Assembly: GCA_037833965.1 (NCBI GenBank) | Contig: AP031354.1 | Coordinates: 164,001 to 228,000, forward strand | Direction of reading: 5' to 3' | Length of the DNA: 64,000 nt | Origin: Marchantia polymorpha subsp. ruderalis | Taxonomy: Eukaryota; Streptophyta; Marchantiopsida; Marchantiales; Marchantiaceae | Part shown: positions 1 to 64,000 of the stretch, in pieces | Numbering within the stretch: position 1 is the stretch's first letter | Layout of the letters: each line of letters opens with the position of its first letter | Notes under the pieces: generated by a model | Told to the model about the DNA's origin: nothing | What the model saw: only the letters and a program-made list of their open reading frames with translations | The model's database searches: none | Position numbers and translations under genes: made by a program

Positions 1-180
1 GCTAATGCCAGGTATCAACATTGTAGCGTACTACTAGAGAAAGAGCACCAAGGATCTAAATTATCACTTCGTTTCTGGCGATGCTAGGTGCGTCAAACTA
101 TTGAGAAGTTCATAGATGGAAGCCAACACATTTGAAGCTCATTCTTCGACGGCGATTCTGAAATATATCGTGTTGTTCAG

Positions 181-3100
181 GGATATGCTAACAGTAGCCC
201 AATCACTACAAGCGCTTCCCAAGCTCTCAAGGATTGTCGAAGAATTGTCATCAAATTCCTACATTACAGCAGTGCTGAGGATACCCATAGCGGCAATCGA
301 GATGGCCGATCGAGTTCAGGTACAACTAGTTTTTGCGCGTAAAGGTACGCGCAACCTCTTGCATTGCGAAGCAATGTAATCACCTCCTTTTCAATTGTAC
401 TCAACTGAGTTTTCTCACTTTTTTCCCTTTACTTTTCTGTTCCAGGGGATGCTCGTGGAGGAATCTGATGCAAGATCTTCAGGGGACCTGATCAAGATTG
501 GAGTTGACGTTGCCTTAGACGAACTTAGAAAGGAGGTTGGACGGGTTCATGACTCAATAGCACATTATGAGCAGCAAGAGCAACAACGCACTGGAATCTC
601 TTCACTTGAGGTAAAGTGTTCAAGGATAACGAAGGTGTGCTCCTCTGTTCTACTACACCCTTGAAGTTTCATCACTAAGGTTTATTACGCCGGTGAGATT
701 ACATTGGTGATCAGTCCATCAGTTGTGCATTAGCCACCCAGATGGTCGAAGGAAAGAACCTGATATCGTTCATGTATTTCCTACGACTCAGGGACGAAAA
801 CATGTGCTTGAATGATTTATCGATAGACAACAAAATTCCTCGGAGTGGAAAAGGGAATGAGGCCTCCTGGAAACGCATAAGAGAAATTAACAGTTTCTCA
901 AGATTGTAGATCTTGATTAATGATATTTACTTCCTACCGCAGGGTTTGTTTCTCATCATTTGAAAACCATGCTGACCTTATGATTCGCATGACAGGTAGG
1001 GTATACCAAGCCTCACGGGCGCTTCATAAGTATACGGAAAACACGAATGAAGGATTTGATTCTCCCAAAAGACTATCAAAATATACAGAGTTTAAAAACC
1101 GAAGAACGTTTTACTACCCCAATACTTCTAGAATATGAAAAACTGCGCGTTGAGACTCTGAAGAAAGCAGCTGAGCGTGAAGATCAGCTTTTTATGATGA
1201 TCAAAGACGAAATGGCTGGGCTTCTGAAACCTGTTCAAGAGTATAGTAAATCTTTGGCCGAAATCGACGTATTGTGTAACTTTGCAGGTAACTTTCCTTA
1301 TGTGAAGAGTTCGCGTTAACATTTGAAGCGTGTGTTCGTGAGGAATATTCGATTTACTCACATATGCAGAATATTGTGTAGTTTTGACTTAAAAGTCCCT
1401 CCATTGACTGGCAGTAATATTAGTGATTTAAGTTTTGTGAGTGGATCTTGTGACTCTTAGGAAGCTCCAACTTTCCCGGACTAATGACATTACTGGTTCA
1501 GTCAACATTATTTGAACGGGTTTTTGTTGTCTGATTTGCGTTATTTGCAGAGATAGCTGTTAACTGGAACTATTGCCGACCGCGAATTTTCGAAACTGGC
1601 CGTGAAGTTACAATATTGAAAGGTCGGCATCCTGTAGTTGAGCGTTGTCTTCCCGAAGGGATAAATTTTGTGGCCAATTCCACATACTTAGGATATCCTC
1701 AGGAAAAGAAAGTAAACGATATTCCTGGCTCATCCCCTTTTGAAGTGACTCAATTATTTAGTGAGTTACAAGAGGGTGGAAAGGTGGCCAATGTACCTTC
1801 GAGATTAGTAAGCGAGGAAGAAAGTGCAGAATTTGCACATGAAGACCATGAACATTCTTGGCCTCGGCCTGATGTCATGATATTGACAGGCCCAAATGCA
1901 AGTGGAAAGAGTTGCTACTTGAGACAAATAGGCCTTATACAAATTTTGGCCCAAGCTGGCAGCTTTGTACCAGCTCGAGAATGTCGCCTTTCGATTTCTG
2001 ATGGTTTGTATACGAGGGTCGGCTCTGTTGATGATTTGGCTGCAGGTCAGAGCACGTTCAAGGTGGAGATGTCCGAGTCCGCTGCCATACTTGAGAAGGC
2101 CACTCCACGTTCTCTTGTCCTTCTGGATGAAGTGGGAAGAGGGACAGGATCTCAGGAAGGTGAAATGATAGCTCGAGCAATTATCGAGTATCTTGCTCAG
2201 CAAGTCAAAGCGAGAACTGTGTTTTCCACGCACTACCATGAGCTCCATGACCTTGACTTGGAGCTACCAAACGTTTCCAACTATCACTTGGAAGCGGTGG
2301 AGACTTCATCTGGCGATATTATATTTGACCACACCGTAAGACCTGGTTTTGCTTTACGATCATACGCCGTTGGTGTTGCCAGAGCGTCAGGTATGCCAGA
2401 GTGGATTTGCAACAGAGCGTCAGAGCTGCTTGCGGAGTTGGCAATGCCTGAAGGAGCTGAAGACAAGACGGGAGGTAGACTTATAAATTTCAAATTCTTT
2501 ACTTCCAAGTTTGTTATCAATTTTAGACCGTTGTCCTGCATCACTTCTCACCGAATGTGACTTCTTTACACTGCGTATGAATCGGATTGTTGACTCTTGT
2601 ATAGATAGAAGCCCCTTCTATATGGTAACAGAAATTTGTCATCCGAAACAGAAATCCTGTCATGTATCTGATATTGACGACCATTTTTGCAGGGTCGAAG
2701 TCGCGCCATGCTGAAAGAGAGTTGTTCGATGAACTACTAGAGAAGCAACCGATGGAGCGCAGATTCGAGGATGAAAATCAAAGCGGTGTTTTGGTTGGAA
2801 GTACTGGTGGTATGCGCAATAATATCAGGATCGGGAAAAGTAGCGATAGCTGGTTTGAAGTGATCAAGTTCAGCAAACGGGGGAAGTCCAAACGAGCGAG
2901 AGTAAGGACGGACAGTGAGACTGGGGAGGTAGATGTGAGTTACATTGAGGAAAGTGATAATCCGGCCTTATTTGACAGCACAGGAGTCCAGGAAGAGGAG
3001 GCCGAGTATGACGAAAAAGAAGTTCATCATGCAGCTAGCTCATGGAAGGAGGAAACTAGTTTTGACTTCGACGCCACGGCAGAAGTAACTGCAGATTTGT

Positions 3101-3516
3101 CCAACGTGGAAACTGGAAAACTTGCAGAAGACTTGAGTGAAGTCTGGAATCGTGTGTGTGCCACTCTTCAGAACCGGCCTGCAACTCAAGCACTCACAAA
3201 ACAGAAAGTGAGTGACCCTCTTTTCTAGTTTTCCTAGATAAATACAGATCTGAATAACTGATACAGTTTGTCAGTGGCTTTTTCCGTGGCATTGAGGAGT
3301 CATAAACACGTGTTTGATTTTTTGATACTGCTACAGGGCATCCTGATCTCAGTCACGAGATCTGCAGACGCCATTAGTGTGAAGATGGGTGCGTCGGCAT
3401 TGTTTGTTAAAAAGTTTCAACAGCACGAGCATGCGAGCGCATTGGAGGCCGCATTTACTGCAGTTTTGAAGCAACCTGTTCAACTGGAGGTCTCCATTCT
3501 TGACACAAAGCACTGA
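181..3516 (+). CDS. MutS-type DNA mismatch repair protein, cyanobacterial-like, 5' truncated by window edge
   Basis: ATP-driven mismatch-recognition protein. Exons assigned by frame, GT-AG borders and family similarity: 181-319, 446-610, 996-1287, 1551-2474, 2693-3207, 3337-3516 (stop). Junctions restore conserved text, for example GISSLE/VGYTKPHGRF at 610/996 and CNFA/EIAVNW at 1287/1551. Exons 1-3 carry the MutS lever and clamp; exon 4 the ATPase, with Walker A GPNASGKS (1889-1912), Walker B LVLLDE (2114-2131) followed by GRGT, and the STHYHEL histidine motif. The wording (KSCYLRQIGLIQ, VDDLAAGQSTFKVEM) is closest to cyanobacterial MutS1 as I remember it. It is unlike plant MSH1, whose GIY-YIG domain is absent, and unlike MSH2-7. 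The last two exons add an acidic tail of about 230 residues that I do not recognise. Organelle function is inference: the N-terminus lies outside the window. The bases before 181 read as intron. Confidence 0.88.
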
Positions 3517-4894
3517 TCTTCTCGGGTGTAGACATCTATTTATCGACCCAAGTCTCGATTTTGACACCTTGCCTGTACAGGAGAGCGTGCAAACAGCTTA
3601 GTCAACCCTTCTAAAAGAGTTGGAGATGCATCAGAAGGAAAGCGAACCTGAGTAGAACGGATTGAAATAACGGATCTGCAAGGACGGAGACATGAAGAGT
3701 CCCTTCTCAGCCCTGGTACCGGGTTATTCTTTGCTTAAGAATGATCCAGTATGGTTCATTCTTACAGCCCCTACTCCCAAGGCAAGCTTGGATATCAGCC
3801 AACTTGCCATTTCTGAATAACTTCAGATGTACAAATGAAACTATTGATACTACATAGAACCCTCAAGTTTTACAGGGGAAATACAGGTTTGTTGCTTTGG
3901 ACTCGTGGTCCTTTATGGCTCCTAAATTGTGCATACTTTCACTTAGTGTAACTCAAAGTTTGTATCTGGGAACTATTTGTCTTGAAGTGTGTTGCTAGCA
4001 ATATCAATATGTTGTACTATCTGCAGTAGACTCAACGCTAGACAAAGATGAATATTACAGAAAGCTATTGTCCACAATCATACATGAGATGTAACCTAAA
4101 AAGTACAGAAACAGGTGTGAAGAAAAGTTAAATACACATCGCGATGTAATTAGACATTCCAGGCTCTATCGTAAATTTCTACAGAAATTTAGTGTCCAAT
4201 AAATTAGTAACACACTGAAACTGTTAATTTTGTAGAAAGATATTACTCGATTTCCAGTTAGATTCTAAACAAGTGAATACATATTATGCTACCCAATTCA
4301 GTGAAAGACTTACCAATTAATAATGTATTCAACTCTTGTTGTAGGCCTCTTATATTGAACGTCAAATTGATTCTTGTCATAGATGAACAAGTCTTTAATA
4401 AAAATATCAATTTAGGTCATGAGAATTGTACTAAAATGAATGTAAGCGATATGGAGAAATTTTGTTGGATAACTAACTAAATTAAGATTTCATATTTTAT
4501 CTTTACTTGACAGTTTAATACTTATTGATAGTACGATTGGGATCGAATGGTGAAACGGAAAAATGTCTTCATTGTATTTGTAGCGATCTCGTGAATTTCT
4601 CATTGCCTGATCTAATGATTCCAAGAATTGTAAGAATCTCGACTAACATTGTACATGAGAATACCATTCCACAGCTCTAGTCCTGCATTCAATGCTTGGG
4701 TGAACATTCAGTATGAAACGCAGTCGAATGGGTTTCTTAGGTTTCATTTTAGAAGTCAAGTAGACAATTGCAGCGGATGTGCAGAAATGGGTGAAATTGA
4801 AGTAGCATATGGGATGACAGGTTGCCGCGATTCCAATCGTGGTATTACATCTATACAATTTTTTTAGTTTACCAATCACATATGGTTTTCTTTA
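3517..4894. other. MutS 3' UTR and AT-rich spacer
   Basis: No convincing coding sequence. The first several hundred bases probably hold the mismatch-repair 3' UTR. A 12-bp hairpin with a 5-base loop lies at 3736-3764 (stems 3736-3747 and 3753-3764, one mismatch). Short open frames at 4286-4480 and 4643-4879 show no family features and are treated as chance. Confidence 0.5.
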
Positions 4895-4951
4895 GAGTAT
4901 AGTAGGGTGAAGTATAATAAACCTAAACTGAGTTTTAATTAGCCGCTCCAA
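4895..4951 (-). mobile_element. Right-end remnant of a foldback-type element
   Basis: This stretch resembles the right terminal inverted repeat of the foldback element at 44303-45057: a GAGTATAGTAGGGTGAAG-like block followed by TTAATTAGCCGCTCC. Reverse-complemented it begins GGAGCGGCTAATTA, close to the GGAGTGGCTAGTTA of the full element. No matching left end was found upstream, so it is probably a truncated copy or solo end. Confidence 0.5.
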
Positions 4952-5651
4952 TAGATTTGCTCAATACTATCATGTTCACAAAGTAAATTCTACACATAAT
5001 TGTGTAATCAACGTAAATTAGTTGTAAAGAAAATTCACGTTGTTGTGCCGGAGTCACTGAAAAAGATGAACACTAAACAATAATGAGGAAAAATGTTTAG
5101 ATTACTTTTACTTGATGAATAACTTTACTTTTTTCTTATCATAATTTTCAAATCATATGGAGATGTATCACTTCTAAATAATATTACATTAGTGCAAGCA
5201 ATAAAAAGTAAGATTTATAATTACAAGGAATTTATCTATCTTTGTAAAAAATCATTCGCAATACAAGTTGTGTTGAGATGTTTCTTGGATGTACTCCGAT
5301 ATTCCAATCTATTAGCACTTAGATTTACATACGATAATCATTCATTTGTTCACTATGAATCCAAAAAGAGTATGTTTGCTTTAAGTATCGGCATGCGAAC
5401 ACTATGCATTCATATTCCAATGTCAATTCATATATATTCTAATATACCTTGCAAAATAGCTTTTTCATTGCTTTTACAAAAAAATAATAATCATTGCAAC
5501 AAATTTTTTCCTAAAATTACTTAAAATATACGTACTCATATTTTTTTGGTACAAATTTATGATATTAATTTTTTATTGATAAACATTATATAGTTTTCAC
5601 TAGTCTCCATAAATAGAAATGTCTCATATGTTATTGTTCTACTTGATGTTT

Positions 5652-5690
5652 CTAAAGGGAGCGGCTAGTTATACCTCAAGTTGACAAAAT
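5652..5690 (+). mobile_element. Left-end remnant of a foldback-type element
   Basis: AAGGGAGCGGCTAGTTATAC followed by CTCAAGTTG matches the left terminus of the 44.3-kb foldback element with few changes. It faces away from the remnant ending at 4951, so the two need not belong to one element. The interior of the element is not recognisable downstream. Confidence 0.45.
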
Positions 5691-6065
5691 TTTGTTTTTA
5701 ATCCATATCTTTATCTTGCTTGACTGTTTTATCTCTTAAAACCTACGGGGTGTAACTAATCATGCTTTTATGCCTATTGTCGTAGAAGCTTTTTCTTTTT
5801 TTTTTACTAAAATAGATTTTTTTTGTTGTTCGCGGTTTATCCACTTTAGGTGTTTGATGTTTTTGATGGCCTGCTCTTTGTGTGAAGCCCTAGACAAGAA
5901 CATGGTTTTGAAAAATTTATTTGTTATGATTTGTTGGATTATCCTTTTGCTTATATATTTTACTCAAAGTATTAAGATTTTGTTTTTAATCCACATCTAT
6001 ATCTTGAGTGAAGCTCTAGCCACCAACATGGCTTTGAAAAATCTTTTTGTTATGATTCAGTGGAA
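5687..6065. repeat. Degenerate short tandem duplication
   Basis: A block reading GTGAAGCYCTAG..AACATGGYTTTGAAAAAT..TTGTTATGATT occurs at about 5881-5935 and again at about 6009-6060. The phrase TTTTGTTTTTAATCCA recurs at about 5692 and 5979. The copies are decayed and I know no family for them. The open frame over the region (5770-6093) is hydrophobic low-complexity sequence and is not called as a gene. Confidence 0.45.
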
Positions 6066-6830
6066 TTCACTTGGTAGTTTCATTGTCTTTTAGTCCTTAT
6101 TATCCATCACATCTACATTTGATGCTACATAAGAACATTTTGTTCAAGTTTATTGACAAAAGTTTAAACTTCTTTATAGGAAAAAGGTTCTTCATCTTTC
6201 AAGATAGATGAGATTTTATCACCATACTCTATATCAATATCATAATCTTCAATAATGGATGAATAAATACATAACTTTTATCTTGTAGTATCACTTTTAA
6301 TTTGATATGATTATTTCATAAAAGACAATTTTGATTAATATTTTTATTTAGTGTAGATGTTTGAGATTCAACAACAATAATATGCTATTTTAATTGTTGA
6401 TTTTCAAGAATTTCTTCATCTATATTATAAAATTGATTGTTGTATGTGTGAGATAGTTTTAGAATAATTCAATAAATTGATATTGTTATCTTAGTTATGA
6501 CTAAGTCTAGCTAGTTTTGACTAAATTTAGATTTGATGTCTCTACTTGACGGATAATTAGGATAGTTCTAGAAGGTTTGAGTGAGCATTATTTTAGGGTA
6601 CTAAAAAACTTTTTCAAATCAAAGTTAAAATTTCAAAGAAAAAATACTTTGAATACATGTTAGTTTTGATTGGTTTGACTAAGTAGTGAAAATTTCATTG
6701 GTTAGACTTAATCTAAACTTGACTTAATAACAAATGGAGGTTTTAGAACTTTGAAGTTCTCAAATGATATGTCACCACCTCAATCTAGGTACAAGAAAGC
6801 TTCTTGAAGGTTCATGTAAGCAAATGGCAC

Positions 6831-7024
6831 GTTGACACGTAATGAGAAGTAATCAAATCTAACATAATTTTATCTTGGTAAAATTAAGTTAGATGATAAT
6901 TGACACATGTTATTATGATAGTTGACATGTAATGAGAAGTTATCAAATCTAACATAATTTTATCTTGGTAAATTTACCAAGATAAAATTAAGTTAGATGA
7001 TAATTGACACATGTTATTATGATA
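6831..7024. repeat. 90-bp tandem duplication; second copy carries a new 14-bp inverted insertion
   Basis: Copy 1 is 6831-6920 and copy 2 is 6921-7024. They are nearly identical except that copy 2 is 14 bp longer. The extra bases (TTTACCAAGATAAA) are the inverted complement of the bases just before them, giving a perfect 34-bp palindrome at 6956-6989. Copy 1 shows the sequence without the insertion. The preceding stretch 6066-6830 is AT-rich with nothing recognisable. Confidence 0.85.
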
Positions 7025-7258
7025 GTTTTTCAAATAGTTAAATATGGAGGTAGAGAAGAATCTATCAAATAATTTTGAAAAGTTCACTGTGTGAGTACTT
7101 GTTTCATTTATATAAGTTTGAATTACAAATTTTTTTTGAAATATTGGTAAATGGTAAATGGTAAATAGATCAAGCCCGTGGGATCCAAAGGGTCAAAAGG
7201 CTAAAAAACACAATACAAACAATCCAACTCCAAACTAGGAGAGAACCAAAAGAACACC

Positions 7259-7630
7259 CTAGCTAGTGCCCAAAGCACTAGAACGGTAACTAATAGTATC
7301 TCTAATGTAACAACCTAAATCATAAGGCTCGAGTTGAAGAAGAAAAAAGAAATTCTCGACATCAACTTTATGCGCCACTCGAATCTCTATATATCTAGTA
7401 CAAGTAATAAACACATGCTCTTCATCCTCAACATTTCTCCCATCACATAGCCTACAAATCCGTTCACTCCTATCAATATTCAACCAACGTCCTTCCTCAA
7501 TTCCAAGCCTATGAGATCCTGTTCTATGTATGGCAATAATATGACGTAAAGATGTAGTGATCTGTGCAACAAGGTACCCTTGCTCACAATAAATAAACAT
7601 AGTATTCACATGAAGTTGATAAAACTGCAT
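7259..7630 (-). pseudogene. LINE C-terminal cysteine/histidine region
   Basis: The 123-codon frame contains RICRLCDGRNVEDEEHVFITC, a CxxC..H..C arrangement typical of the zinc-binding tail of many LINE ORF2 proteins, followed by Y.E.R. It lies directly 3' of the reverse transcriptase on the same strand. It is separated from it by the stop at 7667 and a change of frame. Confidence 0.7.
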
Positions 7631-7666
7631 TTTAGTGCCTCCTCTCCTCCAAATGATGTTGAGAAA

Positions 7667-9049
7667 CTACTCCTTAATACGCTCGCGAAGGGCCATAGGT
7701 TGCAGATCCCAATCCAATTCCGTCATATTCCACCTCAATGACCAAGTCATCACATCTGCAAACCATCCCTTGGAACGTGTGGCACGCAAAGCATGAAGAG
7801 GAAATCGAGAAGCATCAAGAGATCTCACCCTTCTAATATAAGTGATGGTCAAGTAGAGAGCTTCGGCCTCAAGAGGTAGACAACCTGTTTCCGCAAGATG
7901 AATAGCATAAGGAGTTTGGTTCCTTACACCTAACTCTTCTTGTAAGAAGATCTTTTGCACCCTCTCCACATGCTCCCAACTTGTCTTCTTAATGCCACGA
8001 CCCCACACTTGTGTCTCATATAAAACCACCGGCAACACTAAACTCCTAAATATAAATTTCCTAAGACTCCAAGATACTAGATGAGCTCTTCTACATCGAT
8101 TTAACAATGAATATAAAGCTTTGTAACCAGCTTCTACTCTCTTTTGCACACAAAGTGCCCAACTATAATTCTGAGAAAAATCAATGCCTAAATATTTGTA
8201 ACTCTTCACTTGTTCTAATTCTAGTCCCTTGTTAAAGAGAGAGAACTTGGATCTAGTGCCCACAAGAATGATCTTTGATATTTCCAGATTGACCTCCATC
8301 TGATTTCGAGTACAAAAGCTAGCCAAAGTATCGAGGTGTTTCTGTAAACTAATTGCATCACGTGCTAGTAATATGATATCATCTACATACAAAAGAGCTT
8401 TGATCACAAAGTCTCCAAGTTTGACTCCTTCACTCTCACAATCATCCAACCACCTTTCTATATCATCTATGAATATTCCGAATAGAGTAGGAGAGAGATG
8501 ACAATCTTGAATAACTCCAATGGTGCTTGAGATCTCTTGAGGCTGAGAGGCATCAATCTTAGCTCGAACTGAAGTGTATAAAGTGGCCACAGCTCCGAGT
8601 AGATTAGCCGGTACTCCAATGTCTTGTAGTTTTTCCCATAAAAGCTTACGAGGAACACTATCAAAAGCTTTCTTCAAATCGATGAAGGCACAAAATAAAG
8701 CTTTCCCATTGCCCTTGGATTTCTCCCATAAAACACATAAGGCCAAAATATGGTCAATAGTGTTGTATGTAGGACGAAAACCAGCTTGGGCCTTTGCTCT
8801 CTTTTGAAAATCCTCTGTCCATGTGTTCAACTTCAATTCTACCAACTTCCCAAACAACTTGGCAAAAACACTACCAACCATGATGGTGCGATAGTTTGTC
8901 ACCACGTCCTTACTTCCTGATTTATGAATAGTAACAATCTTCCGCATGGACCAAGTTGATGGAAAACCATGAACCATAGCATCTTCCAAAAGCTTAGTGA
9001 GAACCGGTCCAATACAATCTACTTCCCACTTGATAAGTTCAATGGACAA
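7667..9049 (-). pseudogene. LINE reverse transcriptase domain (open over 460 codons)
   Basis: Motifs in order: a KSGSKD..NYRTIMVGSVFAK block, QAGFRPTYNTIDHILAL, the FIDLKKAFDSVP aspartate motif (usually FxDxxKAFD), IQDCHLSPTLF (family form GVRQGCPLSPTLF), and the catalytic box LLYVDDIILLA. The second catalytic motif is YVDD where most LINEs have YADD. The frame stays open through the RT and thumb region to LRERIKE. Upstream the endonuclease-linker frame overlaps it at about 9019-9049, so one frameshift separates the two. The long open frame suggests the element is not very old. Confidence 0.85.
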
Positions 9050-10480
9050 GCCACTAAATCTTCACATTTGCCATTTGCTAATTTTCGGAGAATAGTCATC
9101 ACCTCTCCTTCCGAAAATAATCCTGGTGTTGCTTCACAATATGACATAGATGTTGCTTCTGGAAAGAAATAGAGCTTTTCGGCAAAAGCTACCAAAGACT
9201 CGGAATCAAGAGAAGGTTTTGATGATGGTGTAGCTAATTTTCTCCAAAAGGACTTGGGATCCTTCATTAGATCTTTTGTCAAGGATTCTTGCTTTCGTCT
9301 TAAGAAAGCTCGTTTCTTAGACTTCACCAAGTCTTTGTATATCCTTGTCAAAAGAATCCGACTTTGAATATCCAAAGACCTATCAATTGACCTTGCACTT
9401 GCTAGCTTGCATTTGGAGTCAAACCATCCATTGCAAGGTAGCCCCTTAGCAATCCTAGTACTATGCCTCAAAAAGAACTTCGATGCAGAAGTTTTGAGCA
9501 ATTCTATGAGCTGTAAACTAGCTGTATGCGAATCTGGACTCCATATATTGTGAGTCAAAAGATCTTGTAGATGTTCTGCATAAAGGTATCTTTTACAAGG
9601 ATCTAAGTGAAACTTGGGAGAAGCTAAAAGAGATTGGCAAGGTGAAGTAGAGATTGATTTTGACATTGAAAGTGTGAACAAAAGAGGTGCATGATCTGAC
9701 TTAGGTTGAGGATCGAGAACATCAAAATTGGAGATCAGAGAAGTACTAACCAATGAAGACAAAAGAAAATCTATTGTGCTAGCACCGGTAGGGGAAAAAC
9801 AAGTATTGGACTTAGAGTTGGGAAAGCGAGAGGTTTCATTAAGAACCTTCAAGTTACAAGTGGCTCCAAATGTCAAAAAGTGCTATGTCAAAGAGTTTGT
9901 GGAAGGATCAAAAGAGGTTCTAGACCACAAACTATCGTAAATCTCTTCAAACATAGAAGAAGCCAATGTATCACTAAATTGAGTAAATTGAGCACAACGT
10001 ATACGAGCATTGAAATCTCCAGCAAGAAAGACATGACCTTTACTTTATTAGATTCCAAAAAATATAATAACATCTTCAATAAGCCGATGAAATGATTCAC
10101 TTCGGTTGCAAAAGCGTGTTGAGTAGATACCCATGGACAATGGTGCAAGATAACAAATTGCCAAATAGCAATAAGATCCTCCAACCACACCGAGACGTAG
10201 CCAATGATATTGTACACCGACATCTTGAGCTTCTAGATGTATGAGAGGTAGAAGATGAGACCTGATGAAAGTAGCAATACCTACTTGACCCCTTTCCGCA
10301 TGCTGTCTTCTCTGGTTCCATGTCAAACCCAGCAAGGTAAAACCTTCCAACTCAGCAATAGTATTGCTTTCATGTTCCCAAGTCTCCACAATGTTGATGA
10401 CGTCAGCCATCTTCCAAATCGGAGCAGCACTCACATACTTTGCTGTTGAAAGTCCTCGGATATTTCACACCACACCCTTA
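9019..10480 (-). pseudogene. LINE endonuclease domain and linker, frame-broken
   Basis: The minus strand begins with the typical endonuclease start NIRGLSTAK (about 10444-10470), preceded by TGA where the family normally has the W of WNVRGL. It continues with ETWEHES..LEGFTLLGL and later the LAGDFNARI motif near 10010-10040, and ends with SKSDHAPLLF-type text (here LDPQPKSDHAPLLF) in the frame at 9019-9876. The parts lie in at least two frames, with a shift between about 10050 and 9876. This domain nicks target DNA in intact LINEs; this copy is dead. Confidence 0.78.
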
Positions 10481-10490
10481 GCTTCTCGGA

Positions 10491-12885
10491 TTGCTATGTT
10501 GACGACACCCTCCTCCTCTGAGTAACGATTGCTCTCCCATCGTGTAAATAAGCAACAAAACCCGACTCTTGAGCCTTTTTTACCTTCGCAATTGATAAAT
10601 ATTTGTAATTGAATGATGAGTGGAGAGTTTGTATAGGAACAATTCCTCAACAAACAAATGTAAAAGTTTTATTCTTTCAAAATCATGATAATCTATCAAA
10701 AAAGTATCTATGATAAATTTGAGTGAAAGTTAGTTCGAAGATCACAATTTTTATTCCGTTGCAAGGAAGCCAATTTAGAAGTAAAATATTTTGGATGCAA
10801 TTTGTTGGCCGAGATAAGTCAATAATAAAAGCACATATGACTTTGACATTAGGAAACAAGAAAACAAAAGATATGCTTGAAAGTATTATAGTATTGAATA
10901 GTTTTCTATGATAACTTCGAAGTTATTTTCAACATTTTGTTCACCTAAACATGTTGCTTTGGGAAAGTATAAGGGATTTAAAAATTGAAAATTTTGTTTC
11001 AAAAATATTATTAAAGTTTTTAGTGATTGTAGAATAAATATTTAAATATGTTATAGTTTTTATTTCAGGTATAAATTCCATGTGTAATCAAAGTAATGAG
11101 TGTTAGAATTTCAAGAGTTTTTGACCGATACCAAATATAAGCTCTCAAAACAATGTGTATAGAGTTGATTAGTTTCTTTGTATTTTTAATGTTTTGAAAC
11201 TTTGTACAATTGTAAGTAGAAATTAAAGTACGTGGTGATCAAAATTACATCAAGAAATCACGTTAGAAGAGTAAGTTATAATCTTCTAAAGTTTAAGAAA
11301 TAGAAAATTTAGAACGCAAAAATTTGTGATTAAATTATTTGAGATTTTTAATCATTTAGAGAGTGTTATGTGAGAAATATTTTGAGTGATTTTCATCTTA
11401 ATGAAAAATGAGTGAGTGTAAAGTACTTCAAGGTTTGGATGTTAGAGTGTCTCTAGATTTCAACACAAGGATATTAAAAGTACAATTGAGAAGAGACTAG
11501 TAAAGCAATCTTCAAGAGTGAAAGATGAAACATACTTTTATTATGAAGAGTAAGAACACAAGGTTGTTAGTTTTTTTTGCGTAACAAGGTTGGAGGTTGA
11601 GTATTCAAAGAAACTTGAAAAAGTTGAAACTTTATTTGAGATCATATTCTCCACATAATTATCAAAACGTGACGTATTGTGACAATAGTGAAATGATTAG
11701 ACTAACGTTGAGACACAAATGAAAAGTTAGAATGGCAAGCATAGTGCAAAAAAGTAAAGGTTAATCTTGCTGAGCTCAATCTCCGAATGAAGACGAAGAT
11801 CATCATTCAGATGATTGAGAAGATAAGATACATCGTGTGTTTAGAAGAAGAGAAGTATGACTATATTGAATCAACCAATTTCTTTTGCGTTGCCATTAAT
11901 GAAATATTCAAAGATATAGTTAGTATTGTTTGTGTTGTAGAAAGAAGTTTCATATAAATTTGTAACAGAAGATAAAAGCTAAAACCGTGGAAACTTCTAA
12001 ATTTTATGGAGAAAGAAAGAATAAAGATGAAGAATACTTTGTTAGAAATTTTAAGAAAACTTGCATAGGAAATAATGAGCAAAATAAGAATCAATGGACT
12101 ATGCTATAATGGTTACAATTTCAAGAGTTTTTGACGGTTACTAAAAATAAGCTTTCGGAAAAATGTGTATAGGGTTGATGAGTTTCTTTATATTTATAAA
12201 TGTTTTGAAACTTTGTACAATCGTAAATTGGAAGTTGAACTATGTGGCGATCAAAATTTCATCAAGAAATCTTGTGCTCAAATTGGAAATGAGAAATAAT
12301 AGACTTTGTAATATAATTGTTGGTATGGCCAACAAACACAAGGTAATACTATATTATGAGATAGACAAAATTGTGATGAATGTGAAGGAAATTTATACCT
12401 TGCTATTCTTTAATGTGCTTAAAGAAGTTAGTTATGACTTGCTATCATTTAAAGTGTTCGAAGAAGTTAATTATGATTTGCTGTTGGGACATTTTTAATT
12501 GAGGGCTTTGAATAATGTTGATCAATGGTACAAAAATTATCTTTGTATAGGTTGAAATAATAATGGGGTAAAGGTTCCATTTACATAAGAAGTAAATTTC
12601 ACATGCTTATTGGAATTCCGAAAGCAAGTAAAATGAAAGTTTCTCAAGATGAAAGTTTCTCAACTTACGATCAAAATTTATCATCCGAGGATTCCTCAAA
12701 TGATGAAATTCAAGATCGAGTCTTTGTTGTTATGAAGTTTTTTCTAGAATGGGGATAAAGAAGTTGATATAGTGAAGATGAGCGAGGAGTATATATTCTA
12801 ACAATTGTTCATACTCAAGTTTGATACCAAGATTATCAAGGAGAAAAATGCAAGATTTTGGACATATTTTTCAAATATATTTAGG
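10491..12885. repeat. AT-rich decayed repeat DNA with a 170-bp direct repeat
   Basis: Two related blocks lie about 1 kb apart, at 11101-11276 and 12111-12280. They share phrases such as TTTCAAGAGTTTTTGAC, TGTGTATAG.GTTGAT.AGTTTCTTT and TTTTGAAACTTTGTACAAT, and by eye they are about 80 percent alike. They could be ends or internal repeats of an old element. No terminal motifs or protein domains could be fixed. Open frames here are short and lysine/phenylalanine-rich, as expected of AT-rich non-coding DNA. Confidence 0.5.
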
Positions 12886-12916
12886 GGGCTGACAAATGAC
12901 CACACCTTTTTGATAT

Positions 12917-15310
12917 ATGGACATCATCCCATTCCATCCGTTTAATGACTGCGCCACGCATTTGGTGACCGTGCCACACCACCGAGAAATCTTGAGAAAG
13001 TATTCGCCATCAAATGCACTTCTAGTAAAATCGCAAGATCATCCCGAAACGCAAAGAGCAAAGATGACTTTGAACGCACCACCTACAGTAACGTTTGCAA
13101 CAAGCGAGGAAGCCATTGCCACCGTTAGAGCTTTTGCCCGTAGTGAAAGCTACGAGGTGAAGATTGGGAGATCAGTGAAAATCAGCAACCGCAAGGAAGG
13201 AGAAGTAAAGAGGATCCATCTGATTTGTGCTCACGGCAAGAAGCATATACTCAAGGAGACTCGCATCCGAAGGACAACAACTGGATGTACAGACTGTACC
13301 TTTTAAGTGGTAGTAAGACGAGACTTGAGAGATGGTGATGCTAGTGGTGGTTTTGATGAAGCAGCCGTCATCATAGGCAGATAGCAATGAAAAGTCGAAG
13401 TGAGAGACGGATCTCACAACCACGAACCTCAAGATATTTCGGCGTACCAAACGGCCACAAGGTTAAAGTCAGAATAAAAGTTAATGACCGAATAACTTAC
13501 CCTCGCTTATGTTGTTCCAAAGCAGATTTTGAGCACTCTCGCTGTTGTGGCTTCAAAATCTGAATCTAACCCTGACGCCTCTCCTACAAGCCGTGATCTT
13601 TACAACAAATGTGCAAAAGTAAAAAAGTACAAGCTTGCTGGAAGTATCTCACTTGAGGCGCTGCTTGATATGCTGATCGAGAAGGGGATTGACCATGAAA
13701 TTCAACGAGATTTCGAAGGGAGAATCATTCATCTTTTTATGATTCCGAAGAGTGTCAAAGACCTGATGAAAGAATCGACAAACTCTGTTCATTTGTTTGA
13801 TTGTACATACAAAGTTAACAAGTAAGTTATATGAGAACGCGATTATTTGTTCATTGTCGTCATGCATCATTAGCAAACATCTTTAGACGATTTTGTCAAT
13901 CGACAGTACAACATGCCGATGCTCAATGGGCTAGGTGTGTTGTTAACACACCAGTCAATCTCGTCGTTTTACGCCATAATGAAGAGCGAAGCAACAGCCG
14001 ACTATCTTTGGATGATGAGATAGTTCTGACGACTTTTTTGTAGTTCATTTCCAGAAGAAAAAAAACTGGAATTACTCTCCGATAAGGAAAATACACTCAT
14101 CAATGCATCCAAGATCGAATACCCCGAAGCGAGCTTATTATTCTGCACTTGGCACATCAACAAGAATATTTCGGCCAATGTCAAAAAACACTTTCCACGT
14201 GGTGACAATTTTGAGACCTTGATGAAAACCTGGAAATTGTTATACTTTACCGACATAGAGGAAAAATTGGAAGCCATTTGATTGTCGATCAAAGCATCCA
14301 TGCATGTTGTAGTGGCGTAGATCAATTGGTTATCAGTGAAAGTGAAATTTGGAGGGCCATGGTTCAAGAAAGTAACTCACTTTGGACATATTGTAACTTC
14401 ACGTGTCGAAGGAGGTCAGGCAACTTTGAAGGGATGGGTTAATGTTTCCAATAGGGATTTGCTATCGCTTTTTGAATCGCTTGAACTGCACAACACTCAA
14501 CAATGAATGCCTATAAAGCGAACAATTGCAACCCATCGCGTGAGGAAATTGAATCAACTGTCAACGAATTCAACTTGAGAACATGTCTCAAAGAAAATTT
14601 CTCATCATGCCTTGAACTTTGTAAGTTCTGTTCGATCATTCGTTTTTTGTTCGGTTGTTTTTTCATTTGTTTGCTGGTTAAAGTTGATTGGTATATTCTT
14701 TGGTTGGTTTGTTTGTTGCGCTTGTTGGATCAATTTTTAAATCGTTTTTTTTTGTTCTCCTCTTCTACCTTTCCAGGCTTTAGAACAACATCAAAAGTTG
14801 CTGTCACTGCCCAAAGATAGTCACTGTACTTGAATCTTATCCGTAAATAAAGCCATCCCATGTGCATAAATGTTCAAAGACTTTCGTGTCTCAAACCAAC
14901 AACTTCAATTGCAAAATATTCATCAGCAATGGTGGCTTCACCAACCTGTGATTCGGCCCCGGCACTCGTCATCTCCGGATCTGCAGAGTGCGCACCTGAG
15001 AGAAGCTTTGGACAACTTATAGGCAACCTTGTGGACAGGCACGACCACATGCTTCCTCATCAGCAACATGGTTTAAAGCGAGCTCTTGAAATGCGACGAC
15101 GTACATGTCACCCTCAGAACCTACCATCATGCGACCCAAAGGACGACCTGCTGGTGCGCTGAACAAGGAAATTCGGAGCCAAAATTCCAACCAGCGCGAT
15201 CCCACAGCCTTTGAAAGAGAAGGGGCTGCAAGCAATCCGCCAAAGAGAAGGAAATGTGGTGGTTGCCATCAATTTGCAGAGCATAACATCAGGAGTTTTC
15301 CTGTTCCATT
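12917..15310 (+). pseudogene. MULE transposase pseudogene
   Basis: Pieces in order: a FAR1-like N-terminal DNA-binding region (AIATVRAFARSESYEVKIGR, 13110-13300); the pre-catalytic LYNKCAKVKKYKLAGSISLEA block; and HLFDCTYKVNK (about 13788-13823), which holds the first catalytic Asp of the MULE DDE domain. Next come LLFCTWHINKNI (about 14137) and HFGHIVTSRVEGGQATLKGW (about 14375-14440). A degenerate SWIM-like zinc region follows near 14810-14870, then a KGRPAGALNK and CGGCHQFAEHNIRSF tail (15130-15300). An intron is visible at 14621-14776 (GTAAGT...TTCCAG). There are several frameshifts and stops, and the SWIM cysteine/histidine positions are partly replaced by stop codons. The copy is not functional. 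Confidence 0.83.
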
Positions 15311-15316
15311 GCTCTC

Positions 15317-15605
15317 TGCCAGTGGTGACGGTTGCTTCATCAAAACCGCCACTGGCATCATCTTCTCCCAAGTCTCGTCTTACTACTACTTCAAAGGGAC
15401 AGTATGTTCGTCCGTCGTTCTACTTCGGATGTAGATCTCCTTGAGTATACGCTTCTTGCCGTGACCATAAAACATATGCATACTCTTTACTTCTCCTTCC
15501 TTGCGGTTGCCGATTTTCACTGATCTCCCAATCTTCACCTCGTAGCTTTCACTACGGGCAAAAGCTATTACGGGGGCAATGGCACGAGAAGGAGAGTGTG
15601 ATGTC
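15317..15605 (-). pseudogene. Inverted partial copy of the MULE transposase N-terminus
   Basis: The minus strand encodes IAFARSESYEVKIGRSVKIG and onwards, the same protein stretch as + strand 13125-13300, and extends past it to match 13300-13380 (TAGTAAGACGAGACTTG...). Against the + copy it lacks about 165 bp between the terminal motif and the FAR1-like region. It forms the inner part of the right inverted end of the MULE. It arose either by a nested inverted insertion of a second copy or by growth of the terminal repeat. Confidence 0.8.
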
Positions 15606-15915
15606 CATATATCAAAAAGGTGATGTACATTTATCAACACCTAAATTTGACAATGATTTGGTGCCAAGGAGAAACAAGAAAACATGAGTGCACATTGCTG
15701 TCATGTGAAGGCTCCGTATTCCCTCCTTCCAATGCAATGCGGTTATTTGATTGTTGTGAGGATATCTCCTTTCCTCTACACTTAGAATCTCCTCCTGTAT
15801 TGTACAATGCGGCCAATCTCGCAAAAGACGGTCGAGTTTTGAATGTCAATACTATTTAAATTTTGGCTTTAAGTAGCTAGAATTCAAATCAAATGCAATC
15901 GAAACAGAAATAGAG

Positions 15916-16224
15916 TTATACAGACAACGACCCAGAAGACAGAGTGATCTTTGCAAGTAATCTACGATTCATTTTATCGGACTTCGCATCTTCAGTAAGC
16001 AATCGAATTACACATAGCAAAAGCTCGGAATCCCCGAGCAATTCCTGAGTTAACATCCGTGCGGATTTTTGCAGAGGAGTTTCTTCACAGATATTATAGT
16101 GGTGAAGATGGTACATTGTCAACCATACCTGTCCTAAGAAGGCGTAAAAAACTGCTAGTAGAGGCAACAGGTGCAATTCAGTATCCTTTGGCTTATTGCT
16201 GGCTCCCGTCCTCCTCCTCGCCAA
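15916..16224 (-). other. Unidentified minus-strand coding-like segment
   Basis: A 102-codon open frame ending in RMLTQELLGDSELLLCVIRL, LTEDAKSDKMNRRLLAKITL and SSGSLSV-stop. Its composition looks like ordinary protein (amphipathic, mixed charge), with ETPLQKSARML vaguely recalling ankyrin-type repeats. It could be the last exon of an unrecognised gene or a gene relic. It lies just beyond the right end of the MULE. No function is proposed. Confidence 0.3.
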
Positions 16225-16362
16225 TCATAAAACTCAAAGGTAAGCTCATACTTTTGTATTTACGACGAATCTTCAAATCTGCACTAAACACTCTCCGGTT
16301 ACCGGCGTGAGTAGAAATCCAAGGTCCAAACGATGTTCCCCACATGCACCAGCCTGCTGCAT

Positions 16363-16421
16363 GCGCGAAAGAAGTTTTTGAGGCTCTGGTGCCACCAGGG
16401 CCTCAAAAAATTCTTTCGCGC
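16363..16421. repeat. 29-bp near-perfect inverted repeat (hairpin)
   Basis: The left stem starts GCGCGAAAGAAGTTTTTGAG and the right stem ends in TTCTTTCGCGC. The arms are 29 bp with two mismatches and essentially no loop. It lies between the two unidentified minus-strand coding-like segments. A small foldback, a microRNA-like precursor and a template-switch product are all possible. Confidence 0.75.
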
Positions 16422-16575
16422 AGCTTAATGTTTCTTATCTTCATGACTCCATACATTTACTGGTCTAGCTACTATAACTCACAAACATGTTACAGAGCAG
16501 AAAATTTGTTAGTAGCCAAAACGTTTCGTCTCCAAACGAGACACAAAATACAGTGATGCTTTCAAGTTAGCTAAC

Positions 16576-16878
16576 ATCCAAACGTTTTATTTACTGAAGT
16601 TCAAAAAGGTCAGGCATTTCATTGTAAGCACTGCCTCCACCCGGACAGCTGAATCCAAATGCAAGACCGCTCCTGCGCATATCCTGGATGTACGTACGCA
16701 AAGGTACATGCTTATCATACAGTTCGTAGACTATGGTCAGAAATTATCCTCTAACCGAGTAATCTCTCAGAGCACGATCTCATCGATGATGCGAGCAAAG
16801 CCCAAGCGGCTAGCAATGTGATACACCGATTTCTCCATTACGATCTCCGTTAGTACAGAGTCTTATTGCATTCAAAAT
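16576..16878 (-). other. Unidentified minus-strand coding-like segments (possible gene 3' end or relic)
   Basis: Two short minus-strand stretches look coding: EIVMEKSVYHIASRLGFARI with IDEIVL (about 16775-16860), and LYDKHVPLRTYIQDMRRSGL followed by AFGFSCPGGGSAYNEMPDLF and ELQ-stop (about 16576-16715). A frame break or an unrecognised intron separates them. The glycine/cysteine pattern is not one I can assign. No start codon or promoter is evident, so a decayed gene is as likely as a live exon pair. Confidence 0.3.
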
Positions 16879-17159
16879 CTCGATTCAGTAGAATCTGAAG
16901 TACACGCATGATCGGAGCAAGAGGACTTTGCTGTCGGCGATCTGATTCAGGATATACAAGGGGCATCATCTGCAGGCATCTGACAAGTGGCGTCTATCGG
17001 CAGCTTGTGACAAGTAGGACCACTCGTGAACCGTCGGATCGAGCGATCTAGCGAACCGGAGTGCTGTTTCGTACAGTCGCAGGAGTAAGCAGGGTGACCA
17101 ATGAGCGGAAAACTTACCCGCTGGCGACCGAGAGAACGTGCTCTCTCTACGTGTCGGAT

Positions 17160-17693
17160 AGACTCGTGCTGAGTCACGGGGGAACGAGCACCCATGCTTC
17201 CCGTGGGCCCCACTTCGCGGCTCCCTTCTGGCTCTTGCTACTTCTACTACTCGTCCCTTGGTCTAACAACGAACAACTCAATTCACCCCGTCCATCTTCT
17301 TCTCCACTCCACTCTACGCGGCCACGCAGCGTTCGCATTTGATCGTCCTTAAACTGGTGAGTCTCTGTTTCTCTTCACTCCCTTTACTGACGTGTACTTA
17401 CTTTCAAACTTACTTATGAATCGACAAGGTGTTTCGGTCCTTTTCTCACCGATCTGAACTCGTCTCATGGTCGGATGGTTGTGAGCTCGAGCTGCGAATT
17501 CCGGATGATGATGTCGGATCCAGCTGTGGTTGGCGGTGGTTAGAGTCGTTTTGCTCGCAGCGGGCATGAAGGGAGTGAGTGAGGAAGGACCGGAACGTGG
17601 TTAGATTTGTACGCCGGATCGAACTTTGTGGGTGGCTTAATTTGATGCAGGCATTGTGGATCTGTTGCAGTTGTTTGCTTAGAGACGTCGAGG
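17160..17693 (+). promoter_or_regulatory. Leader with 5' UTR intron of the small GKFTWGG gene
   Basis: A pyrimidine-rich stretch (about 17220-17345) typical of a plant leader is followed by a good donor (CTG/GTGAGT at 17357) and an acceptor (TTTGATGCAG ending at 17650), giving a probable 5' UTR intron of about 290 bp. The start codon follows 43 bases after the acceptor. The transcription start is not fixed and no clear TATA box was chosen. Confidence 0.5.
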
Positions 17694-18050
17694 ATGGATG
17701 CATTGGACCAAGGGCGTGTCCACCCGCATCATTATGAGACTTACGAGCACACGAAGAACGTGAAGAAAGGATCCGAGAGGCTGGACAGGCGGTCGGCGGC
17801 GGGTGTTCATGGGCAACCGAAGAAGAGCGGGCACGGAGGCAAGTTCACATGGGGAGGTCCCACGGCCCAGCAAGAGTCACAGGACGACGACTCCGTCGTA
17901 GCATTGGACGAGAAGGATCCGAACTACGACGACGAGGAAGAAGTGGCCTCTGAAGACAGGAAAGCTGCAATTGCAGCAGGAGCTGACATCGTCGTCGAAG
18001 CCGGCGATGGCAAGCAGCAACCGGCGAAGAAGGTGCCCGTTGCGAACTAA
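17694..18050 (+). CDS. Small acidic protein with a GKFTWGG / DEKDPNYDD motif (118 aa)
   Basis: Single-exon coding region of 118 codons. The N-terminal half is basic with histidines (HTKNVKKGSERLDRRS). A central glycine block KSGHGGKFTWGGP is followed by an acidic stretch with LDEKDPNYDDEEE. The KxGxGGKxTWGG ... DxxDPNYD layout recalls the disordered N-terminal motif of plant MA3/PDCD4-type translation regulators and of small hyaluronan/mRNA-binding-like plant proteins. No MA3 domain follows, so this is a free-standing small protein. A role linked to mRNA or translation is inference only. No signal peptide or membrane segment is visible. The ATG is the first in frame after the 5' UTR acceptor. 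Confidence 0.75.
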   Translation: MDALDQGRVHPHHYETYEHTKNVKKGSERLDRRSAAGVHGQPKKSGHGGKFTWGGPTAQQESQDDDSVVALDEKDPNYDDEEEVASEDRKAAIAAGADIVVEAGDGKQQPAKKVPVAN

Positions 18051-20892
18051 TTCGCCACACATCTGTCTCCCATGGACGCCATCTGAGGTACATGTATTAC
18101 CCATAGAAATCCTACACTTTGAACCTCGGCACGTTTTGCATTCGTCTGGAATCTACTGGTACTGGCATTGTTTTCAACAGTATATTCGGTGAAGTGTACG
18201 CTCCCAGCTTTCACCATTTCCTCGTGGCTTCCATTTACTGACCTTTGGTACTTGTAGTGGACATTTCTATTGCCATCGGAGGAATTATGGATGACGTTGA
18301 AAGCTACATCCTGACATCACAGTTCATTTTGTCCGCTCGGTGAATGGCAGGCTCTATTATTCGGAAGAAGTGAACTGTGGTACTGGAGAGCCTCTGAGAT
18401 TCTTCCAATGTCCAGACGCAAATTCTACGAACTTATCAGCCGTGCCCACATTTGCTTACTTGCTCGACTCAACTCTTTCCCGTTCTAGTTCCTCGATGTC
18501 TGCTTGACATTGATTTCCGCTTCAGCGGTCCTTTGATTAAGCTGATCAAGTGGAGTTCGAAATTACTGTGCCGAAGTTTGTCACATCTCTGTACATTCAC
18601 GAGCAAACTTCCCGGTGTCAGAATCTGCCATCTACATTTCCGCGAACGAGTCTCCATAACTTGGAGTTAGAAGAAGGCCTGGCGACACTTGTACGCTAGA
18701 TGATGAAGACCATTCGGATCTTTCATCACTGATGAATTCCTCTCAAAGATTAGGCATTTAGTTTTAGAATGCCTAATCTACAGATTCCTGTTCATCAGTT
18801 TTGCTTATGAGCTGATAAACCATCTCCGTCAAGTCCGCGTGCTCGAGCTTTTAGCTTCCCAGGACATGCTATGAGGAAGAGTTGGTTCATAGCTTTTCGG
18901 AAGCGCTTCGAATTGGCTGTGCACTTGCCGTGTATCACTGGGTTGCAAACTTTACTTCTCTTCACTTCTCAGCTGAGTACCCAGTCAAGGCGTGTCATGG
19001 TTGTACATGGACTGCGTAGTCTAAGTAGATTTGTATAAACACGTAATTAGTGTCTGTTTCATTCTATAAATAAATCTTTGACCTTGAACGTGGATGTATA
19101 CGTGGTCTTAATGATTGGTTGACAAGATTAGCTGCAGTTATGTTGGTCGAGTTTAAGATCACGAGGAAGGGCATCGACTGCTTGAAACTTGACATATATC
19201 TTCTGTACATTTCTTTTGCGTTCCTGCTTGTGGACTGCAAAGATGACAGCGAAGATGCCAAAGAATGGATCATTCTGTAATAAGCAAGAGCGGACGGAGT
19301 AAAATGTAAAATGTTCGGGTTTGGAAGCGCTTGAAATGTTCCACTTTCAGATTTCTCCTGGACAGACCGTGAGAAGAGCTGTGAGAACACATTCATAAAT
19401 CCTTAAACATCAACTTTCTTCAGGACTTTACACGATCGTGCGACAAAGTAGAACTGAATCGTGGCAAACTACTTATTACAAGATTTTTTAAGTTTATGTC
19501 GAGATGGTGAAAATGCAGAAATCTCTGTCAAGCATAATTGTTCATGCTTTGACGTTACACATTGTGTGCAGAATGATAATAGCCTGGTGAGACCTGTGAG
19601 TTGGTATTTCACAAACTATAGATATACGAACACTAAATGTTCGTACATAGTTACACTGTGTGTGTTTCATACTTCCGCCTACCTTTCAATATTACATGTT
19701 CATACATTGATGTGTTTGTACAGGTCGCTGTAGTCTAAGATGCCACTTGCCCATGCTAATTTCATCCACGCCACAACCAAATCGTTAACTTTGTGGAACA
19801 GTGATCTCTTATTGCTTCGGTTTATTCTTCGTGATGTATAATCCATCGCCATAGTTAACTAGCCAAAAGAGATGTACAACGACAGTGTTTTGCAAAAATG
19901 TTTACTAATCTATCTAATCATCTACTAATCTCCCATTCCAGTTCGGAGAAATGTGGTTATTACTGTAAACAAGTATTCCGCTCTTATAAAAATATCTTGG
20001 GGGTTTGAAAAACGTTGCACTGGTTACTGTTAGAATGTACTAAATCCCTGGATGCTGAGTAGCGCAGGAATGGTAAAAGGGACTGTTCGGCCTTTTGTTG
20101 GTTCCGTTCAGCTTCTAGTCGTGGCTCATTCTTTTCTCCTTCGTCTCTCACCTTCAGGAGGGAGCGAAGTCAAAGACATGTGGGCTCTGGAAAGACAACA
20201 GTTTAAGCACGAAGGCCTCCATTTCTGCGCACAGCTCGAGTTTCAAGTTCATAGACAGTGACTCAAACACAAACCTGACAGTCTACTGAAAAACATCAAA
20301 TGCACTCAGGATCTAATAAGTGTCTCCAACTTAGAAAAAAGAAAAGTCAGGGGAACTGCAGAAGTTGAAAATTTGCGTGAGGATGCACAATGTCTTCTTG
20401 ATTATTTATCACAATACTGAGAAGTAGTAAAGTACAAATACATACATGTGGACAACGCGGTCTCATGGCGCTGTACATCTTTTATCGAGTTCATGTATAC
20501 AAGACTGAGTGGGAGCCCTCCATTGCTCATGCAGCTAAGAAGATGCAATATTAGAAGCTCGTGGAGTCACGCCAGACACACAAACAGGAAATAGATTTCA
20601 ACCAGCAATTGACGCGTCTCGGTTTCACCTGACTAACTGCGTCATTGCCCCAAGCTCAAAGATGAAGACGCAGTAAACCGCAGGCTACGTTACCACCTAG
20701 ACCCCAAGGCGTCCTATAAGCCCTTGCCGCCAGCGCAATACAGGGTGATGGATCCTGAAGGTCTTCCGCGTATCAAGATGATTGTTCGTGCGATTAGCTC
20801 GGCAACGCTAGAATCTTATCTCCACCGTCAATGGCCAGAAAGAGGAGGCGATCGGTCAAGAAGTGGTCCGCAATTCGGAACGCCATCGACGA
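18051..20892. other. 3' UTR of the small gene and unassigned spacer
   Basis: The 3' UTR of the small gene probably occupies several hundred bases after 18050. A 12-bp perfect hairpin with a 9-base loop sits at 18747-18779 (stem AGATTAGGCATT). The remainder has only short open frames without recognisable domains. GC content rises after 20650 towards the next gene. Confidence 0.4.
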
Positions 20893-21177
20893 TCAGAACG
20901 ACATGCCGGCGAAGAGAAGCTCCAATTCATCGACTTCCGTCTTGGTTCGCTTGGCTGGGTCGACTCTGAGCAGGTCCAGCATCTTATTCAAAACACGAAG
21001 GCGATGGATGGCATACGCGCTCGAAGCTGGCAGCAATCTCACGCGGTCCACCTCCGACTGCACCACTTTGGCTCGTTTGCTGTCCGCCGATTCCATCCGG
21101 ACCAGTCCCGATCCCGCTTCGGAGGCTCGCGCAGCGCCGCTCCCGCTGCTCATCACGCTCGCGTCTTCCACTTCCAT
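20893..21177 (-). CDS. Small plant protein of unknown function (94 aa)
   Basis: A 94-codon frame from ATG (21175-21177) to stop. The N-terminus is disordered and small-residue-rich (MEVEDASVMSSGSGAARASE). A compact helical C-terminus contains VDRVRLLPASSAYAIHRLRV, LNKMLDLLRVDPAKRTKTED-like text (TKTEVDE) and LELLFAGMSF. The pattern SAY..HRLRVL.K.LDLL ... DELELLF.G.S recalls small conserved plant proteins of unknown function that I remember from angiosperms; I cannot name the family. GC-rich codon use and the conserved C-terminal half favour a real gene over a shadow frame, although the opposite strand also has open frames. The promoter would lie at about 21180-21560. Confidence 0.58.
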   Translation of the reverse strand: MEVEDASVMSSGSGAARASEAGSGLVRMESADSKRAKVVQSEVDRVRLLPASSAYAIHRLRVLNKMLDLLRVDPAKRTKTEVDELELLFAGMSF

Positions 21178-22002
21178 GTCTGTCGCTCTTCACCACCAAC
21201 GAGGCATTGACTTTATACCCGCAAGAAGTTTCTAGCGCGTTCCAGTGTCCAAACCGCCGTGGGGAACGGTTGCCGCTCCAATGTTGTATGGGTTCAGTCA
21301 GTACCGCCCCGACCTCCGAGCTATGGGCCAGAGCGAGTGTGTCCTGCTGTTCCCGAGGCCCTGAACACCGACCGACCCTTCGTAACACTTCGGAGGATCG
21401 AGTCTGCAGTGAGACCCATCGTCGTAGTCATGATGGCCACTTCCCGGTTCCGATGACTCATCCATCCGACTCATCGCTTCCTCCCTCCCTCGACTTCTCC
21501 GGTATGCATCGAAATCCAAGCATCACGAGCGTCGGTTTAGGGTTTACCGTCCACTAGCAAACTGTCTTTGGAACTGAAACGATTTCAGTCTTGTCAGTCA
21601 CCTTCTATTCCACCTCATTCTTGATGGAATCTTCTCCCTTGCATTCTTAACTCTTGCCACGAAAGCCTTACAACTTGTCACATAATATGATGGTAAATTC
21701 TCAACGTGTGTGATACCAAAGTTGTTCTGATATTCTGGAATTATTTCTGGCGAAAATTCCAACTTTGGAATTTATGTAAGTATTATGACGATGAGCAATG
21801 TCAAGTGTTGATAAGTGGCCAGACCTGCTGAATTTGAATACTATTTATGATGGTGTAGACTCATACTGAATACTCACAACCTATTCATGGGTCCCCCGTC
21901 CGCGCAAACTTTAATCAAACTTTATTCTCTATGATTTAGAAATGGAAGAAGTTGACATACTCGTTTTCGATATTTTCTTTCAGATCAACAACTATTTGAA
22001 CT

Positions 22003-22042
22003 CAATTTTCAGTTCCAGTTGAATAACTGGAACTGAAAATTG
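22003..22042. repeat. Perfect 18-bp inverted repeat, 4-base loop
   Basis: Stem CAATTTTCAGTTCCAGTT (22003-22020), loop GAAT, exact reverse complement at 22025-22042. It lies in AT-rich intergenic DNA and has no U-run or gene end beside it to suggest a terminator. Confidence 0.9.
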
Positions 22043-22280
22043 TGGATAGTTCTGGATGAATTAGAAATGCAATACAACTCACATGCAGATGATAAATGTG
22101 GTAATATGTTAAACACGAACAAGATCCTACTTATCCTGACTACTCATCGTCCACATGAGACACATGCGGAAATGAATGAGAATGAGCTTTATTCGTGAAT
22201 TACTCCAATGTAATCTGTCAACCTACAGAATTATGAAACAACTCTGTATCTAAGGCACATCTGACCAAGAGTGCATGTGC

Positions 22281-22408
22281 AAGTGAGCTCAGTTGCATTT
22301 TTTAGTTCATCCAGTGTGGTGATCTACATGTTCCTGAAAAGTGAGCTCAGTTGCATTTTTAAGTTCATCCAGTGTGGTGATCTATATGTTCCTGAAAAGT
22401 GAGCTCAG
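22281..22408. repeat. 58-bp tandem repeat, about 2.2 copies
   Basis: The unit starts AAGTGAGCTCAGTTGCATTT and continues through GTTCATCCAGTGTGGTGATC to ATGTTCCTGAA. A second copy follows directly with two or three changes, and a third partial copy begins GTGAGCTCAG at about 22399. Confidence 0.85.
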
Positions 22409-23084
22409 ATAGTTTTTTTTCCGTAAAGAAGTCTTCAAAACACTATATATGTCACTTTCTTATATGTTGATCCATACAGAACAAAGACGGATGACCAGAA
22501 GGATTAATCTGGAAGACCATGACCAGGAATAAGTAGTGAGTTCATCTCCTCCACTATTCACATGTACCCACCCGCATTTATCAACACTTCTGATTTCTCA
22601 TGGATGAGTTCTGCAACTAGACGAGGCAGGCTCTGGGTCCGCAAAGTGAAACTCGGGAACTGTGTGAAATGGATATGGTTTCGGAATGAGACGGTGCTGT
22701 TGAGCAGTCAAGGCGGTCCAAAATTAGGAAGGAAAGGGGCGAGCGAACGCTCGCTCTCTTGGACAACCCCCTAATCTCCAGATGGTTTAAGGGAGTCCTA
22801 AACATGTGGAACTGCGCAGTCACGCAGTTAGAGGTTCTGGTCCTGAACAGCCAATCAGTAACAATACTGCCCTGCACAGTGCGGTTAGTGAGAACCAGTT
22901 TGTCTGCACTCGCCCACTGAAGGTTTAGCGACTTCAGTTTAATGTGTAGTAGCAAAAAACCGGCAAATTAACAGCCCCGATTCATGGAGTTCGATGGCAG
23001 CTGACATGAACTCTGCTGAATCGGTCGGATTTGAACCACTGCAGTAGCTGGCGGGCGGATTTTCATTGCAATCCACTGAACTCC

Positions 23085-26000
23085 ATGGCTCAATTTCTTG
23101 CAGACCGTGCATTGAATTTGACTTCGTCAAACATCGTTCACCTTTCTCGCCTGGCCGAGAAATTCAACGCCATCAATTTGGCTGAAGGTATGTATGTAAG
23201 AGCGACTCTGGGTTTTGGGTTCCACGGTTGAATTTCTTTCTCTGGTTTCACGCCGCGACCTTGTCTGCGAGACTACATTTGAGCCGCTTCGACCTTCGCC
23301 CTGACATCTCAAGAATTTTCACATGACTGTTTCCATTGCAGTCTTCACAATCGAGTAACTTTTTGGGCCAGTTATATATTACTCTGTACATGACGATACT
23401 TACTCTGTTTCGAGCTGTTGTAACGCAGGTTTTCCAGACTTCCCAGCTCCTCCTGCGATTAAGAATGCAGCAATTGCAGCTATCAATGCCGACTTCAATC
23501 AGTACAGGTGAGATTCAGCACGTCTTCCCCATACGCCGAGTTGCATCGTTGTGGGCTGCAAGTGCATGTGCCACTTCGTTTGTCAGCTTGAACATAAACT
23601 TGAGGTCCGCTGCATCTGCTCTGTGATTATTGTGAATGGGTAGGCATGTGCAGGGTCTCTGCGACCAGGTGGCAGCGATGTTCGAGACGACGCAAGGTCT
23701 GAAAGTGAACCCCAAAACTCAAGTGACCATCTGTTGCGGCCAGTCAGAAGCCTTGGTGGCAGCTGTTCTAGCAGGTACATCCATGTAGATCATCAGTTGT
23801 TCTCATCCACTGAGAACGAAACCGAAAGACAGAACCGTTGTGCATGCACTAGAGGTTTTCTACGTCAGCCCCCGAGGGTGACACGTTTCGCTTATTCTAA
23901 ACTTGTTCACTGCAAATTGACTCACAGATAGTAAGCATGTAAAAGTCTTGGAGATTTAGGCGGTTCTTGTCACCTGCATTCACGAATTTCTTGCAGTTAT
24001 CAATGAGAGGGATGAAGTTGTACTGCTGGATCCTTCATACGAGACCTATGAAGCATCTGTCAAGTTGGCTGGAGCTAAGGCAGTGAGTTTACATGAACCA
24101 TGTAGGGCTGATCAGAATCATTCTGAGCATAATCTATTATGCAGATCATAATTTTCTGTAGGCACGTATATATCCGCATAGTCTCACGTTTTGTTACATG
24201 TGCAACGTTTGTAATGTGATGAGACCACATTGTATGATTGGTGATTGGAGCAGTCCTGTCTGTGGATATCTTGTTAGACTTCGTATGTGATGAGGCGCAC
24301 CATGAGCCACGCTGACCACTTGTCTGATATGTCAGCAGAAGCACGTCTCTTTGGATCCTCCGAACTGGAACTTGGATATACTACGACTAGAAAATGCCAT
24401 GGGCTCCCGTACAAAAGCTGTCATTGTGAACAGGTTCGTTTCATCCTACGCTTGGTCTTTGTATGTTTGTGAAATGCATGAAGGTAAAATATTATCTATC
24501 TTGTCCAGACCTACCCGTTGATTGCTTACTCGGGAAGTGTATCTGGATATCCGTCTCATGCCATATTCTGACTTTGTCCTGAAGAATTTCCAGCAGGAAG
24601 TAAAGATGAACGAACAACGTTAAACATAAGTATTGACTTCTCAACTATTCAGTCCTCATAATCCAACAGGAAAGGTCTTCAATGAAGAGGAGCTTGCAGA
24701 TATTGCCAAGCTTTGCTGCAGATTTGACTGTCTTGCAATCACGGACGAGGTAACTCATGCAATCTAAAAGAGTAATTTTATCGTTTGAGATCTTTTTGCA
24801 ATCAAGATCTCTGAGTCACTGGTCAAAAGCCGAAAAAAGTAATTTTGATCTTATGCATACAAGGGGTATCGACTCAGTCTAATACTGAGTCAATACCCCT
24901 TGTATGCATATTCCTTTTGAGCATAAAAGGTCGTCAATTGACTGCTGTCAAGAAGCAAATTTGAATGATTATTTACACTCAGACGAGTGTCACTTAAAGT
25001 TACTACCTTCTTTCACAAAGTGTTCAAATTCTACTGTATGAAAAGTAGAATTTGATAAGAGGGCTGTTGTTGCCATATAAGCAGGTATATGAGCACCTCG
25101 TGTACACAGGAACAAGACACAGGAGTCTAGCAACGTTTCCAGGCATGCAAGATCGCACAATCGTGACATCATCAATTTCAAAAACTTTCAGTGTCACAGG
25201 TCCTTTCCGCCTTTACCCTTTACCCTTACCCTTACCCACATAATCTTTCACGTACAGTACTTACTGAAAGTTAGATGAGAATCTCTTAGCTGACAAGTTT
25301 TTAGATCAAGTTTGCTACCTTTAACCTGTGAGTGACCAACATGAGTTACAATTCTGCTTACAATCTGCGCTGTTCTTTATCATATGCTGAGCCTTACATG
25401 GGAATGTTCACGTCTTAATTTCTTTAGTAGATCGGGCTCCGTATTGTACTTTCGTTCAAAGGGTTGCACACGTCTCGGTAGCATTGATTATGAAACAGAA
25501 TCTGGACAAAGCCATAGCAACTCAGTTCTAGATTCCGTGCTATGTCTGAAGTCTGGTGGTATCGAGTGCTATTTCTATTGTTTTGTTGAGCCTGTGCAAC
25601 GTAAAAGGGAAATATGAGAAATCTGACCTGCTAGACTAGCTCAAGATGCTATCTGCACGCAAAGAGTTGAACTTCAGGAGTTTGTAATACTTCCCTACTC
25701 TTTATTTGTGCAGGTTGGCGTATCGGCTGGGCAATCGCACCAGAAGCAATAAGTTCTGCCATCGGTAGTATTCATGAGAAGCTAGTGGATTCTGCCCCAG
25801 CCCCATTTCAGGAGGCAGCAGTTTCCGCCCTTTCCAGTGGCCCGGAATACTACCTAAATCTACGAGCAGTATGTGTGAACTGGATAATAAGTGCATAGCT
25901 TCTTTCATTCACTTCTGTACTGTGATCATTCTCCTTAGCAGAGCAGTGCCCAACGTTTGTACCTCACCTAGTGGTTGTCAGATTTATCTGTCAAGAGAAT

Positions 26001-26541
26001 TGCATCGCGTGGTATTTTACGGGTCCGTGAGTGTTGCCTGCATCTTTTAAAGTTTGACATGTTTGGCGCAGGCTTATCTAGACAGAAGAAACTTGGTGTG
26101 TGAAATGCTGGAAGAGGCTGGATTGAGTGTCCAGTACAAGCCTGAAGGATCATTTTTTGTGTTTGCTCGGCTACCCGAAACGTACCCTCTTAAAGACGTG
26201 AGAATCTGCATCTCGGGTCAATTTTATCGCCCTGGATTTTTTTTTCATCACATCTACGCGATTCGTATGGGTCTTGTGAATAGACCCTAAACTCAGGTTC
26301 TTACTTTGTCGTGCTCTGGCCTACGCAGGTTGACTACGTCGCCGAACTGATCAAAAGTGCAGGAGTGGTCATCGTTCCAGGCTGTGGTTTTTTCCACGCT
26401 GACAGTTCCAGCGTAGACAGCTACAAAGACCGTTATGTGAGGGTGGCTTTCTGCAAGAATACAGCTACGCTTCTTTCAGCCAGAGAAGCAATCAGGAGAC
26501 ACTGTAAAAAGTCAAAGGGCAGCGAGCCAGCCATCATGTGA
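23085..26541 (+). CDS. Class I PLP aminotransferase, kynurenine/methionine aminotransferase type (ten exons, 399 aa)
   Basis: Fold-type I aminotransferase that moves an amino group from an aromatic or sulfur amino acid to a 2-oxo acid. Exons: 23085-23187, 23429-23507, 23644-23774, 23997-24082, 24339-24433, 24653-24749, 25085-25199, 25714-25868, 26072-26197, 26329-26541; all phases join and the total is 1200 bases. Motifs: INLAEGFPDFPAPP near the start, NSPHNPTGK (about 164-172), AITDEVY with the PLP-ring Asp (D196), SSISKTFSVTGWRIGW with the Schiff-base lysine (K230), and YVRVAFCKN near the end, which carries the substrate-carboxylate Arg. The ATG is the first after an in-frame stop (23007). 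No targeting peptide is seen, so it is probably cytosolic. Closest families from memory are Arabidopsis At1g77670-like KATs. The exact substrate is not known. Exon 3 uses TAG rather than the nearby CAG acceptor to keep the frame. Confidence 0.93.
24853..24909. repeat. 26-bp inverted repeat inside an aminotransferase intron
   Basis: The left stem 24853-24878 begins ATGCATACAAGGGGTAT. The loop is CTAAT, and the right stem 24884-24909 is complementary with one mismatch. It sits in intron 6. A second hairpin lies in the same intron at 25025-25054: stem CAAATTCTACT, 8-base loop, exact complement. Confidence 0.88.
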
Positions 26542-28534
26542 GTAACAATTAAGTTTTCCCTTCCTGAACCATATGTCACTCAGATTGACACAAAGGGATG
26601 TCTGTCGACCGAAGAAAAATTGCCCCTACTTCTATTCGGCTAGTGGATGCCACAAAGTGGTAAGAGAACGCACAAGTAAGTCGTTGTGCTTGAAAGACAG
26701 CCCCAAACTGGTGATATCAGTTTCTGAAATTTGAGGTCGAGTTCAACAGTTATTCCACAATTGGATATGTGACTGTATTGGAGTTGTGGATGAGTGAGTG
26801 AGGTCATTTGGAGGAGCCACTGTAGTCAACTGAGAACCGGGTGTCCTCCTCGTCACCGGAAGAATGGCAGAAGCCAGGGTCAGTGGAGATGCTTCTTAGA
26901 ATTGTCCCAACGTGTGGAAATGGTGAAGATGTTGCTCAGTCCTGGTGTGCAGGCTGACGGCAAGCTATGGTGCTACTGAAGGGTCAACGGTCTGGTGCAT
27001 CTCCTGCACCAAGTCCGGACTGCCGAATGAATTCGTGTCAGCCGTATGACACTTGACGCTGGATGCTGTAATGACTGTCGAGCTTCCCGATATTTTTGCC
27101 CATCCACCTGTTTTTTAACACAGATGTCGCGTGTTTTCGTGGTTACATGAGTGGGTTGCAGCGATCATCGAATCATACCTACCCGTTGATTCAACTGAGG
27201 CTCTCGCAACTGAGGCTCTCGAATCCTTTAGTATGTGCATTTCGTAGCCTGAGATCAGAGTAACCGGAGAAACGGACTCGCTACGAATAAAGCAGAAGAA
27301 AAAGAGGAAAGCACTGAACGTAGTCCACTGCAGACCCAACTGACGAGCTAAGCATCTACATGAACACAATCTGTATCACCGATTAGGTACGTTGTGGATC
27401 TGCAACAGACCACCGAGAAGAACATCCCCTGCTGCAATTCCTTACGCGTGTGGCTCCTACTGGTGCTATGGAGTCAAGGGCTGCAATTCATCGCAACCAC
27501 TGAAGTACACCGGCTGAGTGATGTCCTACAGAACACTCCTCATTCCCATCGGAAGGTAGTAGGGAGTGTACTCTGTTGACCGAGTGATAGAGTGACGGAG
27601 TAATAATTTTACGTCAAGTTTGGAAGCATGCCTCAGATTTAAAAACAAGTTACCCTGAGGGAGGACCTGGCCCTTAACTTCCATGATTTTAGTAATGTCA
27701 ATATTTTGTGTCGACATACTTGGATGTCGGTTTGTCGGAGTTTGACGTTTCGGAAGATTCATAACTCAAGTTGAAAAAGTCACAAGAGCTTATTTACCTG
27801 ATTATATTCTATTAAGAGCAAAGTTCAAGAAATACCTGATTTTCAGATTCAGTTAAAGAGTGAAAACTGTGTACAAAAGGTGTATGTTAGTAGTTATCGA
27901 GTTCGAACAAAATGCGGCACAGACGAAGTGGGGCTACGGGTGAAATGGATAAGGTACATAATTATTCCAAAAGCCCCACCACGTGTCACCTATTAATGTA
28001 CAAAAGAATTTTTTTCGTTTACCGTTCTTTCACTTGACGAGAATGTCAAGTCGTCAGTGGATGATATCTTACAACCGGACATGATATGTTAAAATCTTTA
28101 AAGGATATTCCACTTTATTGGTTTCTATACATATGTACTATTTTTTTTATGATACAAATTTAACTCAGGAATAACTGAACCAATGAATCTCTCTCGTCTC
28201 TAACATTATTTACTAGGTGTACCACCATGTGCAACAATTCAAAAGACAAGGAAGATTCTTGAGCCTGTTTGAGGCTATATTGTTTTTCAGACATTATCAT
28301 TCCATCATTCTAAATTGCACAAAAACTTACTTGATATGGTATTTGCTTGATGTACCCCAACGAAACCTAAATTGCTTGATGAGATTCATAAGTTTTATTC
28401 TTTGCGATGGAAATTCATTGACAGCACACCATCGCGAAATTCTAAAATATATTCCTGTACACATATGATGCAAGTTTTAGTGGATCTTTGTGATCGCAAG
28501 TTGCAGAACGATGAACATTGTCACAAGTACACAA
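26542..28534. other. Aminotransferase 3' UTR and unassigned spacer
   Basis: The first few hundred bases are likely the 3' UTR. No protein with family features is visible further on. Open frames at 26794, 27115, 27526 and 28217 are short and featureless. The frame at 28372-28614 (starting LDEIHKFYSLRWKFIDS) has protein-like composition but ends inside the tandem duplication that follows. Confidence 0.4.
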
Positions 28535-28834
28535 AGGTTTTGGGTTTTGAGTTGTCAAAACTTCAAGATCGGATGGGTCCACCGTCACTAATGTTCTACT
28601 GCGAGTTCTTGTAATTGCTTTCAATCCGGGTTAGGAAAAGCAATGCGGCTCTTTGTTGAAAAATGACTTCTCCCCACAGAGGTTTTGGGTTTTGAGCTGT
28701 CAAAAATTCAAGATCGGATGGGACCTTTCGGAAGGCAGTTGAATACACCGGCACCAATGTTCTACTGTTGTAACTGCTTTCAATCCGGGTTAGGAAAAGC
28801 ATTGCGGCTCTTTGTTGAAAAATGACTTCTCCCC
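28535..28834. repeat. 145-bp tandem duplication
   Basis: Copies at 28535-28679 and 28680-28834 share AGGTTTTGGGTTTTGAG, TCAAGATCGGATGGG and TGCTTTCAATCCGGGTTAGG, through to GACTTCTCCCC. In the middle they differ by small indels. This is a recent local duplication in non-coding DNA. Confidence 0.85.
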
Positions 28835-30274
28835 GCATGCACTTCACGGAACAATATACGCAACTTACTTGACTTGGGCCAAGAGTTTTAGAAAAAAAAG
28901 TAAGAAGTAACGCCCATACGTTATACCTGTAAAATCATTTTGGGGCTTGAGAAATTGGGCTCTTGCACGATGAAGATTGGGAGCCATGGGAAATATGACT
29001 AACTTAAATACGGGAAGAATTAATTCTTTTCATTGAAGTGAAAACAAATCAGTTGCAAGAACATTACGGACGGTGATCCATCCGAGGGGTCTCATCGGAT
29101 AAAATGGAACGTATTGGATCCCATCAAACAGTCAGCGTTCTGATGGTATACCATCAAGCAAATTTCTCCATAGCATTGTAGTATAGCTTTCATTCAATTG
29201 AAATGAATTTTATGGGATTTGAAAAGGAGATACATAATAAACAACCTCTGATCTGTAGCATTATCTTGGTGATGACTACGGCTTCATTATTCCTCATGGG
29301 GTATTCCAAAGGAATGTGTGAAAGTTAGAATGATCAATTTGATTTGTTTGTATACTTCAAACTAAGATCTCAAGTTATTCAAAAATATTTCTGGAGTATT
29401 TTTTCTTCCATAGTAATATTTATGACATTATATTACACCTTGATCAACAAACATATCCATGTGTAAATATTGGATTGTAAGAATGCTCACATCAATCATA
29501 ATCTATTTTGAGTTTTTCTGCTTTGTTTTCATATTTATAATATATTTCATTCTATACATTGTATGACAAGGTTAAAATAATTATTACACATCATTTAATT
29601 AGTTGGCATCACCTCATGGTTTTTTTAACATGATTTTTTTTAGTGTACTTGCTCTGTAAATTTATATCTATCCTAGAATAATAATGATGTCAAAAAAAAA
29701 ACTGAGAAAAGGATTTAGTTATTTAAAATATGAAATTTGGCTACATTTGCAAGAGTGTTTTAGTATACATTACCTTAATCAATGAAGTTAAGATTCATCA
29801 CATACTATTTTTGATATTGCTCCGTTGCCATGATGAAAAAATCTTGATCAGCCAATTTCATGAATGAAAAGGATTTTATAAGCTGATTAGCTTGATTAGC
29901 TTGATAAGCTGATTTTTTTGAACTGTAAATAAATGTGTATTAAATTCTAAATGATTATGCTTATGTCTAGATGATAAATAATGATTTATAATTTCTCTAG
30001 CAATTCTTGAATATTAATTTAAAAGCAAAAATGAATAAGTTTATTTTCAATATTTGTGCACATAAATATTGCCTAACAACATGCAATAATGTTTAATAAA
30101 AAGTGATTCTTAACATTATCACAAAACTTCCTTTCAAAATATACACAACAAACTTGAATATTTCATTCATCATAAAAAATATAACACAATTTAGATTCAT
30201 TTAAAAAATATAGATAAAATTACTTCATATGTTTTAGTCAAAGCCAAATCTTCTTTATGTCTAAACTGAAAGTC
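28835..30274. other. AT-rich spacer
   Basis: No gene seen. A small tandem run of GATTAGCTT / GATAAGCT units lies at about 29879-29913. The rest is AT-rich with short homopolymer runs. Confidence 0.45.
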
Positions 30275-31915
30275 CCAACCATCCAGATCAATCAGCACGC
30301 ACGACAGTGACAACACTGAAATAACGTGATTCATCTTCCATAGGCTACGTCCATGGGCAAGAGTAAAAACTTCACTGAAGCATAGATTTATACACGGCCT
30401 TCAAAGCCAAGATCTACTCTTTGATGTTCGCTCTCTAAGCGCAATCCTGAACTGTACGTAGTGAATGATTCTTCTCTCTTATATACAAGAAGAGATAAGA
30501 TGCACATCTTAGCTAAACTAACCACAATTGACTTTCCTAACCATGGTTATTACTAACTAGAGTTAATCCAAGATAGAATTAAACTAACAAACTCCCTCTT
30601 GACTCAACTCTTGAAGAAGTAACTAATGTAATCCACATGTATCCATGCGGAAAGTTCTAGAAAGTAAAGCTAAATCACACTTTTCCTTTATAGCTAAGAG
30701 TTGAACTAAGCCGTAGCCGGAAAAAATTGGATGAAGAATACTTGTACAAAAGTTACTAGATTAACCATTCCTATGCAAAATTTGCAACTTTGCACAATGC
30801 TTGGAAAAACTTTCTAATGAAATCACTTTGGTCATGCGTCGGAAGGGTTGAATTTACCATGAATTTTGATGAGCTTAAGTGCACTATTTGACATTGCTTG
30901 TCTGATATTGGATATCAATGTGCGATACCCTACCATCCATCAGATTGTTTGATGCTAGATGAAGTGTCACTTTGGCTGTCATAGTAAAGATTCACATCAT
31001 TGTGTGGTAGCCCATCTCACTTACCAACTTGTTCAACCAAATTGCCTCCTCCACTATTTCCAATGTTGCAATGTATTCAGCTTTGCATTAAAAAATGCAT
31101 TTTTTTAAGTGTAGATCTCCAACTTATGCATCCACCAACAAGGATGAAAGCATACTCAATTGTTGATCCTCGCTTATCCAGATCTCCTTCATAATCAGCA
31201 TCAACATACTCCAAGAGCGAACTTGCATTGTTTGATTGTGCATCAAACAATAATTCAATATCAAGAGAATCCTTGATATACCTCATTATTCACTTCACAA
31301 CTTTCCAATGCCCTTGTCCAAGATTTGACATGTGCCTACCCATCTTTCCAACTGCATATGCTATATCATATCTAGTGAGTAGCATTAGATACATAATGCT
31401 GCCAAGTGCACTTTCATAAGGAATAGAAGACATCAATCACTTTGCAGTTACATCAATTGGACATAAAGCTGCTGAAAGCTTAAAATGTGCACCTAATGGA
31501 GTAATTACAACTTTAGCATTTGACATGTTAAACCTAGCAAGTGCTTTCTTTGAATACTGCGTCTATGTCAACCATAGTTTGCTTGATGATTCTATCCTAT
31601 TGATCTTCATGCCTAAAATACGCTTAAAAGTACCTAGATCTTTCATATTAAACTCAAAACAAAGCAAGATTTTGAGTTTAATAATCTCATACCTATACTT
31701 AGCAACAATCAGCATGTCAACTACATATAGCACGAATAATATGAAGCCAAAACTTGTGTAATTAACACGCTTCACGCTTCATTAACACACAATGATCATA
31801 TGCACTTTGTATGAAGCCCTGCGTATGCATGAACTCATCAAAATGTTTGTTAAGTTGTCGGGAACTTTGTTTAAGTCCATACAAGGATTTAAGCAATCGA
31901 CAAACCAAACATTTT
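30275..31915 (-). mobile_element. Ty1/copia LTR retrotransposon fossil, 3' part (RT/RNase H and 3' LTR)
   Basis: Broken copia remnant on the minus strand. Reverse-transcriptase text (NPCMDLNK, YVVDMLIVAK, FNMKDLGTFKRILGMKI) at about 31560-31910 is followed by RNase H text (DADYEGDLDKR, GGCISWRSTL) at about 31080-31190. A probable 3' LTR lies at about 30275-30725. The LTR call rests on its position after RNase H and on a second related block at 39948-40310. The 5' half of the element is absent: the copia text stops at about 31915, where the coiled-coil repeat family begins. It carries several breaks and is clearly old. Confidence 0.8.
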
Positions 31916-33170
31916 GTTTGAGTGAACGCATTGTTCCGTTGCTGAAGTATATGGACATAAAGATGGTAAAGTACTCGATGCCAACGTCTTTGGCGGATTT
32001 TTATGTAGAGTTGATGCGCAGAAGGACAAAGTCAAAGGAGGCAACAATCGTTGGGATGACAAAACAAATCGAAAACTTGACTTTCGAATGTGCGACCATG
32101 ATAGATACCTTGCAGGAGCAAGAAGAGCAACTTCAAGCGAAGGAGTTGGAGTGCAAAGATCTTCGGCGAGAGTTAATGGCCAAAAAGACCCTTCGTACAC
32201 TGAAGAAACATGATTGCAAAGGGTGAAGTCTGCGCAATTCAGAAGATAAAGGAGGAACCTCAAAACGGATTGGAGTAGTCTTGGGAAGGAGTAGCGAAGG
32301 AGTTGACGAAGCCTCTGGCGACACATGAGCGGTTGATGGTTGTAGAAGTAGCCCTTTGAGAGGAATGATTATCTCTCTGTAATGCTACCAGGTCTTCGGA
32401 GTTGGAGCGCAAGAGAGTGTTGGATGCAGATTGCAGAAGTTTGCAATCTCAATTGTCGGCAGTTGAGAGTCAGTTGGTAGTTGTTCATGCGAAATTGATG
32501 GAGACAGAAGTGATCATTTGATGTGTGGAGTAGGAGACAATTGTTGGCTTGAGAGCTAGAGTAGAATGTTGTCTTCGAGGTTATGTGGATTACGAGATCC
32601 AAATCACGAAGTGGTTGAAGTTAGATTCGTTAGAGCGTAGATTGAGAGTGTTGAAAGCCGGTAGGATAGTAGGATACAGATAGTCAGGTAGAATAGTTAG
32701 TTTTTTCATTTCTAACTCGGAAGAGACTAGGGAGAACTTAGAGTTAGAGCTCACTCTAGTTTTGAGTATGATAGGAGTAGTTAGGTGCACTGTGGATGTG
32801 ACAAATGTTGCGTCCGTGGCCGTCACATCTAATGGAGTCTCGTAGCCAGTGGGTGGTGCCTCCGGGTGTTTATTGTGAATATATTAGATCAAGGCTCTGC
32901 CTTTGGGGAACTTTTCCATGAGAGTATATACTTTCATGGAAAAGTCCCCCAAAGGCATTCTACCTTTAGTCTACATTGCTCTGCACGTCGTGAGTTATGC
33001 GTTTTGTCACAATGCAAGAGTTGTTTTGGTTTATTGAAGATAGCGCATCTGAACTGGAGTAGACATCCTAGGTGTTTTGAGTGATGCATAATGTAGCTCA
33101 AGATTTAAGCAAACTCGTAGAGTGCGTGCTCGGTGTAGCAACCTGAGCGTGTATCTTTGAAAAGTTTTTC
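31915..33170 (+). repeat. Repetitive coiled-coil ORF family, copy A
   Basis: The + strand text starts ERIVPLLKYMDIKMVKYS, then DFYVELMRRRTKSKEA, then ECATMIDTLQEQEEQLQAKE and LECKDLRREL. It is a heptad-rich coiled coil followed by a long non-coding tail with landmark phrases (ATCAAGGCTCTGCC, CTCTGCACGTCGTGAG, AAGCAAACTCGTAGA) shared with copy B. The same protein pattern is in copy C on the other strand. I recall many predicted Marchantia proteins of this kind. Whether it is a host gene family or the cargo ORF of a mobile element cannot be told here. This copy is degraded. Confidence 0.65.
32898..32957. repeat. 24-bp inverted repeat in the tail of copy A
   Basis: Stems are 32898-32921 (starting TGCCTTTGGGGAACTTTTCC) and 32934-32957, with one mismatch and a 12-base loop. 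The matching part of copy B (about 37110-37145) has only the first arm. Confidence 0.85.
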
Positions 33171-36100
33171 CCTTGAATTTCAAGTGCATATTCGCTTGCT
33201 GTTTCTGTTGTGTTTATTGAATATATTTTAGTATTTTGATGTGTTTACATCTTGCATTTGTATATTCTTTAGATTAACACTTGTAAATCCGACTACTAGT
33301 ATTATTATTGCCGCTACCTAACTTCTAGATTGATAGCCAGATGCCATTGAGCCAAATCGTGAATTGCTATCAATAATCCAGAGAATTTTACTTACCTCTA
33401 CGTCTAACTACATCTAGCCAAAGAATTGCAAGATTTCCAGCGAGGTCCGTACGTGGCCAGAATAATTTTGGTTGTGGCAGATTTGTGTGCTATCAATACT
33501 TATACATTGCACCTATTTTTCTTCAATCCGGGAGACGATGGATATCATTGAGTGTTTTATTTAACTAGATCACGTTTTCTAGTTACTTTCTAGTTTTAAC
33601 ATCTCATTGCATCTAACTTTTTAATTTTCAGACCAAAAGTGGCCTTATTTCACTTCATTTTCCACAAATTTCCTAAACATACAATAAACTCAATGCCGAT
33701 CAATGATGTGATTTGATTTGGACTCAATCTTCAAGAGCATTTGATTTTTGAAAAAATATTAATACATTGCTTGAAATCAAGCTATATTTCACGATCTTTT
33801 GTAATTTGAACAAACAAAAGTTGCATAACCCTAACTAGACTTAAGAAGAATTATAACTGCCTTTAAAAGCTAAATGTTAGTTTATGATTTAAGTATATTT
33901 ATGTAGATAGTTCATGCTATAAAGAGAACATTTTTCATCTCATTTTTTTTAGCTTACAAGAATGATAATTTGTGTGGGTTTGTACAACTTAAATGTATTG
34001 AAGATTCAATCATATTAGTCACCAAGAAGATATGTTTGCAAGAATAACATATCCAAAGTTCAACAAAATTATATGCTGGCCATTAAGTTTTATGACATTA
34101 AGTTGTAGAGTAAGATATAACACAATCAAATATGATGGACGTGATTACAATCTGTTATGGAAAAAAGAAAAAATAAACAAGCTAAACTCTACCAGTTTGA
34201 ACAATTTGTTGAAGTCAAAATAATTCATTTACGATGAGAAAAATTGGAAGAAATTTCATGATTAGGCTATAATTATTGTTATATTACATTTGTAAAATAT
34301 AAATCCAAAGCAAATGGATGAGTATGAAAATTTAAATTTGCTGTTTGAGTTTATTGAGCAATAGTTCAAATGAAAAAAGTTTTCAAATAAGTTGTACGAC
34401 TCTTTGAAAGTAATGAGCTTCAAGAAGAAAAAATTTGAAAAAACGATCCAAGATCAAATTAATGCATTTAGTGATCTTGTTATTGATCTTTATAATTTTA
34501 GATTAAAAAATAATAGATAAAAAGAAAATTCTTCATTTTCTAAGTTTATTTAACTGCATCTTATCAATTATAAACAAAAGAATATCAATTTGGATATTTC
34601 ATGCAAAAAGCATCATACTTTTGGATATGCTAATGATGTGATGTGTTATGAGCTATGAGATTGAATTGTTTGTAAAATTATTATTGGTAAGCATATTTTT
34701 TTTGATGAGTCAAAATCAAATTGAAAGTGAAAAGAAAATTTTAAGACTTTGTAATAATAAGAAAAAAATTTCACTCATAAACGTTTACTGAAAGATTGAT
34801 CATTATAAATTTAGTGATGTGACACAATAAGAGTTTTGTTACATATGAAGCAAATTTCAATTAAGCAAAAATTGAAGAAGCAAAATATCATAAAGAGTTT
34901 CAAATAATTGCATAATATAATGGAGGTTAGTCAAAATGATACACTAGTAAATCATCAAATTGGATTAATAAATTTTTTGTAAAGTATAATTTATAAACTA
35001 ATTTATTCATTTTTTAGGATCATGATATGAAAAGTAAAAATACTGATAACAATGCATCAAATTGTTTTTTAAGCATTGTCAAACAACCTTAAGCTTAAGA
35101 GACTATTAATAAGGTTGAGTGAAATATTTGGACGGAGCGTGAAATGTAATTATTGATGATAAACAATACGTGAAAGTTAATGAAGTTGTCAAGAAATTAA
35201 AGTTTGATTGAAAACAATTGGATGTACAAGTTGATGAACAATCCAGCATTAAAAAGAAAACAATCTTCAAAATCAAGTTGATAGCTAGAGATTTGATAAT
35301 GAAATATTTGAATTGCAATAAATTTTTTCCATCAAAAACAAAATATACTACAATTTGACTAATATGTGCATTTTTTCCAATATTTGATCTGATTATGAAT
35401 TATATAAATGTGATTCCATTAATTTTGAAAATAGTTTTAGGAAAGAAATCTAAAAAAAACAAATATCTAGCTTTGACAAGAAATTTCTAGAAAAAATCTT
35501 TATAGATTTTTAAAATCACTATAGCTTTCATAGTGGACTGAACTACATAAATAGCTCAGATAATTTTCCAATCAATGCACACAATACAAAGTGTAAAATA
35601 AAATTTTATTTTAAATAAAATTATTTCTATAGTCAATTTCAGCATCAATTTTGTCAAGCAAGGATTTGTCATTGTCTAATGAACCTTTCAAACAAAATAT
35701 CATTCAAGAATTCTTGAGGTTTGTGAAAATTCATTTTCAATTTTCAAATGCTTGTTGGTTGGATTTGACATGATATTTACTCATCTTGCTTACAGTTGAG
35801 CAAAATCAGATTTTATGTATATCATCAAATATATAAATCTCTTCAAAAATTCATCACAAAAATTGATTGCATCTTTTTCTCTCAATGGCATTGATTAAAT
35901 ATGAGTTGCAAAAGATTTAACTTATGTTGCTCAAAATTTTTAGTTTTTAAGAGTTTTTAACGTTAAATCTGTTAAAAACGTTAAATGTATTTGCTTTGAC
36001 TTCTGCATAGTCTTGCTTTTTCAAATCTTTACAAACATACATTTCAAATATAATCTTGAATTTATCTGAATACTTAATTTTAAATGCATATTTCAGTTGA

Positions 36101-36423
36101 TTCCTTAAGCTATTAACGTTGATTTGAGATCTAGCCAAATTGAACATGTCATTCATGTGATAACGTAGTTTTTTTTTTCCGAAACGAGAAGTTTGAGAAG
36201 TAGAAGACTAGTAATTTCAAACTTTTAGAATAAGAATACTACAAAATCGAGTTAATAGTGGATTTTGTGGTAAAGGTCCTGTTAGTAGTAGTGGAATCCA
36301 TTTAGCTTCCTCTCTTTCAAGTTTGTGATTTTACTTGTAGGCAGTAAAGTTGAATTAGATGAGTCATGATCTGATAGAGTAAAAACCTCATACCCCTTTT
36401 CAATTAGTAACAACTTGACTCAA
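33171..36423. other. AT-rich decayed repeat DNA
   Basis: No intact gene. Low-complexity lysine/asparagine-rich frames on the + strand (about 34030-34800, including DQINAFSDLVIDLYNF and CKKHHTFGYAND) and the minus-strand frame 35947-36156 look like decayed retroelement gag-type sequence. This is a guess from composition and context next to the copia fossil. Confidence 0.35.
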
Positions 36424-37352
36424 TTAGGTTTTGATATATAGAGCTCGGCTCGCTGGTTCTAACGAACCCAAGAACTCTTGAAACGGATAAGTGATCATTG
36501 AGTTATGAGTGTCGGAAGTGGTTAGTATGGATATGCGAAGGTGCAGAAGGGCCTTCGGCCGAATGGACTTCAGACTTCGGCCGAAGAGCCTTTTGACTTC
36601 GGCATTAACCCCTTCGCCTTTCAGTCTTCGGCCTTGGAGCATGAATCTTCGCGTTGGAGTGTCAATTGGAGTTGAAATTTGAAAGGGTTGTTGGCTTTAG
36701 CCGTGCACACATACGTGCAAAATTTCAGCCTCAACGAAGTCCGTTTGAAGAAATTATTAATTCGGAGCTTTGAGTTTGAGTTTGTGTGAACCCTCGTACT
36801 TCGGACTTGAAGGAATTTGTAGAGGCAATTCAAGCACATGGTGGAGTTAGAGCGTCGAGTGAAGGAATTGACAATCAACGAAGTAGCAAGGTATCGGCAA
36901 TTAGATATGAAGCTCAAATTGTTCATCTTCGGTTTGGAGGAGACGAAGGAGACTTGGAATTGGAACTGTCAGCCGTTTTGAGAAGGATAGGAATAGATAG
37001 GAACCCAGCGGGCGTTGTAACTGCCGGGTCGGATGGCGTTGCGCTTGTTGGAAGCTCGCAGTACAGCGAGTGACATCTCGGAGTGTTAGTTAGGAATAAA
37101 TAGATCCAAGGCTCTTCCTTTGGAGGGGCTTTTTCCATTAGTTAGTTTCTTCTGCACGTTTTTGAAATTGAGAATCTTGTCACCGTGTGCGAGTTGCTTC
37201 AATTTGTCAAAGATACTGCATCTAAAGTAGATAGTTCAATTCAGATGTTCTGAGTAGCGTATGGCTAGTTTAGGATATAAGCAAATCAGTAAATTGGAAG
37301 CTAAATGTAGCTGGCTGAGTGAGTAATCTTGGAAAATCCCCCCCCCCCCCAA
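36424..37352 (+). repeat. Repetitive coiled-coil ORF family, copy B
   Basis: The left end (AGAGCTCG, GTTCTAACGAACCCAAGAAC, AGTTATGAGTGTCGGAAGTGG) matches, inverted, the right end of copy C (about 42350-42430). The right end (AGATCCAAGGCTCTTCC, AAGATACTGCATCT, AAGCAAATCAGTAAA) matches the tail of copy A. The interior is shorter than in C. Near 36550-36650 several CTTCGGCCGAAG-type motifs occur. A run of ten C bases at about 37340 ends the recognisable part. Confidence 0.65.
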
Positions 37353-39947
37353 AATACAGAGTGCAGTGTTGAGTGCGATTAATGTAGGCTTTGATTAAAC
37401 AATTTTCAGGTTGTGTGTGTGATTATACTCTAATCTTTGGACCTTCGGCCGTAATCGAGCAATGTATTCTAAGAGTGACATGTGCTTGAGAAGTAAAACT
37501 CTTCAATAGAATGTCAATTTGTGACATTACTTGGTTCTCTGGTGTTGTTTCTGTCCTCGTGGGATCGGATCTTTATCATTATACTCCATTTCGGTAATGA
37601 TCTGTTATTACAATTCACATAGAGTGTTAAAATTATAAGATGAAATATCTTATCATTACCCGAAACAATTCCGTCACACCGTCTCTCACCTATCGCCTAA
37701 GTACGGAGTTCTACCCACCAAGCAGAGCATACGGCTCTGACACGCACAAAACAACAAAGCAAAAAATGAAAGACTTACTTGGACTCCCTTCCTCTTTTCA
37801 TACTTTTTTTCAGCCCTTGGCCGTTCGTAGCATTTCAGCATGATCGGTCGTAGTTGTTCATCATGGACGGTCGCGGCTAGTTGCGCTTAAATGTCGCCGC
37901 ACTCGTACAATATAATGGTTCTAATCTCTGCCTAAGTCCATCCGGCTTCGAGTCAAGTCCAACTGGAAACAGGTCCAACCGTTCGGCACGAACTTTTCAC
38001 GAGTCCTTCCGGCTAGCTATTTCTCGGACCAACCATCTTATCCTGTAATTACTACATTCTAAGCTACAAACTTATTTATTCTAATACGGAAACTTCAAAA
38101 AATTTTAAATTTTTGGACCGGAAATACTTTTCCGGCCGGTTAACAGTGAAATTCACTTTCCACAATAATAAACTTCCATCTTTGTTCTTGTTGATGGACA
38201 ACTTAGATTTTAACATCTTGTCTTGATCTATAGTTTTCAACTTGTGTTGAACTTGTCTTTTCCCAAGCAAATAGTCATTACGTACATTGTATTTCATAAG
38301 ATTGTATCCTGCTACTCTATGTCATGATTGTCATTTTTTTAGTTGAATTTTTAAGTTGTTTCTTCATCTGGTTGTAAAAATAATTCTTCTTTTCTATTTT
38401 ATGTGAAAAAAATCACTCATAAAGAATATAACTTTAGAGTATATATTATATAATCTTTGAGAGTGAATTACTCTACATCAATTCTATCACATTCAAGTAA
38501 GCTCGAGTGTAGTGCTTTTAAACTCAAAAATCTTAATAAAGACTATATGCAACATCTTTCCAAGTTTTTTTTCTATTGAATAAAATATATAAAATCAAAG
38601 ATTGCAAATAATCATCCTTACGCTAAAAAAACAAGAAAAACAACATCATTCAGATTTTTGTGCTCAATGTTAACAATCAAGAGAGTAAAATGTTACCAAC
38701 TAACCTCTAAATAATAAAAAAATTCTCCATTGCAAAATTCTTTTGATTCTTGTAATATTGTAAGATGTACAAAAGAGCCAACATTTGCAACAAATGCACA
38801 ATTATCAACAATGCTTACTAGCAACCAGTATTTTCAATTGATAACATCAATAGTTGAAGTCCACTTTGGATTTATCTCTTCACAAACTATTTCGAAGTCA
38901 AAGATGCAAGAATAGATAATATCAATCGCTCTTGTGACTTTTTCACAATAAACTCCACTAGGATTCCACAATATGATGTCCGTAGCCATTCATTTCACAA
39001 CTCAAAAAACTAAATCTGAGTTTTAAATTTAGAATACTTTTATATTTTGTAATGTTGTGTGCAAGTTTCACATGTAATGTTTGAAATAAAAGATTGTTGA
39101 AAACACTTGATAGATGTTGCTCAAACCAAAACATTTGTTCTTTAAAGAACATTGAAAAATCAAATATGTGACTATGTATCAAAATAGACAGGAGGTGTTA
39201 AATTATCTCCACATGAATTTCATGACAAGCCATCAAGCCATCGTAGTTGAACAATGAAACCCTAACCAAGTTCAGTGAACAACGCAAATTTCATAGATAA
39301 TTTAAATACATCAACATCAAGTGCATTTAAAGAAAAGTAAATTGTGAAGTACATCAACATCAAGTGCATTTAAAGAAAAGTAAATTGTGAAGATTATGAC
39401 AACTTAAAATGAACAAAAAAGATAATAGAACTTGAATAATTGTGATATTGAGATGAATATGGACCACTCATTTATTTCTTCTTGCACTCTATGCAATGCT
39501 ACTCTATTTTAGAAATAGCATTCTATTTAGCAATCATTCAAACTCAAGATTTGCATAATTGCTAAGTTGTTGCTTGATTTGAAATATGATGAAAATATTT
39601 CACTTATTAACTATTGGACTAATGTTTTTCAGACTTTCAAGTGTATTTCATAAACATTTTATCCAAAAATTGAATGATGTTATTGCGTGATCTCATTCAA
39701 CTAACTATTTTTTCCCAATCCTTGATGATTTGTGTTGATTTCAATCTATACGTTATTTTTTAGAAATATTGGTTATCAAAAGTATAGAATGATTGTTAAA
39801 AAAATCTTTTGCACATAGCTTGCTCCAACACAACAAAATTTCTTGAGCATTCACACACTCCATGCCGTCATTATGTGTAAGGTTAACCTGTGTCTAACAC
39901 AAACCGTAATTAGTCTGTGTTAACAAGTTTCTTCCAACATGTTGTCA
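37353..39947. other. Unassigned repeat-like DNA
   Basis: At 37660-38060 there is a GC-richer block (CCGAAACAATTCCGTCACAC..., TCCGGCTAGCTATTTCTCGG) that looks like dispersed-repeat sequence but has no domain. From 38060 to 39300 the DNA is AT-rich. A perfect two-copy 43-bp tandem repeat (unit start ACATCAACATCAAGTGCATT) lies at 39308-39393. Confidence 0.4.
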
Positions 39948-40310
39948 CCTACGGCTTAGTTCTAGTTAATCCATGTTCATACGAAGAAAGCTATGATTTA
40001 GTTTTACTTTCTAGAATTTATCGTTAAAACTATATATGGATTATAGAAACTACTTTCTTCAAGACTTGGAATAAAAGTAAATTTATAAGTTAAATCTGCG
40101 TCATCTTAACCGTAGTTAGGCTTAGCCCCTAGTTGGAATTTGAGATACTTAACCCTAGGATGGACACATTTCAGTTCAGTCCCACATGTACATCTACGGA
40201 GAGTTCAACGAGCAAGAGCTAAGCGATGGAGGCCTGATGTAATATTTTTGCTTTAGTCAAGCATTGATCTCAATCATGGATGTAGCCTCATGCGGAGATG
40301 AACCATATTT
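39948..40310 (+). mobile_element. Copia-type LTR fragment
   Basis: Plus-strand block related to the minus-strand LTR at 30275-30725: shared CTACGGCTTAGTT, TTTACTTTCTAGAA and ACTTCTTCAAGA-type phrases. It ends in ATGGATGTAGCC followed by GATGAACCA, as copia LTR 3' ends commonly do. No internal copia coding region is attached. It is a broken, old fragment. Confidence 0.6.
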
Positions 40311-40714
40311 TTTACAACAGTTACATAAGACTTTACTAATAAATATATATTTTATATAAAAAAAATTAAAATGCAATATATCTAAAATTTTATTTCATTT
40401 TTTTTTAGGATTTTTACATTGGTGTGTGATTCTAGTTTGTGATTTTTGGTGTGTGATTCTATTGATTCTTGTACACTTCAGGTCATATTGCCACAAGACA
40501 TGCACAATTGTCAACAGAGCCAATATCCATGCATTCACACTATGTAGGTATCACATGTGCAAATTTATATCAGCTAATCTCATCATTTTTGTTGATCTTT
40601 TCATCATCATCTTGCGTTTGATCAATTTTGCTTTGATATCAACTTTAACTTATATTCACAAAATTAATAAAATGCACAAACATATGCATCAATACAAACA
40701 TACATGATACGTAA

Positions 40715-42440
40715 CTACGAACTTCTACCATAGTAGAAGTAGACAGACTCCGCTTGATCTCGTGCCGTCAGAGTCGATGTCAGCTCCTCCACACAACGAG
40801 ATACTTTCTCAAATCCCGTTCGAGACAATTTCAATCTATCCCGAAGTTCTACCGTCACCTTTTGCGCATTGCCAATGTCAACTCGAATATCCTTGCACTC
40901 TAGCTTAATCTGCGTACAAAGGCTGTTCTCAACCGCTAGCTTCCGCCAAAAATCTATACACTCCGACTCCTTTGCCTGAAGTTGCGCTTCTATCTCCTGC
41001 AAGGTAACTGTCATGGTCGCACACTTGGAAGTAAAGTTTGCAGCTCGTTCTGCTACCTTCGCAATTGCTTCCACCTTCATCTTAATACTCTTGCGCACTA
41101 ACTCTACATAAGATGTTGCACACTCTAGCACCAAATACTTCACCATCTTTCCATCTAAATACTTCACTAATAGAATTATCCTATCACTCAAAAGATCAGC
41201 TAAACCAAACTCTGCCGTTTTTGGCTCCTCGACCAAAGATCCTTCGCCGTAGTCAAATTTGACAGTACCAGAAGACATCTAACACAAAGGCATCGTCGGT
41301 TGCTCCGTGACAGTCTTCTCCACTTCCACCACCACTCGTTCCAAAAGTTCTTTGCCTGAATTGGCTCTACCGCCGACTCTTTCAACTCTGTAGGCACATC
41401 CGAAGTTGTCTTACCCGAAGGCCGAAGATCTTCTGCCAAAGACACTTGTGATTGATCTGAAGGCCGAAGGCGTTGATCCAAACTTTTGGTCTCGGTTTCA
41501 TCTTCCATTTCTTTGCCTTCCGCCAACTGGCCATCCATAGGCACGACCAAAGGTTGCCACTTTGAAGGCCGAAGGTCTTCCGTCGAAGGCCATTCGTCCT
41601 CCGTTCCTACTTGATGCGCTTCCACTTCAATCCATTCTGCCGAAGTTAATTGATGTTGCAATGTTGCTTCACTACACTCTGTACTCTGCACTTTCTCTCT
41701 CCGTCGACGTCGTGCCTTCACCTTACTGCGAGATTGCGAGATTACTGTCTTAGACAACTTCACAAATGTCTTCTCCTCGGACTGTGTCATCTTCACGCTT
41801 TGACTGTCGTAAGTGTAATCGTCTGCCTCACTTGCACACAGGCCGAAGACTTGAGCCCAATGCTCAATCGTCCAACTCTCAGGTTTGCCGCGAATCTCAT
41901 TGCTTTTCGGCACGCATCTCTCATGCCACTCTTTCAAAATCGCCGCAAAAACTCAATTCCATCCTCAAAGCAAGAATTTGAGCTTGGCCGCTATCATTTC
42001 ATTGCGATACGTTCTCAATCCAAACTCCAGCACTTTCAATGTCGTCAATCAAAGTTCTAAAGCTTGCCTCATTGCTGCGCTCTCAAATTTCACTCGCAAT
42101 CCTTGTTGAGCTCTCAATTCAAAAATGCACTCTCCCAAAATGTCGGCGCGGAACTCATGTTTCTGCTAATGTCTCTCACCGTCCTAACTGCATCGTGAAC
42201 GTGTGCGAATTGGTAGTACAAGTACTAAAGTTTTCCTTCCGGTTGGCGCCTCCTTTAACTACGTTGAAGGCCCTTCTGTTGTAAAGCCAAAAATGTTTAC
42301 GCCGAAGTCCGAAGGCCGAAGGTTCTTCTTCGTCTTCGCCTTACCATGTCATCCACTTTCTACACTCGTAACTCGGAATTCTGTCGTACATTTTTGAAGT
42401 TCTTGGGCTTGTTAGAACGAATATGTCGAGCTCTATCTAT
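40715..42440 (-). repeat. Repetitive coiled-coil ORF family, copy C (longest)
   Basis: Minus-strand frames at 41200-41937 and 40715-41278. The first begins MKEWHERCVPKSNEIRGKPE and continues with SWTIEHWAQVFGLCASEADD, then repeats of LRPS (DLRPSKW, RLRPSDQ, DLRPSGK) encoded by CGAAGGCC-type motifs. The second has LVKYLDGKMVKYL, SYVELVRK, QEIEAQLQAKESE and a heptad coiled coil to the end. I recall this N-terminal wording from predicted Marchantia polymorpha proteins. Function is unknown. The copy looks damaged, and its status as host gene or mobile-element cargo is open. Confidence 0.65.
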
Positions 42441-43930
42441 CAAGATTCTGCCTAAGTCAAGTTACCACTAATTGAAAAAGTTATGAATCATTTACTCTAG
42501 TAGATCATAATTCATCTTATTCAACTTTATTGCCTGCAAGTAGAAACACTACTCCATCCGAGAGGTATACAACAAGGACTCAACTATTCCTAACTTGGCA
42601 TCTACTACAAAATCCACTATTTAATCTACTTCTAAGTATTCTTATACTAAAAGTTTAAATTCCTATACATCTACTCCTTAAACTTCATCGTTTCAAAAAA
42701 AATTTTGAAAAACTACGTTACCACAATGATACAATGGTTTTGACTTTTTTATCGAGCTATGTTTTTAGAACTAGCAAAAATATTTACATATTATCTTGTA
42801 TTTTATTTATATGGAAATTAAATTAATCTTTATAACACACTTATATATAAGATTATAACAAAAAATTTTATAAATAGATTTTTTAATGAACATCCATATT
42901 TATATGTAATAGTTATAAGTTTTTAAATTCTTACATTATTTTACTTAAATTACTAATTTTGAGAAAAATATTTTGCTTGATGATACTTTCAAATGTTAAA
43001 TTTTCAAATTATAAATTTCTTAAAATTTTTTATGTGTTTTGCTCTCTTGATTTTATTTCTGTTCAGATTAATTGCTAATTTATTCTAACATAATATTGTT
43101 GAAACCTTAACTATACCGACATATTTTTGACAGTTAAATTTCAATTTATATTTTTAAAGGTAACTTATCAAGTCATAAATATAGAAGTTAAAAGCCCCAA
43201 GATCCAAGCAAAAATCCCTTTGGGAATTTAGCTTTTAAAAAAGTCTTTGAAATTGAAATTGAAAAATTTTATAATAATTACTTTCAATTAAAAAAATGAT
43301 GAGTATTTTGAATCACATTTTATAATCATACAATAGTGAATGAAAATGTATTGCATCTAGATGAATTTATTGTATTGTGTGATTATTACCTAATTATTGT
43401 CAACTAGAGATGTTTTACATAAACATCTCTAGTTTTGTTTGTTAATACATCTATGTATTTTGCATGCTTTATACTTCATTCAAACTACTATTCAGTTTAG
43501 CGACTAATGAAAGTATCATGATGATTCTTCAAACATCAAAGTAGTGATGTAATTGAATGTGAAAAAGTTATATTACACTTATTATGTCATGCTTGTTTTC
43601 AATAGAAAAATAATCTTATATCATAATTCACTATTGCATCTTTTTATGATTCTTAAAGTTGTATTGCAACTATCTGAACTATGTAAAAAACACCAAAAAA
43701 TTTCTAAGATTGGAAAATAGTTCAAATATATAATTTTTTTCATCATGCTTTAGTTTCTAAATAGATGGAAATTCTTCAAATTTCATAATCAAATTATTAT
43801 CAAATCTATTCATGAAATTTTATAGTTCATTGACGTAGCGAACATCATTGCAAGCATATGGCTTGTCTCTCAAACTAAAAATCTCTAATTATGATAGTAT
43901 AATATAGTTCTATACTTTTCATCAATGAAT
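42441..43930. other. AT-rich spacer with one perfect hairpin
   Basis: No gene seen. A perfect 14-bp inverted repeat (stem AACTAGAGATGTTT, 5-base loop) lies at 43402-43434. The rest is AT-rich low-complexity sequence. Confidence 0.5.
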
Positions 43931-44226
43931 TGCTATAGTGCTCATAGATCTAGTTCTATTGTTTAAGCAAAAGACATAATCATGAAAGTCAAGCTCAAAA
44001 GTGTTGCTATACTGCTCATAGACCTAGTTCTATTGTTTAAGCAAAAGACATAATCATGAAAATCAAGCTCAAAAGTATTGCTATACTGCTCATAGACCTC
44101 GTTCTATTGTTTAAGCAAAAGACATAATCATGAAAAGCAAGCTCAAAAGTATTGCTATACTGCTCATAGACCTAATTCTATTGTTTAAGCAAAAGACATA
44201 ATCATGAAAATCAAGCTCAAAAGTAT
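43931..44226. repeat. 74-bp satellite, four tandem copies
   Basis: Units start at 43931, 44005, 44079 and 44153 with TGCTATACTGCTCATAGAC and run through AAGCAAAAGACATAATCATG. They differ at only a few positions. A GTGTATGTATGTG / (TTTA)n microsatellite follows at 44226-44275. Confidence 0.9.
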
Positions 44227-44302
44227 GTGTGTATGTATGTGTATATTTATTTATTTATTTATTTACTTGATTTAGCTTGACATTCATGAATATAACTTTA
44301 AT

Positions 44303-45057
44303 AAGGGAGTGGCTAGTTATCCCTCACTTTTGGTTAATTATCCTTCACCCTACTACACTCTCTTCTATGATTGATCAGATGCAAGGACAAGATTTTTGTC
44401 ATTGCCATCTAATCCATTAGGCCCCTGTATGTCCGCCTTTCTCTCTTCCCCGTGTACACCGCAGTAAAAGTTTGACCCATGTTGGCCCCCGTGTCTCCTC
44501 CTCCTCCTATTTTTGTTGCCATCGGGTATCGAGGAGCTCCACCTCCTCAGCCATCCAATGATGAGCTCTTGTCTCCAATAAAAATGCAGCAAAATTCCAA
44601 CTAGATGCTGCAGAATCTCATGGTCATGACATCGCTTGATGCAACACTTTCGGAGCCATCGTCATCTTCCTTTGTCATCGTCAGTGCAACGAAGGTTTTT
44701 GGATTATCCCCATTTTTGTCTCTTTGACAGTCGCGCCTCGAGAAAGATTCTCTTAACCTCCAGCCCTGTAGTAGTCAAAGTCTGGTATCTCCAAGAGAGA
44801 TGCGGGAGGGCAGATCCTAATGAGGTGGGGCTCTCGGATCTCCAAAGGCGACGGAAATAGGAGGAGTATGAGGAGCCAAACTTTTACTACGGAGTATACG
44901 CGGGAGTGAGAAAAGCGGACATACATGGGCTTAAGGAATCAACGGGCAATGACAGAGATCCCGTCACATCTTTGCATCTTGCCAATCAAAGAAGAGAGTA
45001 TAGTAGGATGAGAGATAATTAGCCAAAAGTGAGGGAAAACTAGTCTCTTTCCTTATC
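44303..45057. mobile_element. Foldback DNA element with about 290-bp inverted arms
   Basis: The left end reads GGGAGTGGCTAGTTATCCCT then CACTTTTGG; the right end, reverse-complemented, reads GGAAAGAGACTAGTTTTCCC then TCACTTTTGG. The complementarity continues far inwards: TCATTGCC, GTATGTCCGC, AGTAAAAGTTTG and CTCCTCCTATTT occur in the same order in both arms. Arms are about 290 bp at roughly 75-80 percent identity, around a spacer of about 170 bp (44590-44770). No transposase is encoded, so it is a non-autonomous foldback/MITE-like element. No clear target duplication was identified. Related ends lie at 4895-4951 and 5652-5690. Confidence 0.82.
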
Positions 45058-45218
45058 AAATACAATAGAGATGCATATAGTACATGCTCAAGCGAATGAT
45101 AATAACTAATAATAATATTAGTTAATATATAATTTCTACTAATTCTATTTAGTAATTTAATGAATGGACTGAAAGCTTACTATTCACCTGGCGGAGATGG
45201 TGAAGACCTAGACTTTGA

Positions 45219-45862
45219 GAAACTTCCTATCTTTGTTGATCTTGTCATTGAGGTGTAATATCTTCTGTTTCATGAAAGTATGGATAGGTTAGATGGCGGA
45301 AGCATTGATTTGCCCTGCATTTTACTTAACTAAGGCCAAACTTATACTTAGATTTAGATGTTTTGGTTACTTTTGTTAATGATGTGGTTTCAAATTTCAC
45401 CTAGTTACATATTTCATATGCGACATATTTTTCAAAGCTCACTATCTGCAGATAATGAGATCAGAATCCAGAAGATCTTTTGGATGTAAGATGAATGAAA
45501 TTTAGGCTCAAGTAACGTATTTGTTACTTTGATTTCTGGAAACTTCCTATCTTTGTTGATCTTGTCATTGAGGTGTAATATCTTCTGTTTCATGAAAGTA
45601 TGGATAGGTTAGATGGCGGAAGCATTGATTTTCCCTGCATTTTACTTAACTAAGGCCAAACTTATACTTAGATTTAGATATTTTGGTTACTTTTGTTAAT
45701 GATGTGGTTTCAAATTTCACCTATTTCACATATTTCATATGCGACATATTTTTCAAAGCTCACTATCTGCAGAGAATGAGATCAGAATCCAGAAGATCTT
45801 TTGGATGTAAGATGAAGGAAATTTAGGCTAAAGTAACGTATTTGTTACTTTGATTTCTGGAT
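45219..45862. repeat. 320-bp tandem duplication, nearly identical copies
   Basis: Copy 1 is 45219-45538 and copy 2 is 45539-45862. Both start GAAACTTCCTATCTTTGTTG and end with TACTTTGATTTCTGG. Only a handful of differences are seen, so the duplication is recent. No gene lies in it. Confidence 0.93.
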
Positions 45863-48800
45863 TTCTGGATTTCTGAAGAACTATAGATTTCAATTTCTCC
45901 AAGTTAGTAGTTTTATTTATTATATTTAAATTGTAGCATGTTCAAGTTGAAATGCATACATAGCTCTACTCATTATTTTGTCAACGTGTTTAAGATAATT
46001 TTTCTAACTTAAGATAAAACATAAATTTTTTATGATTTTGTTGTTGTTGGATTATGTATATCCCAGTCTCCATTCTGATGGTACTGGGACTAGCGCATAT
46101 TACCCAGTTGGTTTCTTCAACTTTGGACTTCATTTGGTCGCCCATCTTTCTGCTATTTGACTGGAATATCTCGGTTATTCAAATAGTGATGCATGACATT
46201 CCTGCTCCACGATAATAAAAAGAGGTAAACTTTATCCAATCGGTCTGCACCTTTCAGTTATGACAAGGTGATCACGAATGATTTAGTCATGTTTTGATTT
46301 TCGGTACTATGGTATACTAAGTCAACGCTTATGTAAGAAGCTATCTATCTTTGTTACAAACTTACCATCCTTTATGTTACTTTACTCTGTCCCCTGCTCC
46401 CTGCTTTATCAAAAATTACCAAACATGTGACAACTGAAGTGGCATATACTTCTCTACTGCGTTCGACCGCGACCACGAAGTTGAGTACAGTACATACGCG
46501 AATAAAATCATATACGAAATCGTGTACGATACTCGTATATCAGTGACGACGGACCTGGTTACAAGATGTCCTCAACCAGGTACATGCATGACCACGTGGA
46601 GACCTGGACTACATCAGATGAACGAACCAAACTCGACGGAACCTGAGCAAACTCCTGATTAGCACCGATGGTTTTTACTAGACCTTGGATCCGAATGCAA
46701 AATCCGCTACACATGTGCACCATCTGGAGCTACAAGCTCCCACCACCCCTCGGAAAACCTAGGGATTCGCGCGAACTGAATCTTTCACGGAATGGCGTAT
46801 CGAAGCTGAGCCATAGAAACTCGGCTGGACAGTGAAAGTTATGAAATCTGAGGGATGCATTAGCTTTCGGTAGTGCTGAGTGAGATCAGCTTATGATAAA
46901 CTTACAGTAAGATCAGTACAAGTCACAAAACTTCGACCGATCATAGTGAAGTTTCTGTTGCATTATTTTTCATTGGTGGATTTTCCCTAGATTTAGGATC
47001 CGAAATTATCACAAAAGAACAAAATTTCGCAAGGTGATATCCTTCACAAACGACGCAGATTAGATATAAGAAATGATTTCAACTCCCAAATTCGAATGTT
47101 CTAATCCACCATCATGTCCATGTGTGCAACCCTGTGATGGTCTACGAGCAATTCGTACGTCCAACCCAAACAGATCTGCACTAAACTTACCCGGCCAGTA
47201 AAACTGTGCAATGCTATTCTCACCGCAATCCGAGGTCCGATGCTACAGTCAGTCCAGCGGAAGTACTCGAATCTGGCGGGACGAAAACAACATTCTCCTA
47301 TCACAAATCATGTGAAAATTGTAGAAATGTATATTGTATCACCACTGACTTACAAGTCTTAGGCGAGTGATGGAGAGAGGGCAGAGCTAGCTATCGGGTA
47401 GGGATCAAACAATCCGGACATACAGTAGATTGGTGGACCAGGAATCAGAACTGCCATCCGAGACCCTAAATGCTGGGGACGCCCGGAGGCTACGTAGAAT
47501 GAAGGAAAGCCGTCGATTGCCAGATGCATGAACAGCCAAATGAAAGAAGACAGCTACCGAACAATGCGTATCTTGCTCGCAGAACTGTAGTAGTTACGCG
47601 ATCCGTCCGGGCCGGTTCCGCACTGGACGAAACCCACGCTCTACCGCAGAAACAGACCCCTGATGCATTTCAGATTCCTTCAACCGAATATAGTAACCTA
47701 AAAGTCCGGCACCTCTCTCCCGATACAGCCAAGCTCATCCCGGTTTTCACGACCAGGACTTCGAGGGTGTCCTTGGGGCCAGGGCACGTACGCAAGCTCA
47801 AGGTCTCAAGGTCCCTTTCAGCGATGGACCGTGTCCAGTTTAGCGGTATGCGCTCACTACGTTTGGATACGGCTTCAAGCGTCACCGTCGACTCCTCTTA
47901 TGGCGGCTGATCGCAACGTGCTTCCAGTGCTCGGTCTCCTCGGTCGGTCCAATATAGAAATCCGCGGAGTGCTGCACTGCGGTCACGGAGCAGTTTCTCC
48001 GTACTTCTATCTAGAGCATGACCGTCGGGTCAATCTGCACTGCCAGTTCACCAGAACATGCTTCTATATGACTTCAAGGCATTAGGCTCGTGAAAGGTCT
48101 GTGTGCACCATGCTGCGCCACCCGGAACTGAAGAAGTCGCAACACGAATTTGTTGTACGGTCCACCTTTCATTATGTGTCTATGAAGAATGCTCTCAACA
48201 AAAAGTGACCTTCTTTTCATTAGTTTCAAAGACACAAGCTAGAGCTATGAGTCTCCCCTTTCCTCTCGAATTCAATTAAGTGCTGAATCATGAGCATTGC
48301 AATGTCGTCAGGAAATTACTGACATTTTGCCCATATTTACAGTGTGACCACTCTGAGAATGTGCAAATCTGACATGGAATGAAAGGCGCGAAGCAACCGC
48401 ACCTTACAAAGGTACAAAGCAAAAGGCTAAGCAAGCTGGAAATGTCTTTCGCGATAAAACATAACCCACCCACTACGAATATGATGTAAATTAGATGCAG
48501 ATGGTTAGGTTATGTGACAACATGAAGTCTATATGTTTAAAAAAAGCGTCAACCATCAAAGCTATCTTTCTCTCTATGGGAGAGGCTAAAGTATGGTGTA
48601 TTGCTCTCCATCTAAATATATAGTAATCTACGCAATGAGACTATGATAAATGTCATATGTCTATCATGATATTTGCCGATATCATTGTACTGATATTTGA
48701 TTACAAGCCAACGATAAAGATAAGGGTGTCAAATGAGTTCCTATAGCATCCAGAATATAACCACAATAGGATGCAAAATCTGAAAGAGGGATACAACACA

Positions 48801-48980
48801 ATCAAAATACCATCAGCATTATAGTGTGGAATCTGCGATGAATACTAATACCAAACCAAATACGACGCGTAGTTGGGTCTTGAGATAGGCCCTGGCTAAA
48901 TTTGGGAAATCTTGATGCCATAATGCTTTTCAAATCCTCCTTAGGCGGGCCCTTCCTATAGCCTATGTTTATTATTATGT
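45863..48980. other. Spacer with one uncertain ORF
   Basis: AT-rich up to about 46050, then more balanced. The longest frame, + 47524-47910 (128 codons, starting MHEQPNERRQLPNNAYLARR), has no recognisable domain and only ordinary composition. A minus-strand frame at 47101-47304 holds a GT-AAGT site. These could be parts of a transcribed region, but nothing supports a gene call. Confidence 0.3.
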
Positions 48981-49021
48981 AACCGAGTACTTAATGGCTA
49001 AATGCCATTAAGTACTCGGTT
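48981..49021. repeat. Perfect 18-bp inverted repeat, 5-base loop
   Basis: Stem AACCGAGTACTTAATGGC, loop TAAAT, exact complement at 49004-49021. A further hairpin lies about 270 bp away at 49290-49325 (stem ACCATGGATTTGATCC, loop GTTA, one mismatch). The two stems are unrelated. Confidence 0.9.
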
Positions 49022-49325
49022 CATAAGTGCGCGAAAAAATCTCTTTTTTTACGCCCGAACCTGTGAAAAGAATGGATAGAGGTTCATGTGTTCAACCGCA
49101 AGACTTTGTCCTTGCAAGAGAAATCTCTCTCTCTCTCTCATCTTCTTAGACTTGTCTGCAAGACAACTCTGTATTGCTTCATAATTGCAACGAGAAGTAA
49201 ATTTAATCAAGGGATTGGTAAAACGCATGACTAAACGCGTCCACCAAGGCTTTGGAGTCTGGGTGGAAATGTGCTGAATTCATATGAACACCATGGATTT
49301 GATCCGTTAGGATCAAACCCATGGT

Positions 49326-52300
49326 TTTCATACATAAAGATTTTACACGCATCCATCTCTGAATTATATACCATGTCTATTGATGAAAGCTTTTATACAT
49401 GGACTGTTAAGTCAATTACATAATCATATTTTAGTCATAGGTCTCTTGAGTTAATATGCTAGTCTTGACCAGTTTGCAGTTTCAATATAAGGAATTTGCA
49501 AATCGTGGGGGATCCACTTATAAATGTGTGTGTAGCTACTGAAGGTTGGAGTAGACTTCCACGTCGCTTCATGTTGGACTTTCCAATATTCCCGAATAAT
49601 CTTCGCCGGCTGACGATGAGCTTTCGTGTGACGAGGAATTTCACATGTTGTGTTTCACCCAGCCAGTTTCGAATGTGGTCCGGACGCAAAAGTGGCTCGA
49701 ACATGGTCGCTAGAGGCTTGTTGCTGCCGTTTGACTCACACACCTATGACGCCAACGAGAAGAAACGGTGTCGTCAGGAGCGCGCGCGGATGCACAATGT
49801 CGTTTTATCAGTTAACTAAAAATATGTAGCGCAGAAATGCGTGACCCACAATGTATCATATACTCGTACAAATCACGAGGAGCGTTGTTTCGTACAATAC
49901 ACGGATCGGTCGTACACGAGGAGTCTCCAAATGTGAAACACAGAAGGACCTCCCGTGTTGGGAGGGCGGGGATGCTGGCCGGGATTCAGAGAAAACCGGC
50001 GACTGCACGGACATGAGAGAAGGTGCCGGTCAGACGCGAGATTTGGCAGCTCGCGAGTCCCGGGAGGAATTATGGCGTCCTAGGTCCTCAGACCCAAGTT
50101 CCTGACTTTCCATCTTGTTCTGGCTTCTCCGCAGTGGGCATGTGGGCACTGGGCGAGGCCTTCTCCGGTTGCGATTCGCGGCCGCAAGAGGCTTGCCAAA
50201 GCCAAGCAAGCCAAGGCCTGCGTGCCTTACGTTCATGAATCATACACATCACATAAGCACGGTGCGTCAGAGCATAATAATACTGTAAGCTGCAAACGCA
50301 TTGCCCTCACTGATTTATTGTTGCGGGGTCCGCAGAAACTGCTCCACAACCTGTTGGGCCAGCGAGCTTCGCATACTGTAGCCGCCACTGGAGTCGGCGG
50401 GTGAGAAGGTCAAGGACACTGTCCTCTGATGCCACCTATCAAAATGTCACAAGGGTGCAAAGCCAAGGGAGGGGAGGTGACGGGATGGGAGGGGAAGGGA
50501 AGGCGAGATCTGTGCTGGTGCGCAAGAAGAGGCCGACCCATCGGCTCTTCTGCGGGCTGTCTGTCATCCATAGCCACAGACTCTCGCCCTCGGCCGTCCA
50601 GCTATCACGACGCACTGTGTAGTTGGGCAGGACTCGGCAGCTTCTCACGCTTGCGTGCCAGGGAAACTGTGATGCACAGAGATTGTGCTTAGAGTAGAAA
50701 ACGACAATCTTTGACTGGGTAAGGTTTATAACAATCATCTTGAGTTTCATTTATTATGTATGATATATATGCAATCAAAAGATGATCCATCAATACCTTG
50801 TCGATGACGCAAATGTGCACTTATTGTATGGACATATGTTCTTACAATGATGTCCACCACTCTGCCCTCCTCTCTTCGACCAACATATTGCATGTCCAGT
50901 GTGTTTAGAAGAAAAAACATTGAGTGGTAATTTATTTTAGGACTGAAATATGTCTTTATCGGCAAGTGTCGCGGTTTTAGGACAAACAAGTCGACAACCT
51001 CGATCAACAAGTCGAGGTTGTGCCAACTCAAACTTTCCATTTTTGCGTCAATCAGTGAATCTCTGCCAGAGTCAGAAATATCAATCTGACAGTCGTTGAG
51101 TATCTAAAAACTAAATGTAATGTGGGTGCACGTTTCCAAACGTGTAATCTGACGACCTCAACATCTTTGTCATCCAAGACTGTACTTCAAAAGTATACGT
51201 ACAGATGGCTTACGTAAATACAATTTGTCAAATTGGCACCTGTTGATAGAAGGAAGGGTCAAAGTGGCTCCATCTCCGGACAAGCTGCTGATCCTCCTGC
51301 TCATGCTTCCTCGGAATCCATCCATCAGAAACAAGAGGAGCACAGTGGAGTTTTCGGTGAGGATAAAAATTGTGAGCTCGACATTGTTGCTCGTGGGTCG
51401 GGTTTACGTTCAACTTTTGAACGGGTCTTACAGTTGTTGCTTAGAAAGGCAGGTTAGCTAGCCTCTGGGACCTTTACAGTATTAATATTGGGTTCCGTAG
51501 GTCGGCCCCGATTTGTTTATGTGTGGACGTTGAGAAGCTGGCCTAATGCACACAAAATGCGATGTACGGTGGGAGGACGATGCCTCCAAGTTCACACTTT
51601 CATAAAATGTAGTCGTATTTCTGCTTGAGGTCGGCCTACGTCCTGGTCACAAGAACGAACTACGTGCAGACAAAAGTCCTCCACTTGTTCGCTTCTTGCA
51701 GGTTGAGTCATCATGCCGCCAAGTCTTTTCCCAAATCTAAAAGATACCTTTCGTCTTAGAGTACGAGCACTAATTGCTCGTTGCAGTTGTTTGAAAAGTC
51801 TAACATAACCCCAGTTAGAATCTGAGACCGCAGGAAGGCCTCGTTCCAGTGCGTGCGTCTTTATAAAATCCTTTGGGATTATAATATCTTCCATCGGGAG
51901 AAGTTGGAACATTTCCCAACTCCATTTGTACGTTTGAATGGAATCATGCCACGGCATATTAAATCACATACATTCGGGAGCATGGGACGAGAGGACCGGG
52001 CCATTCGCTTCTAGGACTCGTGAGGAGAAGTTGCCGTAACCCTTCAAGGCTCTGGCTGGAGTCGTGCCTTCGAAAGGCTCGGTGTAGGGTTTGAATTCAG
52101 GATTGTCAAAGGCTTCTCGCGGGTCACAGCTCGTAATGAGAGCAGGTCGGGGGAGCATAGATTCCGATCCCTGGACGAAGTCGAGTAGCGCCCACCCGCA
52201 TCCACCGACTTCAGTGCAGGAAGATTGCTCGTGGTCGCTCGGACGGGGATGCGGTAGAGTTTTAGCTGCCGCATTCGTAATAAACTACAGTTTACTAGTA

Positions 52301-53242
52301 CACCTTTGAAAGCTTCAGAGCTGTGGAGGAAGAGTACTTGTCCCTATTTAACACATTGGTTTTGAGGATGAATCGGACTCGCTAGATGCTTCGTGAGGAC
52401 AGCATATGCCTCCATCCACTTGTAAGTTTCTTGTTTGAATGGACAAAGCCTAGAAACGAGAGCACTTTTTGCTGGACACAGCCACTCTTGTGTTGAGCAT
52501 GCCTGGGCTGGGCCCGAAGACAAGCCGCACCCGCACCTGCATGTGCTCCTGTCAAGCAGAAACATGCTGAGGGTGAAGCTTTTCACTTTTCTATGATGGT
52601 ATGAAAGCCAGCAGAAGCATCAACTCTCGCTGCTGCTGCTGCTGGAAAAGGGGAAGTGAGGAGTTGAACATTTGGGCGAAGGTCGCATGGTGGAGCCCAA
52701 AGGGCCCCGACGTGGAAAACGACGCAGATCCTTCAAGGAAGGCCACGCGCTGTTCTTGGTCAAGGATGTAACCGGACACAAGACTCGGAAGCGCACAAGG
52801 TGGCGTAAAATCGAAATGCAGTGCGACATAACCGAAAAGAGGAGTTGCGAACAAAAGATCTCCAAGTTCTAACAAACCCTCGATCGTAATCCGGGATCTT
52901 TGACCATGTGGCAACAACACCTGGCCTATCACCATCGCCTCCGGTTGAGGCTCTGACAGTTGCATCGAGATTCGGAAGCCGAGACATGAAACTTCGTATC
53001 ATGGAGACGCTATAATGCAAACCTCTCTTTTCTAACTGGAGGGCTTTCAAGAGGTACTGCCTGCATGATGAAAAGCCCTTATCCAACCATCGTTTGTCTT
53101 CAAGCCCGAGATTCTTGCCGCTGGGAATCGGAGGTCGGATCGAAGACTCTTCGGCTCGATAAAAAGTTGCCGTAAGATTCTATCTTGTTCATCTCGTCGA
53201 CTCGTCGACGATGTCAGTGCTACCGGGCTGGCCTTGACTATG

Positions 53243-53243
<1 letters not shown>
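49326..53243. other. Low-content spacer with uncertain minus-strand ORF
   Basis: No gene could be supported. Minus 51592-51957 (121 codons, starting MPWHDSIQTYKWSWEMFQLL) and minus 52344-52586 (80 codons) have protein-like composition, and both contain a TYKW motif (IQTYKW, QETYKW), perhaps from a duplicated relic. No domain was recognised. GC content rises from about 50000. Confidence 0.3.

Positions 53244-53281
<38 letters not shown>
53244..53281. repeat. (GA)n microsatellite
   Basis: An uninterrupted run of about 19 GA units, in a GC-rich stretch with leader-like composition. Matching (CT)n runs occur at about 60892-60917 and 49127-49140. Confidence 0.95.
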
Positions 53282-53284
<3 letters not shown>

Positions 53285-56200
53285 AATACCTGAAGCCGAC
53301 TTCCGTTGTCTGCCCACTGCCCTACCAGGCCCACTTCGCTCACACTCGTGGCTTATCATTCCGCGAGCACACTACTCGCTAGCGTAGGGCTCGGTCGCTA
53401 AGAGAGCCACACAGCTATCGATCGCGGCCATGGCGATCGATGGCGCTGAGTCGAACATCGCTCACATGACTCAACCCATGTTCAGCTTATGTCGTGCATT
53501 GTGGGCCTTTCTGCGTCGAGCGTGGTGCGGGAACTTTTGTGTTTGTGGGTGGTTTCGTTCCTCCTCCAGACAGTCTAGGTCTTGCCTGCCTGCATGACTA
53601 GCAGGACCGTTCTTTCCTCCGCACAGCATTAAGCGCACTGCCATCTCATTTTTTACTCATTTTTTTCTCTTGGACCCAAGAATGTGGAAGATTCAGCGGA
53701 CCTCTAACTTACTCCACCCATCGCGAACCAGTGACCAATCCGGTGCAATCCAATCTCAAGGTATCGTAGTGTCTACACATTACGATAATGACACAGTCCT
53801 GACAAGTTTGCAGAAGGCCATATTATTGCTAGGAGGCGTAGTAGACTCTCATCGAAACTGGCGCTTCCTTCGTTCCTTCCTTGGTGTTGGATCCTGTCCA
53901 ACACAAGTCAAGTGAGTCATGGCTCCCGAGTCCGGGTCGTCCTCGTCCTCGCCGCGCCGCGCCGGCCCCACACGCCCCCGCCCGACTTGGAGCGCCGGTG
54001 GGTTGGCCCGAATCGGGTCGCGTCGGGTCGGGTCGGGTCCGGTTCATTCATTCAAAGATTCAGCGGGCGCGCGGGAGGGCGGGCGACAGACATCGACACA
54101 ACGCGCCGAAGTCACATTGGTGGTTCTGCGCAGAAGGGCACCCGACGTGGACTCGGGTTAACTTGCGCCCCACTCTCTCACTAACCCAGCTATACCGCAG
54201 AGGGCCTCCCTGCCTGCCTGCCTGCTTCTGGGAACGAGCCTGCGATCGGCAGCAGGCAGGGCATGCACGATGACTGCGTTCCTTCTCTGAGAAGGAACAC
54301 GAGACTCCGAGGCTGCCAATAATTCGGCGCACTTCCCCGGGCGCGGTCAACATGATGTGATCTTGACCAACCGGGAATACCTCTGACGCACGGTCCCCAC
54401 ATTGCCCACATCCACCTCTGCTGACAGGGGCGCCGGTCGAGTCCGGTCGCGCGCTCGCTCTCGGGGGTATGTCGCGATAGGACCGAGCTCGGATGGATGG
54501 ACGATGGATGTAGGGATGGATGGATAGATACTCGAGTCAGGAGCAGATGCAAGGTCGGGTCGGGTCGGGTCCCGAGGGAGTTATCTGCACCAGAGCCGGG
54601 GTCGCGCGCCGTGGTGGGGAGAAGGCGGGGGGAGCCTGGTAGGGTTCTTATTGGCATTAAACTATAGCGCTACGATGCGGGAGAATAAAGCTCTGATGTG
54701 TGTTGGGTTCGCTGACGTTCCAAAAGGGGATAGGAACGACTATTTGCTTGTGCGTTCCGATAGACTCGAATCCATCTCGACATACGACCACCGAGTGTGG
54801 TCGGGTTTTGTCACTTGATCGAATTGACAGTCGAAGTTGTTCGGATCCGAGGAGCCCTGGCTTCTTCCCAAGGGACAAACGCTCTCCGATCGCACATAGG
54901 CTCTGGTCACTTCCGTCTCTCGCGCCTTGCTCCGGCCGGCTGGGTGTGTGGATGTTCGGGGGGATGGATGGGGTGAAAAATGCTTGAGGCCAGTGGCATT
55001 TGCTGCGAATCGTTGCGCTGCTCGTAGGTGGTGATGGATCGTAGCTCGACGTCCCGGCTTACGCCACACATTATTCCCCCACCCCGACCAACATCATCAA
55101 GTTCGATGAATCGAGATGTCTAGTGCAACTTTTCCGGCGACGAAAAGCCGAAGTTTGGTCATTTTTCGGCAGCTATCGTGCACTCGAGAGGCGATGCATT
55201 CAAATCCCAGATTGATCACGGATTCATCATTTTCCATGGTGACAAAGCCTGCGCTGTTCCCACTCGAAAGCAGTCCGCAGGTCCTTCGCACCCAGAACTC
55301 AAGTGCGTTCGGGCACGCCGTAATGCCAGCCCACTGGACCCCTTCAAGTTTCGGCCCGTTCCTCCCGACGGTGCCGAGATCCAACTGATTCTCGTTGCAC
55401 GCTTCGATATCCCAGCACTTCTTTAAATCGCCCGGCATATTCTGGTTATATGTGCCACATATGTGGCGCCCAGATGAATAGCGTTCCGCCCTCTCTCCAC
55501 GGAAGTGGGGAGAGAGTGTGATAAACTCGGAATTTGCAACTTGTCCTGCTCTCAGCTTCTGACAAGATGTGGCATCAACTCCCTCAAGTGCTCGCAATGT
55601 TGACCCTTTGGAAGAAAGCAGTCCAGGCGCACTTCTCACGGCCAGGGGCTTGGGAGTAGGGCTCCCCACACGCAGGAACGGGTCCCATTCTTCGACATAG
55701 TGCGCGCGATCTGAGACTGGGGTTTAGGGCGAAGCGGAACAATTGCGTTTGATACTCTTTGATCTTCGACTGGATACTGAGTCGAAAACTCAGATAAGCG
55801 TGTCCCGTGTCTACCCTACCACCCAGGACCAATCTGATCAGGTCAAATGGAAGTGAGCAACGCTCCCCCCGAGGATTGAACGTCAGAGATAGTCACTGTG
55901 TCTGCTGCAGACACACATCGAAATTCGACGTGTTGGACATGAGAGAAAAGTTTCGGCTGGTAAAGGTGTGGTAAGGCGTGACTGTGACGTTCGGTGTTCT
56001 TTTGCTAGCATAATGCTCGACCTCTTAATTTCCAGACACAAACCGATTGGCCTCGCAATTGTCTTACTCGAAAAGCTGACGACAAAAACATCTCTGGACG
56101 TGTCGCGGTTGGACGCATCCCGGCGCGCTCGACCGCTCTGACACTATCTAACACCTCCTCCTCGAGTGTTACTCCGCCCCCAGGATTAGTGGAAGCAGAC

Positions 56201-57000
56201 TTCGCTGTCGCTGGAGAAAGGGCATGCTCAGATTTTTGAGAGGGTTGCAGTTCTTGCTGAGTCAGGGTGCGTGATTTTGAATCCTCACATACCAGTCTCT
56301 CTTGGGAACAAAATCTATTTAGAAAACAGGAAAGGCTTAGAAATAGTATTACTTTTGGTAGTGTTACTGAGCTTTGACTTGACAAATATATGGAGACATA
56401 CGTAGTCATCAAGTTCCATAGCGCAACTTTACGCGCTCGTCTGTTTTTTCATCCGATATGAAGTACCGTCAGATCGTTACTGTTTCGGGATTCGCAACCG
56501 CTACGCTGGCTTTAGACTCTACGAAAATTCTCAGTGTGTTCTTTGGCTCCATTCGCAACGCAGGGGAACTTAGCGTCTCTCGTGGAGAATGTTACTGCAA
56601 TCCGAAACCCGAGAAAAGTGACGACAATGCCAACCAACATGAAACAATACGAAGAAGTGAAAAGATCAAGAGAGGAAAAATAGGAACAGAGTGCTTTTCT
56701 CAGAAAACTTCATTGATTCAGCATATTGTACAGAGTGCACCACTCAACAAAATGGACCGCATGGTCTGTTCCGTTAAAATGCTACTATCTACAGAAACTT
56801 GTGTATCTGCTGCTGAACTATGCACAACGAGCTAAGTGTCGTAAGTTTTTACTTCACTAAGAATCTGAGTCTACAATCGAATAGCCGAGTATGACGATAG
56901 AAACCCTTATCAGCACATAAGCAGATTAGAGACAGGCGTCAAACAGAAGGGCGAGAGGAAAATCCCTTGATTGGGTAGGAACTCATCGACTAAGTTCTAC
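53282..57000. other. GC-rich spacer with GGGTC repeats
   Basis: Contains (GGGTC)n-type runs at about 54014-54040 and 54554-54571, a CCTG(CCTG)n run near 54211 and GGAT-rich runs near 54493-54530. Open frames are long only because of GC bias; both strands are open in the same places (for example 54190-54657 and 55097-55669). No family match was recognised, so none is called. Confidence 0.4.
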
Positions 57001-57087
57001 AAAGAATGGAAGGAGAAATAATGAATGAATATTTTGATTTCAAGATAAGTGCTCGAAGACAATGATAACATGTGAGAGATTACGCTC

Positions 57088-59211
57088 TCATGTGCACCAG
57101 TGTGCCTGCTCCACCGGAACGCAGATGGAATTAGCCTTATTGGCCGCATAAGCACAACCCCCACGATAATCGCTGGCAAGATAGGTGGAGCTTTTGAAGC
57201 TCGACGCCAGGTAGTCCCCAGCTACATCAGCCTCGAACCGGTTCTTGAAGCGGCCTTGACGTAGAGAGTCCTCCACTCGGTTCCTCAGATCCTTGACCAT
57301 CTGGTGAGGCTCATGTTGCATCGTGCGCAGAGCGTCCTCGATATTTTGAGTTGGAATGGCGTGTGTGATCTCGAATCCTCCTTCCCTGAAGGTAACTTGT
57401 ACCATATTCGGTCCACCGAACAAATTGTGCATGCTTCCCATGACTTCTTGGTAAGCACCACCCAAAAACACGCCCAAGTAATAAGGCTTCTTCGAGATCA
57501 AACCGTGAACGCGCAGAAAATTCGAAGGCTCCACATCGTCGTTGTGACCGATAAATCTGGCAATTTTTCCATCGCTGTCACACGTGAGATCTGAAAGTAC
57601 AGCGCGGACAGTGGGCTCTTCGTCGAGGCGGTGCATTGGAAGAATGGGGAACAACTGACCAATGGCCCAGCTGTCGAGCATGGACTTGAAAATAGAGAGG
57701 TTGATGTGGTAAGTGGCCGTCTGATCCACCACCCCACTGTCCACGAGGGAAAGCTTCTTCGTTGGGTAACGGTCAAACTTTTCCTCCTCTCTTTGGACGG
57801 CCAAGTTGCTCACCATATCGAACAGCTTCTCAGTCAGAGCCCGTCTCTCCAAGCTAAACTGGCCGATTTTGAAGAGACGAACACCCTCCGCCTTCAGGGT
57901 CCTCGCGTGTTCGAGAGCACCCACGTAATCACCGCGTTTCAGCAGCTCGGTGAACTGCTCGTGGGTGGCTGCTAACTCCCTGGGCCATCCTTCGAAGTCC
58001 AGCGACACCCCAATGTCCTCCTCGGAATCACAAGTTTTCATTCGGGCCGAAAGAACATCGAAAACGAGGATGGACTGGTGAGAAACCAGCCCGCGACCGC
58101 TCTCGCACGAAATAGTCGGGTTCTTCACGTTCTTCAGAGAGCACGCCTCCTTGATGGCATTCACGACGTGCTCCGCGTACTCCTCCAACGTGTAGCCCAC
58201 AGACATTTCGGAAGCCGAGGAATGTGATCCGTCGTAGTCGACTCCCAGCCCGCCTCCAATGTCGATGTTCTTCATGTTGGCTCCCATCAGCTCCAGCTCG
58301 CAGAATATATGCGCCGCTTCGCTGACGCCCTCATCCACCAGCGCCAATGACGGAATTTGCGACCCGATGTGGAAATGCAGCAGCTGCAGAGAAGCCAGCA
58401 TGTTGTTTCGCTTCAACTTCGCCACCACCCCAACGATTTCGGATGTGGTCAGGCCGAATTTCCCCTTCTCACCCGAGGTCTCGCCCCAGTGACCGCCGTG
58501 CTTGGTGCACAGCTTGGCACGGACTCCGATCACGGGGAAGACTTCCATTTCCTTGCTCACTTTGATCACGATGTCCAGCTCCTCTTCTTGCTCGAGAACA
58601 ATGATGGATTTCAAGCCAATCTGTCGAGCCATCAAGGCCAGACGGACGTACTCGGCATCCTTGTACCCGTTGCAGATGAGCAGGGCGTCGGCGCTGCCAT
58701 GGCACATGTTGGTCATGGCCATTACGAGCTCGGGCTTCGAGCCGGCTTCCAGGCCGAAATTGTACTGCTTACCGTGCCGGACGATGTCTTCGACGATGTA
58801 GCGGTCGGGGTTGCACTTGACGGGGAACACGCCCTGGAAGCGGCCCTGGTATCCAGTGTGCTCGATACCGCGCTCGAATGCCATGTGGAGGGTTGACAGC
58901 CTATGCTTGAGAATCTCGGGAAACCTGATGATGAGAGGCATAGACATGCCCTCGCTCACGGCCCGCTCCACCACGTCCATCACGTCAATTTCGTCGGATG
59001 AGAAAGTGCCACGGCCGTGAGGGCGCGCGGCGATGTTGCCTTTCTCGTTGATGCGGAAGTAGGGGGCACCCCAACCTTCGACTCGGTAAAGTGAGGAAGA
59101 TTTCCGGACGCCCCATGCATTATTTCCAACATCGTAGTCTCCATAAGGGATTTGCAGTGGAAATCCGAATTGCGCAGAAGGAAAAGCATGACTCACTGCT
59201 AGGGGGGGCAT
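57088..59211 (-). CDS. ADC: Arginine decarboxylase (707 aa, intronless)
   Basis: PLP-dependent biosynthetic arginine decarboxylase (fold type III, plant/SpeA type): converts L-arginine to agmatine and CO2, the first step of the plant ADC route to putrescine and polyamines. It is about the usual length of plant ADCs (roughly 700). Landmarks: VFPVKCNPDRYIVEDIV with the PLP lysine (K132), LHFHIGSQI (279-286), the phosphate-binding glycine loop IDIGGGLGVDYDGS (316-329), CESGRGLVSHQS (369-380), and the active-site cysteine motif DLTCDSDGKI (C544). The C-terminus is the plant-type extension. A single uninterrupted exon is usual for plant ADCs. No obvious plastid transit peptide is seen, though the first 25 residues are poorly conserved. 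The ATG is the first Met of the frame. Confidence 0.96.
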   Translation of the reverse strand: MPPLAVSHAFPSAQFGFPLQIPYGDYDVGNNAWGVRKSSSLYRVEGWGAPYFRINEKGNIAARPHGRGTFSSDEIDVMDVVERAVSEGMSMPLIIRFPEILKHRLSTLHMAFERGIEHTGYQGRFQGVFPVKCNPDRYIVEDIVRHGKQYNFGLEAGSKPELVMAMTNMCHGSADALLICNGYKDAEYVRLALMARQIGLKSIIVLEQEEELDIVIKVSKEMEVFPVIGVRAKLCTKHGGHWGETSGEKGKFGLTTSEIVGVVAKLKRNNMLASLQLLHFHIGSQIPSLALVDEGVSEAAHIFCELELMGANMKNIDIGGGLGVDYDGSHSSASEMSVGYTLEEYAEHVVNAIKEACSLKNVKNPTISCESGRGLVSHQSILVFDVLSARMKTCDSEEDIGVSLDFEGWPRELAATHEQFTELLKRGDYVGALEHARTLKAEGVRLFKIGQFSLERRALTEKLFDMVSNLAVQREEEKFDRYPTKKLSLVDSGVVDQTATYHINLSIFKSMLDSWAIGQLFPILPMHRLDEEPTVRAVLSDLTCDSDGKIARFIGHNDDVEPSNFLRVHGLISKKPYYLGVFLGGAYQEVMGSMHNLFGGPNMVQVTFREGGFEITHAIPTQNIEDALRTMQHEPHQMVKDLRNRVEDSLRQGRFKNRFEADVAGDYLASSFKSSTYLASDYRGGCAYAANKANSICVPVEQAHWCT

Positions 59212-61500
59212 GTTTGTCTTCTGGGTGTCAAAAATAAGACTCTTAGCAGCAGGACGCTCCTGGCTACGCTCCTGGCTAAAAGCCGAAGCCGAGGCCGGAG
59301 CCTCGGCTCTGTAGGGACTGAATCAATTTTCTAAAATTTCGAGATCCACAATGAGTTCGAGAGCTGAAAGAGAACCTCTGGAGGCTTCAATTGGAATGGC
59401 AGACAACTCAAGAATTGAAGATGGAGTTTCGGGATTTGCCCGGACCTAAGTTGGATATCCAAAACCCTCCTAAAACCCAAGCCAAGCAAGGTCCCTGAGA
59501 CCAACGACTCCCCGGAAGGTCACAGAGATCCGCTTCCGCCCTGGGTGAGACAGAGGACGCCGGCCGACACGAGCGGCGCAGGTCGGTCGGCAGAGAGAAA
59601 AACGAGTCAAATGAGCGCTAGCCTGCAGCCAGCAATTCCGAGACGGATGTACAAGAGAAAAAGCTCGTTAGGCCCCGAAGCTCGCCAGACCGACCTCGAG
59701 AGCCTGAGAGATAAGATACAACACACGGAGAATGAAAATGGCCCCGGTTAGCGAGGAGACTGTGATAGTTGGCGGAAATCCACACCTCCACGGCGACAGG
59801 GTAAGCCGAGAGGATCAGGCAGTGTCGGATGGATGGATGGCTGGAAGGCTGGCTTCGAGTGATAGCACCGGGTGTCTCGAAGGAGGTACGAGCCCTATAG
59901 TTTTGGGTGTTAGTGGGAATGGAGGTGGCGCAGAGGCGAGGGAGGAATTAAAAGGCGAGCCCAGGCCAAGAGAAGAGCGAACGCAACAAGTGATGATGAA
60001 TGGGACGAGCACAAGCTGGTTATAAACGCTGGCCCGGAGGCCCTACAGAGTGGGGGAGAGATGAGGTATGATGGCAGTGCGAGGAAGGAGGTTTCAAAAG
60101 TTTAAAACGAACAACGACGACGACTCGGGCGCTGGGGGCTGGCAGTCAGGCAACGACCGGACACAGGGTGGCGCTTTAGGTACTGTGCAACAACGCTAAA
60201 CAAAGCAGAAAAGGTTTAAAACTTTTTCGACCCCGGACCAGACCCAGCACAAGGACAGTCCCAACTCATCTCTCCCTTCCGTCCATCTTCCCCCTCTAAC
60301 CCTACGCTGGGTTCTTGCTCGCGCTTTGGCGCAAGGACAGTGGCTGCAGCGGAAGCACAAGTTCGTCAGACCAGGAGCAGCAGGCGAGATCTTCTTGTGG
60401 GTCTTGGAACAAGTCTAGAAAGCACGTCTTCTCAAGTTCTCAACCACTTCCCTCGCGCCCCCTCGACTGGCTCGCCCGCCCGTCCGCCCGCCGGCTGGAC
60501 TTTCCACTTCCCTCCCTCCCGATCCGTTCACCTCCCCAGCCCCTTCCCTTCCTTCTGCCTTCCGGGTTCGAGAATCCAATCAACCTCGGCAGAGGCTCTC
60601 GACCACGATTACTCTTCGCGAGACCTTCCTGCCGAGAATTGCATAAGTCGCCTCTGCCTCTCCGCCTGCGCCTGCATGCTCTTTTACCCTCTCGTCGACG
60701 ACGTCGTGGTCTCGATTATCCAGACCACCACTTTTGTCAGTGCTCACGGCTCCCGCCCTCCTTGGCTCGGCTCGGCTCCGCTCGCCTCCCCTCCACTCCG
60801 CTGGCTGGCTGTCTGGCACCGCCTCTGGCTCACACGCCTACGAATCCAACAAGGACAAGAACCATCTCTCGTCGACTGACGCCCTATCGCTCTCTCTCTC
60901 TCTCTCTCTCTCTCTCGGCCTCGTCTTCCTCTTCACCGCCCCCTTCCCTTCCCTTCCCCTCGCCCTCGCTCGAACCCCTTCCCTTCTCTAGCTGTACCCG
61001 TCGGCCTGCTCCCCCGCCCGCCAGACGGCCCGGCCACCCGCCCGTGCCTCCCAGCCCCACGCTTCTGCAGCCTAGGCAAGCCTTAGGTTTCTGCTTCCGG
61101 TCGCCTTCCTGGACCCGCGAGCCCTGCGATGATGTGATCCACCTTCGTGGATCTCATTGGTCCCCACCCGCTGGCCACGATTAACCACCTCCCTCCGTCT
61201 CGACCACGCGATCTAGATTGCGTACGTGGTAAGTGCACAGGACCTCAAAGGGACGGTATCGCAGTTGCGAGTCAGGATGGACCTCGTAGCGTACGTATTG
61301 TATCTTTCCCCGAGCGGCTTACGGTTACATGGAATACGGTTGATTCTCACGCTGTAACCGTTCCCAGCTACCACGTTGGCTTTCACCCGCGTTCTCGTCA
61401 TTCATTTGTTGGTTGTTTCTTCCGGCGCGTAAAAACGGGAGTTACTGTGTACTAGCTTCCCGTCACACATGTCGTCGAGGAAACTGGACCTGGCGCCATG
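59212..61500. promoter_or_regulatory. ADC leader/promoter region and GC-rich, possibly divergent promoter
   Basis: On the minus strand, about 59212-60300 is the likely ADC leader and promoter. It includes a small minus-strand frame (59815-60012, 65 codons) that could act as an upstream ORF, which is unproven. From about 60300 the + strand is pyrimidine-rich with a (CT)n run at about 60892-60917, typical of a plant leader. A gene starting to the right is possible but none was recognised. A 12-bp direct repeat (CTCCTGGCTACG / CTCCTGGCTAAA) lies near 59256-59279. Confidence 0.4.
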
Positions 61501-64000
61501 CACGACACCATTTCCCACCCTACCGCCGGAGTCACGACTGGTGAGCGGTTCACGGACGATCACGGATCCAACCGAGCTAATCTGCTCGGTCCAAAACTCC
61601 ATGGCAGCGGAATACATCACTCACTTCACGATCCGATCACTCGCACAGATGCTTCTCTGGCAGAAAGATCTCAAACATACGCGTCTCGTTCGACCTCAGT
61701 GGATCCGAAATCTGATTCACGCTGCTATTAATTGAATACTTACAGCCACTGCGGTGGTTCAAGCCCCAACATGAGCAAGCTTTTCGTTCACGACTCACGA
61801 AACTCGTCATTGATATCTGTAAATGTTTATTGCATGTAATCAGACTATCCGCATTTCAAGATCCAGGCTTATTTTTGCCTTATTTTCCCCCGCAGGCAGC
61901 TTGAAATCGTCTATCAGACGACAAGCAGCTCTGCTTTCAAATCCTTGAAATGCGACCATAGTAGCCATAATGCTGTGATAAGCTCCAGATGTTGTAGATA
62001 ACGCGAGAAGACGCTCGTCATAATCTCCTCAAGTTGTAATGCTGGGAATTTTTCGATCAGAATGAAAAGATTAAAATATTCCAAGCTGCTTCCATAAAAA
62101 CATCTTGTGATTTTAAGAAGTTGTTAAAATGACATTCTTTCCACTGATATAGGAAGACATGTAAACGTCAGACTTGATGACTGGCGTGGTTTGGGCAGTT
62201 ATAATCCGAAGGAAGTTATCAGTTCTATGGACAACCTTTCCAACCCCATACTTTTGTAAATGAAACCTGAGCCGTTATTTAATGGTATAAAAGCACCACA
62301 GAGGCATTATCACCTAGCGGAGATATCAAAGCTCGTTTATCAAACCAAATGACCTCATACTGTTGTCATTCTTTGTAAGTCATGTCTCTCGTATTGAGAT
62401 TGCTACGTATCTCAAGATCCACTGGCTATAATATCTTCTCTTCCTTAATTTTAATGCCTCACAACTACCAAACATACAACGGCTGTAACTAACGTCAACC
62501 CTTGACTTACAGTCATCTAGGTCCAGTTTCCTGGTCTCTTCAGCTTCTTGACTGCGTGCCATCGGTGTTGAAGACGAGTCATGAAGAAGGTTGGTGAGTT
62601 AAATGTCCCCATTGTAGACTGTTTTGGTATCACATTCAGATGCAAGTATCAGTTGGAATAAGAAAACCTTCAAAATAAATATTTATATATTTATATATAT
62701 TTATTCTGAAGGTTCTGACTTTTTATATCTTCTACTAGTTTTATTATCAGATTTCAGAAATAGCTGCCTACATCAAATTCTTGTGTTGTCTTACTATAAA
62801 ATCAAAGCATTTGCATTCTCCGGTATTGTGAGTTTCCAGGTTTTTAAATGGTCCGTTGATCGAGAAGAGATTTAAACACAGCGGAAGAAAAACATTCGAC
62901 CATACGAAGCCCACTAAGAGTCTAATGAACAGTATAGGACATTTACATCTATATTCCAGAATTGCAATAATGTAAACTTAGCTTAGAGTGGACGAACGGA
63001 TCATCAAAAGTCTTGCCAAGTATAAATACTGAAATGTTTCTCTAGTTTCCTAATAGATTTGTGCACCATTTAGGAATGTGAGGGTATATATAAAATTATC
63101 TGAAATGTCTATTTCAGATAATTTTAAAATATTGATTATCAATTACTGACAAGAATCCTACTAATATATTTTCTTTTCAGTTGGTATTCCTCCATTTCAT
63201 GCGTATCTACATCTTGTGGAATCCCTCACTATCAAGTAGAATTTTTAAGCAGTAAGTCAAAACGAATCATAGAGAACTAACGACAACCATAGAGTGAAAA
63301 GTAAATCATTTAGAAACATAATCAAATAAGTGAATAGTCTAATAAAACAAATAATCTAGTTTTCTTCATTCTTCCAAAAAAATAGAAATATTCTTCTTAA
63401 ATTATTTCAATTATGCAGATTGAATGTTAAAGGATATGAATATAAAAGAGATGATGTAACATGGTATTCAAAATACACGTAATTTACCATTTTGTCAGAA
63501 TACTGATATCTAATATTATTTTATTCATTTTTTAAACATAGGAAAATATAATTTTTAATGTGTATGTTGCTAAAACTAGCACTTCAAATTTCGTACTCAG
63601 TAAAAATATCTCAGTCAGTTTTTAAAAAATCATATTTTTTAATAGTAATAAAAATAATAGTCATACTATTTAAGCAATTTTATACAACAGGTTGCTATTT
63701 GACAAATGCCGTAAAAAATAAGACTTTGGACCTAATAGAATTGTTAATTGGTCAACTGTAACGTTGCATTATCGACGTCAGTCTTATAAACTGATCAGCC
63801 AAGATCTTCTTGTGTTGAATGATGGCTTAAACCTGAAAGGATTAGTTTCTTCACTGACTAAAATTTTATTTAGGTATTGTTTACGATCCATACAATTTTA
63901 TTTAATACTATCAATTCTTCAATTAGTTTTACAACGTAAATTAGAACAACAACGATAAATCCATGAACATTTAAATATATTAAAATAATGGATTTGGTAT
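61501..64000. other. AT-rich spacer with two hairpins
   Basis: No gene seen to the window edge. Hairpins: 62665-62714 (18-bp stems starting AACCTTCA, one mismatch, AT-rich loop) and 63092-63125 (perfect 15-bp stem AAAATTATCTGAAAT, 4-base loop). Open frames at 63558-63958 are AT-rich and featureless. Confidence 0.5.

What the first reader, a model, noticed from the sequence alone, without database searches (positions are those of the whole stretch)
3736..63125. Thirteen near-perfect short-loop hairpins with unrelated stems across the window
Inverted repeats with stems of 11-29 bp and mostly 0-12-base loops lie at 3736-3764, 6956-6989, 16363-16421, 18747-18779, 22003-22042, 24853-24909, 25025-25054, 32898-32957, 43402-43434, 48981-49021, 49290-49325, 62665-62714 and 63092-63125. 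All are in introns, spacers or repeat tails. The stems share no sequence, so they are not a MITE family. A perfect 18-bp stem with a loop of 10 or less is expected well under once (about 64,000 x 10 / 4^18) in random DNA, yet two exist. The simplest reading is an active mutational process that inserts an inverted copy of adjacent bases. Use as small-RNA sources is a second possibility.
Basis: partly seen in the sequence, partly recalled or inferred. Interest (0 to 1): 0.72.

Follow-up and report, generated by a model that had tools for sequence, protein, structure and literature searches.

The report
Inverted-copy mutations leave perfect hairpins
The short-loop DNA hairpins in this plant window are real and far too many for chance, and comparison with sister copies elsewhere in the same genome shows that several arose when the copying machinery folded back and wrote a reversed copy of the neighbouring bases, a known kind of error at a density ordinary for plants.

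Summary
With stem score >=12 and loop <=12, the window has 14 hairpins against 0.15 per shuffle. Eighteen 10-kb pieces from elsewhere in the genome hold 19 against 0.5, so the excess is not special to the window. It is confined to short loops: 31 hairpins with loop 0-12, 17 with loop 13-300. By a published survey's measure the density is ordinary for plants.

Relatives within the same 241-Mb genome were sought for all 13 listed hairpins. Nine had none at the search's sensitivity. Of the other four, three look derived by inverted copying. For 32898-32957, all 18 listed relatives spanning the site are 17-37 nt shorter, and the three read lack the right arm. For 48981-49021, three relatives have the right arm but not the left. 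For 6947-6998, a tandem twin lacks 14 nt and none of 28 family loci has the hairpin. One, 18747-18779, is inherited in a dispersed family.

The best mechanism is foldback or template-switch synthesis, at 48981 at a join between two repeats. This is a known kind of mutation. Small-RNA use was not testable.

The parts
6947..6998 (.). 26-bp palindrome (loop 0, 1 mismatch) in the second of two tandem copies of a dispersed repeat; derived, 14-nt insert at about 6969-6982
   Evidence: tandem twin 6857-6894 lacks the insert; 21 of 27 spanning family loci lack it in alignment, 6 align otherwise; 0 of 28 family loci have a hairpin of score >=12 near the site
6857..6894 (.). twin of the above without the insert (16-bp quasi-palindrome, loop 6)
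32898..32957 (.). 30-bp stem (2 mismatches, loop 0) in a dispersed repeat; right arm derived
   Evidence: 37 other places listed (40 of 62 candidates scored); 18 span the site, all shorter: 16 by 27-30 nt, one by 17, one by 37; slices L067-L069 lack the right arm
48981..49021 (.). perfect 18-bp stem, loop 5; left arm is an inverted copy of the right arm at a junction between two unrelated dispersed repeats
   Evidence: three relatives carry the right arm and their own shared left flank; the window's left flank belongs to another repeat (L053, L054)
18747..18779 (.). 12-bp stem, loop 9; inherited hairpin of a dispersed family (8 other places listed)
   Evidence: hairpin present in both slices read (L070, L071); L071 carries a paired change G->A / C->T
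16362..16422 (.). 30-bp stem, 2 mismatches, loop 1; no relative found
22003..22042 (.). perfect 18-bp stem, loop 4; no relative found
24852..24910 (.). 27-bp stem, 1 mismatch, loop 5, in an intron of an aminotransferase-like gene; no relative found
25024..25055 (.). 12-bp stem, loop 8, same intron; no relative found
43402..43434 (.). perfect 14-bp stem, loop 5; no relative found
49283..49332 (.). 23-bp stem, 2 mismatches, loop 4; no relative found
62665..62714 (.). AT-rich 23-bp stem, 2 mismatches, loop 4; no relative found
63091..63126 (.). perfect 16-bp stem, loop 4; no relative found
3736..3764 (.). weak hairpin (9 bp, mismatch, 3 bp); no relative found
31646..31683 (.).
   Evidence: L044 relative (79% identity) already has an 11-bp stem

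Best explanation
Many of these hairpins are mutational scars. During replication or break repair a 3' end pairs with a few complementary bases just upstream on its own strand, or briefly jumps to the complementary strand. It is extended as a reversed copy of the adjacent 10-30 bases and then rejoins the original template or another broken end. One event thus turns a short quasi-palindrome into a long stem with a short loop. Shown here: the excess; its restriction to short loops; and, at 32898 and 48981 in the window and at L049:9757 and L047:5699 outside it, one arm present and the other absent in relatives; at 6947, a 14-nt insert absent from a tandem twin. At 48981, L049:9757 and L047:5699 a fold of a few bases with a 5-nt loop already exists in relatives without the arm (3 bp in two of the three 48981 relatives, 5 bp at L049, 2 bp at L047). 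At 48981 the left flank comes from a different repeat, so there the copy sits at a rearrangement join. Inferred: which polymerase acts (Pol theta-type end joining fits 48981 and L049; quasi-palindrome template switching fits 6947 and 32898), and that the nine hairpins without relatives arose the same way. A minority are inherited with repeats.
For: Excess over shuffles in the window (14 against 0.15) and in 180 kb elsewhere (19 against 0.5). Loop limit: 31 hairpins at loop 0-12 against 17 at loop 13-300, about 40-fold per loop size. 32898: 37 other places listed, 18 spanning, all shorter, 16 by 27-30 nt, one by 17, one by 37 (recounted, whose automatic figure for C8:8514632 is an artefact of a second nearby row; the row itself gives 28); the three slices read have the left-arm side and no right arm; 12-nt exact inverted match, reached by 1 of 2000 shuffled inserts. 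48981: relatives L050-L052 carry loop, right arm and a common upstream of their own, but no left arm; the window's upstream matches L053 and L054; the insert's 14-nt inverted match is reached by 0 of 2000. L049:9757: 8 relatives' matches end inside the hairpin and the three read lack the outer right arm; 13-nt inverted match, 0 of 2000. L047:5699: its one relative lacks a 12-nt arm; 0 of 2000. 6947: tandem twin lacks the insert, 21 of 27 spanning loci lack it, 0 of 28 have the hairpin. POLQ-type domains are present: HTH_61 at C7:7257736-7258002 and DNA_pol_A at C7:7262268-7265193, same strand, taken as one gene by inference. Foldback inverted insertions of about 5-34 bp at breaks are documented in yeast (PMC11724301, abstract and one section read), and Pol theta stem-loop extension starts from 2 bp (PMC11292364, abstract and passages read).
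Against: Nine of the 13 listed hairpins have no relative, so their origin is not tested. Of 11 hairpins with informative relatives (window and samples), 5 are not derived: 18747, 31646, L047:6398 and L045:2350 are shared with relatives, and L044:3608 looks ancestral and was lost in the window's copy. Two more (L037:9088, L039:5547) have relatives that decide nothing. For 6947 the exact inverted match of the 14-nt insert to its own flank is only 6 nt (969 of 2000 shuffles reach it), because the insert overlaps the palindrome centre; the case there rests on the twin and the family. Six family loci (L021, L022, L027, L028, L030, L031) carry an AAAYTTACCTAGG stretch that partly resembles the insert; five of them and L029 are the 6 of 27 that align otherwise, and L021 is among the 21. 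No priming stem could be seen for 6947 and 32898. L047:5699 has a single relative and so no outgroup. L044:6108 is a loose alignment. Family lists were capped (40 of 93 candidates scored, 40 of 62). No outgroup genome was available.
Confidence: 0.78

Rival explanations
1. The hairpins are tiny MITE or foldback transposons, or termini of transposons.
For: 18747-18779 is a hairpin shared by a dispersed family (8 other places); several hairpins lie inside dispersed repeats, and at L037:9088 a dispersed repeat begins at or beside the hairpin's right edge in 32 of 39 listed rows.
Against: Stems share no sequence; 9 of the 13 listed have no other copy at the search's sensitivity; in three repeat-borne window cases the relatives lack the hairpin; loops are 0-12 nt, leaving no element body. 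Target-site duplications were not tested.
Confidence: 0.08
2. The hairpins are kept by selection as precursors of small RNAs or other structured RNAs.
For: Perfect stems of 18-30 bp could feed a Dicer pathway (recalled); 18747 shows a paired, pairing-preserving change in L071.
Against: No Rfam match at any hairpin at gathering thresholds; 18-bp stems are short for plant microRNA precursors (recalled). The paired change can itself come from template switching (PMC8794818, abstract read). No RNA data were available, so this is weakly tested.
Confidence: 0.08
3. Chance, composition or simple-sequence effect.
For: Hairpins of score 9-10 are partly chance (window, score >=9: 28 against 5.7); 62665 is AT-rich; 3736 is weak.
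Against: At score >=16, 7 in the window against 0 in 200 shuffles; complexity filter applied.
Confidence: 0.02
4. Sequencing or assembly artefact (folded reads).
For: Assembly errors can create palindromes in principle; no reads were available.
Against: Arms carry mismatches (2 in 30 bp at 16362 and 32898), some hairpins are inherited and diverged in families (18747, 31646, L047:6398), and the density is near that published for plants.
Confidence: 0.03

Closest known systems
Short-range template switch mutations / quasi-palindrome mutations (PMC8794818 and PMC7954356, abstracts read; PMC8604942, start of abstract in a listing)
   Same: Reverse-complement copy of adjacent bases, absent from relatives, creating or perfecting a stem; colinear flanks at 6947 and 32898.
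   Different: Described there for RNA genes, great apes and yeast; here in plant DNA by paralogue comparison. The 48981 case is not colinear.
Foldback templated insertions at double-strand breaks; theta-mediated end joining with stem-loop extension (PMC11724301, PMC11292364; Arabidopsis fillers PMC10923293, passages read)
   Same: Inverted insert of about 10-30 nt, with 2-5 bp of possible priming fold present in relatives in three cases, joined to a foreign flank at 48981; the L049 filler holds extra short direct repeats.
   Different: In the yeast system the priming repeat was an imperfect 10 bp with a 41-nt loop, whereas the loops here are about 5 nt. No dependence on any enzyme was tested.
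Perfect inverted-repeat excess across genomes (PMC13155455, passages read)
   Same: With arms >=10 and spacer <=8, the window gives 5.02 and the 180-kb sample 5.72 bases per kb, spacer included, against a reported Plantae mean of 4.22; enrichment over dinucleotide shuffles is reported for all domains and viruses, with Streptophyta the highest effect size among eukaryotes.
   Different: The words 'template switch' do not occur in that paper's main text. Whether its measure counts the spacer was not checked; arms only give 4.39 and 5.08 here.

Membership tests
Template switch (quasi-palindrome) mutation | One arm is a reverse-complement copy of adjacent sequence and absent from relatives | tested here: met
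   6947, 32898, 48981 in the window; not met for 18747 and 31646, which are inherited; untestable for nine
Template switch (quasi-palindrome) mutation | Flanks on both sides stay colinear with the ancestor | tested here: inconclusive
   met at 6947, 32898 and L047:5699; not met at 48981, where the left flank is another repeat
Template switch (quasi-palindrome) mutation | Arises during replication | not testable with these tools
   no mutation-accumulation or genetic data
Foldback insertion at a break (Pol theta-type or alternative end joining) | Short complementary bases next to the loop already present before the event | tested here: met
   3 bp in L050 and L051 for 48981 (L052 has a T-G pair at the innermost place, then AATGG/CCATT), 5 bp at L049:9757, 2 bp at L047:5699, each with a 5-nt loop; not visible at 6947 and 32898
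Foldback insertion at a break (Pol theta-type or alternative end joining) | Second end is a rearranged flank joined with little or no homology | tested here: met
   48981 only: junction to the repeat of L053/L054 with one extra base and about 2 nt shared (read by eye)
Foldback insertion at a break (Pol theta-type or alternative end joining) | Depends on a Pol theta or Pol delta type polymerase | not testable with these tools
   only presence of domains shown: HTH_61 and DNA_pol_A on one strand of C7 within about 7.5 kb
MITE / foldback transposon | Same terminal sequence at many loci | tested here: not met
   stems unrelated; 9 of 13 listed without a second copy at the search's sensitivity; exception 18747
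MITE / foldback transposon | Target-site duplication | not tested
   no systematic test of flanking duplications was made
Plant microRNA precursor | Match to a known family or evidence of processed small RNA | tested here: inconclusive
   no Rfam match at the hairpins at gathering thresholds; no RNA reads available

The most novel reading that the evidence does not exclude
In this plant genome a single foldback/template-switch process is the dominant source of perfect short-loop hairpins, leaving roughly one stem of score 12 or more per 8 kb (31 in the 244 kb examined), or, by extrapolation, some tens of thousands genome-wide. It would continually supply ready-made stems in introns and repeats from which small-RNA genes or structured RNAs could be drawn.
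Probability: 0.35. Interest if true: 0.6.

Novelty: new member of a known kind. Interest (0 to 1): 0.4.

Why it matters
Perfect inverted repeats are reported to be over-represented in plant genomes, but the passages of the survey that I read count them without resolving how single ones form. Here the same genome supplies hairpin-free relatives, so a few loci can be read as before-and-after pairs. They show one arm being written as a reversed copy of the other, in one case at the join between two unrelated repeats. That makes the rate, the priming rules and the enzyme behind hairpin birth in plants testable with ordinary population data, and it offers a source for new stem-forming RNAs.

Tried and rejected
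Rejected: chance; one transposon family of hairpins (stems unrelated, nine of 13 without copies); known structured RNAs (only a U4 snRNA; no tRNA). The window as a special place: rejected, since 18 other 10-kb pieces hold 19 hairpins, though the window is about twice as dense.

Led nowhere: L037:9088 and L039:5547 have relatives, but the alignments do not decide between derived and inherited. Its letters were not fetched. Five sampled hairpins (four of the L045 array, one of L041) were not searched genome-wide. Paper searches for plants or Marchantia with template switching (20 of 155 listed, 1 of 1, 12 of 33 listed) showed no paper on short hairpin birth in a plant among the rows listed; this is titles and starts of abstracts of an open-licence library only. 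A primate work on microRNA birth by template switching is recalled and did not appear among the rows listed.

Denominators: window hairpins of score >=12, 14; sample hairpins of score >=12, 23, of which 4 AT repeats were dropped by a complexity filter, leaving 19; one more (L034) is also TA-repeat based, leaving 18. Eleven of those 18 were searched genome-wide: 5 without relatives, 2 derived, 2 inherited, 2 undecided. Two more (L044) were compared with local sequence only: one insertion in a loose alignment, one ancestral and lost in the window's copy. Lists were capped (40 candidates scored of 93, 62, 237 and 75); 3736, 62665 and 63091 were searched again without the large family (2 of 2 candidates scored, no relative). 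L039:677 was searched only in capped lists.
Full report
What is there. All 13 listed intervals form the hairpins described. A centre-out scan with ungapped arms, match +1, mismatch -3 and loop <=12 gives 15 hairpins of score >=11 and 14 of score >=12. It adds 6857-6894, 31646-31683 and 36553-36586. Against 200 dinucleotide-preserving shuffles in 500-nt blocks the window has 14 against a mean of 0.15 at score >=12, and 7 against 0 at score >=16. With a complexity filter the figures are 14 against 0.08 in 100 shuffles.

Where it comes from. The window lies at C5:164001-228000 of a 241-Mb, 9-contig genome. Eight contigs are 24-33 Mb and one is 5.6 Mb (lengths printed). That layout resembles Marchantia (recalled, not tested). 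Protein matches in the window include a MutS domain V, a decarboxylase domain (Orn_Arg_deC_N) and a reverse transcriptase. Eighteen 10-kb pieces from elsewhere hold 19 complex hairpins of score >=12, against 0.5 in 30 shuffles. The excess is therefore not special to the window, which is about twice as dense as the sample.

Loop limit. In 244 kb, 31 hairpins have loops of 0-12 and 17 have loops of 13-300, which is 2.38 against 0.059 per loop size. Terminal inverted repeats of transposons would not be expected to show this; a process needing a tight fold or a local jump would.

Ordinary density. With perfect arms >=10 and spacer <=8 the window has 5.02 and the sample 5.72 bases per kb, spacers included, or 4.39 and 5.08 for arms only. 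The survey reports a Plantae mean of 4.22, enrichment over dinucleotide shuffles in all three domains and viruses, and Streptophyta as the strongest eukaryotic effect (PMC13155455, passages read).

Paralogue test, derived cases. (a) 32898-32957: 37 other places are listed for this segment (40 of 62 candidates scored). Eighteen span the site; 16 are 27-30 nt shorter than the window, one 37 and one 17 (recount, with one row corrected by hand). The three slices read (L067-L069) keep the left-arm side and lack the right arm. (b) 48981-49021: three relatives (L050, L051, L052) share the loop, the right arm and some downstream bases, and share with each other a different upstream; none has the left arm. 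The window's upstream instead matches another repeat (L053, L054). Two relatives hold a 3-bp fold (GGC-TAAAT-GCC), the third a T-G pair followed by AATGG/CCATT. Extension from such a fold along the right arm gives the window's left arm, followed by one extra base and about 2 nt of shared sequence at the foreign flank. The insert's 14-nt inverted match is reached by 0 of 2000 shuffles. (c) 6947-6998: its tandem twin 6857-6894 lacks 14 nt. Of 28 family loci read (two of the 30 loci given were the window itself), 27 span the site; 21 lack the insert in alignment and 6 align otherwise. Six loci, L021 among them, carry a stretch partly like the insert, and none of the 28 has a hairpin of score >=12 there. 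The exact inverted match of this insert alone is not significant. (d) Outside the window: L049:9757, where 8 relatives' matches end inside the hairpin and the three read lack the outer right arm but hold a 5-bp core; L047:5699, where its one relative lacks a 12-nt arm; and, more loosely, L044:6108 against L021.

Paralogue test, cases against. 18747-18779 belongs to a dispersed family (8 other places). Both slices read have the hairpin, one with a paired substitution that keeps pairing. 31646-31683 is inherited with a copia-like fragment. L047:6398 and L045:2350 are shared with relatives. L044:3608 lies in what looks like intact copia coding sequence and has been lost from the window's copy (read by eye, motif recalled). 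L037:9088 and L039:5547 are undecided. Thus of 11 hairpins with informative relatives, 6 are derived (one loosely) and 5 are not.

Mechanism. The anatomy is that of foldback or template-switch synthesis. Foldback inverted insertions of about 5-34 bp at breaks are documented in yeast (PMC11724301, abstract and one section read). Pol theta extends stem-loops from two terminal base pairs, and inverted repeats are often present at its repair junctions (PMC11292364, abstract and passages read). Fillers copied from flanks, mapped there in forward and reverse-complement orientation, are a mark of this pathway in Arabidopsis (PMC10923293, passages read). Template switching as a maker of perfect stems is described in PMC8794818 (abstract read) and short-range switching in great apes in PMC7954356 (abstract read). 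POLQ-type domains are present together on C7 of this genome. Which enzyme acts here is inferred. I favour break repair for 48981 and L049, and replication-type switching at a quasi-palindrome for 6947 and 32898.

Verdict. It is a new set of examples of a known mutational kind, at a density normal for plants, with direct before-and-after evidence at a few loci.

Noticed in passing
window 18747-18779: Hairpin of a dispersed family (8 other places) with a pairing-preserving double change in one copy (L071); could be a transposon terminus or 3'-end structure.
   Followed up: partly
window 20530-20663 (-): U4 spliceosomal RNA match above the Rfam gathering score.
   Followed up: no
window 7667-10464 (-): LINE-like reverse transcriptase stretch (RVT_1 in 7670-9061; the rest from open frames); the repeat carrying the 6947 palindrome lies just downstream on that strand and may be its tail.
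   Followed up: no
window 30762-31803: Copia-like retrotransposon remnant, about 78-79% identical to L044; the window's copy has lost the arms of a hairpin that L044 keeps in apparently intact codons.
   Followed up: partly
window 43929-44226: Four-copy 74-bp tandem repeat at 95% matches.
   Followed up: no
L045 (G000:C5:25000001-25010000): Part of a long repeated region on C5 (copies near 24.89-25.31 Mb, several about 10.8 kb apart, and near 31.2 Mb) that holds five of the sampled hairpins.
   Followed up: no
L049:9757-9830: The filler beyond the hairpin holds repeated ACATTAAC units, as if the end was extended more than once; 7 of its 8 relatives lie near an end of C6 or C7.
   Followed up: partly
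L037:9088-9127: A dispersed repeat begins at or beside the hairpin's right edge in 32 of 39 listed rows, so this hairpin may also sit at a repeat junction.
   Followed up: partly
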